Below, one piece after another: positions 1 through 64,000 of a DNA stretch of 64,000 nucleotides. A program made the position numbers and the translations under genes. Within the stretch, counting starts at the first letter, position 1. Every line of letters begins with the position of its first letter. Source of the DNA: Asaia prunellae JCM 25354 (GTDB lineage: Bacteria; Pseudomonadota; Alphaproteobacteria; Acetobacterales; Acetobacteraceae); assembly GCF_000613885.1 (NCBI RefSeq), contig NZ_BAJV01000010.1, positions 1 to 64,000 of the forward strand. The letters are read 5' to 3'. The notes under the pieces are model-generated. The model was given only the letters and a program-made list of their open reading frames with translations. It did no database searches and had not been told where the DNA came from.

Positions 1-90
1 AAAATCCGGATCGCCCTGACATATTGAACAGACCGGTCGTGACTTATGCACAGGAAGACCGGGAACCTGTACGCCGCTTTCGCGCTGCCT

Positions 91-111
91 TCTTCACGAT
101 CTGCGTGAAGA
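91..111. other. Small inverted repeat upstream of first gene
   Basis: TCTTCACG (91-98) and CGTGAAGA (104-111) form a perfect 8-bp inverted repeat with a 5-nt loop, ending 9 nt before the ATG at 121. It could be the end of an upstream transcription unit or a 5' leader hairpin. No U-tract follows. The remaining bases 1-90 show no gene. Confidence 0.3.
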
Positions 112-120
112 GAAGATATC

Positions 121-651
121 ATGGTGATACCTGCGTTCCCCCCACCGGATGCCGAAGAAGTTATTGCTCACGGCAAGCCGACAGATAATGAGCTGCTTGC
201 TTATTATCGTTCAGAGATCCGGTTTGAGACGGAAACAGTCAATAGCCGTGTTCAGGCTTTGCTGAGTTCGCAGGCCTTTTTGGTGATCGCCTATGCGACA
301 GCCATGACAGGATCGACAACGCGCTGGGGCGACCATATGGCTATTCTCATTCCTCCACTGCTTTCTCTCCTCGGCTTCATGCTCACGCTCATGGCCTTAC
401 CGGGGATCAGAGCGGGCTATGCAGCTATTGGTAAATGGGACGAGAAGGAACAAAGCCTTCACCGGCAATGCCCCAATCTCTCCGAATTCACGCTTGCGAA
501 AAGCGATGAAGATGCACGAGCGATGACCCATCGTGCCCGGCGTGGCAGAATGTTCGCCCATCAGGCCCCCTTGGTCTTCCTGATTGCCTGGGCGATTTTT
601 GCGCTTATTCCCTTTTATCTTTACCGGGGCCTGTGGCTCACAAACCTATAG
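121..651 (+). CDS. Conserved hypothetical membrane protein, 176 aa
   Basis: Unrecognised inner-membrane protein. Residues 1-45 are polar and probably cytoplasmic (NELLAYYRSEIRFETETVNSR looks helical). Hydrophobic segments lie near residues 47-65, 74-97 and 150-170. Between the last two is a charged stretch of about 50 residues (KWDEKEQSLHRQ, KSDEDARAMTHRARRGR). This resembles small RipA/SMODS-like multi-pass proteins with a soluble loop, but there is no diagnostic motif. The start is the first ATG after an AGAGAAG-like ribosome site. It stands alone, convergent with the protease gene on the other strand. Function unknown. Confidence 0.7.
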   Translation: MVIPAFPPPDAEEVIAHGKPTDNELLAYYRSEIRFETETVNSRVQALLSSQAFLVIAYATAMTGSTTRWGDHMAILIPPLLSLLGFMLTLMALPGIRAGYAAIGKWDEKEQSLHRQCPNLSEFTLAKSDEDARAMTHRARRGRMFAHQAPLVFLIAWAIFALIPFYLYRGLWLTNL

Positions 652-713
652 GGCAAAGAGGCAGAAGCTGTTCCTGTACCGGCTTGTACTCGGGACATGC
701 TGAATTCAGGTTC

Positions 714-2114
714 CTAGTTGTGCAAGGCACTGGAAACCTGGACGGGCATAAGACACGCTACGCGTTCATTCATATCTAGGCTGAACCGCGCCAGACGGAG
801 AATGCCCGATGGAATCAATATATCCTCCATGGGGGACTGGATATATTTGATCGATGCCTGAGCTGCAAAATGCGTAAACTGTACATTGGCAGTGGTACTC
901 ACCGTGCGATACGCGACAGGCCCGGCAACGGTTACTAATGTTTTCTTCTGTGCCGACGCATTGAGAGAGGCTGGCAGGGCTTTTGTTCGTATTGACAGAA
1001 CAGAGGGAGAATTATCCCCTGTATCAAGAACGGCCATCTTCTCTGTGCCATCAAGAAGATAAGGGAAAAGAAGTCGAAACTCGACGCCGGCTATCGCTGA
1101 GCTGGCACGCAGAGGGTCGCGACAGTCAAAAGGCGCATGCGTGCCGAACCGGATTCTCTGGCTATCAATGGTAAGATGTCTGAGTTGCCCGAGTTGCGCC
1201 AGACCGAGTACCGGCCGCGGGAAGGCGGAGACTGAAAAAAGCTGGTTTCTCAGGATTGTTTTTCCAAGTTTGATTTCGGGAACGATCACGAAATTGGCCT
1301 GTATATTCTGGCTGAATCCGTCTGATATGCGTGATGATCTGGCGATAACGGGTAAATGAAAACGTGCGACGTAAGAAGCCGGAATCATCCCGTTCGCGCT
1401 GCCTGTATCAAGGACGACCCATTCTGAGGTGCCAAACAGGTTTGCCTGTACCTCCACATCGATCGCACGTTGCCCGTCCACGCGATTCCCCGAAGAGCGC
1501 AGCGGTAATTGCTCATCATCCGACGGCAGGATGGATTGTTCCGGGACTTTTGACGCTGGAACGAGAGGCGTGATCAGCGTGAGATTGGGGAATTTCAGAT
1601 TGGGAAGTTTGAAAAACGCCCGTGTTGGAGCGAAATAGGTCCGTTCGAGCCAGGCACCATGATTGATCCACCCTGGAACATCGCCGCGCAGGAGAAAATT
1701 CCCGCGTCTGATCGACTCGCCCAGCAGCAGGATCGCATTGATTTCATGAGATGTATCCGCATGTCGACCGACATCGCGTAATCCTCGGTCAAGTGCGGCA
1801 TCTGAAGCACGAAAATCGCCGTTTATGCGCGCAAGACCGGCGTCTGCCAGATCGACCAGGTATTGATCGATAGCTGAGTATGGTGATCTAGCCAGTATTT
1901 CTGCACGGATAGTGAGCAGGCCCGGGCGGTCGCCAGCTTCGATTGACTTGAAGATGCCAGGCTTGTCTACGGGATTGATCACGGGATCGGTAACAGGTGG
2001 CAACCCTTCATACATGACGTCGAAGCCCTGCACGGCAGGTGCCGCCTTTGCTGCATTGCCAGGCAGCAGGGCCAGGCAGGTGCAGAACATAATGGTCTTT
2101 TGGGGTGTTTTCAT
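714..2114 (-). CDS. Secreted retropepsin-like aspartic protease family protein
   Basis: A 466-aa protein with a likely signal peptide (MKTPQKTIMFCTCLALLPG, cleavage near AKA at residues 22-24). Residues 50-180 are helical and tetratricopeptide-like in character. Two aspartyl-protease half-domains follow, each with the catalytic triplet DTG: VVLDTGSANG near residues 233-242 and MAVLDTGDNS near residues 360-369. Two DTG halves in one chain form a self-contained pseudo-dimer, as in bacterial retropepsin-like (gag-asp/Asp_protease_2) proteins. I chose the ATG at 2114 over an upstream in-frame start because GGAG sits 9 nt upstream and the signal peptide then begins correctly. It follows the AGE gene on the same strand after about 100 nt. 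Periplasmic location and proteolysis are inferred. Confidence 0.75.
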   Translation of the reverse strand: MKTPQKTIMFCTCLALLPGNAAKAAPAVQGFDVMYEGLPPVTDPVINPVDKPGIFKSIEAGDRPGLLTIRAEILARSPYSAIDQYLVDLADAGLARINGDFRASDAALDRGLRDVGRHADTSHEINAILLLGESIRRGNFLLRGDVPGWINHGAWLERTYFAPTRAFFKLPNLKFPNLTLITPLVPASKVPEQSILPSDDEQLPLRSSGNRVDGQRAIDVEVQANLFGTSEWVVLDTGSANGMIPASYVARFHLPVIARSSRISDGFSQNIQANFVIVPEIKLGKTILRNQLFSVSAFPRPVLGLAQLGQLRHLTIDSQRIRFGTHAPFDCRDPLRASSAIAGVEFRLLFPYLLDGTEKMAVLDTGDNSPSVLSIRTKALPASLNASAQKKTLVTVAGPVAYRTVSTTANVQFTHFAAQASIKYIQSPMEDILIPSGILRLARFSLDMNERVACLMPVQVSSALHN

Positions 2115-2218
2115 GGTGATGGGCTCCGATGAGGATTGTTCATCAGGTGAGCCCATGTGGTTTTGTTGCAATACACTTTGCTGTCAGGGTGACAGTCTGC
2201 CGGGCGCGCGCTGTAGTC

Positions 2219-3378
2219 TCAGGTCAGGATGATCTGACGTCCCGCGCCGTAAATATGATAAAGCGAGCTTGCAGGCATATACTCGACCAGCCTGTCACCT
2301 TCTGCATCGATGTGATCGATCCAGCCCCTTTCAGGGAGGGGGGAGCAAACTGTTCCAGAAAATCATTTGCGAATGACGCTGACGCATCTGAATGATTGCC
2401 CAAGAGCCCATTCGTATGAAGAAGTCGCAGAAGTTCGGTCTGCGCCCAGATCCTGGCCGAACGTTCGAGCGGGATGCAGTGATCGGTCATGCTTTCAAGC
2501 ACCATATGGCGTGCATGGTCGCAGCCATGGCTGAACCCGGCATTGAACAACCGGGTGGAAGCGTCTGCTATCCACAAGGCGTCCTCATTCCTGCAATGGC
2601 CCAGACGTGCATATTCCTGCAGAAGCCACGACCACTCAAAGAGGTGACCCGGCTGAACCTGATTGTCTCCGAAGTCTTTGAGAGGCCGCCAGTCCGGGGC
2701 GAAGAATTCAAGCAGCAAGCCGCTGCGCGGGTCGATCAGCCTGGTTTTGGCGAGATCGACGAGCGCGGTCGCGCGGTCGAGAAAGAAACTGTCTCCTGTT
2801 GCCTCGAAAACAACGAGATAGGCTTCGAGCAGATGCATATGCGGGTTCTGACTCCGCATGGTTCCGTTGTCAGGGATAGCGTCAAGATAGCCCCCATTGG
2901 AGGCCGAAAAGATCTGGTCGATTTCTTCCGCAATCTGGCGTGCCATGGCCCTGTCTTCGGGACGGTTGGCGTAGCGTATGGCCCAGCCATAGGCGAAGAG
3001 AATGAAGGCATGCGCGTAGAGGTCGCGCTTTGTCTGTGCTGCACGATCTGTCGCGGCTATTGAGAAAATCCAGCCGGGCTGTCCATCGACGCCGTGATAG
3101 CGACGCTCTACCCCGTCCAGACAATCCAGAGCCTGAGTCCCTGCATCATGGACGCCATCAAGTGCAGCACGACAGAAGGTGGAAATCTGTCTGGCCTGCA
3201 CCATCAGGCGCAGAGCCTCGAGAGGGATCGGGCGTGCCGCCCAGTCCAGTCTTTCATGATAGAGTCCACGCTTGCGGTCGAAGCCCGCTTCGCTCCACAA
3301 GGGGAGGGCCTGACCGAAAAGCCAGTCACGCCAACGAATTTGCGTTTCGGAAGTCGTGTCTTCGATACTGCGCGTCAT
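2219..3378 (-). CDS. AGE-family sugar epimerase/isomerase, reading frame broken near its C-terminus
   Basis: Member of the N-acylglucosamine 2-epimerase / mannose isomerase (alpha/alpha-barrel) family. Typical pieces are RDLYAHAFILFAYG, QNPHMHLLEAYL and QPGHLFEWSWLL, with the His residues expected at the active site. The frame as read ends at 2224 with an unrelated tail. Restoring one base in the C4 run at 2325-2328 gives the expected family ending (GWIDHIDAEG, then MPASSLYHIYGAGRQ) and a stop at 2219-2221, for 386 aa. The start is 12 nt downstream of the hldE stop, so the two are probably co-transcribed. Substrate unknown; the context suggests an aldose/ketose step near ADP-heptose synthesis. 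The frameshift is probably a sequencing error. Confidence 0.82.
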
Positions 3379-3390
3379 ATCACCCAGATT

Positions 3391-4856
3391 TCAAACTTGT
3401 CCGGCGAGCGTCTCGTCCGGGCCTTTCTCGGCCTTCATCTTTCTGACGATCGATGTAGTCGAGCGACCAGATACCAGATCGGCCAGCACGACGCGACCAC
3501 CATAGGCTTTGACGATGTCGCCTCCTATGACCTGATCTTCAGTGTAATCGGCACCTTTGACCAGAATATCGGGTCTCAGCGCGTTGATCGTCTCATAAGG
3601 CGTATCTTCATCAAAGATCACCACAAGATCGACATCGCGCAATGCACCCATGACCGTGGCGCGGGCGCGTTCGTCCTGTAACGGCCTTTCTGCGCCCTTG
3701 AGCCTGCGCACCGATTGATCACTGTTAAGAGCGACAATCAGTTTGTCACCTTCCTCTGCTGCGGCTCGAATCAGGGCGATATGGCCAGGGTGCAGCAGAT
3801 CAAAGCAGCCATTGGTAAAAACGATTTTGGCGCCATGGTGACGCCAGGCTTCGATGATGTTCTGAGCCTCAGCCAAAGAGGCGATGACGCCATCCTTGTC
3901 TATTTTCAGTTTCAGCGCCGCATTCAGTTCTCCACGTGATACGGTAGCTGTGCCTAGCTTGCCGACGACGATTGCGGCGGCATTTGTTGCTATTACCATG
4001 GCCGTCTGCAGATCTGCCTTGGCCGAGATCATGGCAGCTATGGTTGCTACAACTGTATCGCCTGCCCCGGAAACATCGAAAACCTCGGATCTTGGCACGT
4101 GGGCATGAGTCATGCGGCCATTACGCTCAAGCAGAGTCATACCTTCTTCGGAACGTGTCACCAGTACGTCGCCGCCGAATTGCTCCTGAGCGGCGAGAGC
4201 TGCGAAATGGATTTCCGTATCACTTCCGACAGGTAGTCCGGTCGCGGCAGATAGCTCCTTGCGGTTCGGGGTAATGAGCTGCGCGCCTCTATAGACAGAG
4301 AGATCCTTGCGTTTTGGGTCAACCACCACGGGAATACCCCGCAAATTGGCAGCCCGGATAACCGCCTGAAGTACCTCGTCGCTCAGAACCCCCTTGGCAT
4401 AGTCCGAGCAGACCACGACATCGGTGTTTTCAAGTGCGCGCAAGGCGGAAGCAATCAGTTTTTCCTGGATGACAGGCGCTACAACAGTAGAGGTTCATCA
4501 TCGATTCGTACGATCTGTTGACGGCCACTGAGCACGCGCGTTTTGGTAATGGTTACCCAGTTTTCATCGTCGACCAGATAATCAAGCGAAATCGTGCTCT
4601 GTCGCGTTATGGCGTGTCGGAGTTCCCGGGCAGAAAGATCCTGCCCCACAAGACCGACGAGGCTGACAGCGCAACCGAGTGCAGCAGCATTCATGGCTAC
4701 ATTGGCTGCGCCACCCGGTACGGAACTGTGCTTGGCACGCAGGAGGACAGGTACGGGCGCTTCGGGTGAGATCCGGTCGACAGAACCGTGAACATAACAG
4801 TCGAGAAGCAGATCCCCGATGATCAAGACCCTGCCAAAAGTGAAGTCGTTAATCAT
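3391..4856 (-). CDS. hldE: Bifunctional heptose 7-phosphate kinase / heptose 1-phosphate adenylyltransferase HldE (frameshifted)
   Basis: Makes ADP-D-glycero-beta-D-manno-heptose for the lipopolysaccharide inner core. The N-terminal PfkB-type kinase domain starts FGRVLIIGDLLLDCYV, contains PGGAANVAMNAAALG, and has the anion-hole motif DVSGAGDTV. The C-terminal nucleotidyltransferase domain has FTNGCFDLLHPGHI (HxGH), VALNSDQSVRRLKG and LVKGADYTEDQVIGG. The frame is interrupted near 4477-4492: the first part stops after RIDDEPLLL, and one restored base joins it to VVAPVIQEKLIASALRALEN. The joined protein is 488 aa, close to E. coli HldE. Divergent from htrA, with an AGE epimerase immediately downstream. 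Since the gene encodes a core LPS enzyme, the frameshift is probably an assembly error. Confidence 0.92.
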
Positions 4857-5113
4857 CTGGCTTCCCCGGGAGATCGTTTGCTACCCGATATTGTTTCAGT
4901 CACGATAAATCCTTCGGATATCAGCTGCCCTCCTAGTCCTGCCAAAGCCGGGGCGGAATGACAATCCTCGCCTGATCAGCCGAAAATGGTTGCCGGATTC
5001 GCTTTCACAAGAACGAAAAGGGAAAGAAGAGATGAAGAGAGAGCTGGAATCATTTCAGTTCTGCGCTATCGTGCCGTCATGAATCCCCTTATCTCCCTGC
5101 TTGTGGTTTCTTG

Positions 5114-6295
5114 ATGCGCGCAGTCCTTGCCCTCGTACTTCTTGCCGGGTTTGGCGTTTCACAGGCTTATGCCTTGCCGTCCTTTCTTGAGAAATTCCTG
5201 CCGCGACCGCCGCCATCGCCCAGTCATCCAGTAATCCCTGCGGTGCCGCCTGCCAGTGTGGTACAGATTCCTGCTCAGGCTGCCGTGCCCGATGGTACGC
5301 CAGCCTTGCCTCCGGTTCTGGTGCAGTCAGGGCCGCTTTCTTTTGCTCCGCTGGTACAGCGTGTGATTCCGGCTGTCGTGAATATTGCTATCACTCAGAT
5401 CAGCTCGGAAGGAGGAGGGAAAGTACCTGCCCAGATCAAGGGTACACCTCTCGAAAAGCGTTATCGCGAGAAAATGCAGCGCCATCAGGAGGAGATCCTG
5501 GGAGCCGGGTCGGGATTTATCGTCGACCCTTCAGGCATCATTGTAACGAATGATCATGTGGTGGGTGATGCGGATAATGTGACTGTCTCGCTTTCGAACG
5601 GGCAGGAGCTGCCAGCGAAGCTGATAGGGGTGGATGCCCTGACCGATATTGCCGTCATCAAGGTCGAATCACCCAAGCCGTTGCCTTACGTAACCTGGGG
5701 TGACAGCCACAAGGTGAGTGTGGGGGACTGGATTCTTGTGGCAGGTAACCCCTTTGGATTTGGGTCATCTGTCAGTGCCGGTATCGTCTCAGCGCGTGGA
5801 CGTGACCTTGGGGCGGGATCACTCGATGATTTCCTTCAGCTCGATGCACCGATCAATCCGGGTAATTCCGGGGGACCCGCTTTCAATATGCGTGGTCAGG
5901 TCGTTGCGGTGAATGCAGCAATGGTTTCACCGGCAGGAGGGTCAGTGGGAATTGGTTTTGGTATTCCGTCCGAAATCGTTGCGCCGATTGTTGATGAAAT
6001 CCGCCGTACGGGTCATGTCGATCATGGGTGGCTTGGTGTGACGCTTGATGATGGCGACGGTTCGGTTGTCTTGGTCGATGTCGATCGCAACGGTCCGGCG
6101 CAGAAAGGCGGGCTGATGAAGGGCGACAAGATCATGGCCATCAATGACGCGACAGTCGAGAACGGACGCGCCCTGCTGAGGATTGTGGCAGCAGGCAAGC
6201 CTGATAATGCTGTTACATTCAGGGTTGTTCGCAAGGGCAAGACAATTATGGTCACCCTGCCTATCGGAAAACGTCCGGCAGATGCGGATGAATGA
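5114..6295 (+). CDS. HtrA/Deg-family periplasmic serine protease with one PDZ domain
   Basis: A 393-aa trypsin-fold quality-control protease. The signal peptide is MRAVLALVLLAGFGVSQAYA. A Pro-rich linker (residues 27-67) precedes the protease domain. The catalytic triad is His148 (VTNDHVV), Asp178 (ALTDIAV) and Ser252 (NPGNSGGPA). A single C-terminal PDZ domain (HGWLGVTLDDGDG to VTFRVVRKG) makes it shorter than two-PDZ DegP. The start is ATG 5114; the TTG just before it is less likely. A short frame, MNPLISLLVVS, runs from 5079 and ends in a TGATG overlap with this start. It precedes a two-component pair by 119 nt, so a role in envelope stress under that system is plausible. degP or degQ cannot be assigned. 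Confidence 0.9.
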   Translation: MRAVLALVLLAGFGVSQAYALPSFLEKFLPRPPPSPSHPVIPAVPPASVVQIPAQAAVPDGTPALPPVLVQSGPLSFAPLVQRVIPAVVNIAITQISSEGGGKVPAQIKGTPLEKRYREKMQRHQEEILGAGSGFIVDPSGIIVTNDHVVGDADNVTVSLSNGQELPAKLIGVDALTDIAVIKVESPKPLPYVTWGDSHKVSVGDWILVAGNPFGFGSSVSAGIVSARGRDLGAGSLDDFLQLDAPINPGNSGGPAFNMRGQVVAVNAAMVSPAGGSVGIGFGIPSEIVAPIVDEIRRTGHVDHGWLGVTLDDGDGSVVLVDVDRNGPAQKGGLMKGDKIMAINDATVENGRALLRIVAAGKPDNAVTFRVVRKGKTIMVTLPIGKRPADADE

Positions 6296-6414
6296 GCAGA
6301 GAACCTGCTCTTGGCTCTTTCTTCTCGCGCATAACTGAAAGATAATGACGTCACCGTAAAGTGAGGGTGGCGACATGTGTACCTGCCGGCACCCCTCGAA
6401 GCCAAGGATTGACC

Positions 6415-7095
6415 ATGCGTATTCTGCTTGTCGAGGACGATCCAACCGTCAGAAGCTTCATCGTGAAGGGACTGAAGGAGACGGGACACCTTGTCGAGGA
6501 AGCTGATAATGGAAAGGATGGTCTGTTTCTTGCCGTTAGCGAGAATTTCGATATCGTAATTCTCGACCGTATGTTGCCCGGTGGCATTGACGGTTTGCGT
6601 ATTCTCGAAACGCTACGCGCACAGAACAATGCTACCCCCGTTCTGCTTCTTTCTGCTCTGGCCGATGTTGACGAGCGTGTTGCTGGTCTCAAGGCTGGTG
6701 GCGACGACTACATGACCAAGCCCTTCGCTTTCTCCGAGCTTCTGGCTCGTGTAGAGGCTCTGGCCCGTCGTGGCAGTGCCGAGCAGGCACCGCAGACCAA
6801 GCTGGTCGTCGCTGATCTGGAAATGGATCTGCTCTCCCGCACAGTAAAGCGGGGCGAAGAGAGGATTGACCTTCAGCCACGAGAGTTTCGTCTGCTGGAG
6901 TTTCTGATGCGTCATGCCGGTCAGGTCGTAACCCGTACCATGCTGCTGGAGCGGGTCTGGGATTATCACTTTGACCCGCAGACAAACGTGATTGACGTGC
7001 ATGTCTCGCGTCTGCGTCAGAAAGTTGACAAGCCTTTCGAGACCGCACTGATCCACACGATTCGTAATGCAGGTTATATCCTGCGCGCCAACTAA
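6415..7095 (+). CDS. OmpR/PhoB-type response regulator
   Basis: A 226-aa DNA-binding response regulator. The receiver domain starts MRILLVEDDPTV, with acidic residues at 7-9, phosphoacceptor Asp51 (VILDRMLPG) and the conserved Lys in DDYMTKPFAF. The C-terminal winged helix has the typical ending (NVIDVHVSRLRQKVD, then IHTIRNAGYILR). The ATG at 6415 is used because the receiver domain starts exactly there; an upstream in-frame extension adds only unrelated sequence. It is followed after 18 nt by its probable kinase and preceded by the HtrA protease, as in envelope-stress modules. The target genes are unknown. Confidence 0.93.
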   Translation: MRILLVEDDPTVRSFIVKGLKETGHLVEEADNGKDGLFLAVSENFDIVILDRMLPGGIDGLRILETLRAQNNATPVLLLSALADVDERVAGLKAGGDDYMTKPFAFSELLARVEALARRGSAEQAPQTKLVVADLEMDLLSRTVKRGEERIDLQPREFRLLEFLMRHAGQVVTRTMLLERVWDYHFDPQTNVIDVHVSRLRQKVDKPFETALIHTIRNAGYILRAN

Positions 7096-7113
7096 ACAGG
7101 ATCTCCGGTTTTC

Positions 7114-8526
7114 ATGAGGTTCAGCCTGTCGCGCTTTCCCATGCTTCGAATGTGGTGGAAGCGCGCCTGGCGCTTTCGCTCGGCAGGTCTTGGATTCTCG
7201 CTTGGTTACGGGCTGGTCTTTGCCCTGTCGGCCACGCTTTTTCTGACTTTCCTGTGGTGGCATACAATCGGTGCTCTTGAGCGGGAAGTCGGTCAGGCGG
7301 TCGATGCCGACGCCCATGGTCTTGCTGAACGCTGGATGCAGGGTGGTTTGCCCAGCCTGCAACGGGCCATTCAGGATCGCCTTGATCAGGATGTCGAGGA
7401 TCAGGATCTCTATCTTCTGATCACGCCGGGGGGGCAGCGCCTTGCCGGAAACATGCCCTCATGGCCAGAGGCCGTCCAACGAGCCGATCGCTTCTATACG
7501 CTGAAGATCAGCCGGGCCGGAAACACGACTTCAGCTGCCATGCACGCTTACGTGCTGCCTGACGGGCTGCAATTGCTGGTAGGGCGCGATATCAGAGGGC
7601 GCGATATCCTGCGTCGCGTCCTGACAGAAACCTTTATCTGGTCCTGGCTCATGGTAACGGCGCTGGCGATCGGAGGAGCATGGGTCGTACGGGGTATTTT
7701 CAGCCGTATTCTCACTTCAATCGCCCGGACTACGACGGCTCTGGCCAATGGTGATATGCGACAGCGCATGCCACTCGTCGGGAACGAGGTCGATCTGGTG
7801 GCGCATTCGATCAACCGGATGCTGGATCGCATTTCCAAGTTGATGGAAGGGGTGAAGCAGGTTTCCAACTCGATTGCCCATGATCTGCGTACGCCGATCA
7901 CGCGTGCCCGCAATCGTCTGGAAGATGCTGCACTGCACGCCAGAACCACAGAAGAGATGCATGAGGCAATCTATCGTGCGGTGGCGGATCTCGATCATGT
8001 CACCGCAGTTTTTGACGCGCTTATGCGTATTGCCCAGATCGAGGCAGGGGCAAGACGGGCTGCATTCGAGACAACTGACCTCATTACGCCTCTTCGTGAT
8101 ATTGCTGAGCTTTACGACGCAACGGCAGAAGAAGCCGGATTGCAGGTTTCTCTCGACCTGCCGCAACGGCTTATGTTTTTCGGGGATGCAAGACTGATCC
8201 AGCAGGCTGTGGCGAACATGATTGATAACGCCATCAAGTTTTCGCCCCCTGAAACAACGGTGACCTTGCGTGCCAGCGTATCCGGTACTCTGGTGCGTAT
8301 CAGCGTGACGGATGAGGGGCCGGGCATGTCGGAGGAAGATCTTGCCCGCGCATCCGAACGGTTCTTTCGTGCTGATCAGGCGCGTAATACGCCTGGAGCA
8401 GGGCTTGGTCTGTCGCTTGTCCAGGCTGTGGCCCAGCTTCATGGAGGCAGTCTGGTGCTTGAGCCGCTTCAGCGTGGACTACGTGTGGTGCTCAGTCTTC
8501 CTGTTGAGGAAAATACCCTCACCTGA
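7114..8526 (+). CDS. Membrane sensor histidine kinase (HAMP, HisKA, HATPase)
   Basis: A 470-aa orthodox sensor kinase. TM1 is near residues 24-47 and TM2 near 171-195, enclosing a periplasmic sensor region of about 120 residues. A HAMP domain follows (SIARTTTALANGDMRQRMP). The phosphoacceptor is His256 in SNSIAHDLRTPITRAR. The ATP-binding boxes are present: N box NMIDNAIKFSP, G1 DEGPGMSEED and G2 GAGLGLSLVQ. It starts 18 nt after the response regulator stop, so the two are co-transcribed and form a cognate pair. The signal is not evident; proximity to htrA suggests envelope protein stress. Confidence 0.93.
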   Translation: MRFSLSRFPMLRMWWKRAWRFRSAGLGFSLGYGLVFALSATLFLTFLWWHTIGALEREVGQAVDADAHGLAERWMQGGLPSLQRAIQDRLDQDVEDQDLYLLITPGGQRLAGNMPSWPEAVQRADRFYTLKISRAGNTTSAAMHAYVLPDGLQLLVGRDIRGRDILRRVLTETFIWSWLMVTALAIGGAWVVRGIFSRILTSIARTTTALANGDMRQRMPLVGNEVDLVAHSINRMLDRISKLMEGVKQVSNSIAHDLRTPITRARNRLEDAALHARTTEEMHEAIYRAVADLDHVTAVFDALMRIAQIEAGARRAAFETTDLITPLRDIAELYDATAEEAGLQVSLDLPQRLMFFGDARLIQQAVANMIDNAIKFSPPETTVTLRASVSGTLVRISVTDEGPGMSEEDLARASERFFRADQARNTPGAGLGLSLVQAVAQLHGGSLVLEPLQRGLRVVLSLPVEENTLT

Positions 8527-8613
8527 GGCGCTTCCTCCTGATAGTTGACGACTTAAACAAGTTTCATGCGTCGCCCACGATGAGGCAATATGGACCTTAA
8601 TAGTAGGGATTGC

Positions 8614-8943
8614 ATGACCCAAATGGCTTGTGCACTATTCTGCCTGACATGCATTCTTGGCCTGCCCGGTGTTGCCAAGGCTGGAAACAGCGCGTCACCT
8701 GTAGTGACATCAGTCCGACCTGAAGCTGTTCCCATGGCAGTTACCAGCGATACGCTGGATTATTGCAAAAGCCTCGCACGCAAGGTGCACCGTAGATTGA
8801 GACAGTCGGTAATGGCACCGGCTCCTGTAGTGAGCCAGGTTATCTATCTGGAGCGTGAAGGCGAGCTGCTTTGTGCGCATGGTCACCTGCGCTTGGGTAT
8901 TACTCAGGAGAGACGCGCCATGGTTGCTCTCATGCGCTCGTGA
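8614..8943 (+). CDS. Small secreted hypothetical protein with two conserved-looking cysteines
   Basis: A 109-aa exported protein of unknown function. A signal peptide (MTQMACALFCLTCILGLPG, cleavage near AKA) is followed by about 85 mature residues. A heptad-rich helix (DTLDYCKSLARKVHRRLRQS) precedes a block reading EGELLCAHGHLRLGITQERRA. The two mature cysteines (DYC and LLC) could form a disulfide. I recall similar small secreted proteins in acetic acid bacteria but cannot name a family. The ATG at 8614 has AGGGA 5 nt upstream and gives the better signal peptide; an in-frame ATG at 8590 is the alternative. It may be the last gene of the htrA/two-component unit (87 nt gap). Confidence 0.6.
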   Translation: MTQMACALFCLTCILGLPGVAKAGNSASPVVTSVRPEAVPMAVTSDTLDYCKSLARKVHRRLRQSVMAPAPVVSQVIYLEREGELLCAHGHLRLGITQERRAMVALMRS

Positions 8944-9061
8944 AGATTCAAAACATCTCCTGCTCACTATCGTTTGCCGGTGGTTCGGAGTAATCCAGTC
9001 TCGCGTTTGATGCAGCATTGCCGGACAGTTCTGGCGTGTGTTTGACGATGGATGACCGGCC

Positions 9062-12000
9062 ATGACGATGATCGCTGTTCTCGACAAGGTGCCCGGCATA
9101 TCGGATCACCATGCCGCCTTCTTTGAAGCGCTTCGGTGCGCTGGCTTTGCGGGTGAGATCGAGATCGGTCATGATACACGTCTTGTCCATGCTACTGACA
9201 ACTCAATTTATCAGCGTCATCCCGAAGCCGTTGTGTTTCCGAAACACCAGGACGATCTGGTCTGTCTGGCACGCTTGGCGGGGCAGATGGAATGGAGATC
9301 TGTGGTGCTGGCGCCACGCGGTGGCGGAACGGGGACCAATGGTCAGTCTCTGACCGATGGAGTTGTGGTTGATCTCTCCCGGCATATGAACCGTATCCTG
9401 GAGATCAATACTGAAGAAAAATGGGTGCGCGTTGAACCGGGCGTCGTGAAAGATCAGCTCAACGCTGCCATTGCACCACATGGTCTTTTCTTTGCCCCTG
9501 AATTATCGACCTCCAATCGCGCCACGATCGGCGGAATGATCAGTACTGACGCAAGCGGGCAGGGTAGTTGCACCTACGGCAAGACGCGTGATCATGTTCT
9601 GGCGCTTTCCACAGTTCTGCTCGGCGGTGAAATACTACAAAGCGAAAAACTTGATGATGCCGAACTCGCAGCCCGGCGGCAGGGGGGCAGCCGTGTTGCG
9701 CAGATTCATGACTGCGTTGCTGGTATTTACGAGCGGGAAAAAGAGACAATCGGGCAGGTTTTTCCCAAACTTAATCGGTGTCTTACCGGTTATGATCTGT
9801 ATCATCTGCGTGACGATACAGGTCGGTTCGATCTTACTTCCCTGATCTGCGGTTCGGAAGGAACACTGGGTTTTCTGGCAGAGGCAAGGCTCAATCTTCT
9901 TGTCATTCCGCCGCACAGCATATTGGTCAATATCCGCTATGACAGTTTCATGGATGCGCTGCGCGATGCCCGGGCGCTGATCGGTTTCAAGCCTTTATCA
10001 ATCGAAACGATCGATTCCAGGGTGCTGGGTCTGGCCATGCAGGACTTCGTCTGGAATTCGGTTGAAAGCTACTTTCCCGAAGATGAAACCGGTCCTGCCA
10101 GAGGGGTCAATCTGGTTGAATTCGCCGGGCATGATGAAAGGGCCTTGCGTGAGAAGGTGGAGGTTTTTCTCGACCATCTGAGGGGTGATCAGACTGTGTC
10201 GCGTCGCGGGCATACGCTGGCTGAAGGACGCAAGGCTGTGTCGCAGGTTTACGCCATGCGCAAACGGGCTGTTGGCTTGCTGGGAAATGTCCAGGGTGAG
10301 GCCCGTCCACAGCCGTTTGTTGAGGATACGGCGGTCCCACCGGAACGGCTGGCTGATTTTATCGCCGAATTCCGCGCCCTGCTCGACTCCCATGGTCTTG
10401 ATTACGGCATGTTTGGCCATGTCGATGCTGGCGTGCTGCATGTGCGCCCGCTTCTTGATATGCGCCATCCCAAAGACGCAGCCCGTATTCGTCCGCTCAG
10501 TGATGCCGTTTTTGCCCTGACCCGTCGTTATGGTGGGCTTCTTTGGGGAGAACACGGCAAAGGGGTGCGTTCGGAGTATGTTCCCGAGATTTTTGGCTCT
10601 CTTTACCCGTGTCTTCAGCAGATCAAGGCGGCTTTCGATCCGCATGATCAGCTCAATCCCGGCAAGATCGCCGCACCGGAAGCGATCGCCCGTCCTCTTC
10701 TGCGTGTTGATTCCGTACCGATGCGCGGCGCGCAGGACAGGCAGATTCCTGATCCGGTATGGAAGGGCTTTGGCACGGCGATGCATTGCAACGGCAATGG
10801 CGCCTGTTTCAATTACGATCAGGACGATCCGATGTGTCCGTCCTGGAAGGCCACACGCGACAGGCGGTTCTCGCCGAAAGGCCGTGCCTCGCTCCTGCGT
10901 GAATGGCTGCGTCTTCAGGCGGAAGCAGGCAAGGACGTTGGAGCGCTGGAGCAGTCACATCCGTCTCTGGGACAGCGTCTGGGCGCTTTATTCCATCGTC
11001 GGGCCGCCGCACCACGCGATTTTTCACACCAGCTCTACGATAGTCTTGCGACCTGCCTCGCATGCAAATCCTGCACGAGCCAATGCCCGGTCAAGGTAGA
11101 TGTCCCTGATTTCAGGGCACGCTTTCTCAATCTCTACCACCAGCGTTATGCGCGACCGTTACGCGATTATGTGGTGGGTATGATCGAATATACGCTGCCA
11201 CTCATGGCTCGTTTCGCACGGCTCTATAATGCAGGCGCACGGCTCCCTGTTGTCCGGTCGCTTGGCAAACGATTGTTTGGTCTGGTGGATATGCCTTCCA
11301 TGCAGGGGGCAGAGCTGGCTGAGATCTGTCGTATCTGGGAAGTGGAAGCGGCCCGTCCCGAACGGCTGGCAGCGCTTTCGGCAGAAGAAAAAGCGCGCAG
11401 TGTGATACTGATGCCTGATCTGTTCACGCGTCATTTCGAGACACCTCTTATCTGCGCCTTGATCGAGCTAGTGTCGCGATGCGGTTATCAGGTCTACCTG
11501 GCCGAGAGTCTGGCCTGCGGCAAACCTCTGCATGTGCATGGCTTTCTCGGGATGTTTGCCAGTCAGGCACGGCGCAATGCATCATGGCTGCGTGGGCTCG
11601 GCGCATCCGGCGTGTCGATTGTCGGGCTCGATCCGGCCATGACGCTCATTTACCGGCAGGAATACCGCAAGATTGCGGGCATTGAGGCGCTGCCTGCGGT
11701 ATTGTTGCCGCAGGAATTCCTGCTCAAGGCTTTGCCGGAGCGTAATACGCCTGATATCGGCAGGGCCTCCGAGACGCAGCACGTGTTTCTCGGCCACTGC
11801 ACGGAAAAGACCGCGCTCGCCGGCTCGGGCAATGACTGGCAGGCCCTGTTTGCACGCGTGGGCTGAATCTCAGGCTCGAAAAGACAGGGTGTTGCGGCAT
11901 GTCCGGCACCTTCGGTCATGAGGCCCGTAATGCCGAAACCTCACGCGTTATTTTCGAGCAATCCTGGGGAATGCATCTCGATCGGGATAGCAGACAGCGT

Positions 12001-12117
12001 TTTCTGGCCAGTGGCTATTCCTGCCGCAGTCAGGTGAAGCGTTTCAGGGGGATGAAGCTTGATCACCCTCTGGTGGTATTGCTCGAAAGACTTCGAGGTG
12101 AGGCTCTCCAGTCCTGA
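9062..12117 (+). CDS. ydiJ: YdiJ-type FAD/Fe-S D-2-hydroxyacid dehydrogenase (D-2-hydroxyglutarate type), frameshifted
   Basis: A large flavin and iron-sulfur dehydrogenase whose E. coli relative oxidises D-2-hydroxyglutarate. The FAD-binding domain has the motifs TPRGGGTGTNGQ-like (here APRGGGTGTNGQ), APELSTSNRATIGG and TDASGQGS. The FAD-oxidase C domain contains YGMFGHVDAGVLHVRP. Cys-rich Fe-S segments are CNGNGACFNYD and CLACKSCTSQCPVKVDVP. The frame stops at 11866. Adding one G to the G run at 11860-11862 continues it through the missing CCG-type cysteine block TGCCGMSGTFGHE to 12117. The corrected length is 1018 aa, equal to E. coli YdiJ. It stands alone between a small secreted protein and a TonB receptor. 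Confidence 0.9.
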
Positions 12118-12231
12118 GGGACAACGCCTTCAACCCTGACAATAACGTGACATAATCACCACAGAATTTTCAGGCAGACCTCACGGCTGCAGCGATCGAT
12201 TGACAGTTCAGGCCCGAATTTCCTAACGACC

Positions 12232-12268
12232 TTTGGTGCAATTAAGAAACATTATCAATTGCACCAAA
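12232..12268. promoter_or_regulatory. Perfect 12-bp inverted repeat upstream of TonB receptor, possibly overlapping a Fur-like site
   Basis: TTTGGTGCAATT (12232-12243) is perfectly mirrored by AATTGCACCAAA (12257-12268) across a 13-nt AT-rich spacer. It ends 26 nt before the receptor ATG. Read on the minus strand, GATAATG within the repeat begins a stretch matching about 12 of 19 positions of the Fur consensus. It may be an operator for a dimeric regulator, a Fur box, or an mRNA hairpin that covers the leader. Confidence 0.55.
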
Positions 12269-12294
12269 TATCTGTCGTATTATCCGGGAAGACT

Positions 12295-14484
12295 ATGTCC
12301 GCCACGTATCGTGCTACCCTGTACCTGTCTGCGCTTGTCTCGTTTCCCCTGTCCGGGGGTGCCCCGGTCTGGGCTGCAGAACAGAGGCCGGACGCGTCTG
12401 CAAAACCTGCTCAGGGCTTGACCCCGCAAAAACAGGCCGTGTCGAAACAGGCGGCGAATGTGCATGAAACAATCCGCGTTTCAGCCAGACGTAGTGGTTT
12501 TCTGCCTGCAGCAGCGAGCAGCGCAACCAAAACCTCTACGCCGCTTGAACTGACACCACAGAATATCACGGTCATCACGCAGGAGCGTATGAGCGTCCTC
12601 AATGCGCGCAGCCTTTCCGAGGCGGTACGTTATGCGGCTGGCGTGTCCGATTACGGATCGAAGGACGACCCTCGCGGCTATTTCGGAACGATCCGTGGTT
12701 TTACGCCCGATATCTATCTCGATGGCACGCGTGCGCCCGATGCCAGTACCTCGCAGAGTTTCAGCATAGAGCCCTGGGGACTGGAGGAAATGGACGTACT
12801 GCGCGGCGCGTCTTCCGCCCTGTATGGGTCAGGGCAGTTGGGGGGCATCATCAATGCTGTCAGTAAGCGTCCTCATCCGGATCAGGTGAACGAACTCGAT
12901 TTCCAGACCGGATCTTACGGGCGCGTTCAGGGAGCGGTGGATGTCGGTGGGGCGCTCAATAGCCGCAAGACACTGCTCTGGCGTTTCAACGGGTTAATCC
13001 GCAAATCCGATACCTATGCAAGGAATATTAAGAATAACGAGATCTACGTCGCGCCATCCCTGAGTTGGCGTCCTGACGACAAGACGATCGCCACCCTGCT
13101 GACCAGCTTCGAGCAGCTCGATGCCGGTTCAACGGCACAGTTCCTGCCTGCACGCGGCACGGTCCTGCCTTCGAAATGGGGGCAGATCGCCCGTAATTTT
13201 CTGAGCAGCGATGCCGATTATGACGTGTATTCCAAACGACAGGCGGCGGTGGGTTATAATCTGGTGCGTCATATCCTGCCGAACTGGACGATTACGCAGA
13301 ACATGCGTTACGCGCATCTCGACGTGCTTTACCGCTTTGTCACTACCTCGTCTCTTTCGGCTGACCAAAAGAGCATCAACCGCACGGCGTTGAACCAGCA
13401 GGGTAATTACAACAACGTCACGCTTGATACGCGCTCTGACGTAGTGTTCCGTACCGGCCCGATCCACCATGAAATTCTGACGGGTATCGATTTTCGCAGT
13501 GATTTTCTGGCCAATCGTCGTGGCCAGCGTGCAGCCCCCGCGCTCAATCTCTACACGCCGGTTTATCGCGCCATTACCTGGCCCGGCTATGCCACCACTA
13601 CCAGTACCAACGAGACCGAAACCGACACGGGGATCTATGCGCAGGAACAGGCCAACTGGCAGCGCTGGTATCTTACCCTGTCAGGCCGTGGTGATTTCAC
13701 CGAAAGCATGACGGTGAATAACCTGACCAGCGTCCACACGCCGCAGAACAACAATGCCTTCACAGGGCGTGTCGGGCTGGTTTACCAGTCGGCCATCGGG
13801 CTGAACCCTTATGTTTCCTACGCCACCTCGTTCCAGCCTCAGGTCGGCACGACATTTGCCGGGGCAGCTTTCGTACCAACGACGGGCAAGCAGATCGAGG
13901 CCGGTTTGAAATACAAGCCCGTCACTCCGTTGCGTGGTGTTGATGATTTCATGCTCACGGCCGACTTCTTCAATCTGGTGCAGGATAATGTCCTGACCGC
14001 CGATCCGAATAATACGTCCTTCAGCGTGCAGACCGGGCGACAGAGAACGCGCGGTTTCGAGTTTGAAGGGGTGGGTCGTCTGCCTTACAAGATCGATTTC
14101 ATTGCAAGCTTCACCTATCAGGACCCGCGTGTTCTGAAGTCGAACACGGTAAGCCAGATCGGGCAGCGGCCTGTCGCTATTCCCTCGCATATGGCCTCGT
14201 TCTTTCTGAAGCGCGATATCGCTTTCTCGGCGCTGTGGCAGGCTGGGCTTGGGGCGGGTATGCGCTATACGGGCAATACAGCGGGATCCATTCCCCTGAC
14301 CTTTACCGTGCCGTCGCAGCTGGTCTGGGATCTTCAGGCCCATATTGACCGTGGTCGCACACGCATCCAGTTCAATGGCACCAATATTGCCAATCGCAGA
14401 TATGTTGCGATGTGCACACGTGACGTTGCCTGCGCATGGGCGCCGGGTCGAGCCGTATTCGTTACCCTGTCACAGCGCTGGTAA
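12295..14484 (+). CDS. TonB-dependent siderophore-type outer-membrane receptor
   Basis: A 729-aa outer-membrane receptor for ferric siderophore or a similar ligand. A signal peptide lies at residues 1-30 (cleavage near VWA). The plug domain begins with TPLELTPQNITVITQERM, and has the plug signatures DIYLDGTRAPD and LRGASSALYGSGQLGGIIN. A beta-barrel follows, ending NIANRRYVAMC and the aromatic C-terminus SQRW typical of barrel insertion. Cys residues near the end (MCTRDVACAW) recur in the second receptor of this window at 60.1 kb. The ATG at 12295 is chosen because the signal peptide begins there. No transporter or regulator gene adjoins it. Ligand unknown. Confidence 0.9.
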   Translation: MSATYRATLYLSALVSFPLSGGAPVWAAEQRPDASAKPAQGLTPQKQAVSKQAANVHETIRVSARRSGFLPAAASSATKTSTPLELTPQNITVITQERMSVLNARSLSEAVRYAAGVSDYGSKDDPRGYFGTIRGFTPDIYLDGTRAPDASTSQSFSIEPWGLEEMDVLRGASSALYGSGQLGGIINAVSKRPHPDQVNELDFQTGSYGRVQGAVDVGGALNSRKTLLWRFNGLIRKSDTYARNIKNNEIYVAPSLSWRPDDKTIATLLTSFEQLDAGSTAQFLPARGTVLPSKWGQIARNFLSSDADYDVYSKRQAAVGYNLVRHILPNWTITQNMRYAHLDVLYRFVTTSSLSADQKSINRTALNQQGNYNNVTLDTRSDVVFRTGPIHHEILTGIDFRSDFLANRRGQRAAPALNLYTPVYRAITWPGYATTTSTNETETDTGIYAQEQANWQRWYLTLSGRGDFTESMTVNNLTSVHTPQNNNAFTGRVGLVYQSAIGLNPYVSYATSFQPQVGTTFAGAAFVPTTGKQIEAGLKYKPVTPLRGVDDFMLTADFFNLVQDNVLTADPNNTSFSVQTGRQRTRGFEFEGVGRLPYKIDFIASFTYQDPRVLKSNTVSQIGQRPVAIPSHMASFFLKRDIAFSALWQAGLGAGMRYTGNTAGSIPLTFTVPSQLVWDLQAHIDRGRTRIQFNGTNIANRRYVAMCTRDVACAWAPGRAVFVTLSQRW

Positions 14485-14514
14485 GGCGCTGCGACAGGGA
14501 AGCAAGACGGATAA

Positions 14515-15948
14515 TCAGGAGTGTGACAGGAAATCACCCGTATTAAGGCTGCGCTCGATATCCTCGAGCGAGCGGCCTTTCGTTTCGGGAATGCAGCGGC
14601 GAATGAAAAGCCAGCCAAGGCTTGTCAGTCCGGCGAAGAGAATGAATGTACCTGAAACTCCCATGATCTCGATGATTGACAGCGTGAGCATCGAGATCAG
14701 CAGGTCGAAAGACCAGTGTGAGACCGTAACCAGCCCCATTCCCTTGCCACGTACGGAGAGCGGAAAGACCTCAGCGCCGACAAGCCAGAGCGAGGCATTG
14801 ATGCTGCCCAGTGTGCAAAGCACATAGAGCAGCAGCCCGGCTACAGCGAGGCTCTTGCCGATGCCTTGCGGATCGCCACCGAAAAAGACGAAGGCCAGCA
14901 GGATCAGGGCGAGAACGGAGCCAGGGAGGACCCGCAACATGAGGCGACGGCGCCCCCAGTGGTCGACGGCCCAGAAGCCGAAAATCGTGGCTACCGTGAT
15001 GGTTACGCCGATGGCGATGGAAATCAGAAGGGCCGAATTACGGTCGAACCCGGCGCCAGCCAGAATGGTCGGGGCATAGGTGAGTACCGCGTTCGTGCCC
15101 GTCACCTGGCTGAACATCGCAAGCCCTGTCCCGGCAATAAGAGCGGGGCGCAGGCGCTTTGAAAAGAGCAGTTTCCAGCTTCCACGCTGCCCGGCCGCAT
15201 CATGAATTTCAGCCATTTCGGCTTCCGGGTTTTCCTCCGGGCCGCGCAGGCTGCGTAAAATGGCGAGAGCCTCGTCTTTTCGGCCTTTTGACGCCAGAAA
15301 ACGTGGGCTTTCCGGTAGAAAAATCAGGCCTATGAGAAGCATTAGCGCGGGAACAGCACCAAGCAGAAACATCATGCGCCAGTCGCCACCCCGGCTGAGC
15401 AGGCGAAGCAGCAGCGGGTTATCGCTGAGTGCCCAACCGATGAGCGATGACACCAGAACACCGCCGACAATGGCGAGCTGAAACAGCAATACCAGCCTGC
15501 CACGTCGGGCAGCGGGAGCCAATTCGGCAATATAGACCGGTACGATCTGGCTCGCCCCGCCAACAGCGAGGCCCAGAATAATACGCATGATGGTCAGTTC
15601 GGCTGGTGACATGGCCATGGCCGAACCGACGGACCCGAGCAGGAACAGCGCTCCTGCAAACCCTACCAGAGGCCGCCGACCCAGACGATCGGAGAGTGGT
15701 CCGGCACCAATACAGCCCAGAAGAGCCCCACCAACCATACCGGCAGCAATGGCCTGCTTGCCGAACGTATCGAGTGTAAAACTGTCGCCGAGGGTCAGGA
15801 GTGCGGCCGAGATGATACCCTGATCATAGCCGAACAGGACGCCAGCCAGCCCGGCCACGCAAGAGGCAATGAAAACCCTCCTTTGTCCTGTTGCCGAAAG
15901 AGCAGGGCTGGTCCTGCGTGAGGCAGGCAGGGGGGCGGCCAAAGTCAT
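14515..15948 (-). CDS. Sugar-porter (SP) family MFS transporter, possible polyol or hexose/H+ symporter
   Basis: A 477-aa, 12-TM major facilitator of the sugar porter family. The family marks are present: GYDQGIISAALLTL after TM1, DRLGRRPLVG, PESPRFLASKGR at the central loop, DHWGRRRLM and the terminal PETKGRSLEDIE. The start is the ATG at 15948. It is convergent with the TonB receptor (30 nt apart). About 60 bp upstream of the start lies an element (16007-16047) nearly identical to the one in front of the DeoR/tagatose-kinase cluster at 51.8 kb. This makes a polyol such as galactitol or sorbitol, or tagatose, the inferred substrate. Family assignment is firm; substrate is inference. Confidence 0.9.
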   Translation of the reverse strand: MTLAAPLPASRRTSPALSATGQRRVFIASCVAGLAGVLFGYDQGIISAALLTLGDSFTLDTFGKQAIAAGMVGGALLGCIGAGPLSDRLGRRPLVGFAGALFLLGSVGSAMAMSPAELTIMRIILGLAVGGASQIVPVYIAELAPAARRGRLVLLFQLAIVGGVLVSSLIGWALSDNPLLLRLLSRGGDWRMMFLLGAVPALMLLIGLIFLPESPRFLASKGRKDEALAILRSLRGPEENPEAEMAEIHDAAGQRGSWKLLFSKRLRPALIAGTGLAMFSQVTGTNAVLTYAPTILAGAGFDRNSALLISIAIGVTITVATIFGFWAVDHWGRRRLMLRVLPGSVLALILLAFVFFGGDPQGIGKSLAVAGLLLYVLCTLGSINASLWLVGAEVFPLSVRGKGMGLVTVSHWSFDLLISMLTLSIIEIMGVSGTFILFAGLTSLGWLFIRRCIPETKGRSLEDIERSLNTGDFLSHS

Positions 15949-16006
15949 GATGAGTTCTCATCCCAGTCGAAAGGTTACGGTTCGGCTCTGGAAAGAGTGG
16001 GAGATA

Positions 16007-16047
16007 GTCTTGCATTTCGAAAGACAAGTTTTCGTGCTGAAAGATAT
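16007..16047. promoter_or_regulatory. Operator-like element upstream of MFS transporter, copy 2
   Basis: Begins GTCTT, contains TTTCGAAAG, then AGTTTTCGT and GAAAGATA. Aligned without gaps to 51836-51875, 31 of 40 positions agree. The outer half-sites TTTCGAAA and GAAAGATA are kept while the spacer edges differ. It lies 59 bp upstream of the transporter start, in a typical operator/promoter position. It is probably bound by the DeoR-type regulator encoded at 51884. Confidence 0.65.
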
Positions 16048-16158
16048 CGTCTGACCGATCTACGTCGAAACGAGCGTCCCATCAGTATTTTATCATGAGA
16101 GCATCTAATATCACTTTTATGTGTGATTTTGTATCAATGGTGTGTTTTGCCGTATCGC

Positions 16159-18687
16159 TCAGTGATCCGGGCGTCGCCTTGGCGGTGGCGGGCTCGCCAG
16201 CGCCGGGTTTTCCGGCCAGTCATGGCGGGGGTAGCGGCCGCGCATGTCGCGTCGCATATCTGGCCAGCCTGTCTGCCAGAACGTCGCGATATCGGCGGTG
16301 ATGGCTTGTGGTCTTCCTGCCGGTGAAAGCAGAGCGAATTGCAGCTTTACCTTGCCATGAGCGATGCGTGGCGTTTCTTTCAGACCATAGAAAGCCTGCG
16401 CTCGAGCGGAAATGGTCGGGATTGGCTCGCGATAATCGATTGAGGGCGCGGCACCCGGCAGGGCAAGACTTGTCGGTAATTCCTGATCAAGGCGTTTCAG
16501 CTGGGCATAATCGAGCCTCTGGCGCAGTAGCGACAGCAGATCGAGTGCCTGGATCTGCGAAATCCTGGTCATGCCGTCGATATAGGGCAGCAGCCAGTCT
16601 TCAAGCGTGGCTGCGAGGGTTTCGTCATCGGCCGCAGGCAGGGTCTCGTCGAGATGGAGGCGTGCTAGAGCAAGACGGGCGCGGAACTGCTGACAGGCTT
16701 CGCTCCAGTTAAGGCTGCCTGACAGATCGGCACGGATGCGCGAAAGTAGCAGGGACCGGATTTCTTCCGGATCGGCCGGGGCTGATCGATCGCGCAGCAC
16801 CAGCCCACCAAGGCGCAGTCTTCTGCGGGCAATAACGTTACCTGTTGCCGTGTCGAGGGCCGTTTCGACCTGTTCTTCCGTTCTTGCGAGCAGGGTCGGG
16901 GGCAAAGTGTCGAGGTCGAGCGGTGCGGCCAGACAGATTTCTGTAGCGGTGCGCGTATGCAGTGATGGCGCGACGAGCAGTTTCTCACGTGCCAGCGGGT
17001 CGATGGCGCTGAGCCTTGCCGAGCCGCCTCCAGCCAGACGATAGCGGCCCGTTTCACCCGAGGCCATGGCAACCCGATCAGGGAAACCTGCTGCAAGAAG
17101 GGCTGCGGTACAGTCCGGATCAGGAGGCAGGCGCTGCGACAGGCCAAGACGTCTTTGATAGCGCTGGCTCGACTGGCGTATGCGCGCAAGACTCGCCCTG
17201 TCGGCTGCAGGATGATGCTCGGCTCCTTCTATCAGGGCGAGGCGCGACTGGATATCGGCTTGGATCGCAGGCGCGCGCTGTCCTGGTATGGGGCGCGGCC
17301 GCAACGGGTCGCGTTCTTCGAGCAGGGCAGCAAGTGCGGCGGCAGTGGCTTTTTCAACGGGTGTGCGGGCTGCGCACATCATGGCAGCCAGACGCGGCTG
17401 AGCACCCAGACGAGCCATGGCAGTACCGAGTGGTGTGACCCTTCCTGCCTTGTCCAGTCCACCAAGGGTCTGCAATAGGGCGATGGCGGCCTGTCTTGCC
17501 CCTGAGGGCGGGGCATCGAGCAGAGGAAGAGCATCGGGTTGTGTACCCATGATTTCCTGCCATGAGGCAGTATCAAGACAATGCCCTGCCAGATCGCTAC
17601 TCAGGATTTCCGGCAGATCATGCTGGATCATGGCGCGCCCGGTGGCCTCGGTCCATAAACGCAGAGCGATGCCAGGTGCCTCGCGTCCCGCTCGGCCTGC
17701 GCGCTGTGTGGCCGTGGCGCGTGAGATTCTCACTGTTTCCAGTCGCGAAAGTCCTGAGCCGACATCGAGACGCGGTTCACGACGAAAGCCGCCATCAACA
17801 ACCAGACGGACGCCTGGTACCGTCAGTGAAGTTTCGGCGATGGAAGTTGCCAGTACGACCTTGCGTCTGTCGGACGGTTTGAGAGCCAGGTCCTGCTCTT
17901 TTGTATCCAGTTCGCCATAGAGCGGGAGAATCAATGCATCCAGCCCGGCAAGGGCTGCGGCACAACGTCTGATTTCGGCAACACCCGGAAGAAAGGCCAG
18001 AAGATCGCCTTCTTCTTCAGCCATCATTCCGCGGATGCTCCGGGCCACGAGCTCTGGCAATTCACGCAAGGCGGTGAGATCGCGCTTGGTATGACGAATA
18101 TCGAGAGGGAAGGCCCGGCCTTCACTTTCGACAAGGGCACCATCGAGCAGGGTCGTGAAAGCGCGTCCATCTGTTGTGGCCGACATGGCGACAAGGCGCA
18201 GTTCAGGCCTGAGAGTGCGTTGCAGATCGAGTGCAAAGGCCAGTGCCGTATCGAGATCGAGAGAGCGCTCATGCACTTCGTCAAACAGAATGGCGCCCAC
18301 GCCTTCAAGAAGCGGGTCAGTCAGCAGGCGACGCAACAAAAGCCCTTCCGTCACGACCTCGATACGGGTGGTGGCGCAGACGGCAGAGTCCGTGCGTGTG
18401 CGGTACCCGACTGTTCTACCGGTTTCTTCTCCCAGCAGAGACGCCATGCGATGGGCGGCACCTCGCACAGCCACGCGACGCGGCTCCACCACCAGCAGCC
18501 TGTCGTCTTTACGCCAGGGGGCTTGTAAAAGATGAAGCGGCACCAAAGTCGTCTTCCCTGCGCCGGGTGGAGCGACCAGCACCGCATTGCGGCCTGAAGC
18601 CAGTACGTCCTGTAATTCAGGCAGGGCGGCCGAGACAGGAAGAACGGGAAGCAAAATGAGATTGGCGGGTAATACTGGACCGGTCAT
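16159..18687 (-). CDS. hrpB: ATP-dependent helicase HrpB
   Basis: An 842-aa DEAH-box helicase. Motifs: Walker A APPGAGKTT (residues 39-47), VVEPRRVAVRGAAHRMA, DEAH-type box LFDEVHERSLD, motif III MSATTDG, and motif VI TQRAGRAGREAPG. The HrpB-specific C-terminal domain ends GRYPRHDWPENPA. The ATG at 18687 (MTGPVLPANL) is chosen because the helicase domain begins soon after and the upstream in-frame extension overlaps the divergent dsbD promoter. The length fits E. coli HrpB (about 809 aa). RNA or DNA remodelling; precise role in the cell unclear. Divergent from dsbD, 64 nt apart. Confidence 0.93.
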   Translation of the reverse strand: MTGPVLPANLILLPVLPVSAALPELQDVLASGRNAVLVAPPGAGKTTLVPLHLLQAPWRKDDRLLVVEPRRVAVRGAAHRMASLLGEETGRTVGYRTRTDSAVCATTRIEVVTEGLLLRRLLTDPLLEGVGAILFDEVHERSLDLDTALAFALDLQRTLRPELRLVAMSATTDGRAFTTLLDGALVESEGRAFPLDIRHTKRDLTALRELPELVARSIRGMMAEEEGDLLAFLPGVAEIRRCAAALAGLDALILPLYGELDTKEQDLALKPSDRRKVVLATSIAETSLTVPGVRLVVDGGFRREPRLDVGSGLSRLETVRISRATATQRAGRAGREAPGIALRLWTEATGRAMIQHDLPEILSSDLAGHCLDTASWQEIMGTQPDALPLLDAPPSGARQAAIALLQTLGGLDKAGRVTPLGTAMARLGAQPRLAAMMCAARTPVEKATAAALAALLEERDPLRPRPIPGQRAPAIQADIQSRLALIEGAEHHPAADRASLARIRQSSQRYQRRLGLSQRLPPDPDCTAALLAAGFPDRVAMASGETGRYRLAGGGSARLSAIDPLAREKLLVAPSLHTRTATEICLAAPLDLDTLPPTLLARTEEQVETALDTATGNVIARRRLRLGGLVLRDRSAPADPEEIRSLLLSRIRADLSGSLNWSEACQQFRARLALARLHLDETLPAADDETLAATLEDWLLPYIDGMTRISQIQALDLLSLLRQRLDYAQLKRLDQELPTSLALPGAAPSIDYREPIPTISARAQAFYGLKETPRIAHGKVKLQFALLSPAGRPQAITADIATFWQTGWPDMRRDMRGRYPRHDWPENPALASPPPPRRRPDH

Positions 18688-18751
18688 AATGACCTCTATG
18701 GCGCGTCCCTGGGGCGGTCGGCAATTCTCTTCTAACGATGCGATCGGTCTG

Positions 18752-20843
18752 ATGCTGCGTAAGCTGTTTTTTCTTGTTCTGCTCCTGTCTTCTTTTGGCC
18801 ATGTGCCTGTTTTCGCCGCCGAGAGCGATCCTGTTGTTTCCAGCCACGATACGGCAACGCTGGTCACTGATCGCGACAGTGTCGAGGCAGGAGCGACGCT
18901 TCATGTCGGGCTGCGTCTGCAACTCAAGCCCGGCTGGCATACCTACTGGCTCAATGCCGGTGATGCCGGTGAGCCGCCGACGCTCAAGGTAACCGCGAGT
19001 GGCGCCCTGACAGGACAAAGCGAGAGAATCGATTTTCCGACTCCTGTCCGTATCAGCGAAGGCGGCCTGATGTCCTACGCTTATACGGGCGATGTGCTGT
19101 TACCACAGGCGCTGAAGCTTGAAGGGCAGGGGGGAGCGGTCACGCTCAAGCTCACGCCGAATGGCTTGTCTGCGCGGCAACCTGCGTACCCGAGCAAGGC
19201 GATTTCGCGCTTGATCTGCCAGCGGGCAACGCCAAGGCAAACAGTTCTGCCCAGGCCCCGCTTTTTGTCCATGCAGCCCAGTCCAGCCCGATACCGTCGC
19301 CTTTTGCGGCGTCTCTTGCAGCGAATGGGCTACTCAGTCTGACGGGAAAGGGGCTCTCACCGGAGAGCGTCGAACGGGCGTGGTTCATGCCTTCCGAAAC
19401 CGGATTGATCGATCAGGTAGCGCCGCAGAAGCTGAATGTCAGCGAGGGTGAGTTGACGCTTGCCCTTAACTGGGTCGATGCCGCACACAAGCCCGCGAGT
19501 CTTGAAGGCGTTGTTGTGGTGCAGGATAAGGCGGGCCAGCAGACGGCGCTCTGGATCAGGACAGTACAAGCCACAGGTGCTGCTTCCGGGAGCTCGGCCA
19601 CGACACCGCCGGTGTCTGCGCCTTCCTCGCTCTGGCAGATGCTGCTTTTTGCGTTTCTGGGCGGGCTCATTCTCAATCTGATGCCATGCGTCTTTCCGGT
19701 TCTGGCCATGAAGGCCTTCTCTCTTGTTCGTCTGGGAGGGGGCAAGCGCCACGAGCAGATTACGAGCGCTCTGGCTTACACAACAGGGTGATGGGGAGTT
19801 TCGCTGCGCTGGGTGTGGCCATGATCTTGCTGCGCAGTGTCGGGTCTGCCGCTGGGTGGGGGTTCCAGTTCCAGTCCCCCATTTTCGTCATCAGCGTGGC
19901 CTGGCTACTGATCATGATGGCACTCAATCTTCTGGGTGTTTTTGAGTTCACGCTGGGTCGTATTGGCCAGGATGTTACGCCGCGTCATGGTGTGTGGGGC
20001 GATATGCTGACGGGTCTGCTGGCAGTGATCGTGGCCACACCCTGCACGGCTCCTTTCATGGGCGCTGCCATTGCTGCGGCCCTGAGTGGGCCGGCCTGGG
20101 CAGGACTCGTACTGTTTCTGGCCATGGGTTTTGGACTGGCATCTCCGTATATAGCGATTGCCACCATTCCATTCCTGGCTCGTCATATGCCAAAGCCAGG
20201 CGCCTGGATGGCGGTGCTTAAACAGGCCCTGGCTTTTCCTCTGCTTGGGACAGCGGTCTGGCTGTTCTGGGTTGCCTGCGTCCAGCGTGGTGCCATGATC
20301 CTGCCTGTAGGATTGGGGGGGGCTGTCGGGCTCGGTCTGGTGGCCTGGCTGTTCGGAACAACACAACGTCAGGCCATGATCAAGGGAGCAACGCCGGGCG
20401 TCATTATCGGGCGCATACTGGCTTTGCTTGTACTGGTCATCGCGGGAGCCAGTCTGGCACGGATCGATAATGGTGTCGCATCCGGTGGATTGGTGGAAAC
20501 AAAGGCAGAAGCCGGCAGTGTCTCCTATTCGCCAGAGCGTCTCGCCGGGCTGCGTGAAGAAGGTAAACCGGTCTTTGTGGATATGACGGCGGCCTGGTGC
20601 ATCACCTGTATGGTCAATGAACGCGTCGCACTGCAAACGGCACCTGTGCAGAAAGCCTTCAAAGCCCAGGGTGTCGTCTATATGAAGGGCGACTGGACCA
20701 ACCGGGATGAAACCATTAGTGCCTTCCTGCGCGAGCATGGCCGCGATGGCGTGCCGCTTTACGTTTATTATGCGCCTCACAAGGACGGGAAGATCCTGCC
20801 GCAGATCCTGACGGTTTCGGGCGTGCTCGATGCGATCAGATGA
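18752..20843 (+). CDS. DsbD/ScsB-like protein-disulfide reductase (two frameshifts)
   Basis: An inner-membrane protein that carries electrons from cytoplasmic thioredoxin to the periplasm. A signal peptide (MLRKLFFLVLLLSSFG) is followed by an N-terminal immunoglobulin-like periplasmic domain (LKPGWHTYWLNAGDAGEPP; then, after correction, WLVCAATCVPEQGDF with its CxxxC pair). The membrane domain has the two reactive Cys-Pro motifs, LMPCVFPVLAMKAF and TPCTAPFMG. A C-terminal thioredoxin-like domain has TAAWCITCMVNERV. Frameshifts, each one base short, lie near 19160-19162 and at the GGG run 19786-19788. The corrected length is 697 aa. Clients may be DsbC-like isomerases or copper-resistance proteins; none are nearby. 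Confidence 0.85.
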
Positions 20844-20951
20844 GGAGGACCTTGTCAGGCAGTATCACCTGTCTCGGGTACCTTGTCTGAAGCGTTGCGC
20901 AAGGAATACACGATAAAGGACCGCCTGTTGTGCGTCTCTGGAAAGGCTGCT

Positions 20952-21155
20952 TCAGAGATGCGAGGCACCCATACCCGAGCCCATATACATATGACCGTGA
21001 GGTCTGCGATCTGATGGCGGCACGTCTTTTGAAGGCGAGCTGCCTGTCGAGGAAACAGGCCGAAGCAATCCGGCGCGGCTTTCATCGTCGTGTGGAAGAG
21101 GATGTGAACAGGCAGTCAGGGTCAGGAAAATGCCGCAGAGCGGGAGAAGGCGCAT
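20952..21155 (-). CDS. Small lipoprotein, 67 aa
   Basis: A hypothetical lipoprotein. Its signal sequence MRLLPLCGIFLTLTAC ends in a lipobox LTAC, so the mature chain begins at Cys16. The rest is polar, Pro/Ser-rich and unstructured, with a His/Met-rich tail (RPHGHMYMGSGMGASHL) that could bind metal ions. The ATG at 21155 has GAGG 7 nt upstream; longer in-frame starts would bury the signal peptide. It is convergent with the DsbD/ScsB-like gene. Given the His/Met tail, a link to copper stress is possible but speculative. Confidence 0.6.
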   Translation of the reverse strand: MRLLPLCGIFLTLTACSHPLPHDDESRAGLLRPVSSTGSSPSKDVPPSDRRPHGHMYMGSGMGASHL

Positions 21156-21263
21156 GATGATACCTCGGTCTTTTCCGTTAAATCTGCGCCTGAAATGCGG
21201 TGAGGCCAAGAAGCCGGGCCGCATGATCGTGTAACGCATTGCATCCTGCGCGCCTGTTACCGC

Positions 21264-22202
21264 TCAGATCCAGACATCCTCGTTCAGCTCTCGATAGCGC
21301 TCTATCCCGATCGTACGGATACGTTTGACGTCCTGATGGGGGGGAAGCCCGAAAATCGTCTTGTATTCACGAGTGAACTGGGAGGGGCTTTCATAGCCCA
21401 CGGCAAAACCGGCATCGGCGGCAAGCCGGTCTTCACTCAGCATCAGGCGTCTGGCTTCCTGCAGGCGAAGGCGTTTGCGGTATTGTACGGGAGAAATTCC
21501 GGTCACTTCCTGGAATTTGCGATAGAAAGTGGATTGCCCCATCCCGGCAAGACGCGGGAGCCGGGTCATCTCGGTTTCCTCCATAAAGTTTGCACGCAGG
21601 AAAGCCAGAGTCCGATTGATGCGTGAGGCATCGCTTTTCTGGTCAGCGATTTCATGGAGGACGTGGCGCTGATCGCCCTGAAGGGTACGATAAATCAACT
21701 CCCGCTTGAGCATGGGGGCCAGAAATTTGCGATCCTGTTCGCTGTCGAGTGCGCAGAGCAGGCGGCGCAACACGTCCAGCAGATCGGGCGTAACCGGGCT
21801 CAATCCAAGGCTCGCACGCAATGGCGCCTGCAAGCCGGGATCTGCACGGGTCTGTGCAATGACTTCCGCAATTTCGGCCGGTTCGAATGCAATGCAGGCG
21901 GCCAGGTATGGCTCTTCCGGCGAGGCGCGGGTGATATGACCGGAAAGCGGCAGGTCGACCGTGGCTACCAGATAATGGTTCTGGTCGTAATCGAAGCTCC
22001 GCTTGTGAATCCGGATAGTCTTTGCACCCTGGATGATGAGGTAAATGCGCGGTTGATACACGACAAGAAGAGGATCTGTTGTCGTGTCCGAGCGGTAGAG
22101 CGTCAGGTAATCGATAGCGGTTTTGGTGCTTTTGCGTGGGCAATGCCGACGTACGAGCGCCTGGACCTCTGTCAGCTGAGCAGTCATTTCCGGTTTCAAC
22201 AT
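21264..22202 (-). CDS. AraC-family transcriptional regulator with AraC_N (cupin-like) domain
   Basis: A 312-aa regulator. The N-terminal AraC_N domain (PF06719 type) contains LTLYRSDTTTDP, VYQPRIYLIIQGAKT and HYLVATVDLPLSGHI. The C-terminal double helix-turn-helix contains MTRLPRLAGMGQSTFYRKF and ARRLMLSEDRLAADAGFAVG, followed by the AraC signature YESPSQFTREYKTIFG. Regulators of this subfamily commonly control a divergently transcribed oxidoreductase gene. Here an SDR gene lies 440 bp away in the opposite direction, with a small ORF between. The start could be ATG 22202 or 22187. The effector is unknown. Confidence 0.88.
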   Translation of the reverse strand: MLKPEMTAQLTEVQALVRRHCPRKSTKTAIDYLTLYRSDTTTDPLLVVYQPRIYLIIQGAKTIRIHKRSFDYDQNHYLVATVDLPLSGHITRASPEEPYLAACIAFEPAEIAEVIAQTRADPGLQAPLRASLGLSPVTPDLLDVLRRLLCALDSEQDRKFLAPMLKRELIYRTLQGDQRHVLHEIADQKSDASRINRTLAFLRANFMEETEMTRLPRLAGMGQSTFYRKFQEVTGISPVQYRKRLRLQEARRLMLSEDRLAADAGFAVGYESPSQFTREYKTIFGLPPHQDVKRIRTIGIERYRELNEDVWI

Positions 22203-22334
22203 GGCTATAAAATTGCACAATGAGAAAAAAAGGCAAGTTTCCAGGAATCCTGAGATAACGCTCCTTCATGCTGTGTAGGCATGGTGTGCCTGTCCGAAAG
22301 ACACAGGAGTTTCACTCTCGAAGAGGAGCCTGCC

Positions 22335-22550
22335 ATGCAGAACCTTACCGTTAGACCCACTAGAGGGCCTGTTCTCCATAGCTGTCAGAAGAAAGATATC
22401 CGACTTCTGTATCGTGTATGGCGCGAACAGATCGGAAGGCTCGAAGGCAGGACGATCCGCTTCACGGTTTCGCAGAGGCGTCAGATGCTGAGAGATTTCT
22501 GCAATAACTGCAGGGTTCTCGATCGCTCATGCGGCCTGCCGCAGGCCTGA
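22335..22550 (+). CDS. Small basic hypothetical protein, 71 aa
   Basis: Tentative gene. The ATG at 22335 has a strong ribosome site (GAGGAG, 7 nt upstream). The product is basic (MQNLTVRPTRGPVLHS; later WREQIGRLEGRTIRF) with three Cys residues near the C-terminus (DFCNNCRVLDRSCG). No family is recognised. It sits between the AraC regulator and the SDR gene, and could be the first gene of the SDR transcript or a leader ORF. Coding is supported only by the ribosome site and uninterrupted frame. Confidence 0.4.
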   Translation: MQNLTVRPTRGPVLHSCQKKDIRLLYRVWREQIGRLEGRTIRFTVSQRRQMLRDFCNNCRVLDRSCGLPQA

Positions 22551-22642
22551 GCGATGCTTGAATTCATGCTCGTGTCTGACGCGATCAAATTTCTGGGGCT
22601 CAACGCCTTTTTTGCCATTTTCCAGAACAGGGAAACAGATTG

Positions 22643-23374
22643 ATGACTGCAAAAATTGCCATCGTAACCGGCGCAAGCCGCGGTATTGGTGCTGGTATCG
22701 CCCGCCAGCTGGCCAGCGAAGGCTATGATATTGCCTTCTCCTACCCGCGTGACGCGGCGAGTGCGCAGGACACGATCCGTGCCGTCGAGGCTCTCGGGCG
22801 TCGCGCACTGGCAGTCCAGGCTGACGGCAGCACGGTTGAAGGTAACGAGAAGATCGTCGCGGAAACAATTCGCGCTTTTGGCCGCCTTGATGTGCTGGTC
22901 TGCAATGCGGGGATGTATCCCAAGGGGACGATCGACGATATCACGCCTGAAGTTATCGAAGCCGGCCTCAATCTCAATGTGCGCGGCCCGATGATCGAAA
23001 CCATGTGTGCCGTGAAGCACATGCAGAGCGGCGGCCGTATCATTCTTATGGGTTCATCATTCGGAGGTCGTGCTCCACTGCCGGGTCTGTCGCTCTATTC
23101 CAGCACCAAGGCCGCATTGCGTGGTTTTGCCCAGGGTGTGGCGCGTGATCTTGGCAATCGTGGCATCACGATCAATGTTGTCGAACCGGGCCCGGTGAAT
23201 ACCGCCATGAACCCGTCCGACACTGATGCAGCGAAGGTGCTTGCCAGCTTTGTCGCGACCGGCGCCTATGGCGAGATCGAAGACATCGTCAACGTGGTAT
23301 CGTTCCTGGTCAATGAGCGTTCAAGCTACATCACCGGCTCGGCTCTGGCTGTCGATGGTGGTCTGCTGGCCTGA
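22643..23374 (+). CDS. SDR-family NAD(P)-dependent oxidoreductase
   Basis: A 243-aa classical short-chain dehydrogenase. Nucleotide-binding motif TGASRGIGAG, the structural motif CNAG, catalytic Ser-Tyr-Lys in MGSSFGG and YSSTKAAL, and the usual ending DGGLLA. The second ATG (22643) is preferred over the TTG at 22640. It lies divergent to an AraC_N-type regulator that may control it. It resembles 3-oxoacyl-ACP reductase-like SDRs of unknown substrate. The gene is followed by the tRNA-Phe gene on the other strand. Confidence 0.9.
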   Translation: MTAKIAIVTGASRGIGAGIARQLASEGYDIAFSYPRDAASAQDTIRAVEALGRRALAVQADGSTVEGNEKIVAETIRAFGRLDVLVCNAGMYPKGTIDDITPEVIEAGLNLNVRGPMIETMCAVKHMQSGGRIILMGSSFGGRAPLPGLSLYSSTKAALRGFAQGVARDLGNRGITINVVEPGPVNTAMNPSDTDAAKVLASFVATGAYGEIEDIVNVVSFLVNERSSYITGSALAVDGGLLA

Positions 23375-23499
23375 TACAGGCAGAGAATATCGCATCAAAC
23401 CAAATGATTGGTTTTTCCGGCGTTCCAGACTCATCGGGTCTGGGACGCCGAACTGCGTCAGCTTGCAGAATACAAGATTACGGATTTTCAGGGAGAAAG

Positions 23500-23575
23500 T
23501 GGTGCCCAAGACCGGGATCGAACCAGTGACACTGCGATTTTCAGTCGCATGCTCTACCAACTGAGCTACTTGGGC
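23500..23575 (-). tRNA. tRNA-Phe (anticodon GAA)
   Basis: On the minus strand the sequence begins GCCCAAGTAGCTCAGTTGG and ends CTTGGGCA followed by an encoded CCA (76 nt). The acceptor stem GCCCAAG/CTTGGGC pairs fully. The D arm (GCTC...GAGC), anticodon arm with loop CTGAAAA (anticodon GAA) and T arm (CTGG-TTCGATC-CCGG) are all present. It lies 28 nt downstream of yacG on the same strand, as the probable end of the his-infA-maf-rng-yacG run. Confidence 0.98.
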
Positions 23576-23603
23576 ACCGTCACCAAGCGGTGTGAGAGGG
23601 GGT

Positions 23604-23789
23604 TTACTCTAACCCGTCACGCTGATCAAGCGGGGGAAAGACGATTTTTTCCTCATCATCCCCGGTCGAGGCCGGAATGCTGTAGCTCTCATTGAACCAG
23701 CGGCCGAGATCGATATCAGCGCAACGCTTGCTGCAGAACGGGCGAAACGCTGTCTCTGTCGGGCGCTTGCAGATGGGGCAGAGGCTCAT
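23604..23789 (-). CDS. yacG: YacG-type zinc-binding DNA gyrase inhibitor
   Basis: A 61-aa zinc protein. Four cysteines are arranged as in YacG: CPICKRPT and [15 protein letters not shown]. YacG binds GyrB and inhibits gyrase in E. coli. The start is the ATG at 23789, which overlaps the stop of the upstream RNase E/G gene by 4 nt (ATGA), showing translational coupling. The maf-rng-yacG order is common in alphaproteobacteria. Confidence 0.92.
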
Positions 23790-24860
23790 GGCGTGAAACT
23801 CCAATAGGCATCCGGGTAGTCAGGCATCATTGTCAGAGTAAGAGGCGCTCCCCAGCAGAGCGCGAAGTGCGACAGTGCCTCGCGCTCAGTTTCCAGCGCC
23901 CTTACAACGGCCAAAGAGGCGCGGAGTACGGGATTTCCGCCTGCCATTACACTACCTTTGTCGCGCAGGATCTGTCTCAAAGCAGAAAGCCCGCGCCCGC
24001 CGGGGCTGGAAAGTGCTTCATGCAAAGGTGCACGTCCTCTGGTGCGGACGACTTCCAGCAGACCCAGGGCCGTCGCTCCGAGCATTCTGGCTGCATCGGG
24101 TCATCGGCCAGGGCCGTTGCCAGAAAGGCGCCAAGTGCAGGGCGCTTGCGCAGGGGCACCCCCGCTGGGTCTATGAGAATGGCACCGCTCAGATTACGCA
24201 GACGGATCTCACGTGACAGAGCTACAAAACCATGGCGATTGGCCGCGAACCCGTCCATCTGGCGACGCTGGTCCGGAGAAGGGTCGTCCAGGTCAATGGC
24301 GGTCAGGGCCGGTGTCGGTGTGATGGTGGCGCGTAATCCGTTCGGCAGAGAGGCCTGTGGGGTGGAAAGCTCGTCGCATAAGGCTTCGAGAACGGTATCG
24401 AAAGCCTGGCTGACACGCTCGATACGAGGCCTTAGCGCCGCTGGAATCTGCGCCATGAGGCAGGATCGTCACAGCACAGGGCAAGATCCGGGTAACGTGC
24501 TGCAATTTCCTCAAGTGGCGTAGGACCACGCGAGACAAGTTGTGGGATATTGCCTTCGGGTGAATGGCCGGTAAGCGGTTTGAGGCGTAATCCTTTGCCG
24601 TTCTGTGCACTGCGCGTTACACGGGCGGCGACCAGAGCGCCCTCCTGATGTGTGCCGGTCAGAAAGCCGGTGCTATGATCAAAGAGTGTGACAAAAGCAC
24701 CACCAAGTGCCGGGGCGGCCTTTTGCACCCTGACCAGATGAATGTCGCCATAGCCATCGGGCATACCGGGGCGCCAGAGGCCGAAGTCGAGCAGATCATC
24801 ACCGTCGCAGACAGCAATACGCGCCTCGCCCGGTGACCAGGCGATACGGCACTCTTTCAT
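23786..24860 (-). CDS. Ribonuclease E/G family protein (two frameshifts)
   Basis: RNA-processing endonuclease family. Evidence is scattered over three frames: the N-terminal part ([37 protein letters not shown]) ends near 24432, the catalytic part ([11 protein letters not shown] and [17 protein letters not shown], which match the conserved Asp-containing RNase E/G motifs) follows, then [22 protein letters not shown]. Both breaks are one base short, near 24431-24443 and in the GGG run at 24098-24100. The corrected length is about 358 aa, shorter than E. coli RNase G (489 aa). It overlaps maf and yacG by 4 nt on each side. Confidence 0.82.
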
Positions 24861-25465
24861 GCCAGAAAGCGGAAGGACTGACCGCGCAGCATCTGGGCGG
24901 TCTCGAACAGCGGCAAGCCGATTACGGCTGAGGGACTGCCGCCTACATACCGTATGACCGAGGCTGCCGCGCCCTGAAGCGCATAGCCGCCTGCCTTGCC
25001 TTGCCAGTCACCCTGGTCGAGCAGGGCGGTAATCTGACAGTCGGTCAGACGTGAGAAGGTTACGTCGGTTTCGACCAGACGCTCGACATGGCGCCCTTCT
25101 GCCCAGGCAGGGCTTGGCGTAACGCAGACCGCAGTGAGGACAGTATGGCGTCGCCCGGAAAGCAGACGCAGGCAGCGTTCTGCCGTTGCGCGGTCTTCAG
25201 CCTTGGGCAGGATTCGCCTACCGACAGCAACGAGTGTGTCAGCTGCCAGAACCAGAGCGGACCCTGTTGTCCGGGCGGCGATCGCTTTGGCCTTCATCCG
25301 GGCCAGACGCGCCACGCAAAGTCGTGGCGTTTCATTCTGGCGCGGTGATTCATCCAGATCGGCAGCGTCGATACGATCGGGAACGAGCCCGATCTGGCGC
25401 AGGAGATCGATCCGCCGGGGCGATGCCGAAGCGAGGATCAGTTCCGGCCTGATGCCGTCCGTCAT
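24857..25465 (-). CDS. maf: Maf-like nucleoside triphosphate pyrophosphatase
   Basis: A 202-aa Maf/YhdE-family house-cleaning enzyme that hydrolyses non-canonical or canonical nucleoside triphosphates to monophosphates. The start signature LILASASPRRIDLL, AADTLVAVGRRILPKAED and GKAGGYALQGAA are all typical. Its stop overlaps the RNase E/G start by 4 nt, and its start follows infA by 10 nt, so it is part of the same operon. Confidence 0.93.
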   Translation of the reverse strand: MTDGIRPELILASASPRRIDLLRQIGLVPDRIDAADLDESPRQNETPRLCVARLARMKAKAIAARTTGSALVLAADTLVAVGRRILPKAEDRATAERCLRLLSGRRHTVLTAVCVTPSPAWAEGRHVERLVETDVTFSRLTDCQITALLDQGDWQGKAGGYALQGAAASVIRYVGGSPSAVIGLPLFETAQMLRGQSFRFLA

Positions 25466-25475
25466 GAAAACGCTC

Positions 25476-25694
25476 TTACTTGAAGCGGAAGGTAATGCGG
25501 CCCTTTGACAGGTCGTATGGGGTCATTTCAACGTTGACGCGGTCACCTGCCAGAACGCGAATACGGTTCTTGCGCATCTTGCCGCTTGTATGAGCGAGAA
25601 TCGTGTGTTCGTTGTCGAGGGTCACGCGGAACATGGCATTGGGCAGCAGCTCAGTAACAGTGCCACTGAATTCGATCATGTCTTCTTTTGACAT
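25476..25694 (-). CDS. infA: Translation initiation factor IF-1
   Basis: A 72-aa S1/OB-fold protein of the 30S subunit, complete and typical: it starts [20 protein letters not shown] and ends [14 protein letters not shown]. The ATG at 25694 gives the usual IF-1 length; the longer in-frame extension is non-coding. It lies between hisD (143 nt upstream) and maf (10 nt downstream). Confidence 0.97.
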
Positions 25695-25752
25695 TGGGGT
25701 CCTTGTCGGGATTGAAGCTGAAACACGCAGGAGGAGGGGCCACACAAGCCCC

Positions 25753-25770
25753 CGGCAGAAAATTCTGCCG
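25753..25770. repeat. Palindrome in the hisD-infA spacer
   Basis: CGGCAGAA-AA-TTCTGCCG is an almost continuous palindrome between hisD and infA, on the infA leader side. It could be part of a terminator or a processing hairpin. On the transcribed (minus) strand it is followed by a G-rich, not U-rich, stretch. Confidence 0.35.
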
Positions 25771-25819
25771 CGTATGTGCTGGCTGCAGGCCGTTACGTCA
25801 AGTTTCTTGCTGATTTATT

Positions 25820-25844
25820 GGGGTGAAAAGGGCCAGATCACCCC
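25820..25844 (-). terminator. Hairpin overlapping hisD stop
   Basis: GGGGTGA (25820-25826) and TCACCCC (25838-25844) form a 7-bp stem on the minus-strand transcript. The hisD stop codon lies within the first arm. AATAAATC follows, without a clear U-tract, so it may only attenuate or protect the transcript 3' end. Confidence 0.3.
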
Positions 25845-27144
25845 TGATTCCACCCCAATGCATCGAGTCGGGCCGAAAGGCTGAGCGCGTGGGCTCCAAG
25901 TCCTTCGGCCCGGGCAAGGGCGACCCCGGCAGGGCCAACCGCGCGCAAACCGTTTTCATCTGTGGCGATCGAGGTCGTCCGTTTGAGGAAGTCAAAAACT
26001 GACAGCCCCGATGCGAACCGCGCCGTGCGGCTGGTAGGCAGAACGTGGTTCGGCCCGCCAACATAATCGCCCACGGCTTCCGGACAGTTGCGCCCGAGGA
26101 ACATGGCCCCTGCGTGGCGAATCTTCGTCGCAAAGGTTTCCGGGTCGTCGAGCATTACTTCCAGATGTTCCGAGGCAAAACGATTGGCGATCCGCGCGGC
26201 TTCCTCCCAGTCACGTACAATCACGACTGCGCCATGATCGGCCCAGGATTTGCCCGCGATAGCGGCACGCGGCAGGGTCAGAAGCTCGTTTTCGAGCGCC
26301 TTGACCACAGTCCTAGCAAAGGCGGGATCATCCGTGATCAGTACGGCCTGTGCAAGCTCGTCATGCTCGGCCTGAGCCAGAAGATCAAGCGCGACAAAGC
26401 GTGGCTCATTGCGATTGTCAGCTACGACGACGACTTCGGATGGGCCTGCAATCGAGTCGATGCCGACATGGCCGAAGACCTGACGCTTGGCTTCGGCTAC
26501 ATAGGCATTGCCCGGCCCGACAATACGATCGACCGGCGGGATGCTTGCCGTGCCATAGGCGAGGGCGGCCACGGCCTGGGCACCACCGACACGATAGATT
26601 TCGTTCACGCCACAGACCCGTGCGGCCGCAAGAACCAGTGGGTTGAGGACGCCATCGGGGCAGGGCACGCACATGGCGATACGCTCGACACCTGCCACGC
26701 GCGCGGGCAGGGCGTTCATCAGTACGGACGAGGGATAGCCGCCTTGCCGCCCGGCACATAGAGTCCGACAGCATCAAGTGATGTCCAGCGCATACCAAGC
26801 GTCAGCCCGGCATCGTCAGTATAGGAAAGGTTGGAAGGCAGCTGTGCCCGGTGAAAGGCCTCGATACGTGTGGCGGCGAGGGTGAGCGCTTCCATGAGGT
26901 CCGCATCGACCCTGTCGGCTTCACGGGCAATCTCGGCTTCGGAAATACGAAGGGTGTCTGCTGTCAGATCCAGTCTGTCGAAACGCGATGTATAGTTACA
27001 AAGCGCGGTGTCGCCCTGGCTGCGTATGGCAGCAATAATGTCGCGTACGGGTGTACTGACACTGGTTTCGACCGCACTGCGATCGGCAAGCAGGCTGCCG
27101 AGGCGGGTTTCAAAATCATCGTCACTGCTCTGGAGCCATTTCAT
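25838..27144 (-). CDS. hisD: Histidinol dehydrogenase (frameshifted)
   Basis: Catalyses the last two oxidations of histidine synthesis, L-histidinol to L-histidine, with NAD and Zn. Seen: GLYVPGGKAA near residue 130; after the break, MNALPARVAGV, YRVGGAQAVAALAYGT, IVGPGNAYVAEAKR, SIAGPSEVVVVAD and AEHDELAQAVLITDD; then SGLSVFDFLKR. The frame breaks at about 26737-26741. One restored base gives GGKAAYPSSVLMNALPA, the normal family sequence, and a 435-aa protein. It overlaps the hisG stop by 4 nt. Histidine synthesis is central, so the break is probably an assembly error. Confidence 0.95.
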
Positions 27145-27848
27145 GCGGCATTCTCCTGCAGGGCGTTGCGGAAGCGTTCGATCAGGGCGCGAATGGCCTC
27201 AGGTCGGGTCTTCAGGGCAACACGATTGACAATCAGGCGGCTCGTGACATGGGCGATCACATCAGTCTCGCGCAGGCCATTGGCCTTGAGTGTCGAGCCG
27301 GTATCAACGAGATCCACAATCACGCTGGCCATATCAAGTGTTGGTGCCAGTTCCATGGCACCATGCAGATGGACGATCTCGGCGTTGACCCCCCTGGCAG
27401 CAAAATGACGCCGCGTGATTGTCGGATATTTGGTGGCGACGCGAATATGCGAGCTCGCAGCCGTGGTGTCATGGGTGCCTTCGCCAACGGGTCGGGCGAT
27501 GGAAATGCGGCAGCCACCTATGCCCAGATCGAGTGGGGCATAGATATCGGGATAATCGAATTCCATGAGCACATCGGCACCGCAGACACCGATCTGTGCG
27601 CCGCCATGGGCCACGAAGGTCGCGACATCGAAAGAGCGGACGCGCACCACATCGATATTAGGGTCGAGGGTAGGGAAACGCAGGCTGCGCGTGCCTTCGC
27701 CGATCGCACTCCCGTCCTCGAACAGGCCGGTACGTTCCAGAACGGGGCCAAGGGCCTTCAGGATACGGCCTTTCGGCAGCGCCAGAATAAGGGGCGCGTC
27801 CACAGGTTCGGACGGGGAGCGGGACAGGGATTCGGCTGCAGCGATCAT
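27141..27848 (-). CDS. hisG: ATP phosphoribosyltransferase, short form (HisG)
   Basis: A 235-aa catalytic subunit for the first step of histidine synthesis. It has LILALPKGRILKALGPVL, RVRSFDVATFVAHGGAQIG, GADVLMEF and the phosphoribosyl-binding segment VDLVDTGSTLKANGL. It lacks the C-terminal regulatory domain of long HisG, so it should need HisZ, which is not in this window. The stop overlaps hisD by 4 nt. It is the first gene of the hisG-hisD-infA-maf-rng-yacG run. Confidence 0.96.
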   Translation of the reverse strand: MIAAAESLSRSPSEPVDAPLILALPKGRILKALGPVLERTGLFEDGSAIGEGTRSLRFPTLDPNIDVVRVRSFDVATFVAHGGAQIGVCGADVLMEFDYPDIYAPLDLGIGGCRISIARPVGEGTHDTTAASSHIRVATKYPTITRRHFAARGVNAEIVHLHGAMELAPTLDMASVIVDLVDTGSTLKANGLRETDVIAHVTSRLIVNRVALKTRPEAIRALIERFRNALQENAA

Positions 27849-27995
27849 GACGCTCTGTTCCTAACACAGAGTTTCCCGCCCAAGAACCATGGGCGCAAAG
27901 AGTTTTTGCATGAATGTCTGCCGCGTGACGTGTCGGTCTCGTTAGGGTGAAGAGCTGTTTTCGGTCTTTTATTGCAACCCGGTGCGGGTGAGACC

Positions 27996-28014
27996 GCTTG
28001 ATTGATTATCAAGC
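27996..28014. promoter_or_regulatory. Inverted repeat upstream of aldo/keto reductase
   Basis: GCTTGAT-TGATT-ATCAAGC is a perfect 7-bp inverted repeat ending 29 nt before the start codon at 28043. The position fits an operator or a leader hairpin. No matching copy was noticed elsewhere in the window. Confidence 0.4.
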
Positions 28015-28042
28015 CCCATGCAGGTGACAGGAGAACTGAGGC

Positions 28043-28912
28043 ATGTCTCGCAGCACATTCACACCAGATCTGGAATCCGCCACATCACGCGCAGATGAGC
28101 AGCAACTTCATATTGCGCTGAACGACGGCACGCGGATACCGCAACTCGGTCTCGGCGTTTACAAGACGCCTGCCGATGAGACGGCGGAAATTGTGCGCTA
28201 TGCGGCCAAGGCCGGCTATCAGATGGTCGATACGGCCGCGTTTTATGGCAATGAAAGTGGCGTTGGCGATGCGCTGCAGGATTTTCCCGACCTCTACGCC
28301 GTTACCAAACTCTGGACGCAGGACATGGGCTATGACAAGGCCATGCGTGCGTTTGACGAAAGTGCACGCAAGCTGCGTCGTGAAGTCATCGATCTGTATC
28401 TGATCCACTGGCCCATGCCGAAATCGGGGCTGGCAGTGGAAAGCTGGAAAGCTCTGATCAAGCTCAAGAATGACGGTCGTATCCGCTCAATCGGTGTCTG
28501 TAATTTCCAGCAGGAACATCTGACGCAGCTCATTGAGGAAACCGGGGTAAAGCCGGTCCTCAACCAGATCGAGCTGCATCCGGCATTCCAGCAGAGAGAG
28601 TTGCGCGCCTTCAACGACTCTCTCGATATCCGCACCGAGGCCTGGAGCCCGCTCGGACAAGGCGGTGGTCTGGGCGGCGAGATCATTGCCGGTATCGCCG
28701 ACAAACATGGCAAGACACCGGGTCAGATCGTTATCCGCTGGCATCTCGAACAGGGCAATATCGTCATTCCGAAATCAGCCAATCCAAAGCGGATTGATGA
28801 GAATCTCGGTGTATTCGACTTTCACCTTGATGACGACGACATGAAACGCATTGCGACCCTCGAACGTAAAGACGGACGTACCGGGCCGGATCCTTATACC
28901 GCTGATTTCTGA
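28043..28912 (+). CDS. Aldo/keto reductase, 2,5-diketo-D-gluconate reductase-like
   Basis: A 289-aa NADPH-dependent oxidoreductase of the AKR superfamily. The catalytic tetrad is visible: Asp63 (MVDTAAFYG), Tyr68, Lys89 (VTKLW) and His122 (LIHWP). Also present are IRSIGVCNFQ and the coenzyme-binding IPKSANPKRIDEN. Relatives reduce 2,5-diketo-gluconate or small aldehydes, which fits an acetic acid bacterium, but the substrate is inferred. The start has AGGAG and GAGG upstream. A hairpin terminator follows at 28921. Confidence 0.92.
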   Translation: MSRSTFTPDLESATSRADEQQLHIALNDGTRIPQLGLGVYKTPADETAEIVRYAAKAGYQMVDTAAFYGNESGVGDALQDFPDLYAVTKLWTQDMGYDKAMRAFDESARKLRREVIDLYLIHWPMPKSGLAVESWKALIKLKNDGRIRSIGVCNFQQEHLTQLIEETGVKPVLNQIELHPAFQQRELRAFNDSLDIRTEAWSPLGQGGGLGGEIIAGIADKHGKTPGQIVIRWHLEQGNIVIPKSANPKRIDENLGVFDFHLDDDDMKRIATLERKDGRTGPDPYTADF

Positions 28913-28920
28913 TGGTAACA

Positions 28921-28943
28921 GGGCGTCATGAAAATTGACGCCC
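28921..28943 (+). terminator. Hairpin terminator after aldo/keto reductase
   Basis: GGGCGTCA (28921-28928) and TGACGCCC (28936-28943) form a perfect 8-bp stem with a 7-nt loop. A short T run (ATTTTT) follows a few bases later. It starts 9 nt after the stop codon. Confidence 0.65.
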
Positions 28944-28975
28944 CTCCATGATTTTTCAGGTATAGAGTATTTTCT

Positions 28976-29449
28976 ATGCTTGAAAAAACAATAGACAGAA
29001 AAGTATTGTTTTGTCTTCTGCTGTGCTTTCCGGCAGCAAGACATTCCTGTCTTGCTGCCGAAGCAGGGTATTTCCTGCTGCACTCCCGGCCCTCTATCTC
29101 CAGATCGCCCGCTGGCGAGACTGGAAAAAGCCGTCCTCTGACTACGGCTCCCCTTCTGCCCGGCGGCAAAGGCATCGATCTGAGTATCGCCGCCAAGGCC
29201 CCGCCCAAGGCGTTTGCCGAGCCCTCCATGCAATCCGTGTTACGCCGATTGGGCCCAATATCGGTTGAGCGGAGCCAGTCTTCACCTGTTGCCATGGAAC
29301 ACGGCATCACAACCGTTTTTGCCCTTCCGGTGACAGGCATTCCCGGTCTCGATCTCACTGCCAGTTTTTTCGCCGGTCATCGGGATACGCGTCTGGGTGC
29401 TCCTCCTGGATCGGCTGCGGTAACCGGTGGCATCAGATGGCGCTGGTAA
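28976..29449 (+). CDS. Hypothetical exported protein, 157 aa
   Basis: No family recognised. The N-terminus (MLEKTIDRKVLFCLLLCFPA, then AARHSCLAA) looks like a signal peptide. The middle is Pro/Ala/Ser-rich. The C-terminal 45 residues alternate hydrophobic and polar (TTVFALPVTGIPGLDLTASFF) and end in GGIRWRW, resembling the last strands of an outer-membrane barrel. It could be a small surface protein or the remnant of a longer one. It sits between an AKR terminator and the convergent dnaB gene. Confidence 0.5.
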   Translation: MLEKTIDRKVLFCLLLCFPAARHSCLAAEAGYFLLHSRPSISRSPAGETGKSRPLTTAPLLPGGKGIDLSIAAKAPPKAFAEPSMQSVLRRLGPISVERSQSSPVAMEHGITTVFALPVTGIPGLDLTASFFAGHRDTRLGAPPGSAAVTGGIRWRW

Positions 29450-29458
29450 AGAACACGC

Positions 29459-30958
29459 TCAGACGTCGTGCACCGTGTCCAGATCGCCGAAGCGGGTGAA
29501 TTCGCCTTCGAAGAAAAGCGAGATGGTGCCGGTTGGTCCGTGACGCTGCTTTTCCAGAATCAGCTCGGCCTTGTTATGTACGAGTGCCATCTTGCGTTGC
29601 CACTCCTCCATGGCGACCTGATATTTGTCCATGCTTTCATAGGCGCTGTCCTTGGGCATGCGCTGTTGCAGGTAATACTCGTCACGATAGACGAACATCA
29701 CGGCGTCGGCGTCCTGCTCGATCGAGCCGGATTCACGCAGATCCGAAAGCATGGGGCGTTTGTCTTCGCGTGATTCCACCTGACGGGAGAGCTGGGAGAG
29801 CGCGATCACCGGTACTGAAAGTTCCTTGGCGATGGCTTTGAGCCCCTGTGTAATCATCGAGATTTCCAGCACGCGACTTTCCGGCTTGGTGCCGATGGCA
29901 GGACGCATGAGCTGAAGGTAATCGACCACCACAAGGCTCAGTCCCTTGGTGCGGGCCAGACGGCGGCAGCGTGTACGCATGGCCGAGAGCGAGATGGCAG
30001 GCGTGTCGTCAATATGAAGCGGCAGTTCTGACAACTCGCGCGATACACGGACGAAACGGTCGAATTCGCGCTGGCCGATATCGCCACGACGGATTTTTTC
30101 ACCTGAGACTTCCGATTGTTCCGACAGGATTCGAGTGGCGAGTTGTTCGGCTGACATTTCGAGTGAAAAGATCGCTACAGCGCCACGAGGCTTCGTGCCC
30201 TTGTCCTCTGCCTCGCGCATCAGTGCCTGAGCCGCAGAGAATGCGATCTTGGTGGCAAGTGCGGTTTTACCCATGGCTGGGCGTCCGGCAAGGATCAGCA
30301 GATCTGACGGATGCAACCCACCTGTTTTCTTGTCGAAGTCGCGCAGGCCCGATGTCAGACCGCTGACATCCCCAGTGCGCTGGAATGCCTGCTCTGCCAC
30401 TTGCAAGGCACCGGTCAGGGCGCGTTCGAACGTGACGAAACCGCCATCCTGGCCTTTATCCGTAGCCAGTTTGAAAAGCGTTTCCTCGGCTGCTGCAATC
30501 TGGTCGCCACCTTCCAGGTCGGCACGGGCGCCATAGGCATTGTTGACGACCGTCTCACCGATTTCGATCAGCTGACGCCTGATCCATGCATCATGAATGG
30601 CGCGGCCGTAATCCCCGGCATTGACGATGCCCACCATGGCCATAAGCAGTTGGCCCAAATATTGCGGTCCCCCGACTTCATCCAGCAGACCCGAATGTTC
30701 GAATTCCGCGCGCATGGTGATGGGGTCGGCCAGCATGCCGCGATCGATGCGACGCGCGATGGCCTCGAAGATGCGCCCATGGAGTGGATCGGCAAAATGA
30801 GCGGCTACCAGGAAGTCCGAGACGCGTTCGTAGGCCTTGTTATTAGTCAGGAGTGCGCCAAGCAGCGCGCGTTCGGCTTCAGGATTGGCCGGAGGAGAGC
30901 GACGCAGCAATGCGGTCAGGCCATCATCGGCCGCGGAGGATTTGGATATATCGGTCAT
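29459..30958 (-). CDS. dnaB: Replicative DNA helicase DnaB
   Basis: A 499-aa hexameric helicase at the replication fork. The N-terminal domain contains PPANPEAERALLGALL and DPLHGRIFEAIARRID. The RecA-like C-terminal domain has Walker A AGRPAMGKTALA, FSLEMSAEQLATRIL, Walker B SLVVVDYLQLM and LSQLSRQVESREDKRPMLSD, and ends PTGTISLFFEGEFTRFGDL. The ATG at 30958 (MTDISKSS) is the most likely start; longer in-frame starts add sequence unlike DnaB. No intein is present. It is convergent with the exported protein at 28976. Confidence 0.97.
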   Translation of the reverse strand: MTDISKSSAADDGLTALLRRSPPANPEAERALLGALLTNNKAYERVSDFLVAAHFADPLHGRIFEAIARRIDRGMLADPITMRAEFEHSGLLDEVGGPQYLGQLLMAMVGIVNAGDYGRAIHDAWIRRQLIEIGETVVNNAYGARADLEGGDQIAAAEETLFKLATDKGQDGGFVTFERALTGALQVAEQAFQRTGDVSGLTSGLRDFDKKTGGLHPSDLLILAGRPAMGKTALATKIAFSAAQALMREAEDKGTKPRGAVAIFSLEMSAEQLATRILSEQSEVSGEKIRRGDIGQREFDRFVRVSRELSELPLHIDDTPAISLSAMRTRCRRLARTKGLSLVVVDYLQLMRPAIGTKPESRVLEISMITQGLKAIAKELSVPVIALSQLSRQVESREDKRPMLSDLRESGSIEQDADAVMFVYRDEYYLQQRMPKDSAYESMDKYQVAMEEWQRKMALVHNKAELILEKQRHGPTGTISLFFEGEFTRFGDLDTVHDV

Positions 30959-31082
30959 GGTCACAGCGTCCTCTATCATGGGCGCGGGCGATTCGAGCAA
31001 GCAAGAGGCAGTTGCAGCAGGTGTGAGTGGGGAATACTCCTGATGCTCTTGCAGGACGTTGTTTTCGGAGGGGTGGCATATC

Positions 31083-31802
31083 ATGCAGACAGCGGGTCTG
31101 TTCTCACATATTCCCGGTGAGGGGTTGCTTCAGCTGCAGGAGCTGGGACTCGCTTTCTTCCTCTCTGCTCTGGTCGGGCTCGAGCGGGAATACAGACAGA
31201 AGGCTGCCGGGTTTCGTACCTATACGCTGGTTGGTGTTTCAGCGGCCTTGTTCATGCTGATTTCGAAATACGGTTTTGATGATGTGCTTTCAGCAGGGCG
31301 CGTCGTCGTTGATCCTTCTCGCGTCGCGGCGCAGATCGTGTCGGGTCTCGGTTTTATCGGTGGCGGCGTTATTTTCATGCGGCGCGATACCGTGCGTGGA
31401 CTGACAACAGCGGCTTCGGTGTGGCTTACAGCAGCGATCGGAATGGCATGCGGTGCAGGCATGACCATCGTGGCCTTACTGACGACGCTTGGCTATCTCG
31501 CCATCATGTTTCTTACTCCTGGCTGGCTGCGACGCATGCCGCGTGCCTCGCGGGAGGGCTTCAAGATCAGTGCGAAAGGTGATGCCAGAAGTAATTTTGT
31601 TGATCATGCCTGTACTGTTCTGACGAGACTTGGCTTTACACTTGGTCATGTTTCCCAGGAGCGCCAGAACGACAGCGAAGCATTGTTGTTTACGGTCCAT
31701 GTGCACGGCACGAAAGCCCCGGAGGAGGTTGTCACGGCCCTGATGCGTCTTCCCGGGGTCCAGGCTGCCTGGAGCGAGAAATCAGATGAATCGCTCGATT
31801 GA
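31083..31802 (+). CDS. MgtC/SapB-family membrane protein
   Basis: A 239-aa protein with about five TM helices and a soluble C-terminal domain. Family marks: FFLSALVGLEREYRQKAAGFRTYTL at the N-terminus, GLGFIGGGVIFMRRDTVRGLTTAASVW in the middle, then AIGMACGAG. Residues 165-239 form an ACT-like domain (FTVHVHGTKAPEEVVTALMRLPGVQ). MgtC relatives aid growth at low Mg2+ or modulate the F1Fo ATPase. The ATG at 31083 has a GGAGGGG ribosome site. Divergent from dnaB. Confidence 0.9.
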   Translation: MQTAGLFSHIPGEGLLQLQELGLAFFLSALVGLEREYRQKAAGFRTYTLVGVSAALFMLISKYGFDDVLSAGRVVVDPSRVAAQIVSGLGFIGGGVIFMRRDTVRGLTTAASVWLTAAIGMACGAGMTIVALLTTLGYLAIMFLTPGWLRRMPRASREGFKISAKGDARSNFVDHACTVLTRLGFTLGHVSQERQNDSEALLFTVHVHGTKAPEEVVTALMRLPGVQAAWSEKSDESLD

Positions 31803-31830
31803 GACAGATTTTGCGAAGATGCTGTCCTGT

Positions 31831-31860
31831 CCCATGAAAGAAACGCATTCCTTTCATGGG
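31831..31860. terminator. Hairpin between convergent mgtC-like and aspA genes
   Basis: CCCATGAAAG (31831-31840) and CTTTCATGGG (31851-31860) form a perfect 10-bp stem. It lies between the stop codons of two convergent genes, so it can serve both. No U-tract is seen in either direction. Confidence 0.5.
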
Positions 31861-31892
31861 TGATGTGGAGCGTGATGATGCTCTGATGGACG

Positions 31893-33301
31893 TCAGACCG
31901 GTTCTGCCTTGTGCAGATGGCAAAGCCCTTCGGGAGAAAGAATCTTGACGAGTGTCTCTTCCGGTACGAGCTTGCGCTCACGTACGATCTCGATCACGCC
32001 TCGCCCTGAGTGATGCGCCTCCAGAGCGATGGCAGTAGCGGTCTCGTAGCCGATATACGGGTTAAGCACTGTCACAAGCCCGATCGAGTGCGTCACGATG
32101 GCTTCCAGCTGGGCCTTGTTGGCGGTGATGCCACGAATGCAGCGCGATTCAAGGGTAAGGCAAGCTGCGTGAAGATGGGTCAGGCTCTTGAACAGGCTGT
32201 GAGCAATGATCGGTTCAAAGGCGTTGAGCTGCAGCTGACCTGCTTCGGCTGCCATGGTCACGGTAAGATCATTGCCGATTACCTCGAAAGCCACCTGATT
32301 GACGACTTCGGGAATGACGGGGTTGATCTTGCCCGGCATGATTGACGAGCCGGATTGCATTGGAGGCAGGTTGATCTCGTTCAGCCCGGCGCGTGGACCT
32401 GAGGAAAGCAGACGCAGGTCATTGCAGATTTTCGACAGTTTGACAGCAAAGCGTTTGAGAACGCCCGACATCTGAACAAAAGCACCGCAATCCTGTGTCG
32501 CCTCGATGAGATCGCTGGCGGTCAGGAGATGCAGATTCGTGATCTGGTTGAGATGTGCACAGACCGTATTGGCAAAATCAGGGTGGCTGGCAATCCGTGT
32601 GCCGATGGCTGTACCGCCCAGATTGATTTCCTTGATCAGAAGAATGGCCTCGTTGAGGCGCTTCTGATCCTCGTCAAGCATGACAGCATAGGTCTGGAAC
32701 TCCTGACCCAGAGTCATGGGGACGGCATCCTGCAGCTGGGTACGGCCCATTTTCAGGATGTCATGAAATTCCCGCGCTTGGCGACAAAGGCCTTTTGCAG
32801 CACGCTCATGGCATCTGTCAGATGGTTGACACCATGAATGGCTGCAATGCGCAGGGCGGTTGGATACACGTCATTGGTGCTCTGCCCCATATTGACGTGA
32901 TCAATGGGGTGGAGCGCAGTGTATTCGCCGCGTTGCCGACCCAGATGCTCAAGCGCGCGATTGGCGATTACCTCATTGGCATTCATGTTGGTCGAGGTAC
33001 CGGCGCCACCCTGAATGACATCCACGACGAACTGGTCGTGCAGTTGTCCGCTCCGTATATCTTCGCAGGCAGCGATGATGGCGCTTGCCTTTGTAGCGTC
33101 GAGAAGCCCGAGATCCCTATTGCTCAGAGCTGCGGCTTGCTTGATGGCAGCAAGCGCATTGATGAGCTCGGGGTAACCGCTGATCCTGCGTCCTGTAATG
33201 GGAAAATTCTCGACGGCACGCAGCGTGTGAATGCCGTAATAGACAGCGCTCGGGACTTCACGAGTGCCAAGAAGATCGTGCTCGGTTCTGCTAGAGACCA
33301 T
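31893..33301 (-). CDS. aspA: Aspartate ammonia-lyase (aspartase), frameshifted
   Basis: Converts L-aspartate to fumarate and ammonia. N-terminal part: EHDLLGTREVPSAVYYGIHT, QGGAGTSTNMNANEVIANRA and HPIDHVNMGQSTNDVYPTA. C-terminal part: MGRTQLQDAVPMTLGQEF, GGTAIGTRIASHPDF, and the aspartase/fumarase signature GSSIMPGKINPVIPE. The frame breaks at the CCC run 32771-32773. One restored base gives KRGEFHDILKMGRTQLQ, as expected, and a 469-aa enzyme. Aspartase is preferred over fumarase C by the N-terminal pattern. Upstream is a 560-nt region without a clear gene. Confidence 0.93.
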
Positions 33302-33866
33302 AATTCAAGGTGCTCCCTTTCTTTCGCCGTAGAGGAAGCTACTGAAAGGTTTGAGGCAAGACCGGTAAGCTCCATAGGTTATGTCTTTTCACTGTAGGAG
33401 CCATGTGTTCTTTGCAGATGCATTTCAGAAAAGTATATTTTGCGAAATGAAAAAAGACCCTGATCCCTGACAGCGCAGGTCTTTTTGCTACAAGTCGCAG
33501 AAGTGCTCTTCACATTCTTTTTTTGTGTTCTGCGCATGATTTCATGACTGTCGCGCTGCATGACTTAAATCGAGACAGGTCAGGAAGCCTGTCCCATGTG
33601 CAGGTCGGACCATACTGAGGTAATCAGATCTCCAGTCAGAGACGGGGCTGGAAACAGTACACTGAGTTCAGTCTGTATATTGCGGAAGGCCAGAGGCACT
33701 CCTCCGGCATTCGTGCCCTTTGCCAACCGAGAACAGGGCTGCTCGCATTCTGTTTCGGTATCGACCAGGTACTCTCTTCGCCTGTAGCAGCGCACAGTGC
33801 AACGCAGGTCCTCGCGACCAGGCTCGTGGTTATTGCTCGGCTGCTAAAGGGTAAGAGGAGTACCTT
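33302..33866. other. 565-nt stretch without a confident gene
   Basis: Holds the probable aspA promoter and leader (near 33302-33440), a terminator-like hairpin at 33450-33486, and one minus-strand open frame (33580-33795 and slightly upstream). That frame's Cys/Arg-rich translation begins RCYRRREYLVDTETECEQPC. It has no ribosome site and no recognised family. It could be a remnant or a missed small gene. Confidence 0.4.
33450..33486. terminator. Bidirectional terminator-like hairpin
   Basis: AAAAAGACC (33451-33459) pairs perfectly with GGTCTTTTT (33478-33486). The stem can extend by CTG/CAG with one bulge. Read in either direction the second arm ends in a T run, on the minus strand TCTTTTTTC, so it resembles a Rho-independent terminator working both ways. 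It may end the L,D-transpeptidase transcript about 380 nt downstream of that gene. Confidence 0.55.
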
Positions 33867-34855
33867 TCATCCTTCGTGATGGCTGGCCAGCGGCTGCGCG
33901 CCGACAGTGGCGGAGGAAATGGCCTGTACGGCTTCGGCTGAGTCGACCACCACAAGCGCATCGCCTGCAATCGGACTTGGTGTCCGATCCTTGGGTAGAA
34001 GAGCCCGGAAGCGTCCATCATAGCTTGCCGCCTGCTCATACTGGACATCAAGCAGGCCGTTCTTGTCCATGAAGACGTTCATGGTAGCAGGAATACGGAT
34101 ACATCCTTCCGAGGCTGTGTGTCCGAGACGCTGTTCCAGGAAATCGGGGTCGGTTGCGTGAATCTCGAGGCGTATATCGCCTGTCTCGTGATCGGCGCGC
34201 CAGCCTTTGACGGCATTATGCCAGCCCATATCCCAGACACGCATTCCCTTTGCACCAATGCCGCGAATACCATTCTCGTTCTTTGTTCCGAGAGCTCGAT
34301 ATCCCAGTCGGTCAGGTGTGTTGATGAATACGCCTGTAGGCGTGATGTAATAGAATTTGCGTCCGGCCTGACCGGTGGAAACCGGTGTACCACCCAGGGT
34401 CTCCCAGTCTGCATTGCCTGGCATGGCAAGTACGAAGCACAGGCGTTGCACCTTGGGGTTGCGATCAACCACCATCAGGAGTTGTGGACGGTCGATGGGG
34501 GTTTTGGAGCTGGCGATGGCGGCCCGTGCAAGACGGATAAAGCGCTGGCGTATTTCCGGCGTGTAGGTTGTGAAACGTGAGACTGATTTCTTCATCTGTA
34601 TCGTGAGACGACTTGCCTCAACACGCGCAGCAGCTTCGGACAAAACCGGCAAAGGCGGAATGATAACCGGTGCTGGAGCAGGCTGATCCTTGGGTGGGGC
34701 GGGCTGTGTCTGGGCGATTACCGGAGGTGCGGGGGCGCTTCGACCGTCTGTGCCTTGGCGCAGGCCGAGAGTACACAGCCGAGAATCAGCCCGGGAACAA
34801 CCAGTCTGACCGGGGTTTGCAGGCCTGTGAATGATGCCCGATTCTTGTTCTTCAT
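33867..34855 (-). CDS. L,D-transpeptidase (YkuD) lipoprotein, frameshifted near its N-terminus
   Basis: A cell-wall enzyme that cross-links peptidoglycan or attaches proteins to it. The catalytic YkuD domain has YITPTGVFINTP, GWHNAVKGWRA, and the active-site His/Cys block HTASEGCIRIPATMNVFMD. The real start is the ATG at 34855: MKNKNRASFTGLQTPVRL, then LILGCVLSACAKA, a lipobox LSAC. That frame then hits a stop. Adding one base to the G run 34731-34735 joins it to a Pro-rich linker (APAPPVIAQTQPAPP) and the catalytic domain. Corrected length 329 aa. It lies 42 nt downstream of the S9 peptidase gene. Confidence 0.85.
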
Positions 34856-34897
34856 CTCGACTCCAAAGCTCCACAGGCCAAACGTTTCGGAACGCGC

Positions 34898-36883
34898 TCA
34901 GTTTGCCGGTTCGGGGCTTGCGCCTCGGGCATTCAGATAGCGGTCGAACCATACCAGCATACGCTTCTGGGCGTCGATTGCATGGTCACGCCCTCTCATG
35001 CCGTGTCCTTCACCGGGATAGATTACTAGGCTGGTCGGAATCCCGAGCGCGCGCAAGGCATGATAGAATTCAAGACTTTGTGCGGGCGGGCATTCGACAT
35101 CATTGGCGCCGACATAGATAAAGGTCGGAGTTCTGACCTGTTTGATGAATGTGATCGGCGAGGAATGGGCATAGATAGCCGGATCATCATAGACTGTGGC
35201 CCCGAAGAAAGGCGGCATCCAGGCATCAATTCCGTTCTGACCGTAATAGGACTGCCAGTTGGCAATGCCACCACCCGCTGCTGCCGCCTTGAAACGATTT
35301 GTCTGTGTCACGATCCACATGGTCATGTACCCGCCATAGGAATAGCCGGTAATGCCAAGGCGGTTTTCATCGATAGCGGCTGTCTTTTCGAGCGCATCAA
35401 TGCCGCGTTGCACGTCACGCAGATCGCCATGGCCAAAATCGCGTCTGTTTGCCATGGTAAAGGCCTCACCCTGACCGTAGCTGCCGCGCGGATTGGGCAT
35501 GAACAGGTCGTAGCCCGCTTTCAGCAGCACGGCTGCGTCGCTGTTGGCTCTCAGAAAGCGCGGTGTCACGGCTGAAGAGGGTCCGCCATGAATCTCGGTA
35601 ATCATCGGCACCTTGCCATTACGGGTCATGGAGGCCGGGCGCGAGAGCGGGGCGAGATGCCAGCCCTGTACCGAGAAACCGTCACTCGTCCAGCTGATGC
35701 TTTCGGCTTTTACCGGGGCTGAAAGCCCCTGGTTGAGATGGGTGACCTGCTGCCAGTCACCAATGCGTCCTGCCCAGACTTCCGGCGCTTTTGTGAAATT
35801 CTGACGAATGACAATGCTCTGGTCGCCCGCGCAGATAATCCGGGGTTCGCCCCCGCCATCCGACAGCAGATCATCAGAATTCACCATCAGCGGTGCCTTG
35901 TCATCAAGCGCCTGTATGGTTGTTTTCGGACTGGCAACGGATGAGGCAATAAGACGACCCTGGCACCAGCTCAATCCTGTGACCGTGGCTTTGCTGTTTT
36001 TCGTCAGTATGATGGGTGTCGCGTCTGGTCTGGTCAGGTCCAGTTGCAGGGCATCACCGCCGAAAAAACCGAAATCGCTCATCAGTCCGGCGACGAAGCT
36101 GACAGTTTTTCCATCAGGGGCCACAAGAGGCAGGCCGATCTGTTGGGACAGACCATGGGTATAAAGTATCTTCTCCTGCCCGTCCGCAAAGCGCGAGAGA
36201 TGGGCCTGCCACCAATGCGCGTCGCCATTTCCTTTTGCGGCCGTGCCGATAAACGCCGGAGCGGGGCCGCTCTGCCAGTCATATTCATAGACATAGAGCC
36301 CGTCGGGTGATTGCCAGTGCAGGCCGTTCTTCTCGACCATGGCAATACGCTGTTCGTCTTCTTTGGCGTCGATCTCGCCTGTTTCAGGTGCGCCTGCCTG
36401 CAGGGCACCGGGGTCACGCCGCGCATTGGCAATCGCAAGAACAGCCAGCCCCCCTCTCGGGCCGTAGCGGAGATCCTGAAGCGAACCGGTGAATTTCAGC
36501 AGGGTTTCCGGATTTTTTCCTTCCCTCCCGACGCGCAGGATCTGACGGTTCTGCGTATTTTTTTGTCTGACGATAAAGGCGAGATGGGATCCGTCCGGGC
36601 TCCAGCTCGGGCTGGACGGAATGCAGTCGCTGCAGGGCATGGGAATGGTCATGGTCTTGCCGTCAGGCAGGCTGCGCAGAACAAGGGAAGGAACAGGGGT
36701 TTCGTCTGAGTCGGCCTGCTCGAGTGTGTCGAGTGTCGCAAGGGTGCGACCATCGGGAGAAAGCGCCGGTGCGCTGAACAGATGCAGAGGCGTTGCAGTC
36801 GCTCCCAAAGCCGGCGCAAGCAGGGGCGGCGTGAGCAGACTGGCACAAAGCAGAAAGGCCGGGCTGAGTGTTTTGAGAGACAT
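34898..36883 (-). CDS. Secreted S9-family prolyl oligopeptidase-like peptidase
   Basis: A 661-aa serine peptidase. The signal peptide is MSLKTLSPAFLLCASLLTPP (cleavage near ALG). An N-terminal beta-propeller follows (APALSPDGRTLATLD and SWSPDGSHLAFIV are WD-like TolB repeats). The C-terminal alpha/beta hydrolase has nucleophile Ser in GITGYSYGGYMTMW, Asp in VGANDVECPP and His in PGEGHGMRG. Similar enzymes are dipeptidyl or acylaminoacyl peptidases. It starts 9 nt after the RND pump stop, so it is probably co-transcribed with it. Periplasmic location inferred. Confidence 0.92.
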   Translation of the reverse strand: MSLKTLSPAFLLCASLLTPPLLAPALGATATPLHLFSAPALSPDGRTLATLDTLEQADSDETPVPSLVLRSLPDGKTMTIPMPCSDCIPSSPSWSPDGSHLAFIVRQKNTQNRQILRVGREGKNPETLLKFTGSLQDLRYGPRGGLAVLAIANARRDPGALQAGAPETGEIDAKEDEQRIAMVEKNGLHWQSPDGLYVYEYDWQSGPAPAFIGTAAKGNGDAHWWQAHLSRFADGQEKILYTHGLSQQIGLPLVAPDGKTVSFVAGLMSDFGFFGGDALQLDLTRPDATPIILTKNSKATVTGLSWCQGRLIASSVASPKTTIQALDDKAPLMVNSDDLLSDGGGEPRIICAGDQSIVIRQNFTKAPEVWAGRIGDWQQVTHLNQGLSAPVKAESISWTSDGFSVQGWHLAPLSRPASMTRNGKVPMITEIHGGPSSAVTPRFLRANSDAAVLLKAGYDLFMPNPRGSYGQGEAFTMANRRDFGHGDLRDVQRGIDALEKTAAIDENRLGITGYSYGGYMTMWIVTQTNRFKAAAAGGGIANWQSYYGQNGIDAWMPPFFGATVYDDPAIYAHSSPITFIKQVRTPTFIYVGANDVECPPAQSLEFYHALRALGIPTSLVIYPGEGHGMRGRDHAIDAQKRMLVWFDRYLNARGASPEPAN

Positions 36884-36892
36884 GACGGATTT

Positions 36893-39800
36893 TCAGCTTT
36901 TCGAAGTAAATGGTTCTGCGAGTGGATTTGGCGGGGTGCGCCTGGGAAACAGGCGGTTCCACAGTCTTGTGCCAAAACGGCCGATGGCATCCATGTAAAG
37001 ATAGATGACCGGGGTCGTATAGAGTGTGAGCAGCTGGCTGATGAGCATGCCACCAACGATGGCGATGCCCAGGGGACGGCGCATTTCAGAACCATAACCA
37101 TGACCAACCATAAGCGGCACGGCGCCGAGTGCCGCCGCGAGTGTGGTCATGAGAATAGGCCTGAAGCGGGTCAGACACGCTTCGTAGATTGCCTCACGGG
37201 GCGTATGGCCCAGCTCTTTCTCGGCATAGAGCGCGAAATCGATCATCAGGATCGCGTTTTTCTTCACAATTCCGGTGAGTAGGATCATCCCGATCATCGC
37301 GATGAGGCTGAAGGATTCCCCTCCGATCCACAGACCGAGAATGGCCCCTATCCCGGCAGAAGGCAGGGTAGACAAAATGGTGAAGGGGTGGATCAGACTC
37401 TCGTAAAGCACGCCCAGAACAATATACATGGCAAAGAGCGCAGCCACGAAGGCCAGCAGCTCATTGACCAGCATGTCCCTGGTCTCGCCTGCAAGACCGG
37501 AAAACTCCCCTGTCAGACCAGGTGGTGCACCCATGTCCTGCAAGGTCTGTTCGATCAGTTTGCGCGCGTCTTCGTAGGTCTTGTCAGCAACCAGATCAAA
37601 ACTGACAGCGGTCGAGGTCATGCCCTGCTGATGGTCTATCTCCATCGGGGTCGGTTCCATGACCAGATCGGCTACGTTGATGAGCGGAATCATTGTTTCG
37701 ACCGAAGACGCAACAGCTGAACCGTTGGAGTTATTGCCTGTAATCTGGTTGGCAATGGCATTGCGCAGTGACGCCTCACTGAGCTGTGTGGCAGTCGAAG
37801 CCGAGCTGTCGCTCGTTGTTTTGACGCGGATCTGGTTGGAGCGTACAGCGCCTGCCGGTGTGCCTGAGGCGGTCGAGATCCAGGCACTGCGCAACTGTTC
37901 CGGGGATTCACGGTAGGCACGGGCGACTTCCATCACAACAGAATGGGTTGTGATATCGGTGTGAATACGTGAGGCCACGGTCTGGCCGTAGGCATCGTAC
38001 AATACATTCCCGACCAGCTGCGGTGTAACCAGATAGCGTGCCTCGGTGTCCCGGCGCAATTTGACATGTACCGAAGCACCGTGGCCTTCGACATTGGTCG
38101 TGACCGAAGTCATCATCTTGTCTTTGCGCAACCTCGCCGCGAGACGTTGTACCCAGAGCTTGAGTTCGACGGGGTCCTGATCGCGCAGCACATAGCGATA
38201 GGCTCCATTACGATGCTGGCCACCGCCACCATTGGGATCGCCGGCAGAAAAGAACGATGTGCGCAATCCCGGCATGTCACCGAGTTTCTTGCGAATGCTG
38301 TCGACAATCTGAAGATCGGTGCGTGTACGGGTATGTTTGTCCGACAACCTTGCGAAAAGCTGGCCGTCGCTGCTGCTGTTGTTCCAGCTTGTGACTGATA
38401 ATATGTCCGGGTCGGCTTTCATTACCTTGCCGACATAATGAATGCGCCTGGTGATTTCAGAAAACGACATCGTGTCGTCACCGCTGATCGATCCGCCAAC
38501 AAGAGAGATATCCTGTCCCGGAATGCCGGTTTTGGGCATGAGTACAATCGAGCCGACAAGTACGATAAAGCTGATCGGCAAGGTGAGCGCGGTCAGGATA
38601 TGGTGGCGCAGCGCAACACGCAGGGTGCGCCCGTAAATGGCAATGAGACCATCAAGCAGGAAATCAATCGTGCGCAGGACACGGTTGCGCAACCCCGGCC
38701 CGGTCGGCTCTTCATGTTCCACATCCAGCCAGTAAGCGCACATCATGGGGGTAAGGGTGAGGGACAGGACAAGCGAGATGAGCAGCGCCGACACGATGGT
38801 CATCGAGAATTCGTAGAAGATTGCGCCTACCTGTCCCGGAATGAACAGAAGGGGAATGAAGACCGCCACAAGCGAAGCGGTGATCGAAAGCACTGTGAAG
38901 CCTATCTCGGAGGAGCCTTTCAGGCTCGCACTCATGCGGTCCATACCGGCTTCCATGTGGCGGGCGATATTTTCCAGAACCACGATGGCGTCGTCGACTA
39001 CGAAACCCACCGAAATGGTGAGCGCCATGAGCGACATGATGTCGAGGGTGAAATGCTGCCATTTCATCACGGCCAGTGTGCCGATCAGCGCGATGGGCAC
39101 CGTGACGGCAGGAATGATGGTCGAGCGTAGGCGGCGCAGAAACACCAGAATGACACCGATCACGAGAATGATCGAGATGCCGAGTGTCAGCTGCGTATCG
39201 TCGAGTGAGGCGCGTATACTGGAGGAAAGATCAATGGCCGTATCCATCTCTACACCGGGTGGCAGAACCGCGCGCAGGGTAGCCATGCGCTCTTTCACGG
39301 CATCGACGATCTTGACCGTATTGGCTTTCGGCTGCCCGCGCACGATCAGGGTGATGGCCGGTTTGTTGTTGAAGTATCCAGCTTGGTACAGATCCTGAAC
39401 GCTGTCGTTCACCTCGGCGACAGAGGAGAGTTTGATGGGGTTGATGTTGTTGCGATACCCGATGATCAGGTCGCGATACTGAGCGGCATTCTCGGCCTGA
39501 TCGTTGGTCTCGAGCATGAGGCGCTGGCCGCCTGAATCGAGAAAGCCCTTGGGTGTGTTGGCATTGGCCGAGGCCAGGGCCTGACGTACGTCTTCAAAAC
39601 CGATGCCCCACTTGTACAATGCGTAGGGGTTCACATCCACGCGCACCGCAGGTGCTGACGAACCCACAGCCTGAACGTGACCTACGCCCTTGATCTGCGC
39701 CAGAAGCGGTTTGACCCTGATCTGGGCAAGGTCGAACAGCTTTGGCAGCGTCATGACGTCCGAGGTCAGGGACAGCAGATAGACCGGCTGTGAGGTCGGA

Positions 39801-40200
39801 TCATCTTTATAGGCATAGGGATCGCGATCGAGTGTGCCCTGGGGCAGGTCGGCCCGTGCTGCCCTGAGGGCGGCCTGAACATCGCGCAGAGCGCCATCGA
39901 TATTGCGGGATTCTACAAAATCGATGCGGATATAGGCAAAGCTGTTTTCACTGTCTGATTCGATCAGTTTCACCCCGGCAATCTGGCGAGATAGCGCTCC
40001 AGAGGCGTTGTGACCGAGCTGACCATCTGTTCGGGGCTTGCGCCAGGCTGCTCGATTTCAACATTGATTGTTGAAGAGCCGATATCAGGCAGGCTCGCCA
40101 CAGGCATCAGCGGATAGCAGATGGCGCCTGCTGCAAGGAGCGAAAGAGCGAGCAATATCGTCGCCACGGGACGCATGATGAAGAGACGACAGAAATTCAT
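36893..40200 (-). CDS. RND-family (HAE1/MdtB-MdtC-like) multidrug efflux transporter, frameshifted
   Basis: A 1102-aa inner-membrane proton/drug antiporter. The N-terminus is MNFCRLFIMRPVATILLAL, then LPDIGSSTINVEIEQPGASP and MVSSVTTPLERYLA. The frame breaks near 39980-39990; one restored base gives IAGVKLIESDSENSFAYIRID. The two 6-TM halves contain GFVVDDAIVVLENIARHME, with the proton-relay Asp pair, FIPLLFIPGQVGAIF, and GIVKKNAILMIDFAL with its conserved Lys. The C-terminus has RFRPILMTTLAAALGAVPLM. No periplasmic adaptor or TolC-like gene adjoins it, which is unusual. It lies between an SDR and an S9 peptidase on the same strand. Confidence 0.92.
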
Positions 40201-40280
40201 TTCGTCTCCATAGCAAAATTCCGGCCTGAATACGTAGCCCGGGCCGCTTCTTTCTTATTCTTTTCTCATTTCTTTTATCG

Positions 40281-41111
40281 CTACTGGTCGAGTCTCGGCA
40301 TTGAACCGGGGCGTCCGGTTGGCTGGTGGATATAATAGGCTTCTGCCAGCCATATCGGCAGAACGTCCATAAAACGTGATCCCAGGACAAGCCATGCAGG
40401 GAAAATGATCCGTCTCCTGCGTCGTTTCAGGCCTCGCAGGATATGCGTAACTGCACGCTCGACACTCGAAAGACCGGGCATGGGGAAGCAGTTTTGTGCG
40501 ACCATCGGAGTGTCAACAAAGCTGCAGCAGACACTGGAGAGATGAATTCCTGCCTTGCGGCTATAAGCACCGCTTGCCACCAGAAAGCGGTCAAGAGCTG
40601 CTTTCGAGGCGGAGTAGGAGGGAGTCCCGGGATAGGAAACAAGTCCAGCAACCGAGGCAATGGCGCAGATCTGCCCACGCTGGCGTGTGAGGTGGCCCGT
40701 TTTGCGCAGGGGCTGGGCGCGCATGCGCGTCATCATTGGCAGGATTGCATTGAGAGCGCCGTCGAGATTCACAGCCATCATGCGGCGGATCTGTTCAAGA
40801 GTCTCGAACGCCGCTCCATCCTTTTCACAGGCATCGACCCCACCCGTGACGCCTGCACAGACCAGCAGTAGATCGATCGGTCGATCTGCTGCCTGAGTGC
40901 ACCATTGTGTCATGGCGTTCTGATCGGTCACATCCAGACAGGTCAGATGGGTTTCGGCGCCTTTCGCCTTGCAGGTTGCAGCGGTCTCGTCGAGTCCGCG
41001 TTGTTGACAGTCGGCGAGATGAAGCTGCCGGCCAGGGGCAGAAAGGGCAACAGCCAGAGCGCGCCCGATTCCGGAAGCCGCACCTGTGATGAAGATCGTC
41101 CCGTAAGTCAT
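40281..41111 (-). CDS. SDR-family oxidoreductase with C-terminal hydrophobic extension
   Basis: A 276-aa short-chain dehydrogenase. Motifs: FITGAASGIGRALAVAL, CAGVTGGVD, and YSASKAALDRFLV with catalytic Tyr and Lys; the Ser is in AIASVAGL. The C-terminus is longer than in many SDRs and hydrophobic (FPAWLVLGSRFMDVLPIWLAE), suggesting membrane attachment. The start is ATG 41111, 10 nt after the yhaN stop, so it is co-transcribed with the yhaO-yhaN pair. Substrate unknown. Confidence 0.88.
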   Translation of the reverse strand: MTYGTIFITGAASGIGRALAVALSAPGRQLHLADCQQRGLDETAATCKAKGAETHLTCLDVTDQNAMTQWCTQAADRPIDLLLVCAGVTGGVDACEKDGAAFETLEQIRRMMAVNLDGALNAILPMMTRMRAQPLRKTGHLTRQRGQICAIASVAGLVSYPGTPSYSASKAALDRFLVASGAYSRKAGIHLSSVCCSFVDTPMVAQNCFPMPGLSSVERAVTHILRGLKRRRRRIIFPAWLVLGSRFMDVLPIWLAEAYYIHQPTGRPGSMPRLDQ

Positions 41112-41121
41112 GCCTCTGGCC

Positions 41122-44100
41122 TTACACGCTGTGTCTTGTAGCACCAAATTGTCCGGCCATTTCGGCCAGATGCGTATGATGGGTCATGAACAGGATCTGC
41201 TGGTGCCGGGCAATGCTGTTCAGTGTTGCAAAACCAGCTTCTGCGCGGGCCTCATCAAATGTGATGAACAGGTCATCGGCAATGAATGGCAGGGTGAAAC
41301 CACGCATACGGGCCTGTTCAAGCGCTGCGAGACGCAGGCTGAGATAAAGCTGATCACGTGTGCCTTCACTCATGGCCGAGGCGCAAACCATTTTTTCGTT
41401 TTGCAACATGCCTGAAAGTTTCGGGGTCTTGCCTTCGTCATCAATGACGAGCTTCTGATATCGCCCGCAGGTAAGGGAGCTGAAGAGGCGCTCTGCCGCC
41501 CTGAGAAGAGGATTGCTGCTCTCCAGCCGCTGACGTTTGGCCACATGGGTGAGAACAAGTGTCTGGATACGGGCTTGCGCCCATTCTTCGGCGGCATGGG
41601 CCATTTCAGCCCGGCAGGATTCGATTTCGGCGGCCGCCTTGAGGGCGGCTTCGTCGTTTTCGATTTTGCGCAGGGATTCCCGGATTGCACCACTGCGAGA
41701 GAAAGCTGCGTTGCGCTGCTGCTCGAGCTCATTCTGTTCGCTGTCGAGTGCGTCGAGCCGGGTAGCAATCAGGTCAGGGTCGGTTTCTCTGGCCTGGGAT
41801 TGCAGCTGAGCCAGATCAAGCCCGTCCGACTGTTCGGAAATCCGGTGTTCGCGCTGCTTCCTGTTATCCTGGGCGCGATAATAGCGGCTTTCTTCTTTAA
41901 GAACCGGGCGGATCATTTCGATACTGGTCGTCTCAAGGCGCTGCAGGAAAGGCATGAATTCATCGCGTAGCCTTTCCAGAGCCGTGTCAGCGGTGGCGCA
42001 GGCTTCGGTTTTTTCCCTGATCTGGACGTCCTGACGGTCAGCGTGTTCCTGGTCCTGCCTTGAACTGAGCAGCGCTTCATATAAGGCTGATACTGCGCCA
42101 TGGGTGTTGTCAGAACAAGATCATTTTCCCGGTCGAGACTGACCATGAAGAGACGGAATTCTTCCTCAAGGGTAGCAATCTCAGTCCTGTATGCTGTCAG
42201 GGCTGCGCGTCGGTATGCAAGAGTATTGGCCTTTTGTCGCAGGTCAGTCAGTTTCTGCACCTCATCGAGGGACCAGACGGGGGTGTCCGGCAGGACTTCG
42301 TGCCAGCGTGTCTCCAGATTTTTTCGGTCCTGGGCAATAGCCTCTCCCTCGTACTGCCTAGCCTGCAAGGTGGCCCTGGCAATATCATGCTCCTTCTCGC
42401 GTTCCGAGAAACGGGCAGCCTCTTTCTCGCGATCGAGACTTTGCTTTCTGGCGTCAATCAGCGTGTCTGACAGCGTGTCATAAGGCGCCAGATCGGGCAG
42501 AAGCGCGCGTAAAGTCGACAGTATGGTCTTTCGGGTCCGGGTCGCGGCTTCATGCTCTGTCTTGAGGGTCTCAAAACGTGTGCGTGTCTCGAGGGCCTTC
42601 TGTCTCAATGCCAGCCAGCCCGGCAGATGATCCGGTGGCAGGAGGGGAAGGCCCCGCTCTGTGAGCACTTCCCGCCATTCGCGTTCAGCCTCATCATGCG
42701 CCTCAATCAGGGCGTCGAGCCGTGAAGCCTGCTGCTTGCGTTCCAGAATGCAGCGTTCGACAGCATGGTCAGTCTGGCTCAGTCTGGCCAGTATTTCGGC
42801 ATTATCAAAGCGGCGATCGGCAGACTGATCGGCTAGGAGGCGTGAGGCCAGATAGGCATCGCGTTTTTGCGTATCGTAGGGCGCTGTCATCAGAGCGTCG
42901 AAAAGCCCGTTCCGTTGGGCGCGCTCCTGATTGAGTGTGGCAAGCGAGACAATATCACGCTGTTCAATCTGGGCCTTTTCGAGCAGATGGCGCTCCCTCT
43001 CATCATCCAGCGTGCGTATTGCCTCTCTGAGCAAGGCAATGGTTTTTTCTCTCTCACGCCAGTTATCGCGTTGCGTTTCCAGAAAGCCGGGCTCGGGAAC
43101 GGCCATTGTATCCAGCATCTGCGGATCGTCTTGCCATGGCAGAAGGTTACGCAGAGACTGATCCATCTGCGTTCTGGTTTCACGCAGAGTCCGTTCGAGC
43201 GTGTTTATGGTGGTGTCGATATCACGAACCGCTGCCGCTTGCTCCAATGCGTTCTGTAACGGACGCAGGGCAGGAGGGATGTCCGCGCCCAGACTGGCTT
43301 CGGCCCGGGCCAGATTTTCCCGTGCGGCATTGTAGTTCCGACGCCAGTTTTCCTCACGCAGACCCAGTGCATCATACGACCTTGCCAGAGGGCGGAGCTG
43401 GGCAAGCAATTCTTCACCGGGAAGGTGAGACAGGATTTCTTCCGCCGTGCCGGTATAGCCTCCGGCCTGAAGCGCAGCTTCCATCCCGTTCAGTTGTGTT
43501 TCTTCCTCATGATCGGTCTGGCGATGGCCAAGTGCTTCGAATCTGGTTCTGAAGGCCCGGATTTCGGTCTCATGAGACAGAAGGTCGAGATCCGGCTGAT
43601 AGCCGGCACGGGTTTCAGTCAGACCATCAAGCTTTTGCTGAAGGTCGTTTCTTTTTTGCACCGCGTCAGTCCAGCGATGCAGAAGGTGATCAAACTGCTC
43701 GTGTTCCTGCGGAGTAAAAAGTGGTGCAGGGGCAGCCTGAAGAAAGGCGTTGAGCCCGTCGAGCTCTATCAACTCTGTCCGAAGGCGTTTCAGTCTTTCG
43801 AGACGGGCGCGTTCATGCCGCAGAGCCGTAATGGCCTCTTCCAGATCCTTTCGGCTGGCCTCGATCGCGCGGGCTTCATTATTCAGGGCGGTCCAGGTGT
43901 CGCGGGCTCGTTCTGCGGCGAGGAGGTCGGAGCGTGCAGTATCAAAAGCTTTTTTCAATTCGCCGAGCTTCGTGCCGCGGCCGCCTTTCTTCCAGATGGC
44001 ACCGGCTTTGGTATCGAGCGCATCAAGCACGCTTTGCACGTTTTCGAGCCCGAAACCTGCTGCCAGAAGCTGCTGGCCGAGATCGCCCTCAAAGCGTGCC

Positions 44101-44510
44101 ATGGCATCGCCACCGGCGCGCAGGCGCTGATGATCGAGGCTCCACATGCGTTCGAACGCTGCCCGATCCACGCTGCCCAGCCAGCTTATCAGAGCGTTTT
44201 CATCGAGCGGTGTGGTGTCGTCAGGTGCCAGTAGCGTCTGTGCACGGCCTCGCTTGCGAATGATCGCAAGCCGTGTGTTGTCCTGCTCAAGCGTGGCCCC
44301 CACGCGCAGCAGGGACGCGTCGAAAAGCCAGTCCTGCGATTTGAGATTGGGAAAGCCGAAAAGCAGGTCGCTTATGGCAGAAAGTGTTGTCGACTTGCCT
44401 GCTTCATTGGCGCCATACAAAACCTGAAAATCTGCAGGGCTGGCCGGGAAATCGTAATGCCGGTCAGCAAAATTGCCGTAGCGGATGAGGTCGAGACGGA
44501 CAATTCTCAC
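41122..44510 (-). CDS. YhaN/SbcC-like coiled-coil AAA ATPase (frameshifted)
   Basis: A 1129-aa SMC/Rad50-like ATPase, likely partner of the adjacent nuclease. The N-terminal ABC half has VRIVRLDLIRYGNFADRHYDF and Walker A YGANEAGKSTTLSAI. A long coiled coil occupies roughly residues 180-950 (many Glu/Arg/Lys/Leu repeats). The C-terminal half has SEGTRDQLYLSLRLAALEQ, the ABC signature, and Walker B PFIADDLFITFDEARA. The start is a GTG at 44510 within the stop of the nuclease gene (GTGA overlap). The frame breaks at about 42081-42092; one restored base gives LYEALLSSRQDQEHADRQD. It may act in recombination or break repair. Confidence 0.87.
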
Positions 44511-45775
44511 GGCGCATCTCCCATGCCGGAGAGACTGTCGCACAGAGCCTCGTTCAGCTCGGGGAGGATTGAGCCCCAGTCGTGCTGCCTGATGCGGGCC
44601 AGAAGGGAGTCCGGGGCAATATCGCCGAGATTGAGCGTGTTGAGAAACGGGTCGAGTTCATCGCCAAGCGATTTCAGAAGCGCCTCGTCACCGGCCGCGT
44701 CATGGATGAGACCGGAAAGAGCAAAAATCTCGTCTTCAGTTGGTCTGGTCAGGCTCTGGGTAACGAGAGGTGAGGTTTTGAGAACCAGCTTTTCGAGTTC
44801 GATTTCTCCACCACTCATTGCGGCCAGATGCTGGGCGGTTTCACGCAGGGCAGGACCCTGACGCCTCAGCGCGTCATGAAGCTGTGTTGTCCCTTCCACG
44901 ATCAGACGCACCACAGTGAGATGGCTTGCATGATCCCGGGCCATATCACGAAGAAAATCTCCCAGACGCTCTTCAAGAGACGCCATGCTCTCCAGCCCGG
45001 TGCAATCGAAATGGGCGACATGCCATCTCACGACATCGCAGGTGATGGGGGTAATGGACTCGATGCGGTGATCCGTCACCGTCACGAGCACAACACCCTT
45101 TTCACCTGTTTCGCGGATATGGCGGCCCTGCAGAACGCCCGGAAAGACGATCGGCGTGCCATCTGTCAGGATCATCCGTTCATGCACATGGCCAAGAGCC
45201 CAGTAATCATAGTTCTTGGCGCGAAGGGCTTCAGGGGTGCAGGGAGCATAGGTTTCGTGCTGGCCATGGCCGGACAGAGAGGTATGCAGTACACCGATAT
45301 TGAAATAGTCCTGAACGGATGTCGGATAGGCGGGCGTCATGTCATGGGGAATGTGCCTGTTCGCAAAACTCTGGCCATGCAGGGCCACGCCAAGATGATC
45401 GATCAGGAAACTTCCGGGGTTTGATGACGGGAACCGGTCGATACCCGCAGGCAGTGGCAGATCACGCGTCAGAACCGATGCGGCATCATGATTACCTTGT
45501 AGCAGGAAGACCCTGATGCCATGGGCGATCAGGCGACCAAGCGCGCTGGCCATGTAGTGGCCGGTACTGATCGTTTTCCAGCTGCCATCATAGAGATCGC
45601 CTGCAATAATAACGAACGCGACTTCATGCTCGATAGCGACGCGAACCATATTGTCGAGTGCACGACGCGATGCAGAGCGAATGCGGTCGATAGACAAATC
45701 GTCATGCCGCTCCAGCCCTTTGAGTGGGCTATCAAGATGAAGATCGGCCGCGTGCAGAAAGCGAAAGGAGCTCAT
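44507..45775 (-). CDS. YhaO/SbcD-like calcineurin-type DNA exonuclease
   Basis: A 422-aa metallophosphoesterase. The metal-binding motifs are LHAADLHLDSPL, IIAGDLYDG, LLQGNHDAAS, GVLHTSLSGHG and ALGHVHERM, in the order seen in SbcD/Mre11. The C-terminal part is a helical capping domain (residues 260-420). It is the first gene of a tight unit with the coiled-coil ATPase, overlapping by GTGA. The pair is analogous to SbcD-SbcC and YhaO-YhaN. Divergent from a cation/proton antiporter. Confidence 0.92.
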   Translation of the reverse strand: MSSFRFLHAADLHLDSPLKGLERHDDLSIDRIRSASRRALDNMVRVAIEHEVAFVIIAGDLYDGSWKTISTGHYMASALGRLIAHGIRVFLLQGNHDAASVLTRDLPLPAGIDRFPSSNPGSFLIDHLGVALHGQSFANRHIPHDMTPAYPTSVQDYFNIGVLHTSLSGHGQHETYAPCTPEALRAKNYDYWALGHVHERMILTDGTPIVFPGVLQGRHIRETGEKGVVLVTVTDHRIESITPITCDVVRWHVAHFDCTGLESMASLEERLGDFLRDMARDHASHLTVVRLIVEGTTQLHDALRRQGPALRETAQHLAAMSGGEIELEKLVLKTSPLVTQSLTRPTEDEIFALSGLIHDAAGDEALLKSLGDELDPFLNTLNLGDIAPDSLLARIRQHDWGSILPELNEALCDSLSGMGDAP

Positions 45776-45870
45776 ACGCGCCTTTCTATAGTATTCTGCG
45801 TCATTATGCGCCGACGAAAACCGGAGGATCCTCCCATTGTCATCTCGCGCTAAAAAATGGCCAGAGAGTC

Positions 45871-47553
45871 ATGATACCAGCAGATAATATCCTTCTCCTT
45901 CTCGTACTTGCAGCACTGAGCAGCCTGCTTACGCGCCTGCTCAAAAGCCGTATACCACTGCCTCTTATCCAGATCGTTCTGGGGATCTGTGCGGCATTGG
46001 TCGGTGTCAGGATCGGGCTGCGTCCCGATCTCTTTATGCTGGTTTTCCTGCCACCATTGCTGTTTGCCGATGCCTTTCGCATGCCACTGCGTGAGTTTCA
46101 CGAATTACGGGGGACGATTTTCTTTCTGGCTTTCGGGCTGGTGTTGTTCAGTACGATTTTCTGTGGCTATGCCATTCACTGGCTGATCCCGACTTTGGCG
46201 CTCCCTTGCTGTTTTGCACTGGCCGCGGCCCTGTCACCCACTGACACGGTTGCCGTTTCAAGCCTTCTGGCCGGGCGTCATGTGCCAGAGCGCATGATTC
46301 ACGTACTGTCCGGCGAGGCCCTGTTCAACGACGCGTCAGGGCTTGTCTGTTTTCGCTTTGCGATGGCAGCCGCACTGACCGGTGAGTTTTCGTACCGTCA
46401 GGCCTTTGATGCTTTCCTGCTTGTGGCGTTTGGCGGTATGGCGATTGGGTCGGTCATTGCGTATATCTCGGCACGTCTCAACCGGTTTCTGCTGCGCCGC
46501 GGTTACGATGATCCGCCCTTGCAGATCACGCTGATGATTCTGCTGCCCTTCGTGACCTATATCGTGGCCGAGGCGGCGCATTGCTCAGGTATTCTGGCTT
46601 CCGTTGCGGCCTGCATGGTCATCAAGATGATGGGGATGATCGAAGAGACGAATACGGCAACCAGACTGCAGGCGACGACGGTCTGGGGCATGGTGAATTA
46701 TATCTTCAATGCGCTGATCTTCCTGCTTCTTGGCCTGCAGCTTCCCGATCTGCTGCATAGCGGCATCGACATGGCGCATGAACGACAGGTTTCCCTTCTG
46801 CAGCTCGTAGCTCTGGTTTGCGCTGTTTATCTCATTATGACCGGCCTTCGTTTCATAGGCATCTGGTTCTCGATACTGCGCCGATGGGGGGTAGCGCGGT
46901 GGACTAAAAAACCTTTTGCCTGGCCAGGTTTTCTCGCTTCACTCCTGCTGACTTTTGCCGGTGCGCGTGGTGCGGTGACGCTGGCTGCCGTCCTGTCGCT
47001 GCCTGTTGCGGGTAGCGCGCTTGGCGCATTTCCCTCCCGTGACCTGCTGATCACAATAGCTGCCGGTGTGATCGTCGTCTCGCTGATTGGCGCTGGTATT
47101 TTCATGCCACTCTGTATCCGCTTCCTGCCAGCTTCAGGGATGGACCGGCATGCTGTCGAAGAAACAATGGCGCGCCAGAGCCTACTGCGCAGCGCTATTG
47201 AGAAGCTCCGTGACCGAGAGACGCACAGTGCCGATCTGCCAGAGAGTACGGTGCAGGATCAGGAGCTGAAACAGGATGTGATTGATCGTCTGGAGAGAAG
47301 TTATGAAAATCGCCTGAGTCAGATTGATGAGTCTCATCAGGCATCATTGATGGATCGTCAGCGCGCTCTGCGCCGTGAGAGACTGGAACTGGCTATTCGT
47401 CTTCTGGTGTTGCGCGCCCAGAGGCAGACCCTGCACCGGCTTTTCGTCGAGCGTGCCATCAATGATCAGACGGAGTGGGAATTGCAGAAGGAGCTGGATT
47501 TTGAGGAGCAGCTCCTTCGATCACGTGTCCTGCGCCTTCCGAAAGATATATGA
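45871..47553 (+). CDS. CPA1-family Na+/H+ (or K+/H+) antiporter
   Basis: A 560-aa antiporter of 12 or so TM helices and a charged C-terminal domain. Family marks: RIPLPLIQIVLGI, MLVFLPPLLFADAFRMPL, LSPTDTVAVSSLLAG (ion-binding region), LSGEALFNDASGLVCF (the conserved ND pair) and FAGARGAVTLAAVLSLP. Residues 440-560 are a cytoplasmic coiled-coil region (RSAIEKLRDRETH, QALRRERLELAIR). The ATG at 45871 follows an AGAGAG ribosome site; earlier in-frame sequence overlaps the nuclease promoter. Cation specificity unknown. pH homeostasis would suit an acid-producing bacterium. Confidence 0.92.
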   Translation: MIPADNILLLLVLAALSSLLTRLLKSRIPLPLIQIVLGICAALVGVRIGLRPDLFMLVFLPPLLFADAFRMPLREFHELRGTIFFLAFGLVLFSTIFCGYAIHWLIPTLALPCCFALAAALSPTDTVAVSSLLAGRHVPERMIHVLSGEALFNDASGLVCFRFAMAAALTGEFSYRQAFDAFLLVAFGGMAIGSVIAYISARLNRFLLRRGYDDPPLQITLMILLPFVTYIVAEAAHCSGILASVAACMVIKMMGMIEETNTATRLQATTVWGMVNYIFNALIFLLLGLQLPDLLHSGIDMAHERQVSLLQLVALVCAVYLIMTGLRFIGIWFSILRRWGVARWTKKPFAWPGFLASLLLTFAGARGAVTLAAVLSLPVAGSALGAFPSRDLLITIAAGVIVVSLIGAGIFMPLCIRFLPASGMDRHAVEETMARQSLLRSAIEKLRDRETHSADLPESTVQDQELKQDVIDRLERSYENRLSQIDESHQASLMDRQRALRRERLELAIRLLVLRAQRQTLHRLFVERAINDQTEWELQKELDFEEQLLRSRVLRLPKDI

Positions 47554-47573
47554 GCCACGCCGGAGCGTGGCTC
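47552..47573. terminator. Hairpin terminator between convergent genes
   Basis: GAGCCACGC (47552-47560) pairs perfectly with GCGTGGCTC (47565-47573) over a CGGA tetraloop. The first arm includes the antiporter stop codon, and the second ends 7 nt before the stop of the minus-strand isomerase gene. It is probably shared. Confidence 0.65.
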
Positions 47574-47579
47574 GATCAT

Positions 47580-48506
47580 TCAGATCATGCTGCGTTTGCT
47601 GAGCTCGCGTCGCATGGTGTCGAGCATGAAGCGTGAGGAGCCCTCTGCACGTTCTTCCCAGGCAAAGACGCAGGAAGAGAGAACGCCATCAAAGCGGATT
47701 TCGGCGAGTGTATCGAAAAACGCCGTCCAGTCGATTTCGCCCTGACCGATATCGAGATGCTGATGCACGCGCACTTTCGAGCCCGGCGGGTTGACGATGT
47801 AGCGCAGCTCCGATGATTTGCGGTGATCGAACGTATCGGCCACACGAATATGCACGAGAATATCGGCTGCCTCGCGCAGCATCGACGCCATGTCCTCGCC
47901 ATAGAAAAAGGTGTGAGGCACGATGTAGGACATTCTGACCGCGTCAGAGCCGATATTGCGGATGATATCAACAGCAGGATGGAAGGTTTCCACCCAGTCT
48001 TCCGGATGGGGCTCGAGAGAGAGGGTGATGCCTGAACGCTCCAGAACGGGCACCAGATCATCCATCGATCGCCAGAAGGCCGCCTCGCAGGTTTCGGGAG
48101 TGGCGACACCGGGTGGCAGACCCGATGAGCGCTCGGGCGAGGTGCCACGTCCGAACTCCGAAACCATCAGGGGGCATTCCATTTCCGATGCGATCTCGAT
48201 GGCCCGTTTCCAGTAGCGTATCGCGACCTGACGTTCCTCCTCGATCGGGCTCGACCAGCGATACATGGGCTGCAGGGTGGAAAGCTCGGTACCGTTGTCA
48301 CGCAGGGCCGCCTTGAAGTCGCGTATGCGTTGTGATGTCGCGCGCGGCATGACCCACCAGTCCAGAAAATCGGCGCGGGGTGACAGTTCGATGCCATCAA
48401 AACCATAGCCCGATACCGTTCTGGCAATCTCGGGCAAGGAAAGATGGCGTTGCATATAGGGGTCGAGAACCAGTTTCACCGGGTAATTCCCTTTGACAGA
48501 GGTCAT
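47580..48506 (-). CDS. Sugar phosphate isomerase/epimerase-like TIM-barrel protein
   Basis: A 308-aa xylose-isomerase-like TIM-barrel protein (AP endonuclease 2 superfamily). Typical metal-site and barrel segments: GYGFDGIELSPRADF, CPLMVSEFGRGTS, ITLSLEPHPEDWVE, VHIRVADTFDHR and RVHQHLDIGQGEIDWTAFF. Relatives occur in inositol and other polyol pathways (IolE/IolH type), but no such genes adjoin it. The ATG at 48506 (MTSVKGNYPV) is preferred; an upstream in-frame TTG at 48545 is possible. Substrate unknown. Confidence 0.85.
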   Translation of the reverse strand: MTSVKGNYPVKLVLDPYMQRHLSLPEIARTVSGYGFDGIELSPRADFLDWWVMPRATSQRIRDFKAALRDNGTELSTLQPMYRWSSPIEEERQVAIRYWKRAIEIASEMECPLMVSEFGRGTSPERSSGLPPGVATPETCEAAFWRSMDDLVPVLERSGITLSLEPHPEDWVETFHPAVDIIRNIGSDAVRMSYIVPHTFFYGEDMASMLREAADILVHIRVADTFDHRKSSELRYIVNPPGSKVRVHQHLDIGQGEIDWTAFFDTLAEIRFDGVLSSCVFAWEERAEGSSRFMLDTMRRELSKRSMI

Positions 48507-48589
48507 TCCGGACCAGAATTCCTTGACCCGGTCCGGTCTTTTCAATGTCTAGAGCGTCAGCCATGCGCTGTTATGTGCAAAGTTGATCT

Positions 48590-48610
48590 AAAGCCATCAG
48601 TAATGGCTTT
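48590..48610 (-). terminator. Hairpin downstream of mscS gene
   Basis: AAAGCCAT (48590-48597) and ATGGCTTT (48603-48610) form a perfect 8-bp stem with a 5-nt loop, 66 nt after the mscS stop on the minus strand. The second arm ends in TTT, only a weak U-tract. Confidence 0.45.
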
Positions 48611-48676
48611 GCATGGTTGTTCCGGCACTGGTCTCTCCCGCCTGCCTGCCCAGGGTGCAATGGCCGAAGTCCGGTA

Positions 48677-49896
48677 TCAGCGGGCTGCCGGGCGCATATC
48701 CGGACCGTTATACTGACCACCGCTCATCGGGCGATTGACGGGAGGAGAAACCAGTGTGTCTGGCCAGGCGGGTTCATTGGCAGCACCCGGCACGATGGCG
48801 GTACGTCCCCGTGGGAGTGATTGCGGAAGTTCTTCGCGCAGGCGTTTCAGCATGCGTTCGCGCAGATCACAGCAGAGATTCCACATGCCATTGGCATCGC
48901 TGGCGCCAGCGATGAGGCGGATCGAGATAACCTGGGCATTGCTGTCTGCGATCTGACAGCCGACAGAACTCATATCATGGTCCCAGTTCGGGCAAGCTTT
49001 GAGCTCCTCATGGAAGAGGCGACGCACGTCATCCACAGGCGTCTGGTAGTCGAGCCAGAGAAAGACAGAGCCGATGAGCGAAGGGGAACTATGTGTCCAG
49101 TTCTGGAACGGGTTCTCGAGGAAATAGGCAATCGGCACAATATAGCGTCTGCGATCCCAGGTACGCAGCACGACATAGGTGGCGTTGATTTCTTCCACAT
49201 AGGCCCAGTCGCCATTGAGGATCAGCATATCTTCCATACGGATGGGCTGGGTGATGGCGATCTGGATACCGGCAATCAGATTCGACAGTGCAGGCCTGGC
49301 GGAAAGACCGACTACAAGGGAGGCAGCACCTGCGGAAGCGAATAAGGAGACGCCATACTGGCGGACGGACTCAAAGACCATCAGCGCTGCTCCTACAGTG
49401 ATGACACCACAGGTGATTTCAATCAGGCGGCGCAGAATACGGATCTGGGTCTGATGAGCGCGTACAGTAATATCATCGACCTGGGCACGATTGGCGATAC
49501 GGTCTAGATATTTATCCGTGCCGAAACGGAATGCCTTGATAAGGCCAAATCCGATCGTGATGATAAATGCAAACGCGAAGAAATGCGCCAGAAACTGGAT
49601 GGTGGTCGGCGCGAAGCCGGTTGTGGCTGGCAGGGCTGCGCTGGCAGCCACGATCATCAGCAGCAGTCGGACATGGTTCTGCAGACGGCCTATGGTCTCG
49701 TGAATGAAGCAATGCGCCGTAATCCAGGGAGACGAGGCAGAGCTTCTGTAATCAGGCGACTGAAAAGCAGCGCAAACAGGGCGGCAGCGCAGAGAAGCAG
49801 GGTCGAGGCGAGTGAAGGCGGCAGCCAGTCGAACCAGACGAGAATTCTCGACATGGAGTGTACATAGTCTTGCTTGATCACAGGCTCTCCTGACAT
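48677..49896 (-). CDS. MscS-family small-conductance mechanosensitive channel (frameshifted)
   Basis: A 406-aa osmotic-release channel. The N-terminal part has TM1 (STLLLCAAALFALLFSRLI). The frame breaks near 49704-49710, and one restored base leads to IHETIGRLQNHVRLLLMIVA. TM segments follow near GFAPTTIQFLAHFFAFAFII and ITCGVITVGAALMVFESV. The pore helix and conserved MscS stretch are GVSLFASAGAASLVVGLSAR. The beta domain has IQIAITQPIRMEDMLILNGDWAYVEEI and RRYIVPIAYFLENPFQNW. Starts at ATG 49896 or 49854. It lies downstream of the SBF-type transporter on the same strand (about 120 nt). Confidence 0.9.
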
Positions 49897-50013
49897 CTGA
49901 TGGGGAGAGCGTCAGGGTATCATATCATCGTGCTGTCTCTGACGCTCCGCTTCGTGGTGTTAACCACTCACCTGTCAGGCGTTTCCCCTAAAAGAGATGT
50001 AAGGAAAGAGGCT

Positions 50014-50976
50014 TCAGTCCTCTGCCCCGGCAGAATGCCGTGCCGCAAAGCGACGAGCGAGCAAGGTGCAAAGGAAGAGCTGTATCTGATGATACATCAT
50101 CAAGGGCAGTACGATCGTACCAACCGTGGCCGCCGGAAAAAGGATATTGGCCATCGGCACACCGGTTGCGAGGGATTTTTTCGACCCGCAGAACATGAGT
50201 GAGATACTGCTCGCGTCACTGAACCTCGCAACACGCCCCAGACCACGGGAGAGAAACAGGACCAGAGCCAGCAACAGGGTGTCGAACAGCGCAGTAATCA
50301 GCAGATCCCGAAGAGAAACGCGATGCCAGATCCCTTCAATGACAGCGTGGCTGAAGGCCGTATAGACAACAAGAATGATCGAACCACGATCGCTGAGGGA
50401 TAGCAGTTTCTTGTTACGTCTGGCCCATTCGCCCAGACGGGTATGCAGAAGCTGACCCAGCCCGAAAGGAAGAAGAAGCTGGGTTGCGATATCAATGATC
50501 GCCTGACCCGACCAGACATTGCCACGCTGGACGATGAGGGCAACCAGAACGGGCGTGGCTACGATGCCGGCCAGATTGGAAAGCGTCGCCGCGCAGATCG
50601 AGGCGGGAACATTGCCGCGAGCAATCGAGGTCAGGGCGATCGAGCTCTGAACCGTTGAAGGCAGGCAGCACAGAAACAGTACGCCGCGCCACATATCCGG
50701 TTTGAGCAGGCCTGGTATGAGCGCATGCAACAGGATGCCAAGAACGGGAAAAAGCAGAAAGGTGCAGCCCAGTACGCTTCCCTGTAACCGCCAGTCGCGT
50801 ACGCTTTCCAGCACGGCTCTGGGTTCGAGCCGGGCGCCCTGCAGAAAGAACATGACGGCAATGCAAAGTGTCGTCAGGTGGGTAAGCAGCTCTGCACCCA
50901 TCCCGTAACAGGGAATAAAGGTCGCGAGGATAATGGCGGCGATCAGGCTCAGAAGAAACGGGTCTAGTTTGCGCAT
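50014..50976 (-). CDS. SBF-like (bile acid:sodium symporter family) transporter
   Basis: A 320-aa protein with about 10 TM helices, of the SBF-like type represented by E. coli YfeH (PF13593). Segments: FLQGARLEPRAVLESVRDWR, GVLFLCCLPSTVQSSIALTSIARGN, CAATLSNLAGIVATP and MFCGSKKSLATGVPMANILF (the conserved GSKKSLATG motif). The ATG at 50976 (MRKLDPFLLS) is chosen because the family starts there. Divergent from the NUDIX gene. Substrate unknown; sodium-coupled organic anions are typical. Confidence 0.9.
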   Translation of the reverse strand: MRKLDPFLLSLIAAIILATFIPCYGMGAELLTHLTTLCIAVMFFLQGARLEPRAVLESVRDWRLQGSVLGCTFLLFPVLGILLHALIPGLLKPDMWRGVLFLCCLPSTVQSSIALTSIARGNVPASICAATLSNLAGIVATPVLVALIVQRGNVWSGQAIIDIATQLLLPFGLGQLLHTRLGEWARRNKKLLSLSDRGSIILVVYTAFSHAVIEGIWHRVSLRDLLITALFDTLLLALVLFLSRGLGRVARFSDASSISLMFCGSKKSLATGVPMANILFPAATVGTIVLPLMMYHQIQLFLCTLLARRFAARHSAGAED

Positions 50977-51121
50977 GGGGAGTGGTTTCCTCCGCCCGGG
51001 GGGACTTTGGCAAGGAGCTGTTTCAAACGTGATGTCAGAGTTCGGACGCAAAAGACAGATCTGCAATCCCTGAAGGTCTTTCCGCGCTAGCGTCGTACAG
51101 GACTTTCAGTCAGGAGGTGTC

Positions 51122-51739
51122 ATGAGTCGGAAGGATGCGGAAATGGATGCCAGACGCATAACACTGGGAAAAAAAGAGGTCCTGTCAGATCATTGGGGAA
51201 CGCTTTCACGTTACAGTTTTGAGTATAGTCGAAGGGACGGCACGCTTCAGCATCTGACACGCGAGGTTTATGATCGCGGCGATGGTGCGGCAATTCTGCT
51301 GTATAACAAGACGCAGAACACGGTCATTCTGACGCGGCAAATGCGGTTCCCCGTTTTTCTCAGGGATGGCCAGGGTGATCTGATCGAATGCTGTGCCGGC
51401 ATGCTGGACGGTGAAGATCCGGAAGTGGCGATCAGACGCGAAGCAGAGGAAGAAACAGGCATCGCTGTCAAAGATATCGAGGAGGTTGCCGCGGTTTATA
51501 TGAGCCCTGGTGCGGTGACGGAACGTCTGCATCTCTTCATCGGTGCCTATACGGGTGCCATGCGCATTGGCGCTGGAGGCGGCCTGGCTCAGGAAGGTGA
51601 GGAAATCACCGTGCTCGAACTGCCTTTTCCGGAAGCCATGAGCATGATTCCTGATGGTCGCATTGCTGATGCCAAGACGATCATTCTGCTGCAACAGGTC
51701 GCCCTGAAAGGGCTCTGTACATTTTTACCTTCCGTGTAA
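51122..51739 (+). CDS. nudK: NUDIX hydrolase, NudK-type (GDP-mannose pyrophosphatase-like)
   Basis: A 205-aa NUDIX enzyme. The NUDIX box is visible at about residues 93-115 (GMLDGEDPEVAIRREAEE then ETGI), matching GX5EX7REUXEEXGU. The N-terminus (ITLGKKEVLSDHWGTLSRYSFEY) and AILLYNKTQNTVILTRQMRFP resemble NudK, which hydrolyses GDP-mannose. The C-terminal EGEEITVLELPF is also typical. The start has AGGAGG upstream. A hairpin terminator lies at 51776. The gene symbol is by resemblance only. Confidence 0.85.
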   Translation: MSRKDAEMDARRITLGKKEVLSDHWGTLSRYSFEYSRRDGTLQHLTREVYDRGDGAAILLYNKTQNTVILTRQMRFPVFLRDGQGDLIECCAGMLDGEDPEVAIRREAEEETGIAVKDIEEVAAVYMSPGAVTERLHLFIGAYTGAMRIGAGGGLAQEGEEITVLELPFPEAMSMIPDGRIADAKTIILLQQVALKGLCTFLPSV

Positions 51740-51775
51740 GCGGCTGGCCCCTGACGCCGGAGACGGCACCGGAAA

Positions 51776-51806
51776 CAGGTCTCACAACACAATGGTGTGA
51801 GACCTG
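51776..51806 (+). terminator. Hairpin after NUDIX gene
   Basis: CAGGTCTCACA (51776-51786) and TGTGAGACCTG (51796-51806) form a perfect 11-bp stem with a 9-nt loop, 37 nt after the stop codon. No U-tract follows. It separates the NUDIX gene from the DeoR cluster. Confidence 0.55.
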
Positions 51807-51835
51807 ACTGATGAAGCTTACAGAAAACTGAAAAT

Positions 51836-51875
51836 GTCTTATCTTTCGAAAGTAAGGTTTTCGTTTCGAAAGATA
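51836..51875. promoter_or_regulatory. Operator-like perfect 12-bp inverted repeat upstream of deoR-type gene, copy 1
   Basis: TATCTTTCGAAA (51840-51851) is perfectly mirrored by TTTCGAAAGATA (51864-51875) across a 12-nt spacer. Each arm itself contains the palindrome TTCGAA. It ends 8 nt before the DeoR start, so bound repressor would block this operon (autoregulation). It is repeated with 31 of 40 identities at 16007-16046 upstream of the MFS transporter. Confidence 0.7.
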
Positions 51876-51883
51876 GTTCCAGA

Positions 51884-52653
51884 ATGTCGATGGGGGTTAA
51901 CAGTGCGACGTTAAAGCGTCGTCTCGGCATTGTTGATGCCGTCAGGCGGGCCGGATTTGTGCGCACGGAAGCTCTGGCTGATCAGTTCTCCGTTTCGATG
52001 GTCACAATAAGATCCGATCTTGCCTACCTTCAAAGTCAGAATCTTGTCATCAGGACGAATGGCGGCGCACAGCCTGCCTATGGTTATGCAGTCAATGCGC
52101 CACTGGACGAGAGTCCCACCCTTTCCGAGGCGCGGGCTCTTGCCCGAGCGGTGGCGTTCAGATTGCAACCGGGGCAGTGCGTCTTTCTCGATAATTCCCT
52201 GGCCGCCTCTTTCGTGCCTGTTCATGCGACAGTGGCCAATCTGCGCTTCGTCGTGAACAGTTTCGAGACCTATCATCTCGCCAGTCGCTGCTGTGATGGA
52301 GCCGTATCGCTTCTGGGTGGCGAATATGACCGGCTCGGCTATCCGCTGGTCAGCCCCGCAGCCAGTCATGCACTTTCTTTCTATGATCTCGATCTGGCAG
52401 TGATTTCAGTCTCCCAGATTAGCAAGGCCGGTTTTTCCCTTCTGGACCAGACGGGCAATTGTCTTGAGGCGGCCATAGAGCGTGCCAGGCAGGTCTTTTT
52501 GCTGACTGATCGTCTGGACCGGACAGAGGCGGATGCACCCTTGCTGGAATGGCGCAATACCATGTCTGTTCTTCATGGTGGCAGCCACCTGATGGTGCGG
52601 TGCTGTGCGAGGACTGGAGCGCTTTTGGCGGGGATACAACAGGCTCCGAATAA
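51884..52653 (+). CDS. DeoR/GlpR-family transcriptional regulator (frameshifted at C-terminus)
   Basis: A 256-aa repressor of the sugar-responsive DeoR family. The N-terminal helix-turn-helix has RRLGIVDAVRRAGFVRTEALADQFSVSMVTIRSDLAYL in typical form. The DeoR sensor domain follows (ALARAVAFRLQPGQCVFLDNS and VSQISKAGFSLLDQTG). The frame as read runs on to 52693 with an odd tail. One restored base near 52576-52580 gives WQPPDGAVLCEDWSAFGG and a stop at 52651-52653, the usual family length. It precedes the tagatose-kinase operon and an inverted repeat lies at its own promoter. Effector probably a phosphorylated ketose such as tagatose 6-phosphate (inference). Confidence 0.85.
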
Positions 52654-52706
52654 GGGCGGGGCCGGGTTTTGCTGTTTTTCTTTTCTCATTTGACGGATAT
52701 CCAAGC

Positions 52707-53701
52707 ATGGCATCCAGTTTTCTGATGGATCAGACCGCCGACACACCCCGTTGTATCGTTACAATTGGCGAGATCGTGGTGGAGATCATGGCTGAAACCC
52801 AGGGGGTCGGTTTTCTGGAACCGCTTGCCCTCAGAGGGCCTTACCCCTCCGGAGCACCTGCGATCTTCATTGATCAGGTAGCCAAACTCGGTGGTGATTG
52901 TGGAATGATTTCTGCCGTCGGCCATGATGATTTCGGTACGCTCAATATCGAGCGCCTCAAGCGTGACGGGGTGGATGTTTCGGCAATCCTGCGGGCTGAT
53001 TCCTATTCTACCGGGAGTGCTTTCGTACGATATCGTCCTGATGGCAGCCGTGATTTCGTGTATAATATCCGGCATTCTGCCTGCGCCCAGATCGGCTTGC
53101 ATGAAGCAGCACGTACTCTGCTCAAACGCGCCACGCATTTTCATGTCATGGGTTCGTCCCTTTTCTCTTTCCCGATTATCGATGCGGTGACCACGGCAGT
53201 TCATCAGGTCAAGGCGCAGGGCGGCACGATCTCCTTTGATCCGAACATCCGCAAGGAAATGCTCGATATTCCCGATATGCGTGCCGCTCTCGAACTGATG
53301 TTGCAGGAATGCGATATCTTTCTGCCAGTGGGCCAGAGTTGCTGTTGTTCTGCCAGGGTACGACGCAGGAAGAGGCTATCAGCGAAATCCTCGATATGGG
53401 TGTGTCGGAAATCGTACTGAAACAGGGTCATGAAGGCGCAACCTGTTTCAGCGCTGATAAAACGATTCACAATCCCGGTTTTGCCGTGCAGGAGATCGAC
53501 CCGACCGGGGCAGGTGACTGTTTCGGTGCGACCTATGTGACCTGCCGCCTCTCGGGAAAGACACGTGAGGATTCCCTGCGCTACGCCTGTGCATCGGGCT
53601 CTCGTGCTGTTTCGGTTTTCGGGCCGATGGAGGGTACTTCGGGTTTTGCGGAACTTGATCAAGTGATTGCCGGAGCAGCTATGAAAGGCGTCGCATCATG
53701 A
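52707..53701 (+). CDS. PfkB-family D-tagatose kinase (frameshifted)
   Basis: A 331-aa ribokinase-family sugar kinase, phosphorylating D-tagatose at C6 by inference. Seen: CIVTIGEIVVEIMAETQG, GPYPSGAPAIFIDQVAKLGG, GSAFVRYRPDGSRDFVYNI and, after the break, the anion-hole motif IDPTGAGDCFGATYV. The frame breaks near 53333-53336; one restored base gives DIFLPSGPELLLFCQGTTQ. The sequence resembles tagatose kinases of rhizobia and Agrobacterium. The ATG at 52707 is chosen by the kinase start. Its stop overlaps the next gene (ATGA). Tagatose specificity rests on resemblance and gene context. Confidence 0.87.
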
Positions 53702-54945
53702 GTAATTCTCTGCTCAGGGGGCTGCGTATTGCTTACGACAAAGGAGAAACGCGGGCCCTCATTTCGGTCTGTTCGGCGCATCCTGTCGTTATCGAGGCCG
53801 CCCTGCTTCATGCAGCGTCGCGCAAACAGCCCGCTCTGATCGAGGCGACCTGCAATCAGGTCAATCAGGAGGGTGGTTATACGGGCATGACCCCTGCCGG
53901 TTTTCGGGATTTTGTTTTTGGCATTGCAGATCGCATCAGCTTTCCGCGTGATCAGATCATTCTGGGCGGTGATCATCTGGGCCCGAATCCATGGAAAAGC
54001 CTGCCTCCAGGCGAGGCGTTGCAGAAAGCCTCCGACATGATCGCGGCTTATGCACAGGCCGGGTTTACCAAGCTGCATCTTGATGCCAGCATGGGGTGCA
54101 AGGGCGAGAAGGAGCATCTGCCGGACGCTGTTGTAGCCGAACGTGCCGTCATGCTGGCCAGCCGGGCCGAAAGCGTTGCGCCCGGACAGGCTGTCTATGT
54201 GATCGGTACCGAAATTCCGACACCGGGTGGTGCAACAGAGGCGTTCGATCATGTCGTCCCCACGACGCCGGATGCTGTGCGGGCCACATATCATGTGCAT
54301 GAGGCGGCTTTTCGTGATGCGCTTCCTGCGGCCTGGCCCCGTGTCATCGGCATTGTGGTGCAGCCGGGCGTGGAGTTTGGTCATGAGGATGTTGCCATTT
54401 ATCAGCCTGATGCGGCGCGCGCGCTGGTTACGAGCCTTGCCGACTTGCCGGGGCTGGTTTTCGAGGCACATTCTACCGATTATCAGCGGCACCTCTCTGG
54501 CGCAGCTCAAGCGTGATGGTTTCAGCATTCTCAAGGTGGGGCCTGAATTAAGCTTTGCCTTGCGCGAGGCGCTTTATGGTCTTGATGCCATAAGAAACTT
54601 CAGGGAGCCGCAAACAATATCGCTTGTTTCGGTCATGGAGCAGGTGATGCTGGCATCACCTGCAAACTGGCAGAGTCATTATCATGGCGACGCAGCATGC
54701 AGCGCGTCCTGCGGCATTTCAGCTATAGTGACCGTATTCGCTATTACTGGCCGGTACCCGAGGCCGCAAAGGCTGTTCAGGATCTGATGCAGTCACTGGG
54801 CGGAAGTGCCGTGCCGGAGACGTTGATCAGCCAGTATCTGCCGCGCTTTTTCGATCGTGTGAAAGCCGGCGCGCTGCCTGCCGAGCCCGAGAAACTTCAG
54901 CTTCAATCGGTCCGGGATGTTCTGGATCGCTACGAAACGCTGTGA
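53698..54945 (+). CDS. PF08013 protein: D-tagatose 6-phosphate 4-epimerase-like (annotated elsewhere as GatZ/KbaZ), two frameshifts
   Basis: A 415-aa PF08013 protein. Seen: GLRIAYDKGETRALISVCSAHP, CNQVNQEGGYTGMTPAGF, ILGGDHLGPNPWKSLP, TKLHLDASMGC, IGTEIPTPGG and VFEAHSTDYQ; later ILKVGPELSFALREALYGL and FSYSDRIRYYW. Two breaks occur: near 54485-54490 (one extra base) and near 54694-54697 (one missing base). PF08013 was named GatZ/KbaZ, a non-catalytic aldolase subunit. An Agrobacterium member encoded with tagatose kinase was shown to epimerise tagatose 6-phosphate to fructose 6-phosphate. The same neighbourhood, with no GatY-like aldolase, favours that role here. Coupled by ATGA to the kinase. 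Confidence 0.85.
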
Positions 54946-54971
54946 CTGGCACAGCGACAGGAACCAAAGAC

Positions 54972-55754
54972 ATGAGCACCAACAAGACGTTGCAGGATCG
55001 TGTTGCTTTTATCACCGGCGCTGCGCGCGGCATTGGCCGCGCTCTTGCCGAACGCTACGCGCAGGAAGGTGCGAAAGTGGTGATCGGGGATCTGAATGAG
55101 GCAGGCGCAGTCAATGCAGCCGCGGCTCTGGGCGAGGGGCATCTTGGCGTAAGGCTGGATGTGACACAGCAGGAGTCGATTGACGCAGCTCTTGCTGCCA
55201 TTATCGCGCGTTATGGTCGTATTGATATTCTCGTCAATAACGCCGGATTATTCGATCTTGCCCCGACGGTCGAAATCACGCGCGAGAGCTATCACCGCGT
55301 TTTTGCGGTTAATGTCGAAGGCCTGCTTTTTACACTCCAGGCTGTGGCCCGTCAGATGATCGCACAGGGAGAGGGCGGCAAGATTATCAATTTCGCCTCC
55401 CAGGCGGGGCGACGGGGCGAACCGCTAGTCGGTATTTATTGTGCTTCGAAAGCGGCGGTTATTTCGCTGACGCAAAGCACGGGGCTCGACCTCATCAAAT
55501 ACGGCATCAATGTCAATGCGATTGCGCCGGGTGTGGTCGATAATGAGCACTGGGATGATGTTGATCGTCGCTTTGCACAATATGAGAATCTGCCGCTCGG
55601 TGAGAAAAAGCGTATCGTTGGCGCTTCGGTTCCGTTCGGACGTATGGCAAAACCCGAGGAAATAGGCGGTCTGGCCGTATTCCTGGCGTCGAAGGATGCT
55701 GATTATATTGTTTCCCAGACCTATAATATCGATGGTGGTAACTGGATGAGCTGA
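54972..55754 (+). CDS. SDR-family polyol dehydrogenase (SmoS-like; galactitol/sorbitol 2-dehydrogenase)
   Basis: A 260-aa short-chain dehydrogenase, NAD-dependent. Motifs: AFITGAARGIGRALAERY, NNAGLFDLAPTVEITRESY, GKIINFASQAGRRGEPLVG, YCASKAAVISLTQS and DYIVSQTYNIDGGNWMS. The match to Rhodobacter/rhizobial SmoS sorbitol (L-iditol/galactitol) dehydrogenase is strong and runs along the whole chain. The start is ATG 54972 (AGGAA 9 nt upstream); an in-frame GTG at 54942 overlaps the previous stop. Last gene of the DeoR-tagatose cassette. Expected reaction: galactitol to D-tagatose, or sorbitol to fructose. Confidence 0.92.
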   Translation: MSTNKTLQDRVAFITGAARGIGRALAERYAQEGAKVVIGDLNEAGAVNAAAALGEGHLGVRLDVTQQESIDAALAAIIARYGRIDILVNNAGLFDLAPTVEITRESYHRVFAVNVEGLLFTLQAVARQMIAQGEGGKIINFASQAGRRGEPLVGIYCASKAAVISLTQSTGLDLIKYGINVNAIAPGVVDNEHWDDVDRRFAQYENLPLGEKKRIVGASVPFGRMAKPEEIGGLAVFLASKDADYIVSQTYNIDGGNWMS

Positions 55755-55872
55755 TAGTCCCCGTCTGGCATAAAGCGGGCGCAGGCGACCGGTGCCGGGC
55801 CGGTCGTCCTTTATCTGGCGACTGTTTCTTGCAACTCTGCTCCCATATTGTTCGACGCTGGGGGAGAAAGCC

Positions 55873-56670
55873 ATGCTGGGATTTTTGTATCGTTACGCTT
55901 TGGGTTTTCTGCTGATTGGTCTTGCGCCTTTTGCGGCACAGGCCGCAGAAATCCGTTTTATGCCTGATGACCGTGTCCATGCCGCGCAGATCGAGCAGCA
56001 AACGGCATCCATCAGCGATTTTGCCGCACGTGTCGCTGCTGTCTCAGCCGGTTTCCTGGGGACGCCGTATATAGCCAATACGCTGATTGGCGGGGCAGAT
56101 GTTCCGGAGGTGCTTGTGATCCGGTTTGATGGCGTGGACTGCTATACGTTCGTTGATCTGGTTCGCGCCCTGGCTTTGTCAGGGAACGAGAAAACCCTGA
56201 TCAGCACGCTGGCGGCAACGCGCTATCACAATGGCCAGGTCACCTATCTGGAGCGTCGCCATTTTCTGACAGACTGGGCGGAGATAACGCCGCAGAACGC
56301 CCGTGATATTACACGCAGCCTGTCATCTCATGTCGAGGTGACACCCAAGGCGCTCAATCGCCGGGCTGATGGCGGTGTCTATATCAAGGGGCTTCCTGTA
56401 CGTTCGCGCAATATCGCCCATCTTTCACCCGAGTTTCTGACTCCCGCTGTCGCAGCAAAAATCCATACGGGTGATGTGATTGGCATTTACACCAGGCTTG
56501 AGGGTCTTGATGTGACCCATACCGGTCTGGCGATCTGGAAAAACGGAATTCTGTATTTCCGCAACGCATCATCCCTGAAAGCCAATATGAAGGTGGTTGA
56601 TACACCGCTGTCCGCCTATCTTGCGGGCAAACCGGGTTTTCTTGTGCTGCGTATGGTTGAGGCAGGCTGA
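55873..56670 (+). CDS. DUF1460 (NlpC/P60-like) exported protein
   Basis: A 265-aa exported protein of the DUF1460 family, cell-wall amidase-like with an NlpC/P60 fold. Signal peptide MLGFLYRYALGFLLIGLAPF, cleavage near AQA. Seen: SAGFLGTPYIANTLIGG, FDGVDCYTFVDLVRAL (putative catalytic Cys), RRHFLTDWAEITPQNARDI, GDVIGIYTRLEGLDVTHTGLAI (likely His) and YFRNASSLKANMKVVD. The ATG at 55873 has GGGAGAAAG upstream. It is probably independent of the sugar cassette. Substrate, likely a peptidoglycan fragment, is inferred. Confidence 0.85.
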   Translation: MLGFLYRYALGFLLIGLAPFAAQAAEIRFMPDDRVHAAQIEQQTASISDFAARVAAVSAGFLGTPYIANTLIGGADVPEVLVIRFDGVDCYTFVDLVRALALSGNEKTLISTLAATRYHNGQVTYLERRHFLTDWAEITPQNARDITRSLSSHVEVTPKALNRRADGGVYIKGLPVRSRNIAHLSPEFLTPAVAAKIHTGDVIGIYTRLEGLDVTHTGLAIWKNGILYFRNASSLKANMKVVDTPLSAYLAGKPGFLVLRMVEAG

Positions 56671-56677
56671 GCGGTTT

Positions 56678-57631
56678 TCATTCCGGGGTACGGTTTTTTG
56701 CCGCGGCTGCCGTGGACTGGGAGGAGAGGGGGCATTCCCAGTCTTCTCCGAGAACCGGCGTACCAAAACGGGTATGCACGGCACTTGCAATGCAGGTGAA
56801 GCCGTTTCGGGCATAAAGACGGCGCGCAGGCTCAAGGATGGCGCTGGTCCAGAGAACCGCGCGTTCATAGTGATGCGCACGCGCGAAAGAAAGACAATGC
56901 TGTACCAGCGCATCGCCGATGCCACGCCTGCGGGCAAAGGGCTCGACATGCAGAAGGCGTAGCCGGGCAGCGCCATTGCCTTCATCGGTCAGAAATACCC
57001 CACCGGCCATCACACCGTCCAGTTCGGCAATCCAGCATCCCTCGCGTTCCGGTTTGAAATGACGCAGAAACGTCGCGACACTATCGGCAATCAGGCATTC
57101 GAGATCATGTCCCCATCCATGGCTTTCTGCATAAAGCGCAGATTGCCGGGCGGCGATCAGGCTGGGCTCACCGGGGCGTGCTGCGCGAAGTGTGAAACTG
57201 GCCTCGCTCTGAGGGGCCAGAAGTCGCCGCGCATGGGACAATGCGCGTACGAGATCCTGTTGCTCGCTCGGGGAGATGCCAGCAAGACTGTCCCTGACAG
57301 CCTTCCTGATTTGTGCATCAATTCTGGCGAGCCTGACGCGACCCTGCTCTGTTAGCCGGATCAGACAGGCATAACGGTCCTGTTCTGACTGATCTGTCGA
57401 GATAAGGTTTTCACGCTCGAATTGGGTGATCAGGCGGCAGAGACAGTCGCGATCCATATGCATGACGTCTTGCAAGGTCGCTACGTGTACTGGTGTACGC
57501 TGCGCAATTTCGAAGAGCAGTCCGGCCTCGGATGAACTCATATCGCAACCGGGAAATCGAGCGTCAATGACACCGATCTGGTGCATGTAAAACCGGTTGA
57601 AACGTCGAACAGCCTCGATCCTGTCTTCCAT
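56678..57631 (-). CDS. MarR-type regulator fused to a GNAT acetyltransferase
   Basis: A 317-aa two-domain protein. Residues 1-145 form a MarR-like winged helix (MHMDRDCLCRLITQFERENLIS; DRYACLIRLTEQGRVRLARI). Residues 150-295 form a GNAT domain with the acetyl-CoA loop VEPFARRRGIGDALVQHC, and end LYARNGFTCIASAVHTRFG. MarR-GNAT fusions occur widely; they are thought to couple regulation and acetylation, but substrates are mostly unknown. The stop is 7 nt from the convergent DUF1460 gene. Confidence 0.88.
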   Translation of the reverse strand: MEDRIEAVRRFNRFYMHQIGVIDARFPGCDMSSSEAGLLFEIAQRTPVHVATLQDVMHMDRDCLCRLITQFERENLISTDQSEQDRYACLIRLTEQGRVRLARIDAQIRKAVRDSLAGISPSEQQDLVRALSHARRLLAPQSEASFTLRAARPGEPSLIAARQSALYAESHGWGHDLECLIADSVATFLRHFKPEREGCWIAELDGVMAGGVFLTDEGNGAARLRLLHVEPFARRRGIGDALVQHCLSFARAHHYERAVLWTSAILEPARRLYARNGFTCIASAVHTRFGTPVLGEDWECPLSSQSTAAAAKNRTPE

Positions 57632-57795
57632 GGCCTGTCTTCCTCATTCATAGGCACCCTTTTCGGGATCTTTGAAACCTTCAGGCTAGGAGTGCTGGAG
57701 CGGCCTGTCACTTCACCTTGCCGGGTGAAGAAGCATGTGTGGCTTTGCCGCTTCACTGACTGAATGAAAGCTGACTCCTCGAACAGTATGCAATT

Positions 57796-57814
57796 GACAA
57801 TGACTCGCATTTAA
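57796..57814. promoter_or_regulatory. Fur-box-like site upstream of TonB receptor operon
   Basis: GACAATGACTCGCATTTAA matches about 11 of 19 positions of the Fur consensus, with the outer motifs AATGA and CATT kept. It lies about 50 bp upstream of the receptor start, next to GCAATTG. Iron repression of the operon is inferred. Confidence 0.45.
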
Positions 57815-57862
57815 AACAAGTGCTGCTCGGGTTTTGAACAGCTTGATGTGAATTTTAAAACG

Positions 57863-60159
57863 ATGCGCAGGATAATCGGTCTCGTCGCCCTTGCCGCGGC
57901 AAGTGCCTCCTCTCTGACGGCTGCTCTGGCAGAAGACAGCCAGCCGGACTCGATTGTACGAAAAAAACCTGCGCATGAAAAAACGGATCAGCAGAAGCAG
58001 GCAGAGGCGAGGCGTGACAAGCGCATAAGGACAAGATCGACGAGGTTATAGTCGTTTCTGCTACCGGCCTTTCCCAAGCCGGTGCTACCACGAAAACCCG
58101 TACACCGATCATCGAGTCCCCGCAGACAATCTCGATCGTGACGCGCGAGGAAATCGAGTTGCGCGCCTCTCCGACAATTGCGGATGCCCTGTCCTACATG
58201 GCGGGCGTACAGGCTGAGCCGTCCGGTATCGATAACCGTGTAGACGAAGTGTCGGTACGTGGTTTTGGTGCAGGCGGGTTTTCATCAAACAATAATTTTG
58301 TTGATGGGCTGCGTCTTCCATCAGGTGGGCAGTGGACGCGCACGTCTTTTGATCCTTTTGCCTTGCAGCAGATTGAAGTGCTCAAGGGCCCGTCGGGTGC
58401 GCTCTACGGACAGACGGCACCCGGTGGCATTGTCAATCTGACGACCAAGCGCCCGACCGAGAAATCGCATGGTGAGTTTTTTCTTCAGACCATCGGTTAT
58501 ACGAAGCTTGGCAACTGGCAAGGGCAGGCTTCCGGCGACGTCTCGGGAAAGCTTAATAAGTCAGGAACGGTTCGTGGTCGTATCGTTGCCGTAGCGCGTT
58601 ACGGTGGCACGCAGGTCAATGATGTCAATAGCGGGCGTTATTACGTCTCGCCAAGTCTGACCTGGGCTTATGCACCAGGGTCCACATGGACTCTTCTGGC
58701 GCAATATCAGCGCGACGCAGGGGGCTCGACGTTCCAGTTTCTGCCTAAGACCGGCACGCTTGTCTCATCCAGGGGGCGTTATATTGCCAATGATGCGAAT
58801 ATTGGCGAGCCCGACTGGAACAATTTCGACCGTACCCAAGCACTGGCGGGGTCATTCCTTGAACATCGTTTCAGCCGTATCGTCACACTGCGGAATAACA
58901 CGCGTTATACCTATCTCGACAATCTCTATCGTTCGACCGTTCTGTCCGGTGATACGCTGACCAAGTGTGCGGCCAGTGTCAAAGGCTGCGTACCCTATGA
59001 GACAGTCAATCGCCGAGCGGTCGAAGGACGCGGACGGTCGCAGGGTGTGGCAACCGATACCCAGCTTGAAGTAAAGGCAAGAACGGGCATCGTCCGTCAT
59101 ACATTCCTTGTTGGCACGGATTATTTCTACACGAACTGGGAAAGCTCGCGCGACCTGGTCAATTCGGCGCTCGTGCTGCCAATGCTCAATATTTTTGATC
59201 CGGTTGCACGTGGAACAAAGGGGTATTCGGCAGGGCTTGCGCCTCAGGTTTATGGCGCGACCGAGTCACAGCAGAACGGTATTTATTTTCAGGATCAGAT
59301 AAAGATTCAGAATCTCTATATTACCGTGGGTGGCCGGGAGGATTGGGCCAGGGACAACACGCTCAATATTCTAACCCAGAAGCGGTATCTGAACAATAAT
59401 GACAAGTTTACGTGGCGGGCTGGCGCTGTTTATCGCACCAAAATCGGTCTGGCACCCTATTTCAGCTATGCGACGTCTTTTCAGCCGCAAGTGTCAGACC
59501 CCTCCACGGCGCTCGACAACAAGCCATTCAAGCCGACAACAGGGGATCAGTATGAAGCCGGTCTGCGCTATCAGTATGGCAAGAATATCTATGTCACTTT
59601 TGGCGCCTATCAGATCAAGCAGCGTAATGTGACCACGCCTGATCCGGGCGGCGTTCTGTGCGGTACAACAACCTGTCTTGTTCAGACCGGCGAGATGCGT
59701 GCACGCGGCCTGGAGCTGGAAGGCCGCGCGACGTTGCCCTGGGATATGGCCGTTATCTTTACGGGAACGCGTAGCGACGCGACGATTACAAAGTCCAACA
59801 CGCTGTCCCAGATCGGCAATTATATGAATGCCGCTCCGAAATGGATGGCCTCTCTTTTCGTGGATCAGCGTCTGTTGCATGGCCCGATGCGCGGGGCCGG
59901 GTTTGGTGGCGGTGTGCGTTACACGGGTCATTCCTATGGCGATACGGCCAATACGCTTTCGATCCCGGGCTATACGCTTTTCGACATGTTCCTGCGTTAC
60001 GATTTCGGTGTGGCGCGCCCGCGCTATGACGGGCTCTCCTTCTCACTAAATATGCGCAATATTGCGAACAAGCGTTTTGTGGCCACCTGCACGGCGGTTT
60101 CTGCCTGTTATTATGGCCAGGGCCGCAGCCTGACCATGCGTCTGGAGTATCGCTGGTAA
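57863..60159 (+). CDS. TonB-dependent siderophore receptor (frameshifted)
   Basis: A 765-aa outer-membrane receptor. Signal peptide MRRIIGLVALAAASASSLTA. After the break near 58021-58029 (one base short), the frame continues DKIDEVIVVSATGLSQAG and then the plug: RTPIIESPQTISIVTREE, NNFVDGLRLP and LKGPSGALYGQTAPGGIVNL. The barrel ends NIANKRFVATCTAVSACYYG and the C-terminus LEYRW. A short Lys/Glu-rich stretch between signal and plug could be a TonB-box region. First gene of a translationally coupled four-gene iron operon. Start ATG 57863 or GTG 57848. Ligand unknown. Confidence 0.88.
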
Positions 60160-60437
60160 TGGCAGCGCCGCTATTCGTCTTGCTGGGCATGGGTCTGATT
60201 CTGGGCGCCTCGGCTCTTTTCTATCTGGCCGCGCATCAACAGCAGATTCTGCGGCAGCGCCTCGCTTTTCGACCCTGCATGATCGGCGGGTTTCTGGCGA
60301 GTATCCTCTCCTGTCTCGCGTTCTCTTCAGCGACCAGTCCTCTGGTCGGGGTGTTCATGGCTTTCGTTGCCCTGATGCTGGTGCTCAGCCTGAGTCCGAT
60401 TGCGATTGCGCTCGTTGTCGGGAAAGGGCGCCCATGA
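60159..60437 (+). CDS. Small membrane protein, DUF3325-like
   Basis: A 92-aa protein with three hydrophobic helices (FVLLGMGLILGASALFYLA; MIGGFLASILSCLAF; GVFMAFVALMLVLSLSP). Size, topology and place fit DUF3325, commonly found between a siderophore receptor and a PepSY protein; there is no decisive motif. ATG 60159 overlaps the receptor stop (TAATG), so it is translationally coupled. Confidence 0.65.
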   Translation: MAAPLFVLLGMGLILGASALFYLAAHQQQILRQRLAFRPCMIGGFLASILSCLAFSSATSPLVGVFMAFVALMLVLSLSPIAIALVVGKGRP

Positions 60438-60742
60438 AAAAGAAACCACTCGATAACCGGCGCTGGCTGGCCAAGGCTCTCGCGGGACTCATTCCCGGGG
60501 CAGTTCTGTCTCTGGGTGTGATGGTGCTGGTGGGGCATCTCTGCGGCAGTACGGGTAATCCGATGACAATGTCGGCGCAGTGGCTCATGTGGCTCGCGGC
60601 GTTTCTCTGGATCATCTGCATCTGTGCCTGCTTCCTGTTCCGTACCGGTCTGGGGGCATGGCTCGGCTTTGGCTGGATGGCTTGCCTCGTATGGCTGATC
60701 AATACGCTGATCTCGGGTTCTGATGTGTCGGGGGGGTCATGA
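60434..60742 (+). CDS. Small membrane protein, DUF3649-like
   Basis: A 102-aa protein with three TM helices (LAGLIPGAVLSLGVMVLVG; WLMWLAAFLWIICICACFL; GAWLGFGWMACLVWLIN). LFRTGLGAWLGFGW resembles the conserved part of DUF3649 iron-uptake-associated proteins. Starts with ATGA overlap with the preceding stop. Function unknown; operon context links it to ferric siderophore use. Confidence 0.65.
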   Translation: MKKKPLDNRRWLAKALAGLIPGAVLSLGVMVLVGHLCGSTGNPMTMSAQWLMWLAAFLWIICICACFLFRTGLGAWLGFGWMACLVWLINTLISGSDVSGGS

Positions 60743-62307
60743 AACTGCGTGCCGATATCGCAAACGTCTATCGTGAGCTCCATAGCTGGGTAGGTGTTGT
60801 AGCAGGATTATTCCTGTTTATTGCCTTTTATGCGGGTGCCATCAGCATGTTCGAGCCTGCGCTTGAAACCTGGCTTACACCGCGCATATCTCTGCCCGAG
60901 GCGGTTCCTCTGGAGCGCGCGCCCGAATTGATGGGGAAGGTTTTTGCGGCATTTCCCGAAAGCCGCAGAAGCTACACTATCGTGGTATCAACTGATCCCG
61001 ATCATCCTGCGCGTATGGTCTGGTCTCCACATCCCGCACGGCATGGACACGGTTCCCAAACTCTCATGATGGCGGCGCTTGATTCCCGGGGGAGACTGGT
61101 TACAGCGCAGCGCAGACCGTCTTCAGTGGCACAAGTCATCGATACATTGCATCAGCAGATGGGGCTCCCTTTACCTCATGAGCCAGCAATGATTGTGATG
61201 GGTTTCATCACACTCGGTTATGCACTGGCGCTTGTTTCCGGCACGTTGATCTTTCTTCCGGCCCTCGCGAGAGCGATTTTCGCAGTCCGACTGAAAGGCA
61301 GTGTCCGTCGGAAATGGCTCGACCTGCATAATCTTCTGGGTTTCTGCTCGCTGCCGTTTCATATCGTTATGGCACTAACCTCTGTTGTCTTTGCTTTTCA
61401 CGATGTGATTTTCACTGTGCAGGCCGAATTTCTGTCCCATGAACAGGGTGAGGTCCGTCAGGGCGGGCATGGCATGCGAGCCATGGCGGCCCTTTCACAA
61501 CAGGGGATGCATCCTGCTCATGAGACGACGGCCCTGACACCGGCAGAGGTCGTCTCCATTCTCTCACGTGAGGTTCCCGGCTTTACGCCTGATACACTGG
61601 ATTATTCCACCCGCCCCGGGAGTGTTCCAATGCTGCGTATAGCGGGTCACGACCCCGGTCATATCATGCGAGGGCCGAACAGTGGTTTCACCACCATGGA
61701 TCCTTTCACCGGGCGTCTGCTCTGGCGCGATTATCTCCCGGGATATCAGTCGCGCAGCTTTGCTGCCCTGACAAGTTTCTTTTCCCTGCATTTTGGCAGT
61801 TATGGCGGTGCGCCGGTTCGCTGGGCCTATCTGGTGCTTGGTTTTGCCGGAGCGTTTCTGTTTTACACGGGTAACAGACTCTGGATTGCCGTTCGCCGAC
61901 GCAAGGAAAAGGCTTCGGGTCTGGAGAGTGATACTCGCGGTACGCGGATATTATGGCGTCTGACAGTCGGGTGTTGTGCCGGGTGCATGGCAGGTATTGC
62001 CATTATCCTGCTTGTCGCGATGTTTCAGCCTGGTCTGAACGTCCGTCTTTCGCCCTTCTGGCTATATCAGGGCGTGTTCTGGCTATTTATGGGGCTGGCC
62101 TGCCTTGGAATACTGGACGGCTTCTGGTTCTTTCTTGTGGCATCAATACTCAATCTGGCCGTAGTCGCGGGTGCGTTGCGCCATTTTGGAACAGATAGCG
62201 AGACATCTCTTGGCGTAGCGCTTGTGGCACTCGTATTGGGAGTTTCTGTCGGATACAGCCTGTGGCGCAAGATGAGACTGCGCTCTGTCCCCTCATCAGC
62301 GCATTGA
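60739..62307 (+). CDS. PepSY-associated TM helix protein (ferric-siderophore reductase-like)
   Basis: A 522-aa inner-membrane protein of the PepSY_TM family. The first TM segment is WVGVVAGLFLFIAFYAGAIS. A large periplasmic region with PepSY-like segments (LTPAEVVSILSREVPGFTPDTL) follows, and conserved His sites occur in KWLDLHNLLGFCSLPFHIVMA and SLHFGSYGGAPVRWAYLVLG. Four further TM helices fill the C-terminal half. Similar proteins, such as FoxB and the FiuA-linked ones, help release iron from siderophores. It is coupled by ATGA overlap. Role inferred from family and operon. Confidence 0.87.
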   Translation: MKLRADIANVYRELHSWVGVVAGLFLFIAFYAGAISMFEPALETWLTPRISLPEAVPLERAPELMGKVFAAFPESRRSYTIVVSTDPDHPARMVWSPHPARHGHGSQTLMMAALDSRGRLVTAQRRPSSVAQVIDTLHQQMGLPLPHEPAMIVMGFITLGYALALVSGTLIFLPALARAIFAVRLKGSVRRKWLDLHNLLGFCSLPFHIVMALTSVVFAFHDVIFTVQAEFLSHEQGEVRQGGHGMRAMAALSQQGMHPAHETTALTPAEVVSILSREVPGFTPDTLDYSTRPGSVPMLRIAGHDPGHIMRGPNSGFTTMDPFTGRLLWRDYLPGYQSRSFAALTSFFSLHFGSYGGAPVRWAYLVLGFAGAFLFYTGNRLWIAVRRRKEKASGLESDTRGTRILWRLTVGCCAGCMAGIAIILLVAMFQPGLNVRLSPFWLYQGVFWLFMGLACLGILDGFWFFLVASILNLAVVAGALRHFGTDSETSLGVALVALVLGVSVGYSLWRKMRLRSVPSSAH

Positions 62308-62387
62308 ATCGTTGTTGAGGGGCAGGATCGATACTGAAGGCTTCAGACGACGTATGAGGTTTTCAGTCAAACGAAATGTCTGAAGGC

Positions 62388-62419
62388 AATCCCCGGGGCA
62401 TTACTGCCTGCCGGGGATT
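62388..62419. terminator. GC-rich hairpin between PepSY gene and htpG
   Basis: AATCCCCGG (62388-62396) pairs with CCGGGGATT (62411-62419). GGCA and TGCC inside extend the stem. It lies between convergent genes. A second inverted repeat, CTTCAGAC/GTCTGAAG (62341-62348, 62379-62386), precedes it. No U-tract is seen, so termination is inferred. Confidence 0.5.
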
Positions 62420-62430
62420 ACTTCTGGTTT

Positions 62431-64000
62431 TCAGGCCGTAGCGGCACTGGTCAGCATGGCTGTCAGGCGCTGTGCGAAACCTGCGGCATCAGGCAGGGTT
62501 TCGCCATCCTGAATACGGGCGACGTCAAGCAGAACACGGGCGAAATCGGCCACGCTCTCGCCTTTTTCCACACGTGCTGCCAGATCGCGGATCAGCGGAT
62601 GATGCGGGTTGATTTCCATGATTGGAGCAGCAGGGGGCATGCCCTGACCCGAACGACGCATCAGACGCTGCATCATGAGGTCCGGACCACCCTCGCTCGT
62701 AATCACCACGGCGCTGCCAACCAGACGGACCGTGCCGCGTACATCCTTCACATCCTCACCAAGGGCTTCCTTCAAAGCCGGGATCAGCTTGTCGAGATCC
62801 GCAGCCTCACCCTCTGGTGTGGGGGCTTCGAACTTTTCAAGATCGCCATGAGCCTGATTGATGGATTTCAGCGTCTTGTCTTCATAGGAAGAAAGACGAT
62901 CGGGCCAGAAGCCATCGACCTGGTCGGAGAGCAGAAGTACTTCGATACCACGGGCACGGAAGCCTTCGAGCTGAGGCGAGGCTGCAAGTGCTTCTGCGTT
63001 TTCGCCCGTAAGGTAATAAATTGCGTCCTGACCCGGCTTCATGCGCGACAGATAGGCGTCGAGCGTGGTGGGGTCATCAGATGCTGTTGAGCGGAAGCGG
63101 GAGAGAGCTGCGAGTTCCTGACGGTGCTCGGAATCCTCCCAGATCCCTTCCTTGATGATCGGTCCGAAATTCTCCCAGAACGTGCCAAAGGCTTCGGCAT
63201 TTTCCGTATCCTTGGCGCGGTTCCTGATCTCGGTCATCACGCGCTTGGTCACGGCCTTGCGGATGCGCTGCAGTACAGGGGTCGATTGCAGCATTTCACG
63301 CGAGACGTTCAGCGGCAGGTCTTCAGTGTCGACAACCCCTTTCACAAAGCGCAGCCAAGCCGGCAGGAGCTCGGCTTCATCGGTGATGAACATGCGGCGC
63401 ACATGGAGATGCACCTTGCTCTCACGCGACTGCTCCATGAAGTCGAACGGACGCGCACCGGGGATGAACAGCAGTGCCGTGAATTCAGTCGTGCCTTCCG
63501 CGCTCCAGTGCAGGGTCGCATAGGGTTCGTCGAACTGATGGGCAACGTGGCGATAGAATTCGGTGTACTGCTCGGGCGTGATGTCGGATTTCGACTTCCG
63601 CCACAGAGCTGTGCCCTCATTGGCCGATTTGTCTTCCTCACCTTCGCGCAACGTGATCGGCCAGGAGATATGGTCGGCCCATTTGCGGATGATGGAACGC
63701 AGACGCCAGGCATCAAGGAACTCATCGGCATCGGTTTTGACATGAAGGATGATGTCTGTGCCGGGGAGTTCGCGTGTAGCAGGGGCAATTGTATAGGCAC
63801 CCTTGCCGTCAGACGACCACTGCCATGCCTGATCGGAACCGGGCTCGCGTGAAATCACGTCCACCTTGTCGGCCACCATGAAGGCTGCATAGAAGCCGAC
63901 CCCGAACTGTCCGATCAGGCTCGGGCGGTCTTCGGGCTTGGCGCTGTTCAGCTTCTCGCCGAAGGCGCGCGTTCCTGAGCGGGCGATCGTGCCGAGATTG
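62431..64000 (-). CDS. htpG: Chaperone HtpG (Hsp90), 5' end beyond the window
   Basis: The C-terminal 522 residues of the bacterial Hsp90. Visible segments: [35 protein letters not shown] (ATP lid region), then [20 protein letters not shown] and [21 protein letters not shown], the middle-domain signature. The C-terminal dimerisation domain ends [19 protein letters not shown] and TSAATA. The N-terminal 100 or so residues with the ATP-binding Glu lie outside. It has no visible break. Confidence 0.95.

Follow-up and report, generated by a model that had tools for sequence, protein, structure and literature searches.

A conserved putative operator shared by a deoR–galactitol/tagatose cassette and a detached MFS sugar porter gene in Asaia

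The DNA analysed here, referred to below as the window, comprises 64,000 nt of Asaia prunellae JCM 25354 (NZ_BAJV01000010.1, positions 1–64,000, forward strand). A deoR-type regulatory gene is situated on the plus strand at 51884–52693 and encodes, as read, a protein of 269 aa. An N-terminal DeoR-type helix-turn-helix (PF08220, 49.1 bits, cut-off 21) and a C-terminal DeoRC sugar-sensing domain (PF00455, 48.4 bits, cut-off 31.8) were both identified. Alignments revealed that the helix-turn-helix is nearly invariant within Asaia and that the final ~35 residues are unlike those of the orthologues, a divergence that probably represents a frame break. The two domains are those of the GlpR/AgaR/SrlR-type repressors of the DeoR family, from which the Asaia protein differs in falling far under the NCBIfam equivalog cut-offs (best 71.6 bits against 331; AgaR, 68.5 against 260). 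Repressors of that type have a local, autoregulatory sugar-repressor architecture, and DeoR-family repressors are typically released from their operators by a sugar phosphate.

Three further plus-strand genes follow deoR. The first, at 52707–53698, encodes a probable tagatose kinase (TagK) of the PfkB family whose frame is broken near 53330; for that reason NF049991 was matched in two frames, at 303.7 and 150.3 bits, each under the cut-off of 420, which the intact A. siamensis orthologue exceeds (462.5). The second, at 53698–54942, encodes a GatZ/KbaZ-like protein (PF08013, 359.2 bits, cut-off 26.7), by its sequence a probable tagatose-6-phosphate 4-epimerase. Its frame is broken near 54500, but sequence homologous to the A. 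siamensis protein, which is intact, continues to 54942; TIGR02810 (cut-off 568.8) scored 368.3 in the broken frame and 569.7 in genome G016, from another genus. The third gene, at 54942–55754, encodes an SDR polyol dehydrogenase of the SmoS/L-iditol 2-dehydrogenase type (NF005472, 416.1 bits, cut-off 338), the best PDB matches of which are the sorbitol dehydrogenases 6pei, 4e6p and 1k2w. Frame changes were flagged in nine proteins across the window, one of them a probably spurious antisense ORF, so error-prone assembly is a more likely cause of the broken frames than decay of the cassette, which is not favoured.

At some distance from these genes, on the minus strand at 14515–15948, lies a gene for an MFS sugar porter of 477 aa (PF00083, 326.1 bits; TIGR00879, 321.9 bits, cut-off 237.8). 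Its nearest solved structures by sequence are GlcP (4lds, a glucose porter), plant STP and xylose porters.

The original prediction proposed that these loci form a split regulon sharing one operator. The putative operator before deoR occupies 51836–51875 (plus strand), with a core, CGAAA-N7-TTTCGT-N3-GAAAG, at 51847–51872; the ORF of deoR starts 8 bases past it. The putative second copy, at 16007–16046 (plus strand), has its core at 16018–16043 and is separated by 58 bases from the ORF of the minus-strand MFS gene. Direct comparison reproduced the agreement previously given for the two elements, 31 of 40 bases. Taken alone, such a match is only moderately unusual. The window contains two direct pairs that agree at 31 or more of 40 bases, the other being 35377/44003, and one inverted pair, 12229/12232, which overlaps itself; no direct pair of this quality was found in five order-2 Markov windows, and no inverted pair in one.

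Evidence that the agreement is not due to chance came from other genomes. Close orthologues of both deoR and the MFS gene were present in eight of the nine Asaia genomes sampled, and the element was found upstream of both genes in all eight. The core before deoR was exact in seven and carried a single mismatch in the other; before the MFS orthologues it showed 0–2 mismatches to the core pattern (two in G004 and in G008, one in G005). In G004 and G008 the MFS gene has other neighbours and the element is nevertheless present. The claim that the two genes are linked across 35 kb thus stands as regards the shared element, but the distance itself is inessential.

Occurrence of the motif at many unrelated sites was also checked, and the proposed split regulon withstood this check. 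In 299 Acetobacteraceae genomes the exact core was found at 11 places, all of which precede deoR or the MFS gene. With 0–1 mismatches, and counting both strands, 23 matches were found in the nine Asaia genomes, and 21 of these are at the same two genes. The other two do not suggest further regulon members, as both are within open frames: G000:C37:108685 is inside an ORF of 723 aa, and G007:C1:86150 inside open frames on both strands, 162 and 191 codons long. Nor was an excess of further targets detected at up to two mismatches, where the nine Asaia genomes gave 28 other matches compared with 23 for a reversed control pattern. Twenty-six of those 28 carry two mismatches.

Each site could also be recovered from the other. 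With a matrix built from the deoR sites of the seven other Asaia genomes, the MFS site of the window scored 34.0 and ranked second, unrelated places there reaching at most 11.2; when the matrix was built instead from the MFS sites of those seven genomes, the window's deoR site scored 31.2 against 14.2. The MFS site was less distinct elsewhere when the deoR-trained matrix was used (26.7 against 10.5 in A. siamensis; 22.0 against 10.6 in G002).

The site was absent where the regulator was absent. The ninth Asaia genome, G001 (88% complete), is without close orthologues of deoR and of the MFS gene, and no core match at 0–1 mismatches was found in it. Conversely, a site precedes deoR in three other genera found to have DeoR, TagK and GatZ; the copy in G016 is exact, and those in G033 and G255 are degenerate. 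With an Asaia matrix that includes the G008 MFS row in the wrong register, the G033 and G255 sites scored just 0.9 and 1.9, and no element was found (scores of -6.3 or less) at six MFS homologues (55–69% identity) from genomes without this DeoR (E≤1e–25). In G016, one site with two mismatches has a GntR-type gene close by, which was judged from the adjoining sequence to be unrelated.

The symmetry of the site differs from that first described. Before deoR, 51840–51851 is indeed the exact reverse complement of 51864–51875 (12 of 12 positions), as the original prediction stated. Among the Asaia sites and that of G016, however, this perfect 12-bp inverted repeat is confined to the A. prunellae JCM 25354 deoR copy. 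Pairing in the same register is 5–6 of 12 at the other seven Asaia deoR sites, 4–7 of 12 at the eight Asaia MFS sites (6 of 12 in the window) and 9 of 12 in G016. The repeat was rejected as the functional symmetry because of the incomplete pairing at these other sites. The symmetry that is conserved, CTTnC-N4-CGAAA-N7-TTTCG-N4-GnAAG, has its centre 2.5 bp from that of the repeat. The left arm in G016 is letter-for-letter that of the A. prunellae JCM 25354 deoR copy.

Before deoR, the site overlaps a –35/–10-like pair (spacer 17–18) in all eight Asaia genomes, a pair that was first picked by eye; a consensus scanner gave no sigma-70 site at this promoter. At the MFS gene no promoter was placed, the scan returning one weak match upstream of the site where 0.4 would be expected by chance.

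The presence of the same conserved element before the MFS gene and the cassette argues for one repressor at both loci. We consider it highly probable, from sequence comparison, that the DeoR protein encoded at 51884 is an autoregulated repressor that governs both the galactitol/tagatose cassette and the detached MFS porter through the two elements. DeoR would bind a palindrome of four short half-sites, corresponding to the conserved symmetry given above. At the deoR promoter the site would span the presumed –10 region, the transcription start and the stretch to the ribosome-binding site, so that binding would block transcription of deoR-tagK-gatZ-SDR. The same site is about 60–70 bp before the MFS start codon in A. 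prunellae JCM 25354, and the transporter would be repressed in parallel. By analogy with DeoR-family repressors, a pathway intermediate, a sugar phosphate such as tagatose-6-phosphate, may free DeoR. The porter would import a polyol (galactitol, perhaps sorbitol or L-iditol) or a ketohexose; the SDR would oxidize galactitol to tagatose, TagK would phosphorylate tagatose, and the GatZ-like enzyme would epimerize tagatose-6-phosphate to fructose-6-phosphate. Binding, repression, effector and substrate are all predicted here, the substrate from the neighbouring genes.

Chance was said to be unlikely in the original prediction, and we now regard a fortuitous likeness between two AT-rich intergenic regions as extremely improbable, although on different grounds. 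The 31/40 agreement is only moderately rare in 64 kb and the window holds a second direct pair that is equally good; it is the retention of both sites in eight of eight genomes, their recovery by reciprocal matrices and the family-wide specificity of the exact core for the two genes that led to rejection of chance, which had first been tested with the Markov windows. It is quite unlikely, too, that a different regulator, e.g. a DeoR-family paralogue, occupies both sites and that the DeoR at 51884 is simply its target. Each Asaia genome has two to four additional paralogues (25–32% identity), and the binding of DeoR to both sites is itself a prediction from sequence. However, among the stretches upstream of 21 paralogue loci the highest score was 1.5 (L037, in A. 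prunellae JCM 25354), a value similar to those of the degenerate G033 and G255 deoR sites, and the other 20 reached at most –2.3, compared with 25–57 for the Asaia sites, which are self-scores because the same sites built the matrix. Furthermore, G001 retains two paralogues yet has neither a close DeoR nor a site at 0–1 mismatches, and the site accompanies this DeoR into three other genera, though degenerate in two of them.

A larger, but still minor, probability attaches to the MFS site being a genuine DeoR site before a porter whose sugar is not galactitol or tagatose, as in a broader co-regulation, e.g. for a substrate common to several pathways. This reading accepts the regulon and differs only on the substrate. 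The glucose, plant STP and xylose porters nearest to the MFS protein are in its favour, as is the finding that five of the eight Asaia genomes have a second sugar MFS gene at the cassette; this gene has no site of its own and could be the main importer there. No surplus of targets was seen, however, as described above, and no second MFS gene was found at the cassette in A. prunellae JCM 25354, A. siamensis or A. platycodi; in these three, no sugar porter except the detached MFS was found to carry the operator or to sit at the cassette.

Comparable systems are known. Kohlmeier et al. reportedly described in 2019 that galactitol/tagatose catabolism in Sinorhizobium meliloti comprises SmoS and a tagatose operon on pSymB. 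In passages of PMC10433430, an NAD-dependent dehydrogenase of the SmoS type serves growth on galactitol and sorbitol, and the smo locus includes an ABC transporter as well as smoC, a regulator of the DeoR type; those passages contain no operator description. A GatZ-like C4 epimerase is mentioned for S. meliloti in part of PMC11907403. As far as these excerpts go, the two systems have in common the SmoS-type dehydrogenase, the DeoR-type regulator and the location of one pathway's parts at separate places. In S. meliloti, however, it is the dehydrogenase that is apart from the tagatose operon, whereas in Asaia the dehydrogenase is within the cassette and the transporter, of MFS type, is detached. 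In G033 and G255, as in Asaia, TagK adjoins a GatZ-like protein and is accompanied by the homologous DeoR, with its degenerate site, and an SDR; a tagatose kinase also adjoins a GatZ-like protein in Paracoccus denitrificans PD1222 (L142). These loci differ from that of Asaia in their sugar ABC transporter, which is inside the operon in G255 and P. denitrificans and divergent from, and adjoining, deoR in G033; P. denitrificans and Aureimonas (L143) differ also in having a LacI-family regulator beside the cassette. The presence of an ABC transporter with the cassette in G033, G255 and P. denitrificans supports a transporter as a member of the Asaia regulon.

The mode of regulation is itself ordinary and the kind of regulon already known; no DeoR tagatose regulon of Asaia was apparent among the titles and abstract openings of the literature matches listed. 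Taken together, the conservation of the element and the specificity of its core support the proposed split regulon, in which a sugar porter otherwise generic by annotation gains a probable pathway. An evolutionary case is also presented, in that the operator stays with the transporter gene in a different neighbourhood. We suggest, tentatively and at somewhat less than even likelihood, that an MFS symporter encoded elsewhere in the Asaia genome, and unrelated to the ABC transporter of related alphaproteobacterial cassettes, captured the repressor's operator and has kept it in different surroundings; if so, the regulon would underlie the use of dulcitol (galactitol). Acid production from dulcitol is given, in a passage of PMC6022440, as a trait separating Asaia from Acetobacter and Gluconobacter. 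Asaia is a symbiont of flowers and mosquitoes, and the regulon provides a concrete and cheap test of its possible import and use of galactitol.

The DeoR-family regulator gene (deoR, 51884-52693) and the MFS sugar porter gene (14515-15948, minus strand) are each preceded by a copy of a 40-bp element, at 51836-51875 and 16007-16046, respectively. The original prediction had the two copies agreeing at 31 of 40 bases, and a recount gave the same figure. Direct pairs at this level were absent from five Markov windows; the real window contains a second one, at 35377/44003. By itself, without conservation, the resemblance is borderline.

A close DeoR is present in eight of the nine Asaia genomes (that of the window plus seven others, 76-89% identical; the named relatives are A. 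siamensis, Asaia sp. W19, A. bogorensis, A. krungthepensis, A. lannensis and A. platycodi), and a close MFS in the same eight (again the window's copy plus seven others, 83-93% identical). Neither was found in the ninth genome searched, G001, which is 88% complete. In each of the eight, the element precedes both genes. Its core, CGAAA-N7-TTTCGT-N3-GAAAG, is exact in seven of the eight deoR sites, with one mismatch in the other; among the MFS sites, five have no mismatch, one has one and two have two. The full palindrome, outer parts included, is CTTnC-N4-CGAAA-N7-TTTCG-N4-GnAAG, centred at 51855. A perfect 12-bp inverted repeat had also been predicted, and the window's deoR copy does contain it (51840-51851/51864-51875, centred at 51857.5), but in that register pairing reaches 5-6 of 12 positions in the seven remaining Asaia deoR sites and 4-7 in the eight MFS sites, and the conserved symmetry is a different one. 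The deoR site of G016, a genome of another genus, pairs at 9 of 12 and has the same left arm as the window genome.

Because the site is nearly palindromic, core matches were tallied on both strands. With up to two mismatches, the nine Asaia genomes contain 60 matches, 32 at the two loci and 28 elsewhere, as against 23 for a reversed control pattern. Allowing at most one mismatch leaves 23 matches: 21 belong to the two loci, where they account for 15 of the 16 sites, and the remaining two fall within open frames. In 299 Acetobacteraceae genomes, a sample that excludes A. platycodi and the Asaia genome G008, the exact core occurs at 11 places in seven genomes (ten in six Asaia and one before the G016 deoR), all before deoR or this MFS gene; the control pattern has a single exact match. 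The search of the genome and its relatives supports the proposed operator. A matrix trained solely on deoR sites, the seven from other species, scored 37.9 at the window's deoR site, 34.0 at its MFS site and 11.2 at the next independent place; the reverse test, with an MFS-trained matrix, gave 50.4 at the MFS site, 31.2 at deoR and 14.2 next. The deoR-trained matrix was less sharp in stretches of A. siamensis (MFS site 26.7 versus 10.5) and of the Asaia genome G002 (22.0 versus 10.6).

The site appears tied to the gene and not to its place. When 17 kb from each of G008 (an assembly rated 9% contaminated) and G004, another Asaia genome, were compared (with a 150-aa minimum for the listed ORFs and E<=1e-20), the MFS gene was found among neighbours without window counterparts, yet the site was kept. 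The 16 Asaia sites score 25-57, a self-score, as they built the matrix (one of its rows being in the wrong register). In genomes where no DeoR reaches E<=1e-25, six MFS homologues (55-69% identity) score -6.3 at best in their upstream regions. Fourteen more distant Asaia MFS paralogues reach no more than -3.9, as do four MFS genes from G016 and G033 (another genus). Of 21 DeoR-paralogue upstreams, 20 score at most -2.3; the highest, at 1.5, is L037, in the window genome itself (G000:C32:110577-114032).

DeoR homologues at E<=1e-25 were found in nine of the 299 genomes: six Asaia, G016, G033 and G255, the last also of another genus. The exact core before the G016 deoR scores 25.0 with the Asaia matrix. 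In the G033 site the two core blocks are separated by an 8-base gap (0.9), and that of G255 is degenerate, without exact blocks (1.9); with such low scores, both sites therefore rest on position and partial letters, and they are inseparable by score from L037. Tagatose kinase and GatZ genes are present in all three genomes, and an SDR gene additionally in G033 and G255. At the G016 locus (C8:50000-66000), deoR, tagK and gatZ occupy the same place as in Asaia, between NUDIX and AmiA-like genes; it has no SDR and no close MFS orthologue (best 50%).

An ABC transporter lies between deoR and tagK in G255 and divergent to deoR in G033. In Paracoccus denitrificans PD1222, ABC genes, a sugar kinase and GatZ follow one another, and then comes a LacI-family regulator; in Aureimonas sp. 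AU20 the row runs LacI-family regulator, kinase, GatZ, and an SDR and a substrate-binding protein lie close by. A transporter therefore often accompanies the cassette, and that of the window genome contains none. Another MFS follows the SDR in W19, A. krungthepensis, A. bogorensis and A. lannensis (L004:12230-13753, L005:12229-13740, L006:12233-13756 and L007:12138-13688; 37% identical to the first MFS) and, judged from coordinates, in G002; no operator of its own was found in these five. It was not found at the cassette in the window, A. siamensis or A. platycodi, where the best match elsewhere in the genome is a paralogue at 60-61%; the other six Asaia have counterparts of this paralogue at 58-60%.

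Before deoR, the eight Asaia have a -35-like hexamer, CTGACA or ATGACA (CTTACA in the window), and a -10-like hexamer, TACAAA (TATCTT in the window), with a spacer of 17 or 18. The hexamers were first picked by eye, and a consensus scanner did not report the pair. The -10-like hexamer falls inside the operator's left arm in all eight. Binding at this operator would block transcription and would therefore result in repression and autoregulation. A search for an MFS promoter placed none. The eight aligned Asaia share a hairpin-like palindrome (CACA..TGTG core, 51778-51804) in the gap separating deoR from the NUDIX gene, with paired changes, by eye, in A. siamensis; it is a candidate terminator or additional protein-binding site, and a terminator scan reported none there.

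The closest PDB sequence matches of the SDR are sorbitol dehydrogenases, among them 6pei, the SmoS protein of Sinorhizobium meliloti. In PMC10433430, S. meliloti SmoS is reported as an NAD-dependent dehydrogenase on which growth with galactitol and sorbitol draws. E. coli evidence in an excerpt of PMC11907403 has GatZ and KbaZ acting as fructose-6-phosphate/tagatose-6-phosphate C4 epimerases. On these lines of evidence, the most likely route for the cassette is galactitol to tagatose, tagatose-6-phosphate and fructose-6-phosphate. An excerpt of PMC6022440 lists Asaia as positive, and Acetobacter and Gluconobacter as negative, for acid from dulcitol, naming A. bogorensis and A. siamensis as producers; the latter is without the second MFS at the cassette. 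That the regulon underlies this trait is offered as a hypothesis, because periplasmic oxidation could account for it too.

In the window, the reading frames of the kinase and of GatZ are interrupted, as is that of deoR near its end, whereas A. siamensis is open through all three. Against single open A. siamensis frames, frame changes were flagged in nine proteins, one probably spurious (18554-20840, 23795-24860, 25841-27144, 31896-33334, 36896-40200, 41125-44543, 48680-49881 and 52707-53698). Since they are spread over the window, assembly error is likelier than gene decay. The A. platycodi deoR is likewise split into two pieces. A. siamensis carries an 883-aa ORF of opposite orientation (L107:7105-9756) between its SDR and AmiA-like genes; none of the other five named loci shows it there, and ORFs with a similar start occur at L003:4621-7317 and L004:15425-16702.

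Taken together, conservation in eight of eight genomes and the specificity tests support the split regulon originally proposed, in which one operator is shared by the DeoR cassette and the distant MFS gene. As a prediction it is well supported and describes an ordinary kind of regulation, in which a local repressor would control a detached transporter.
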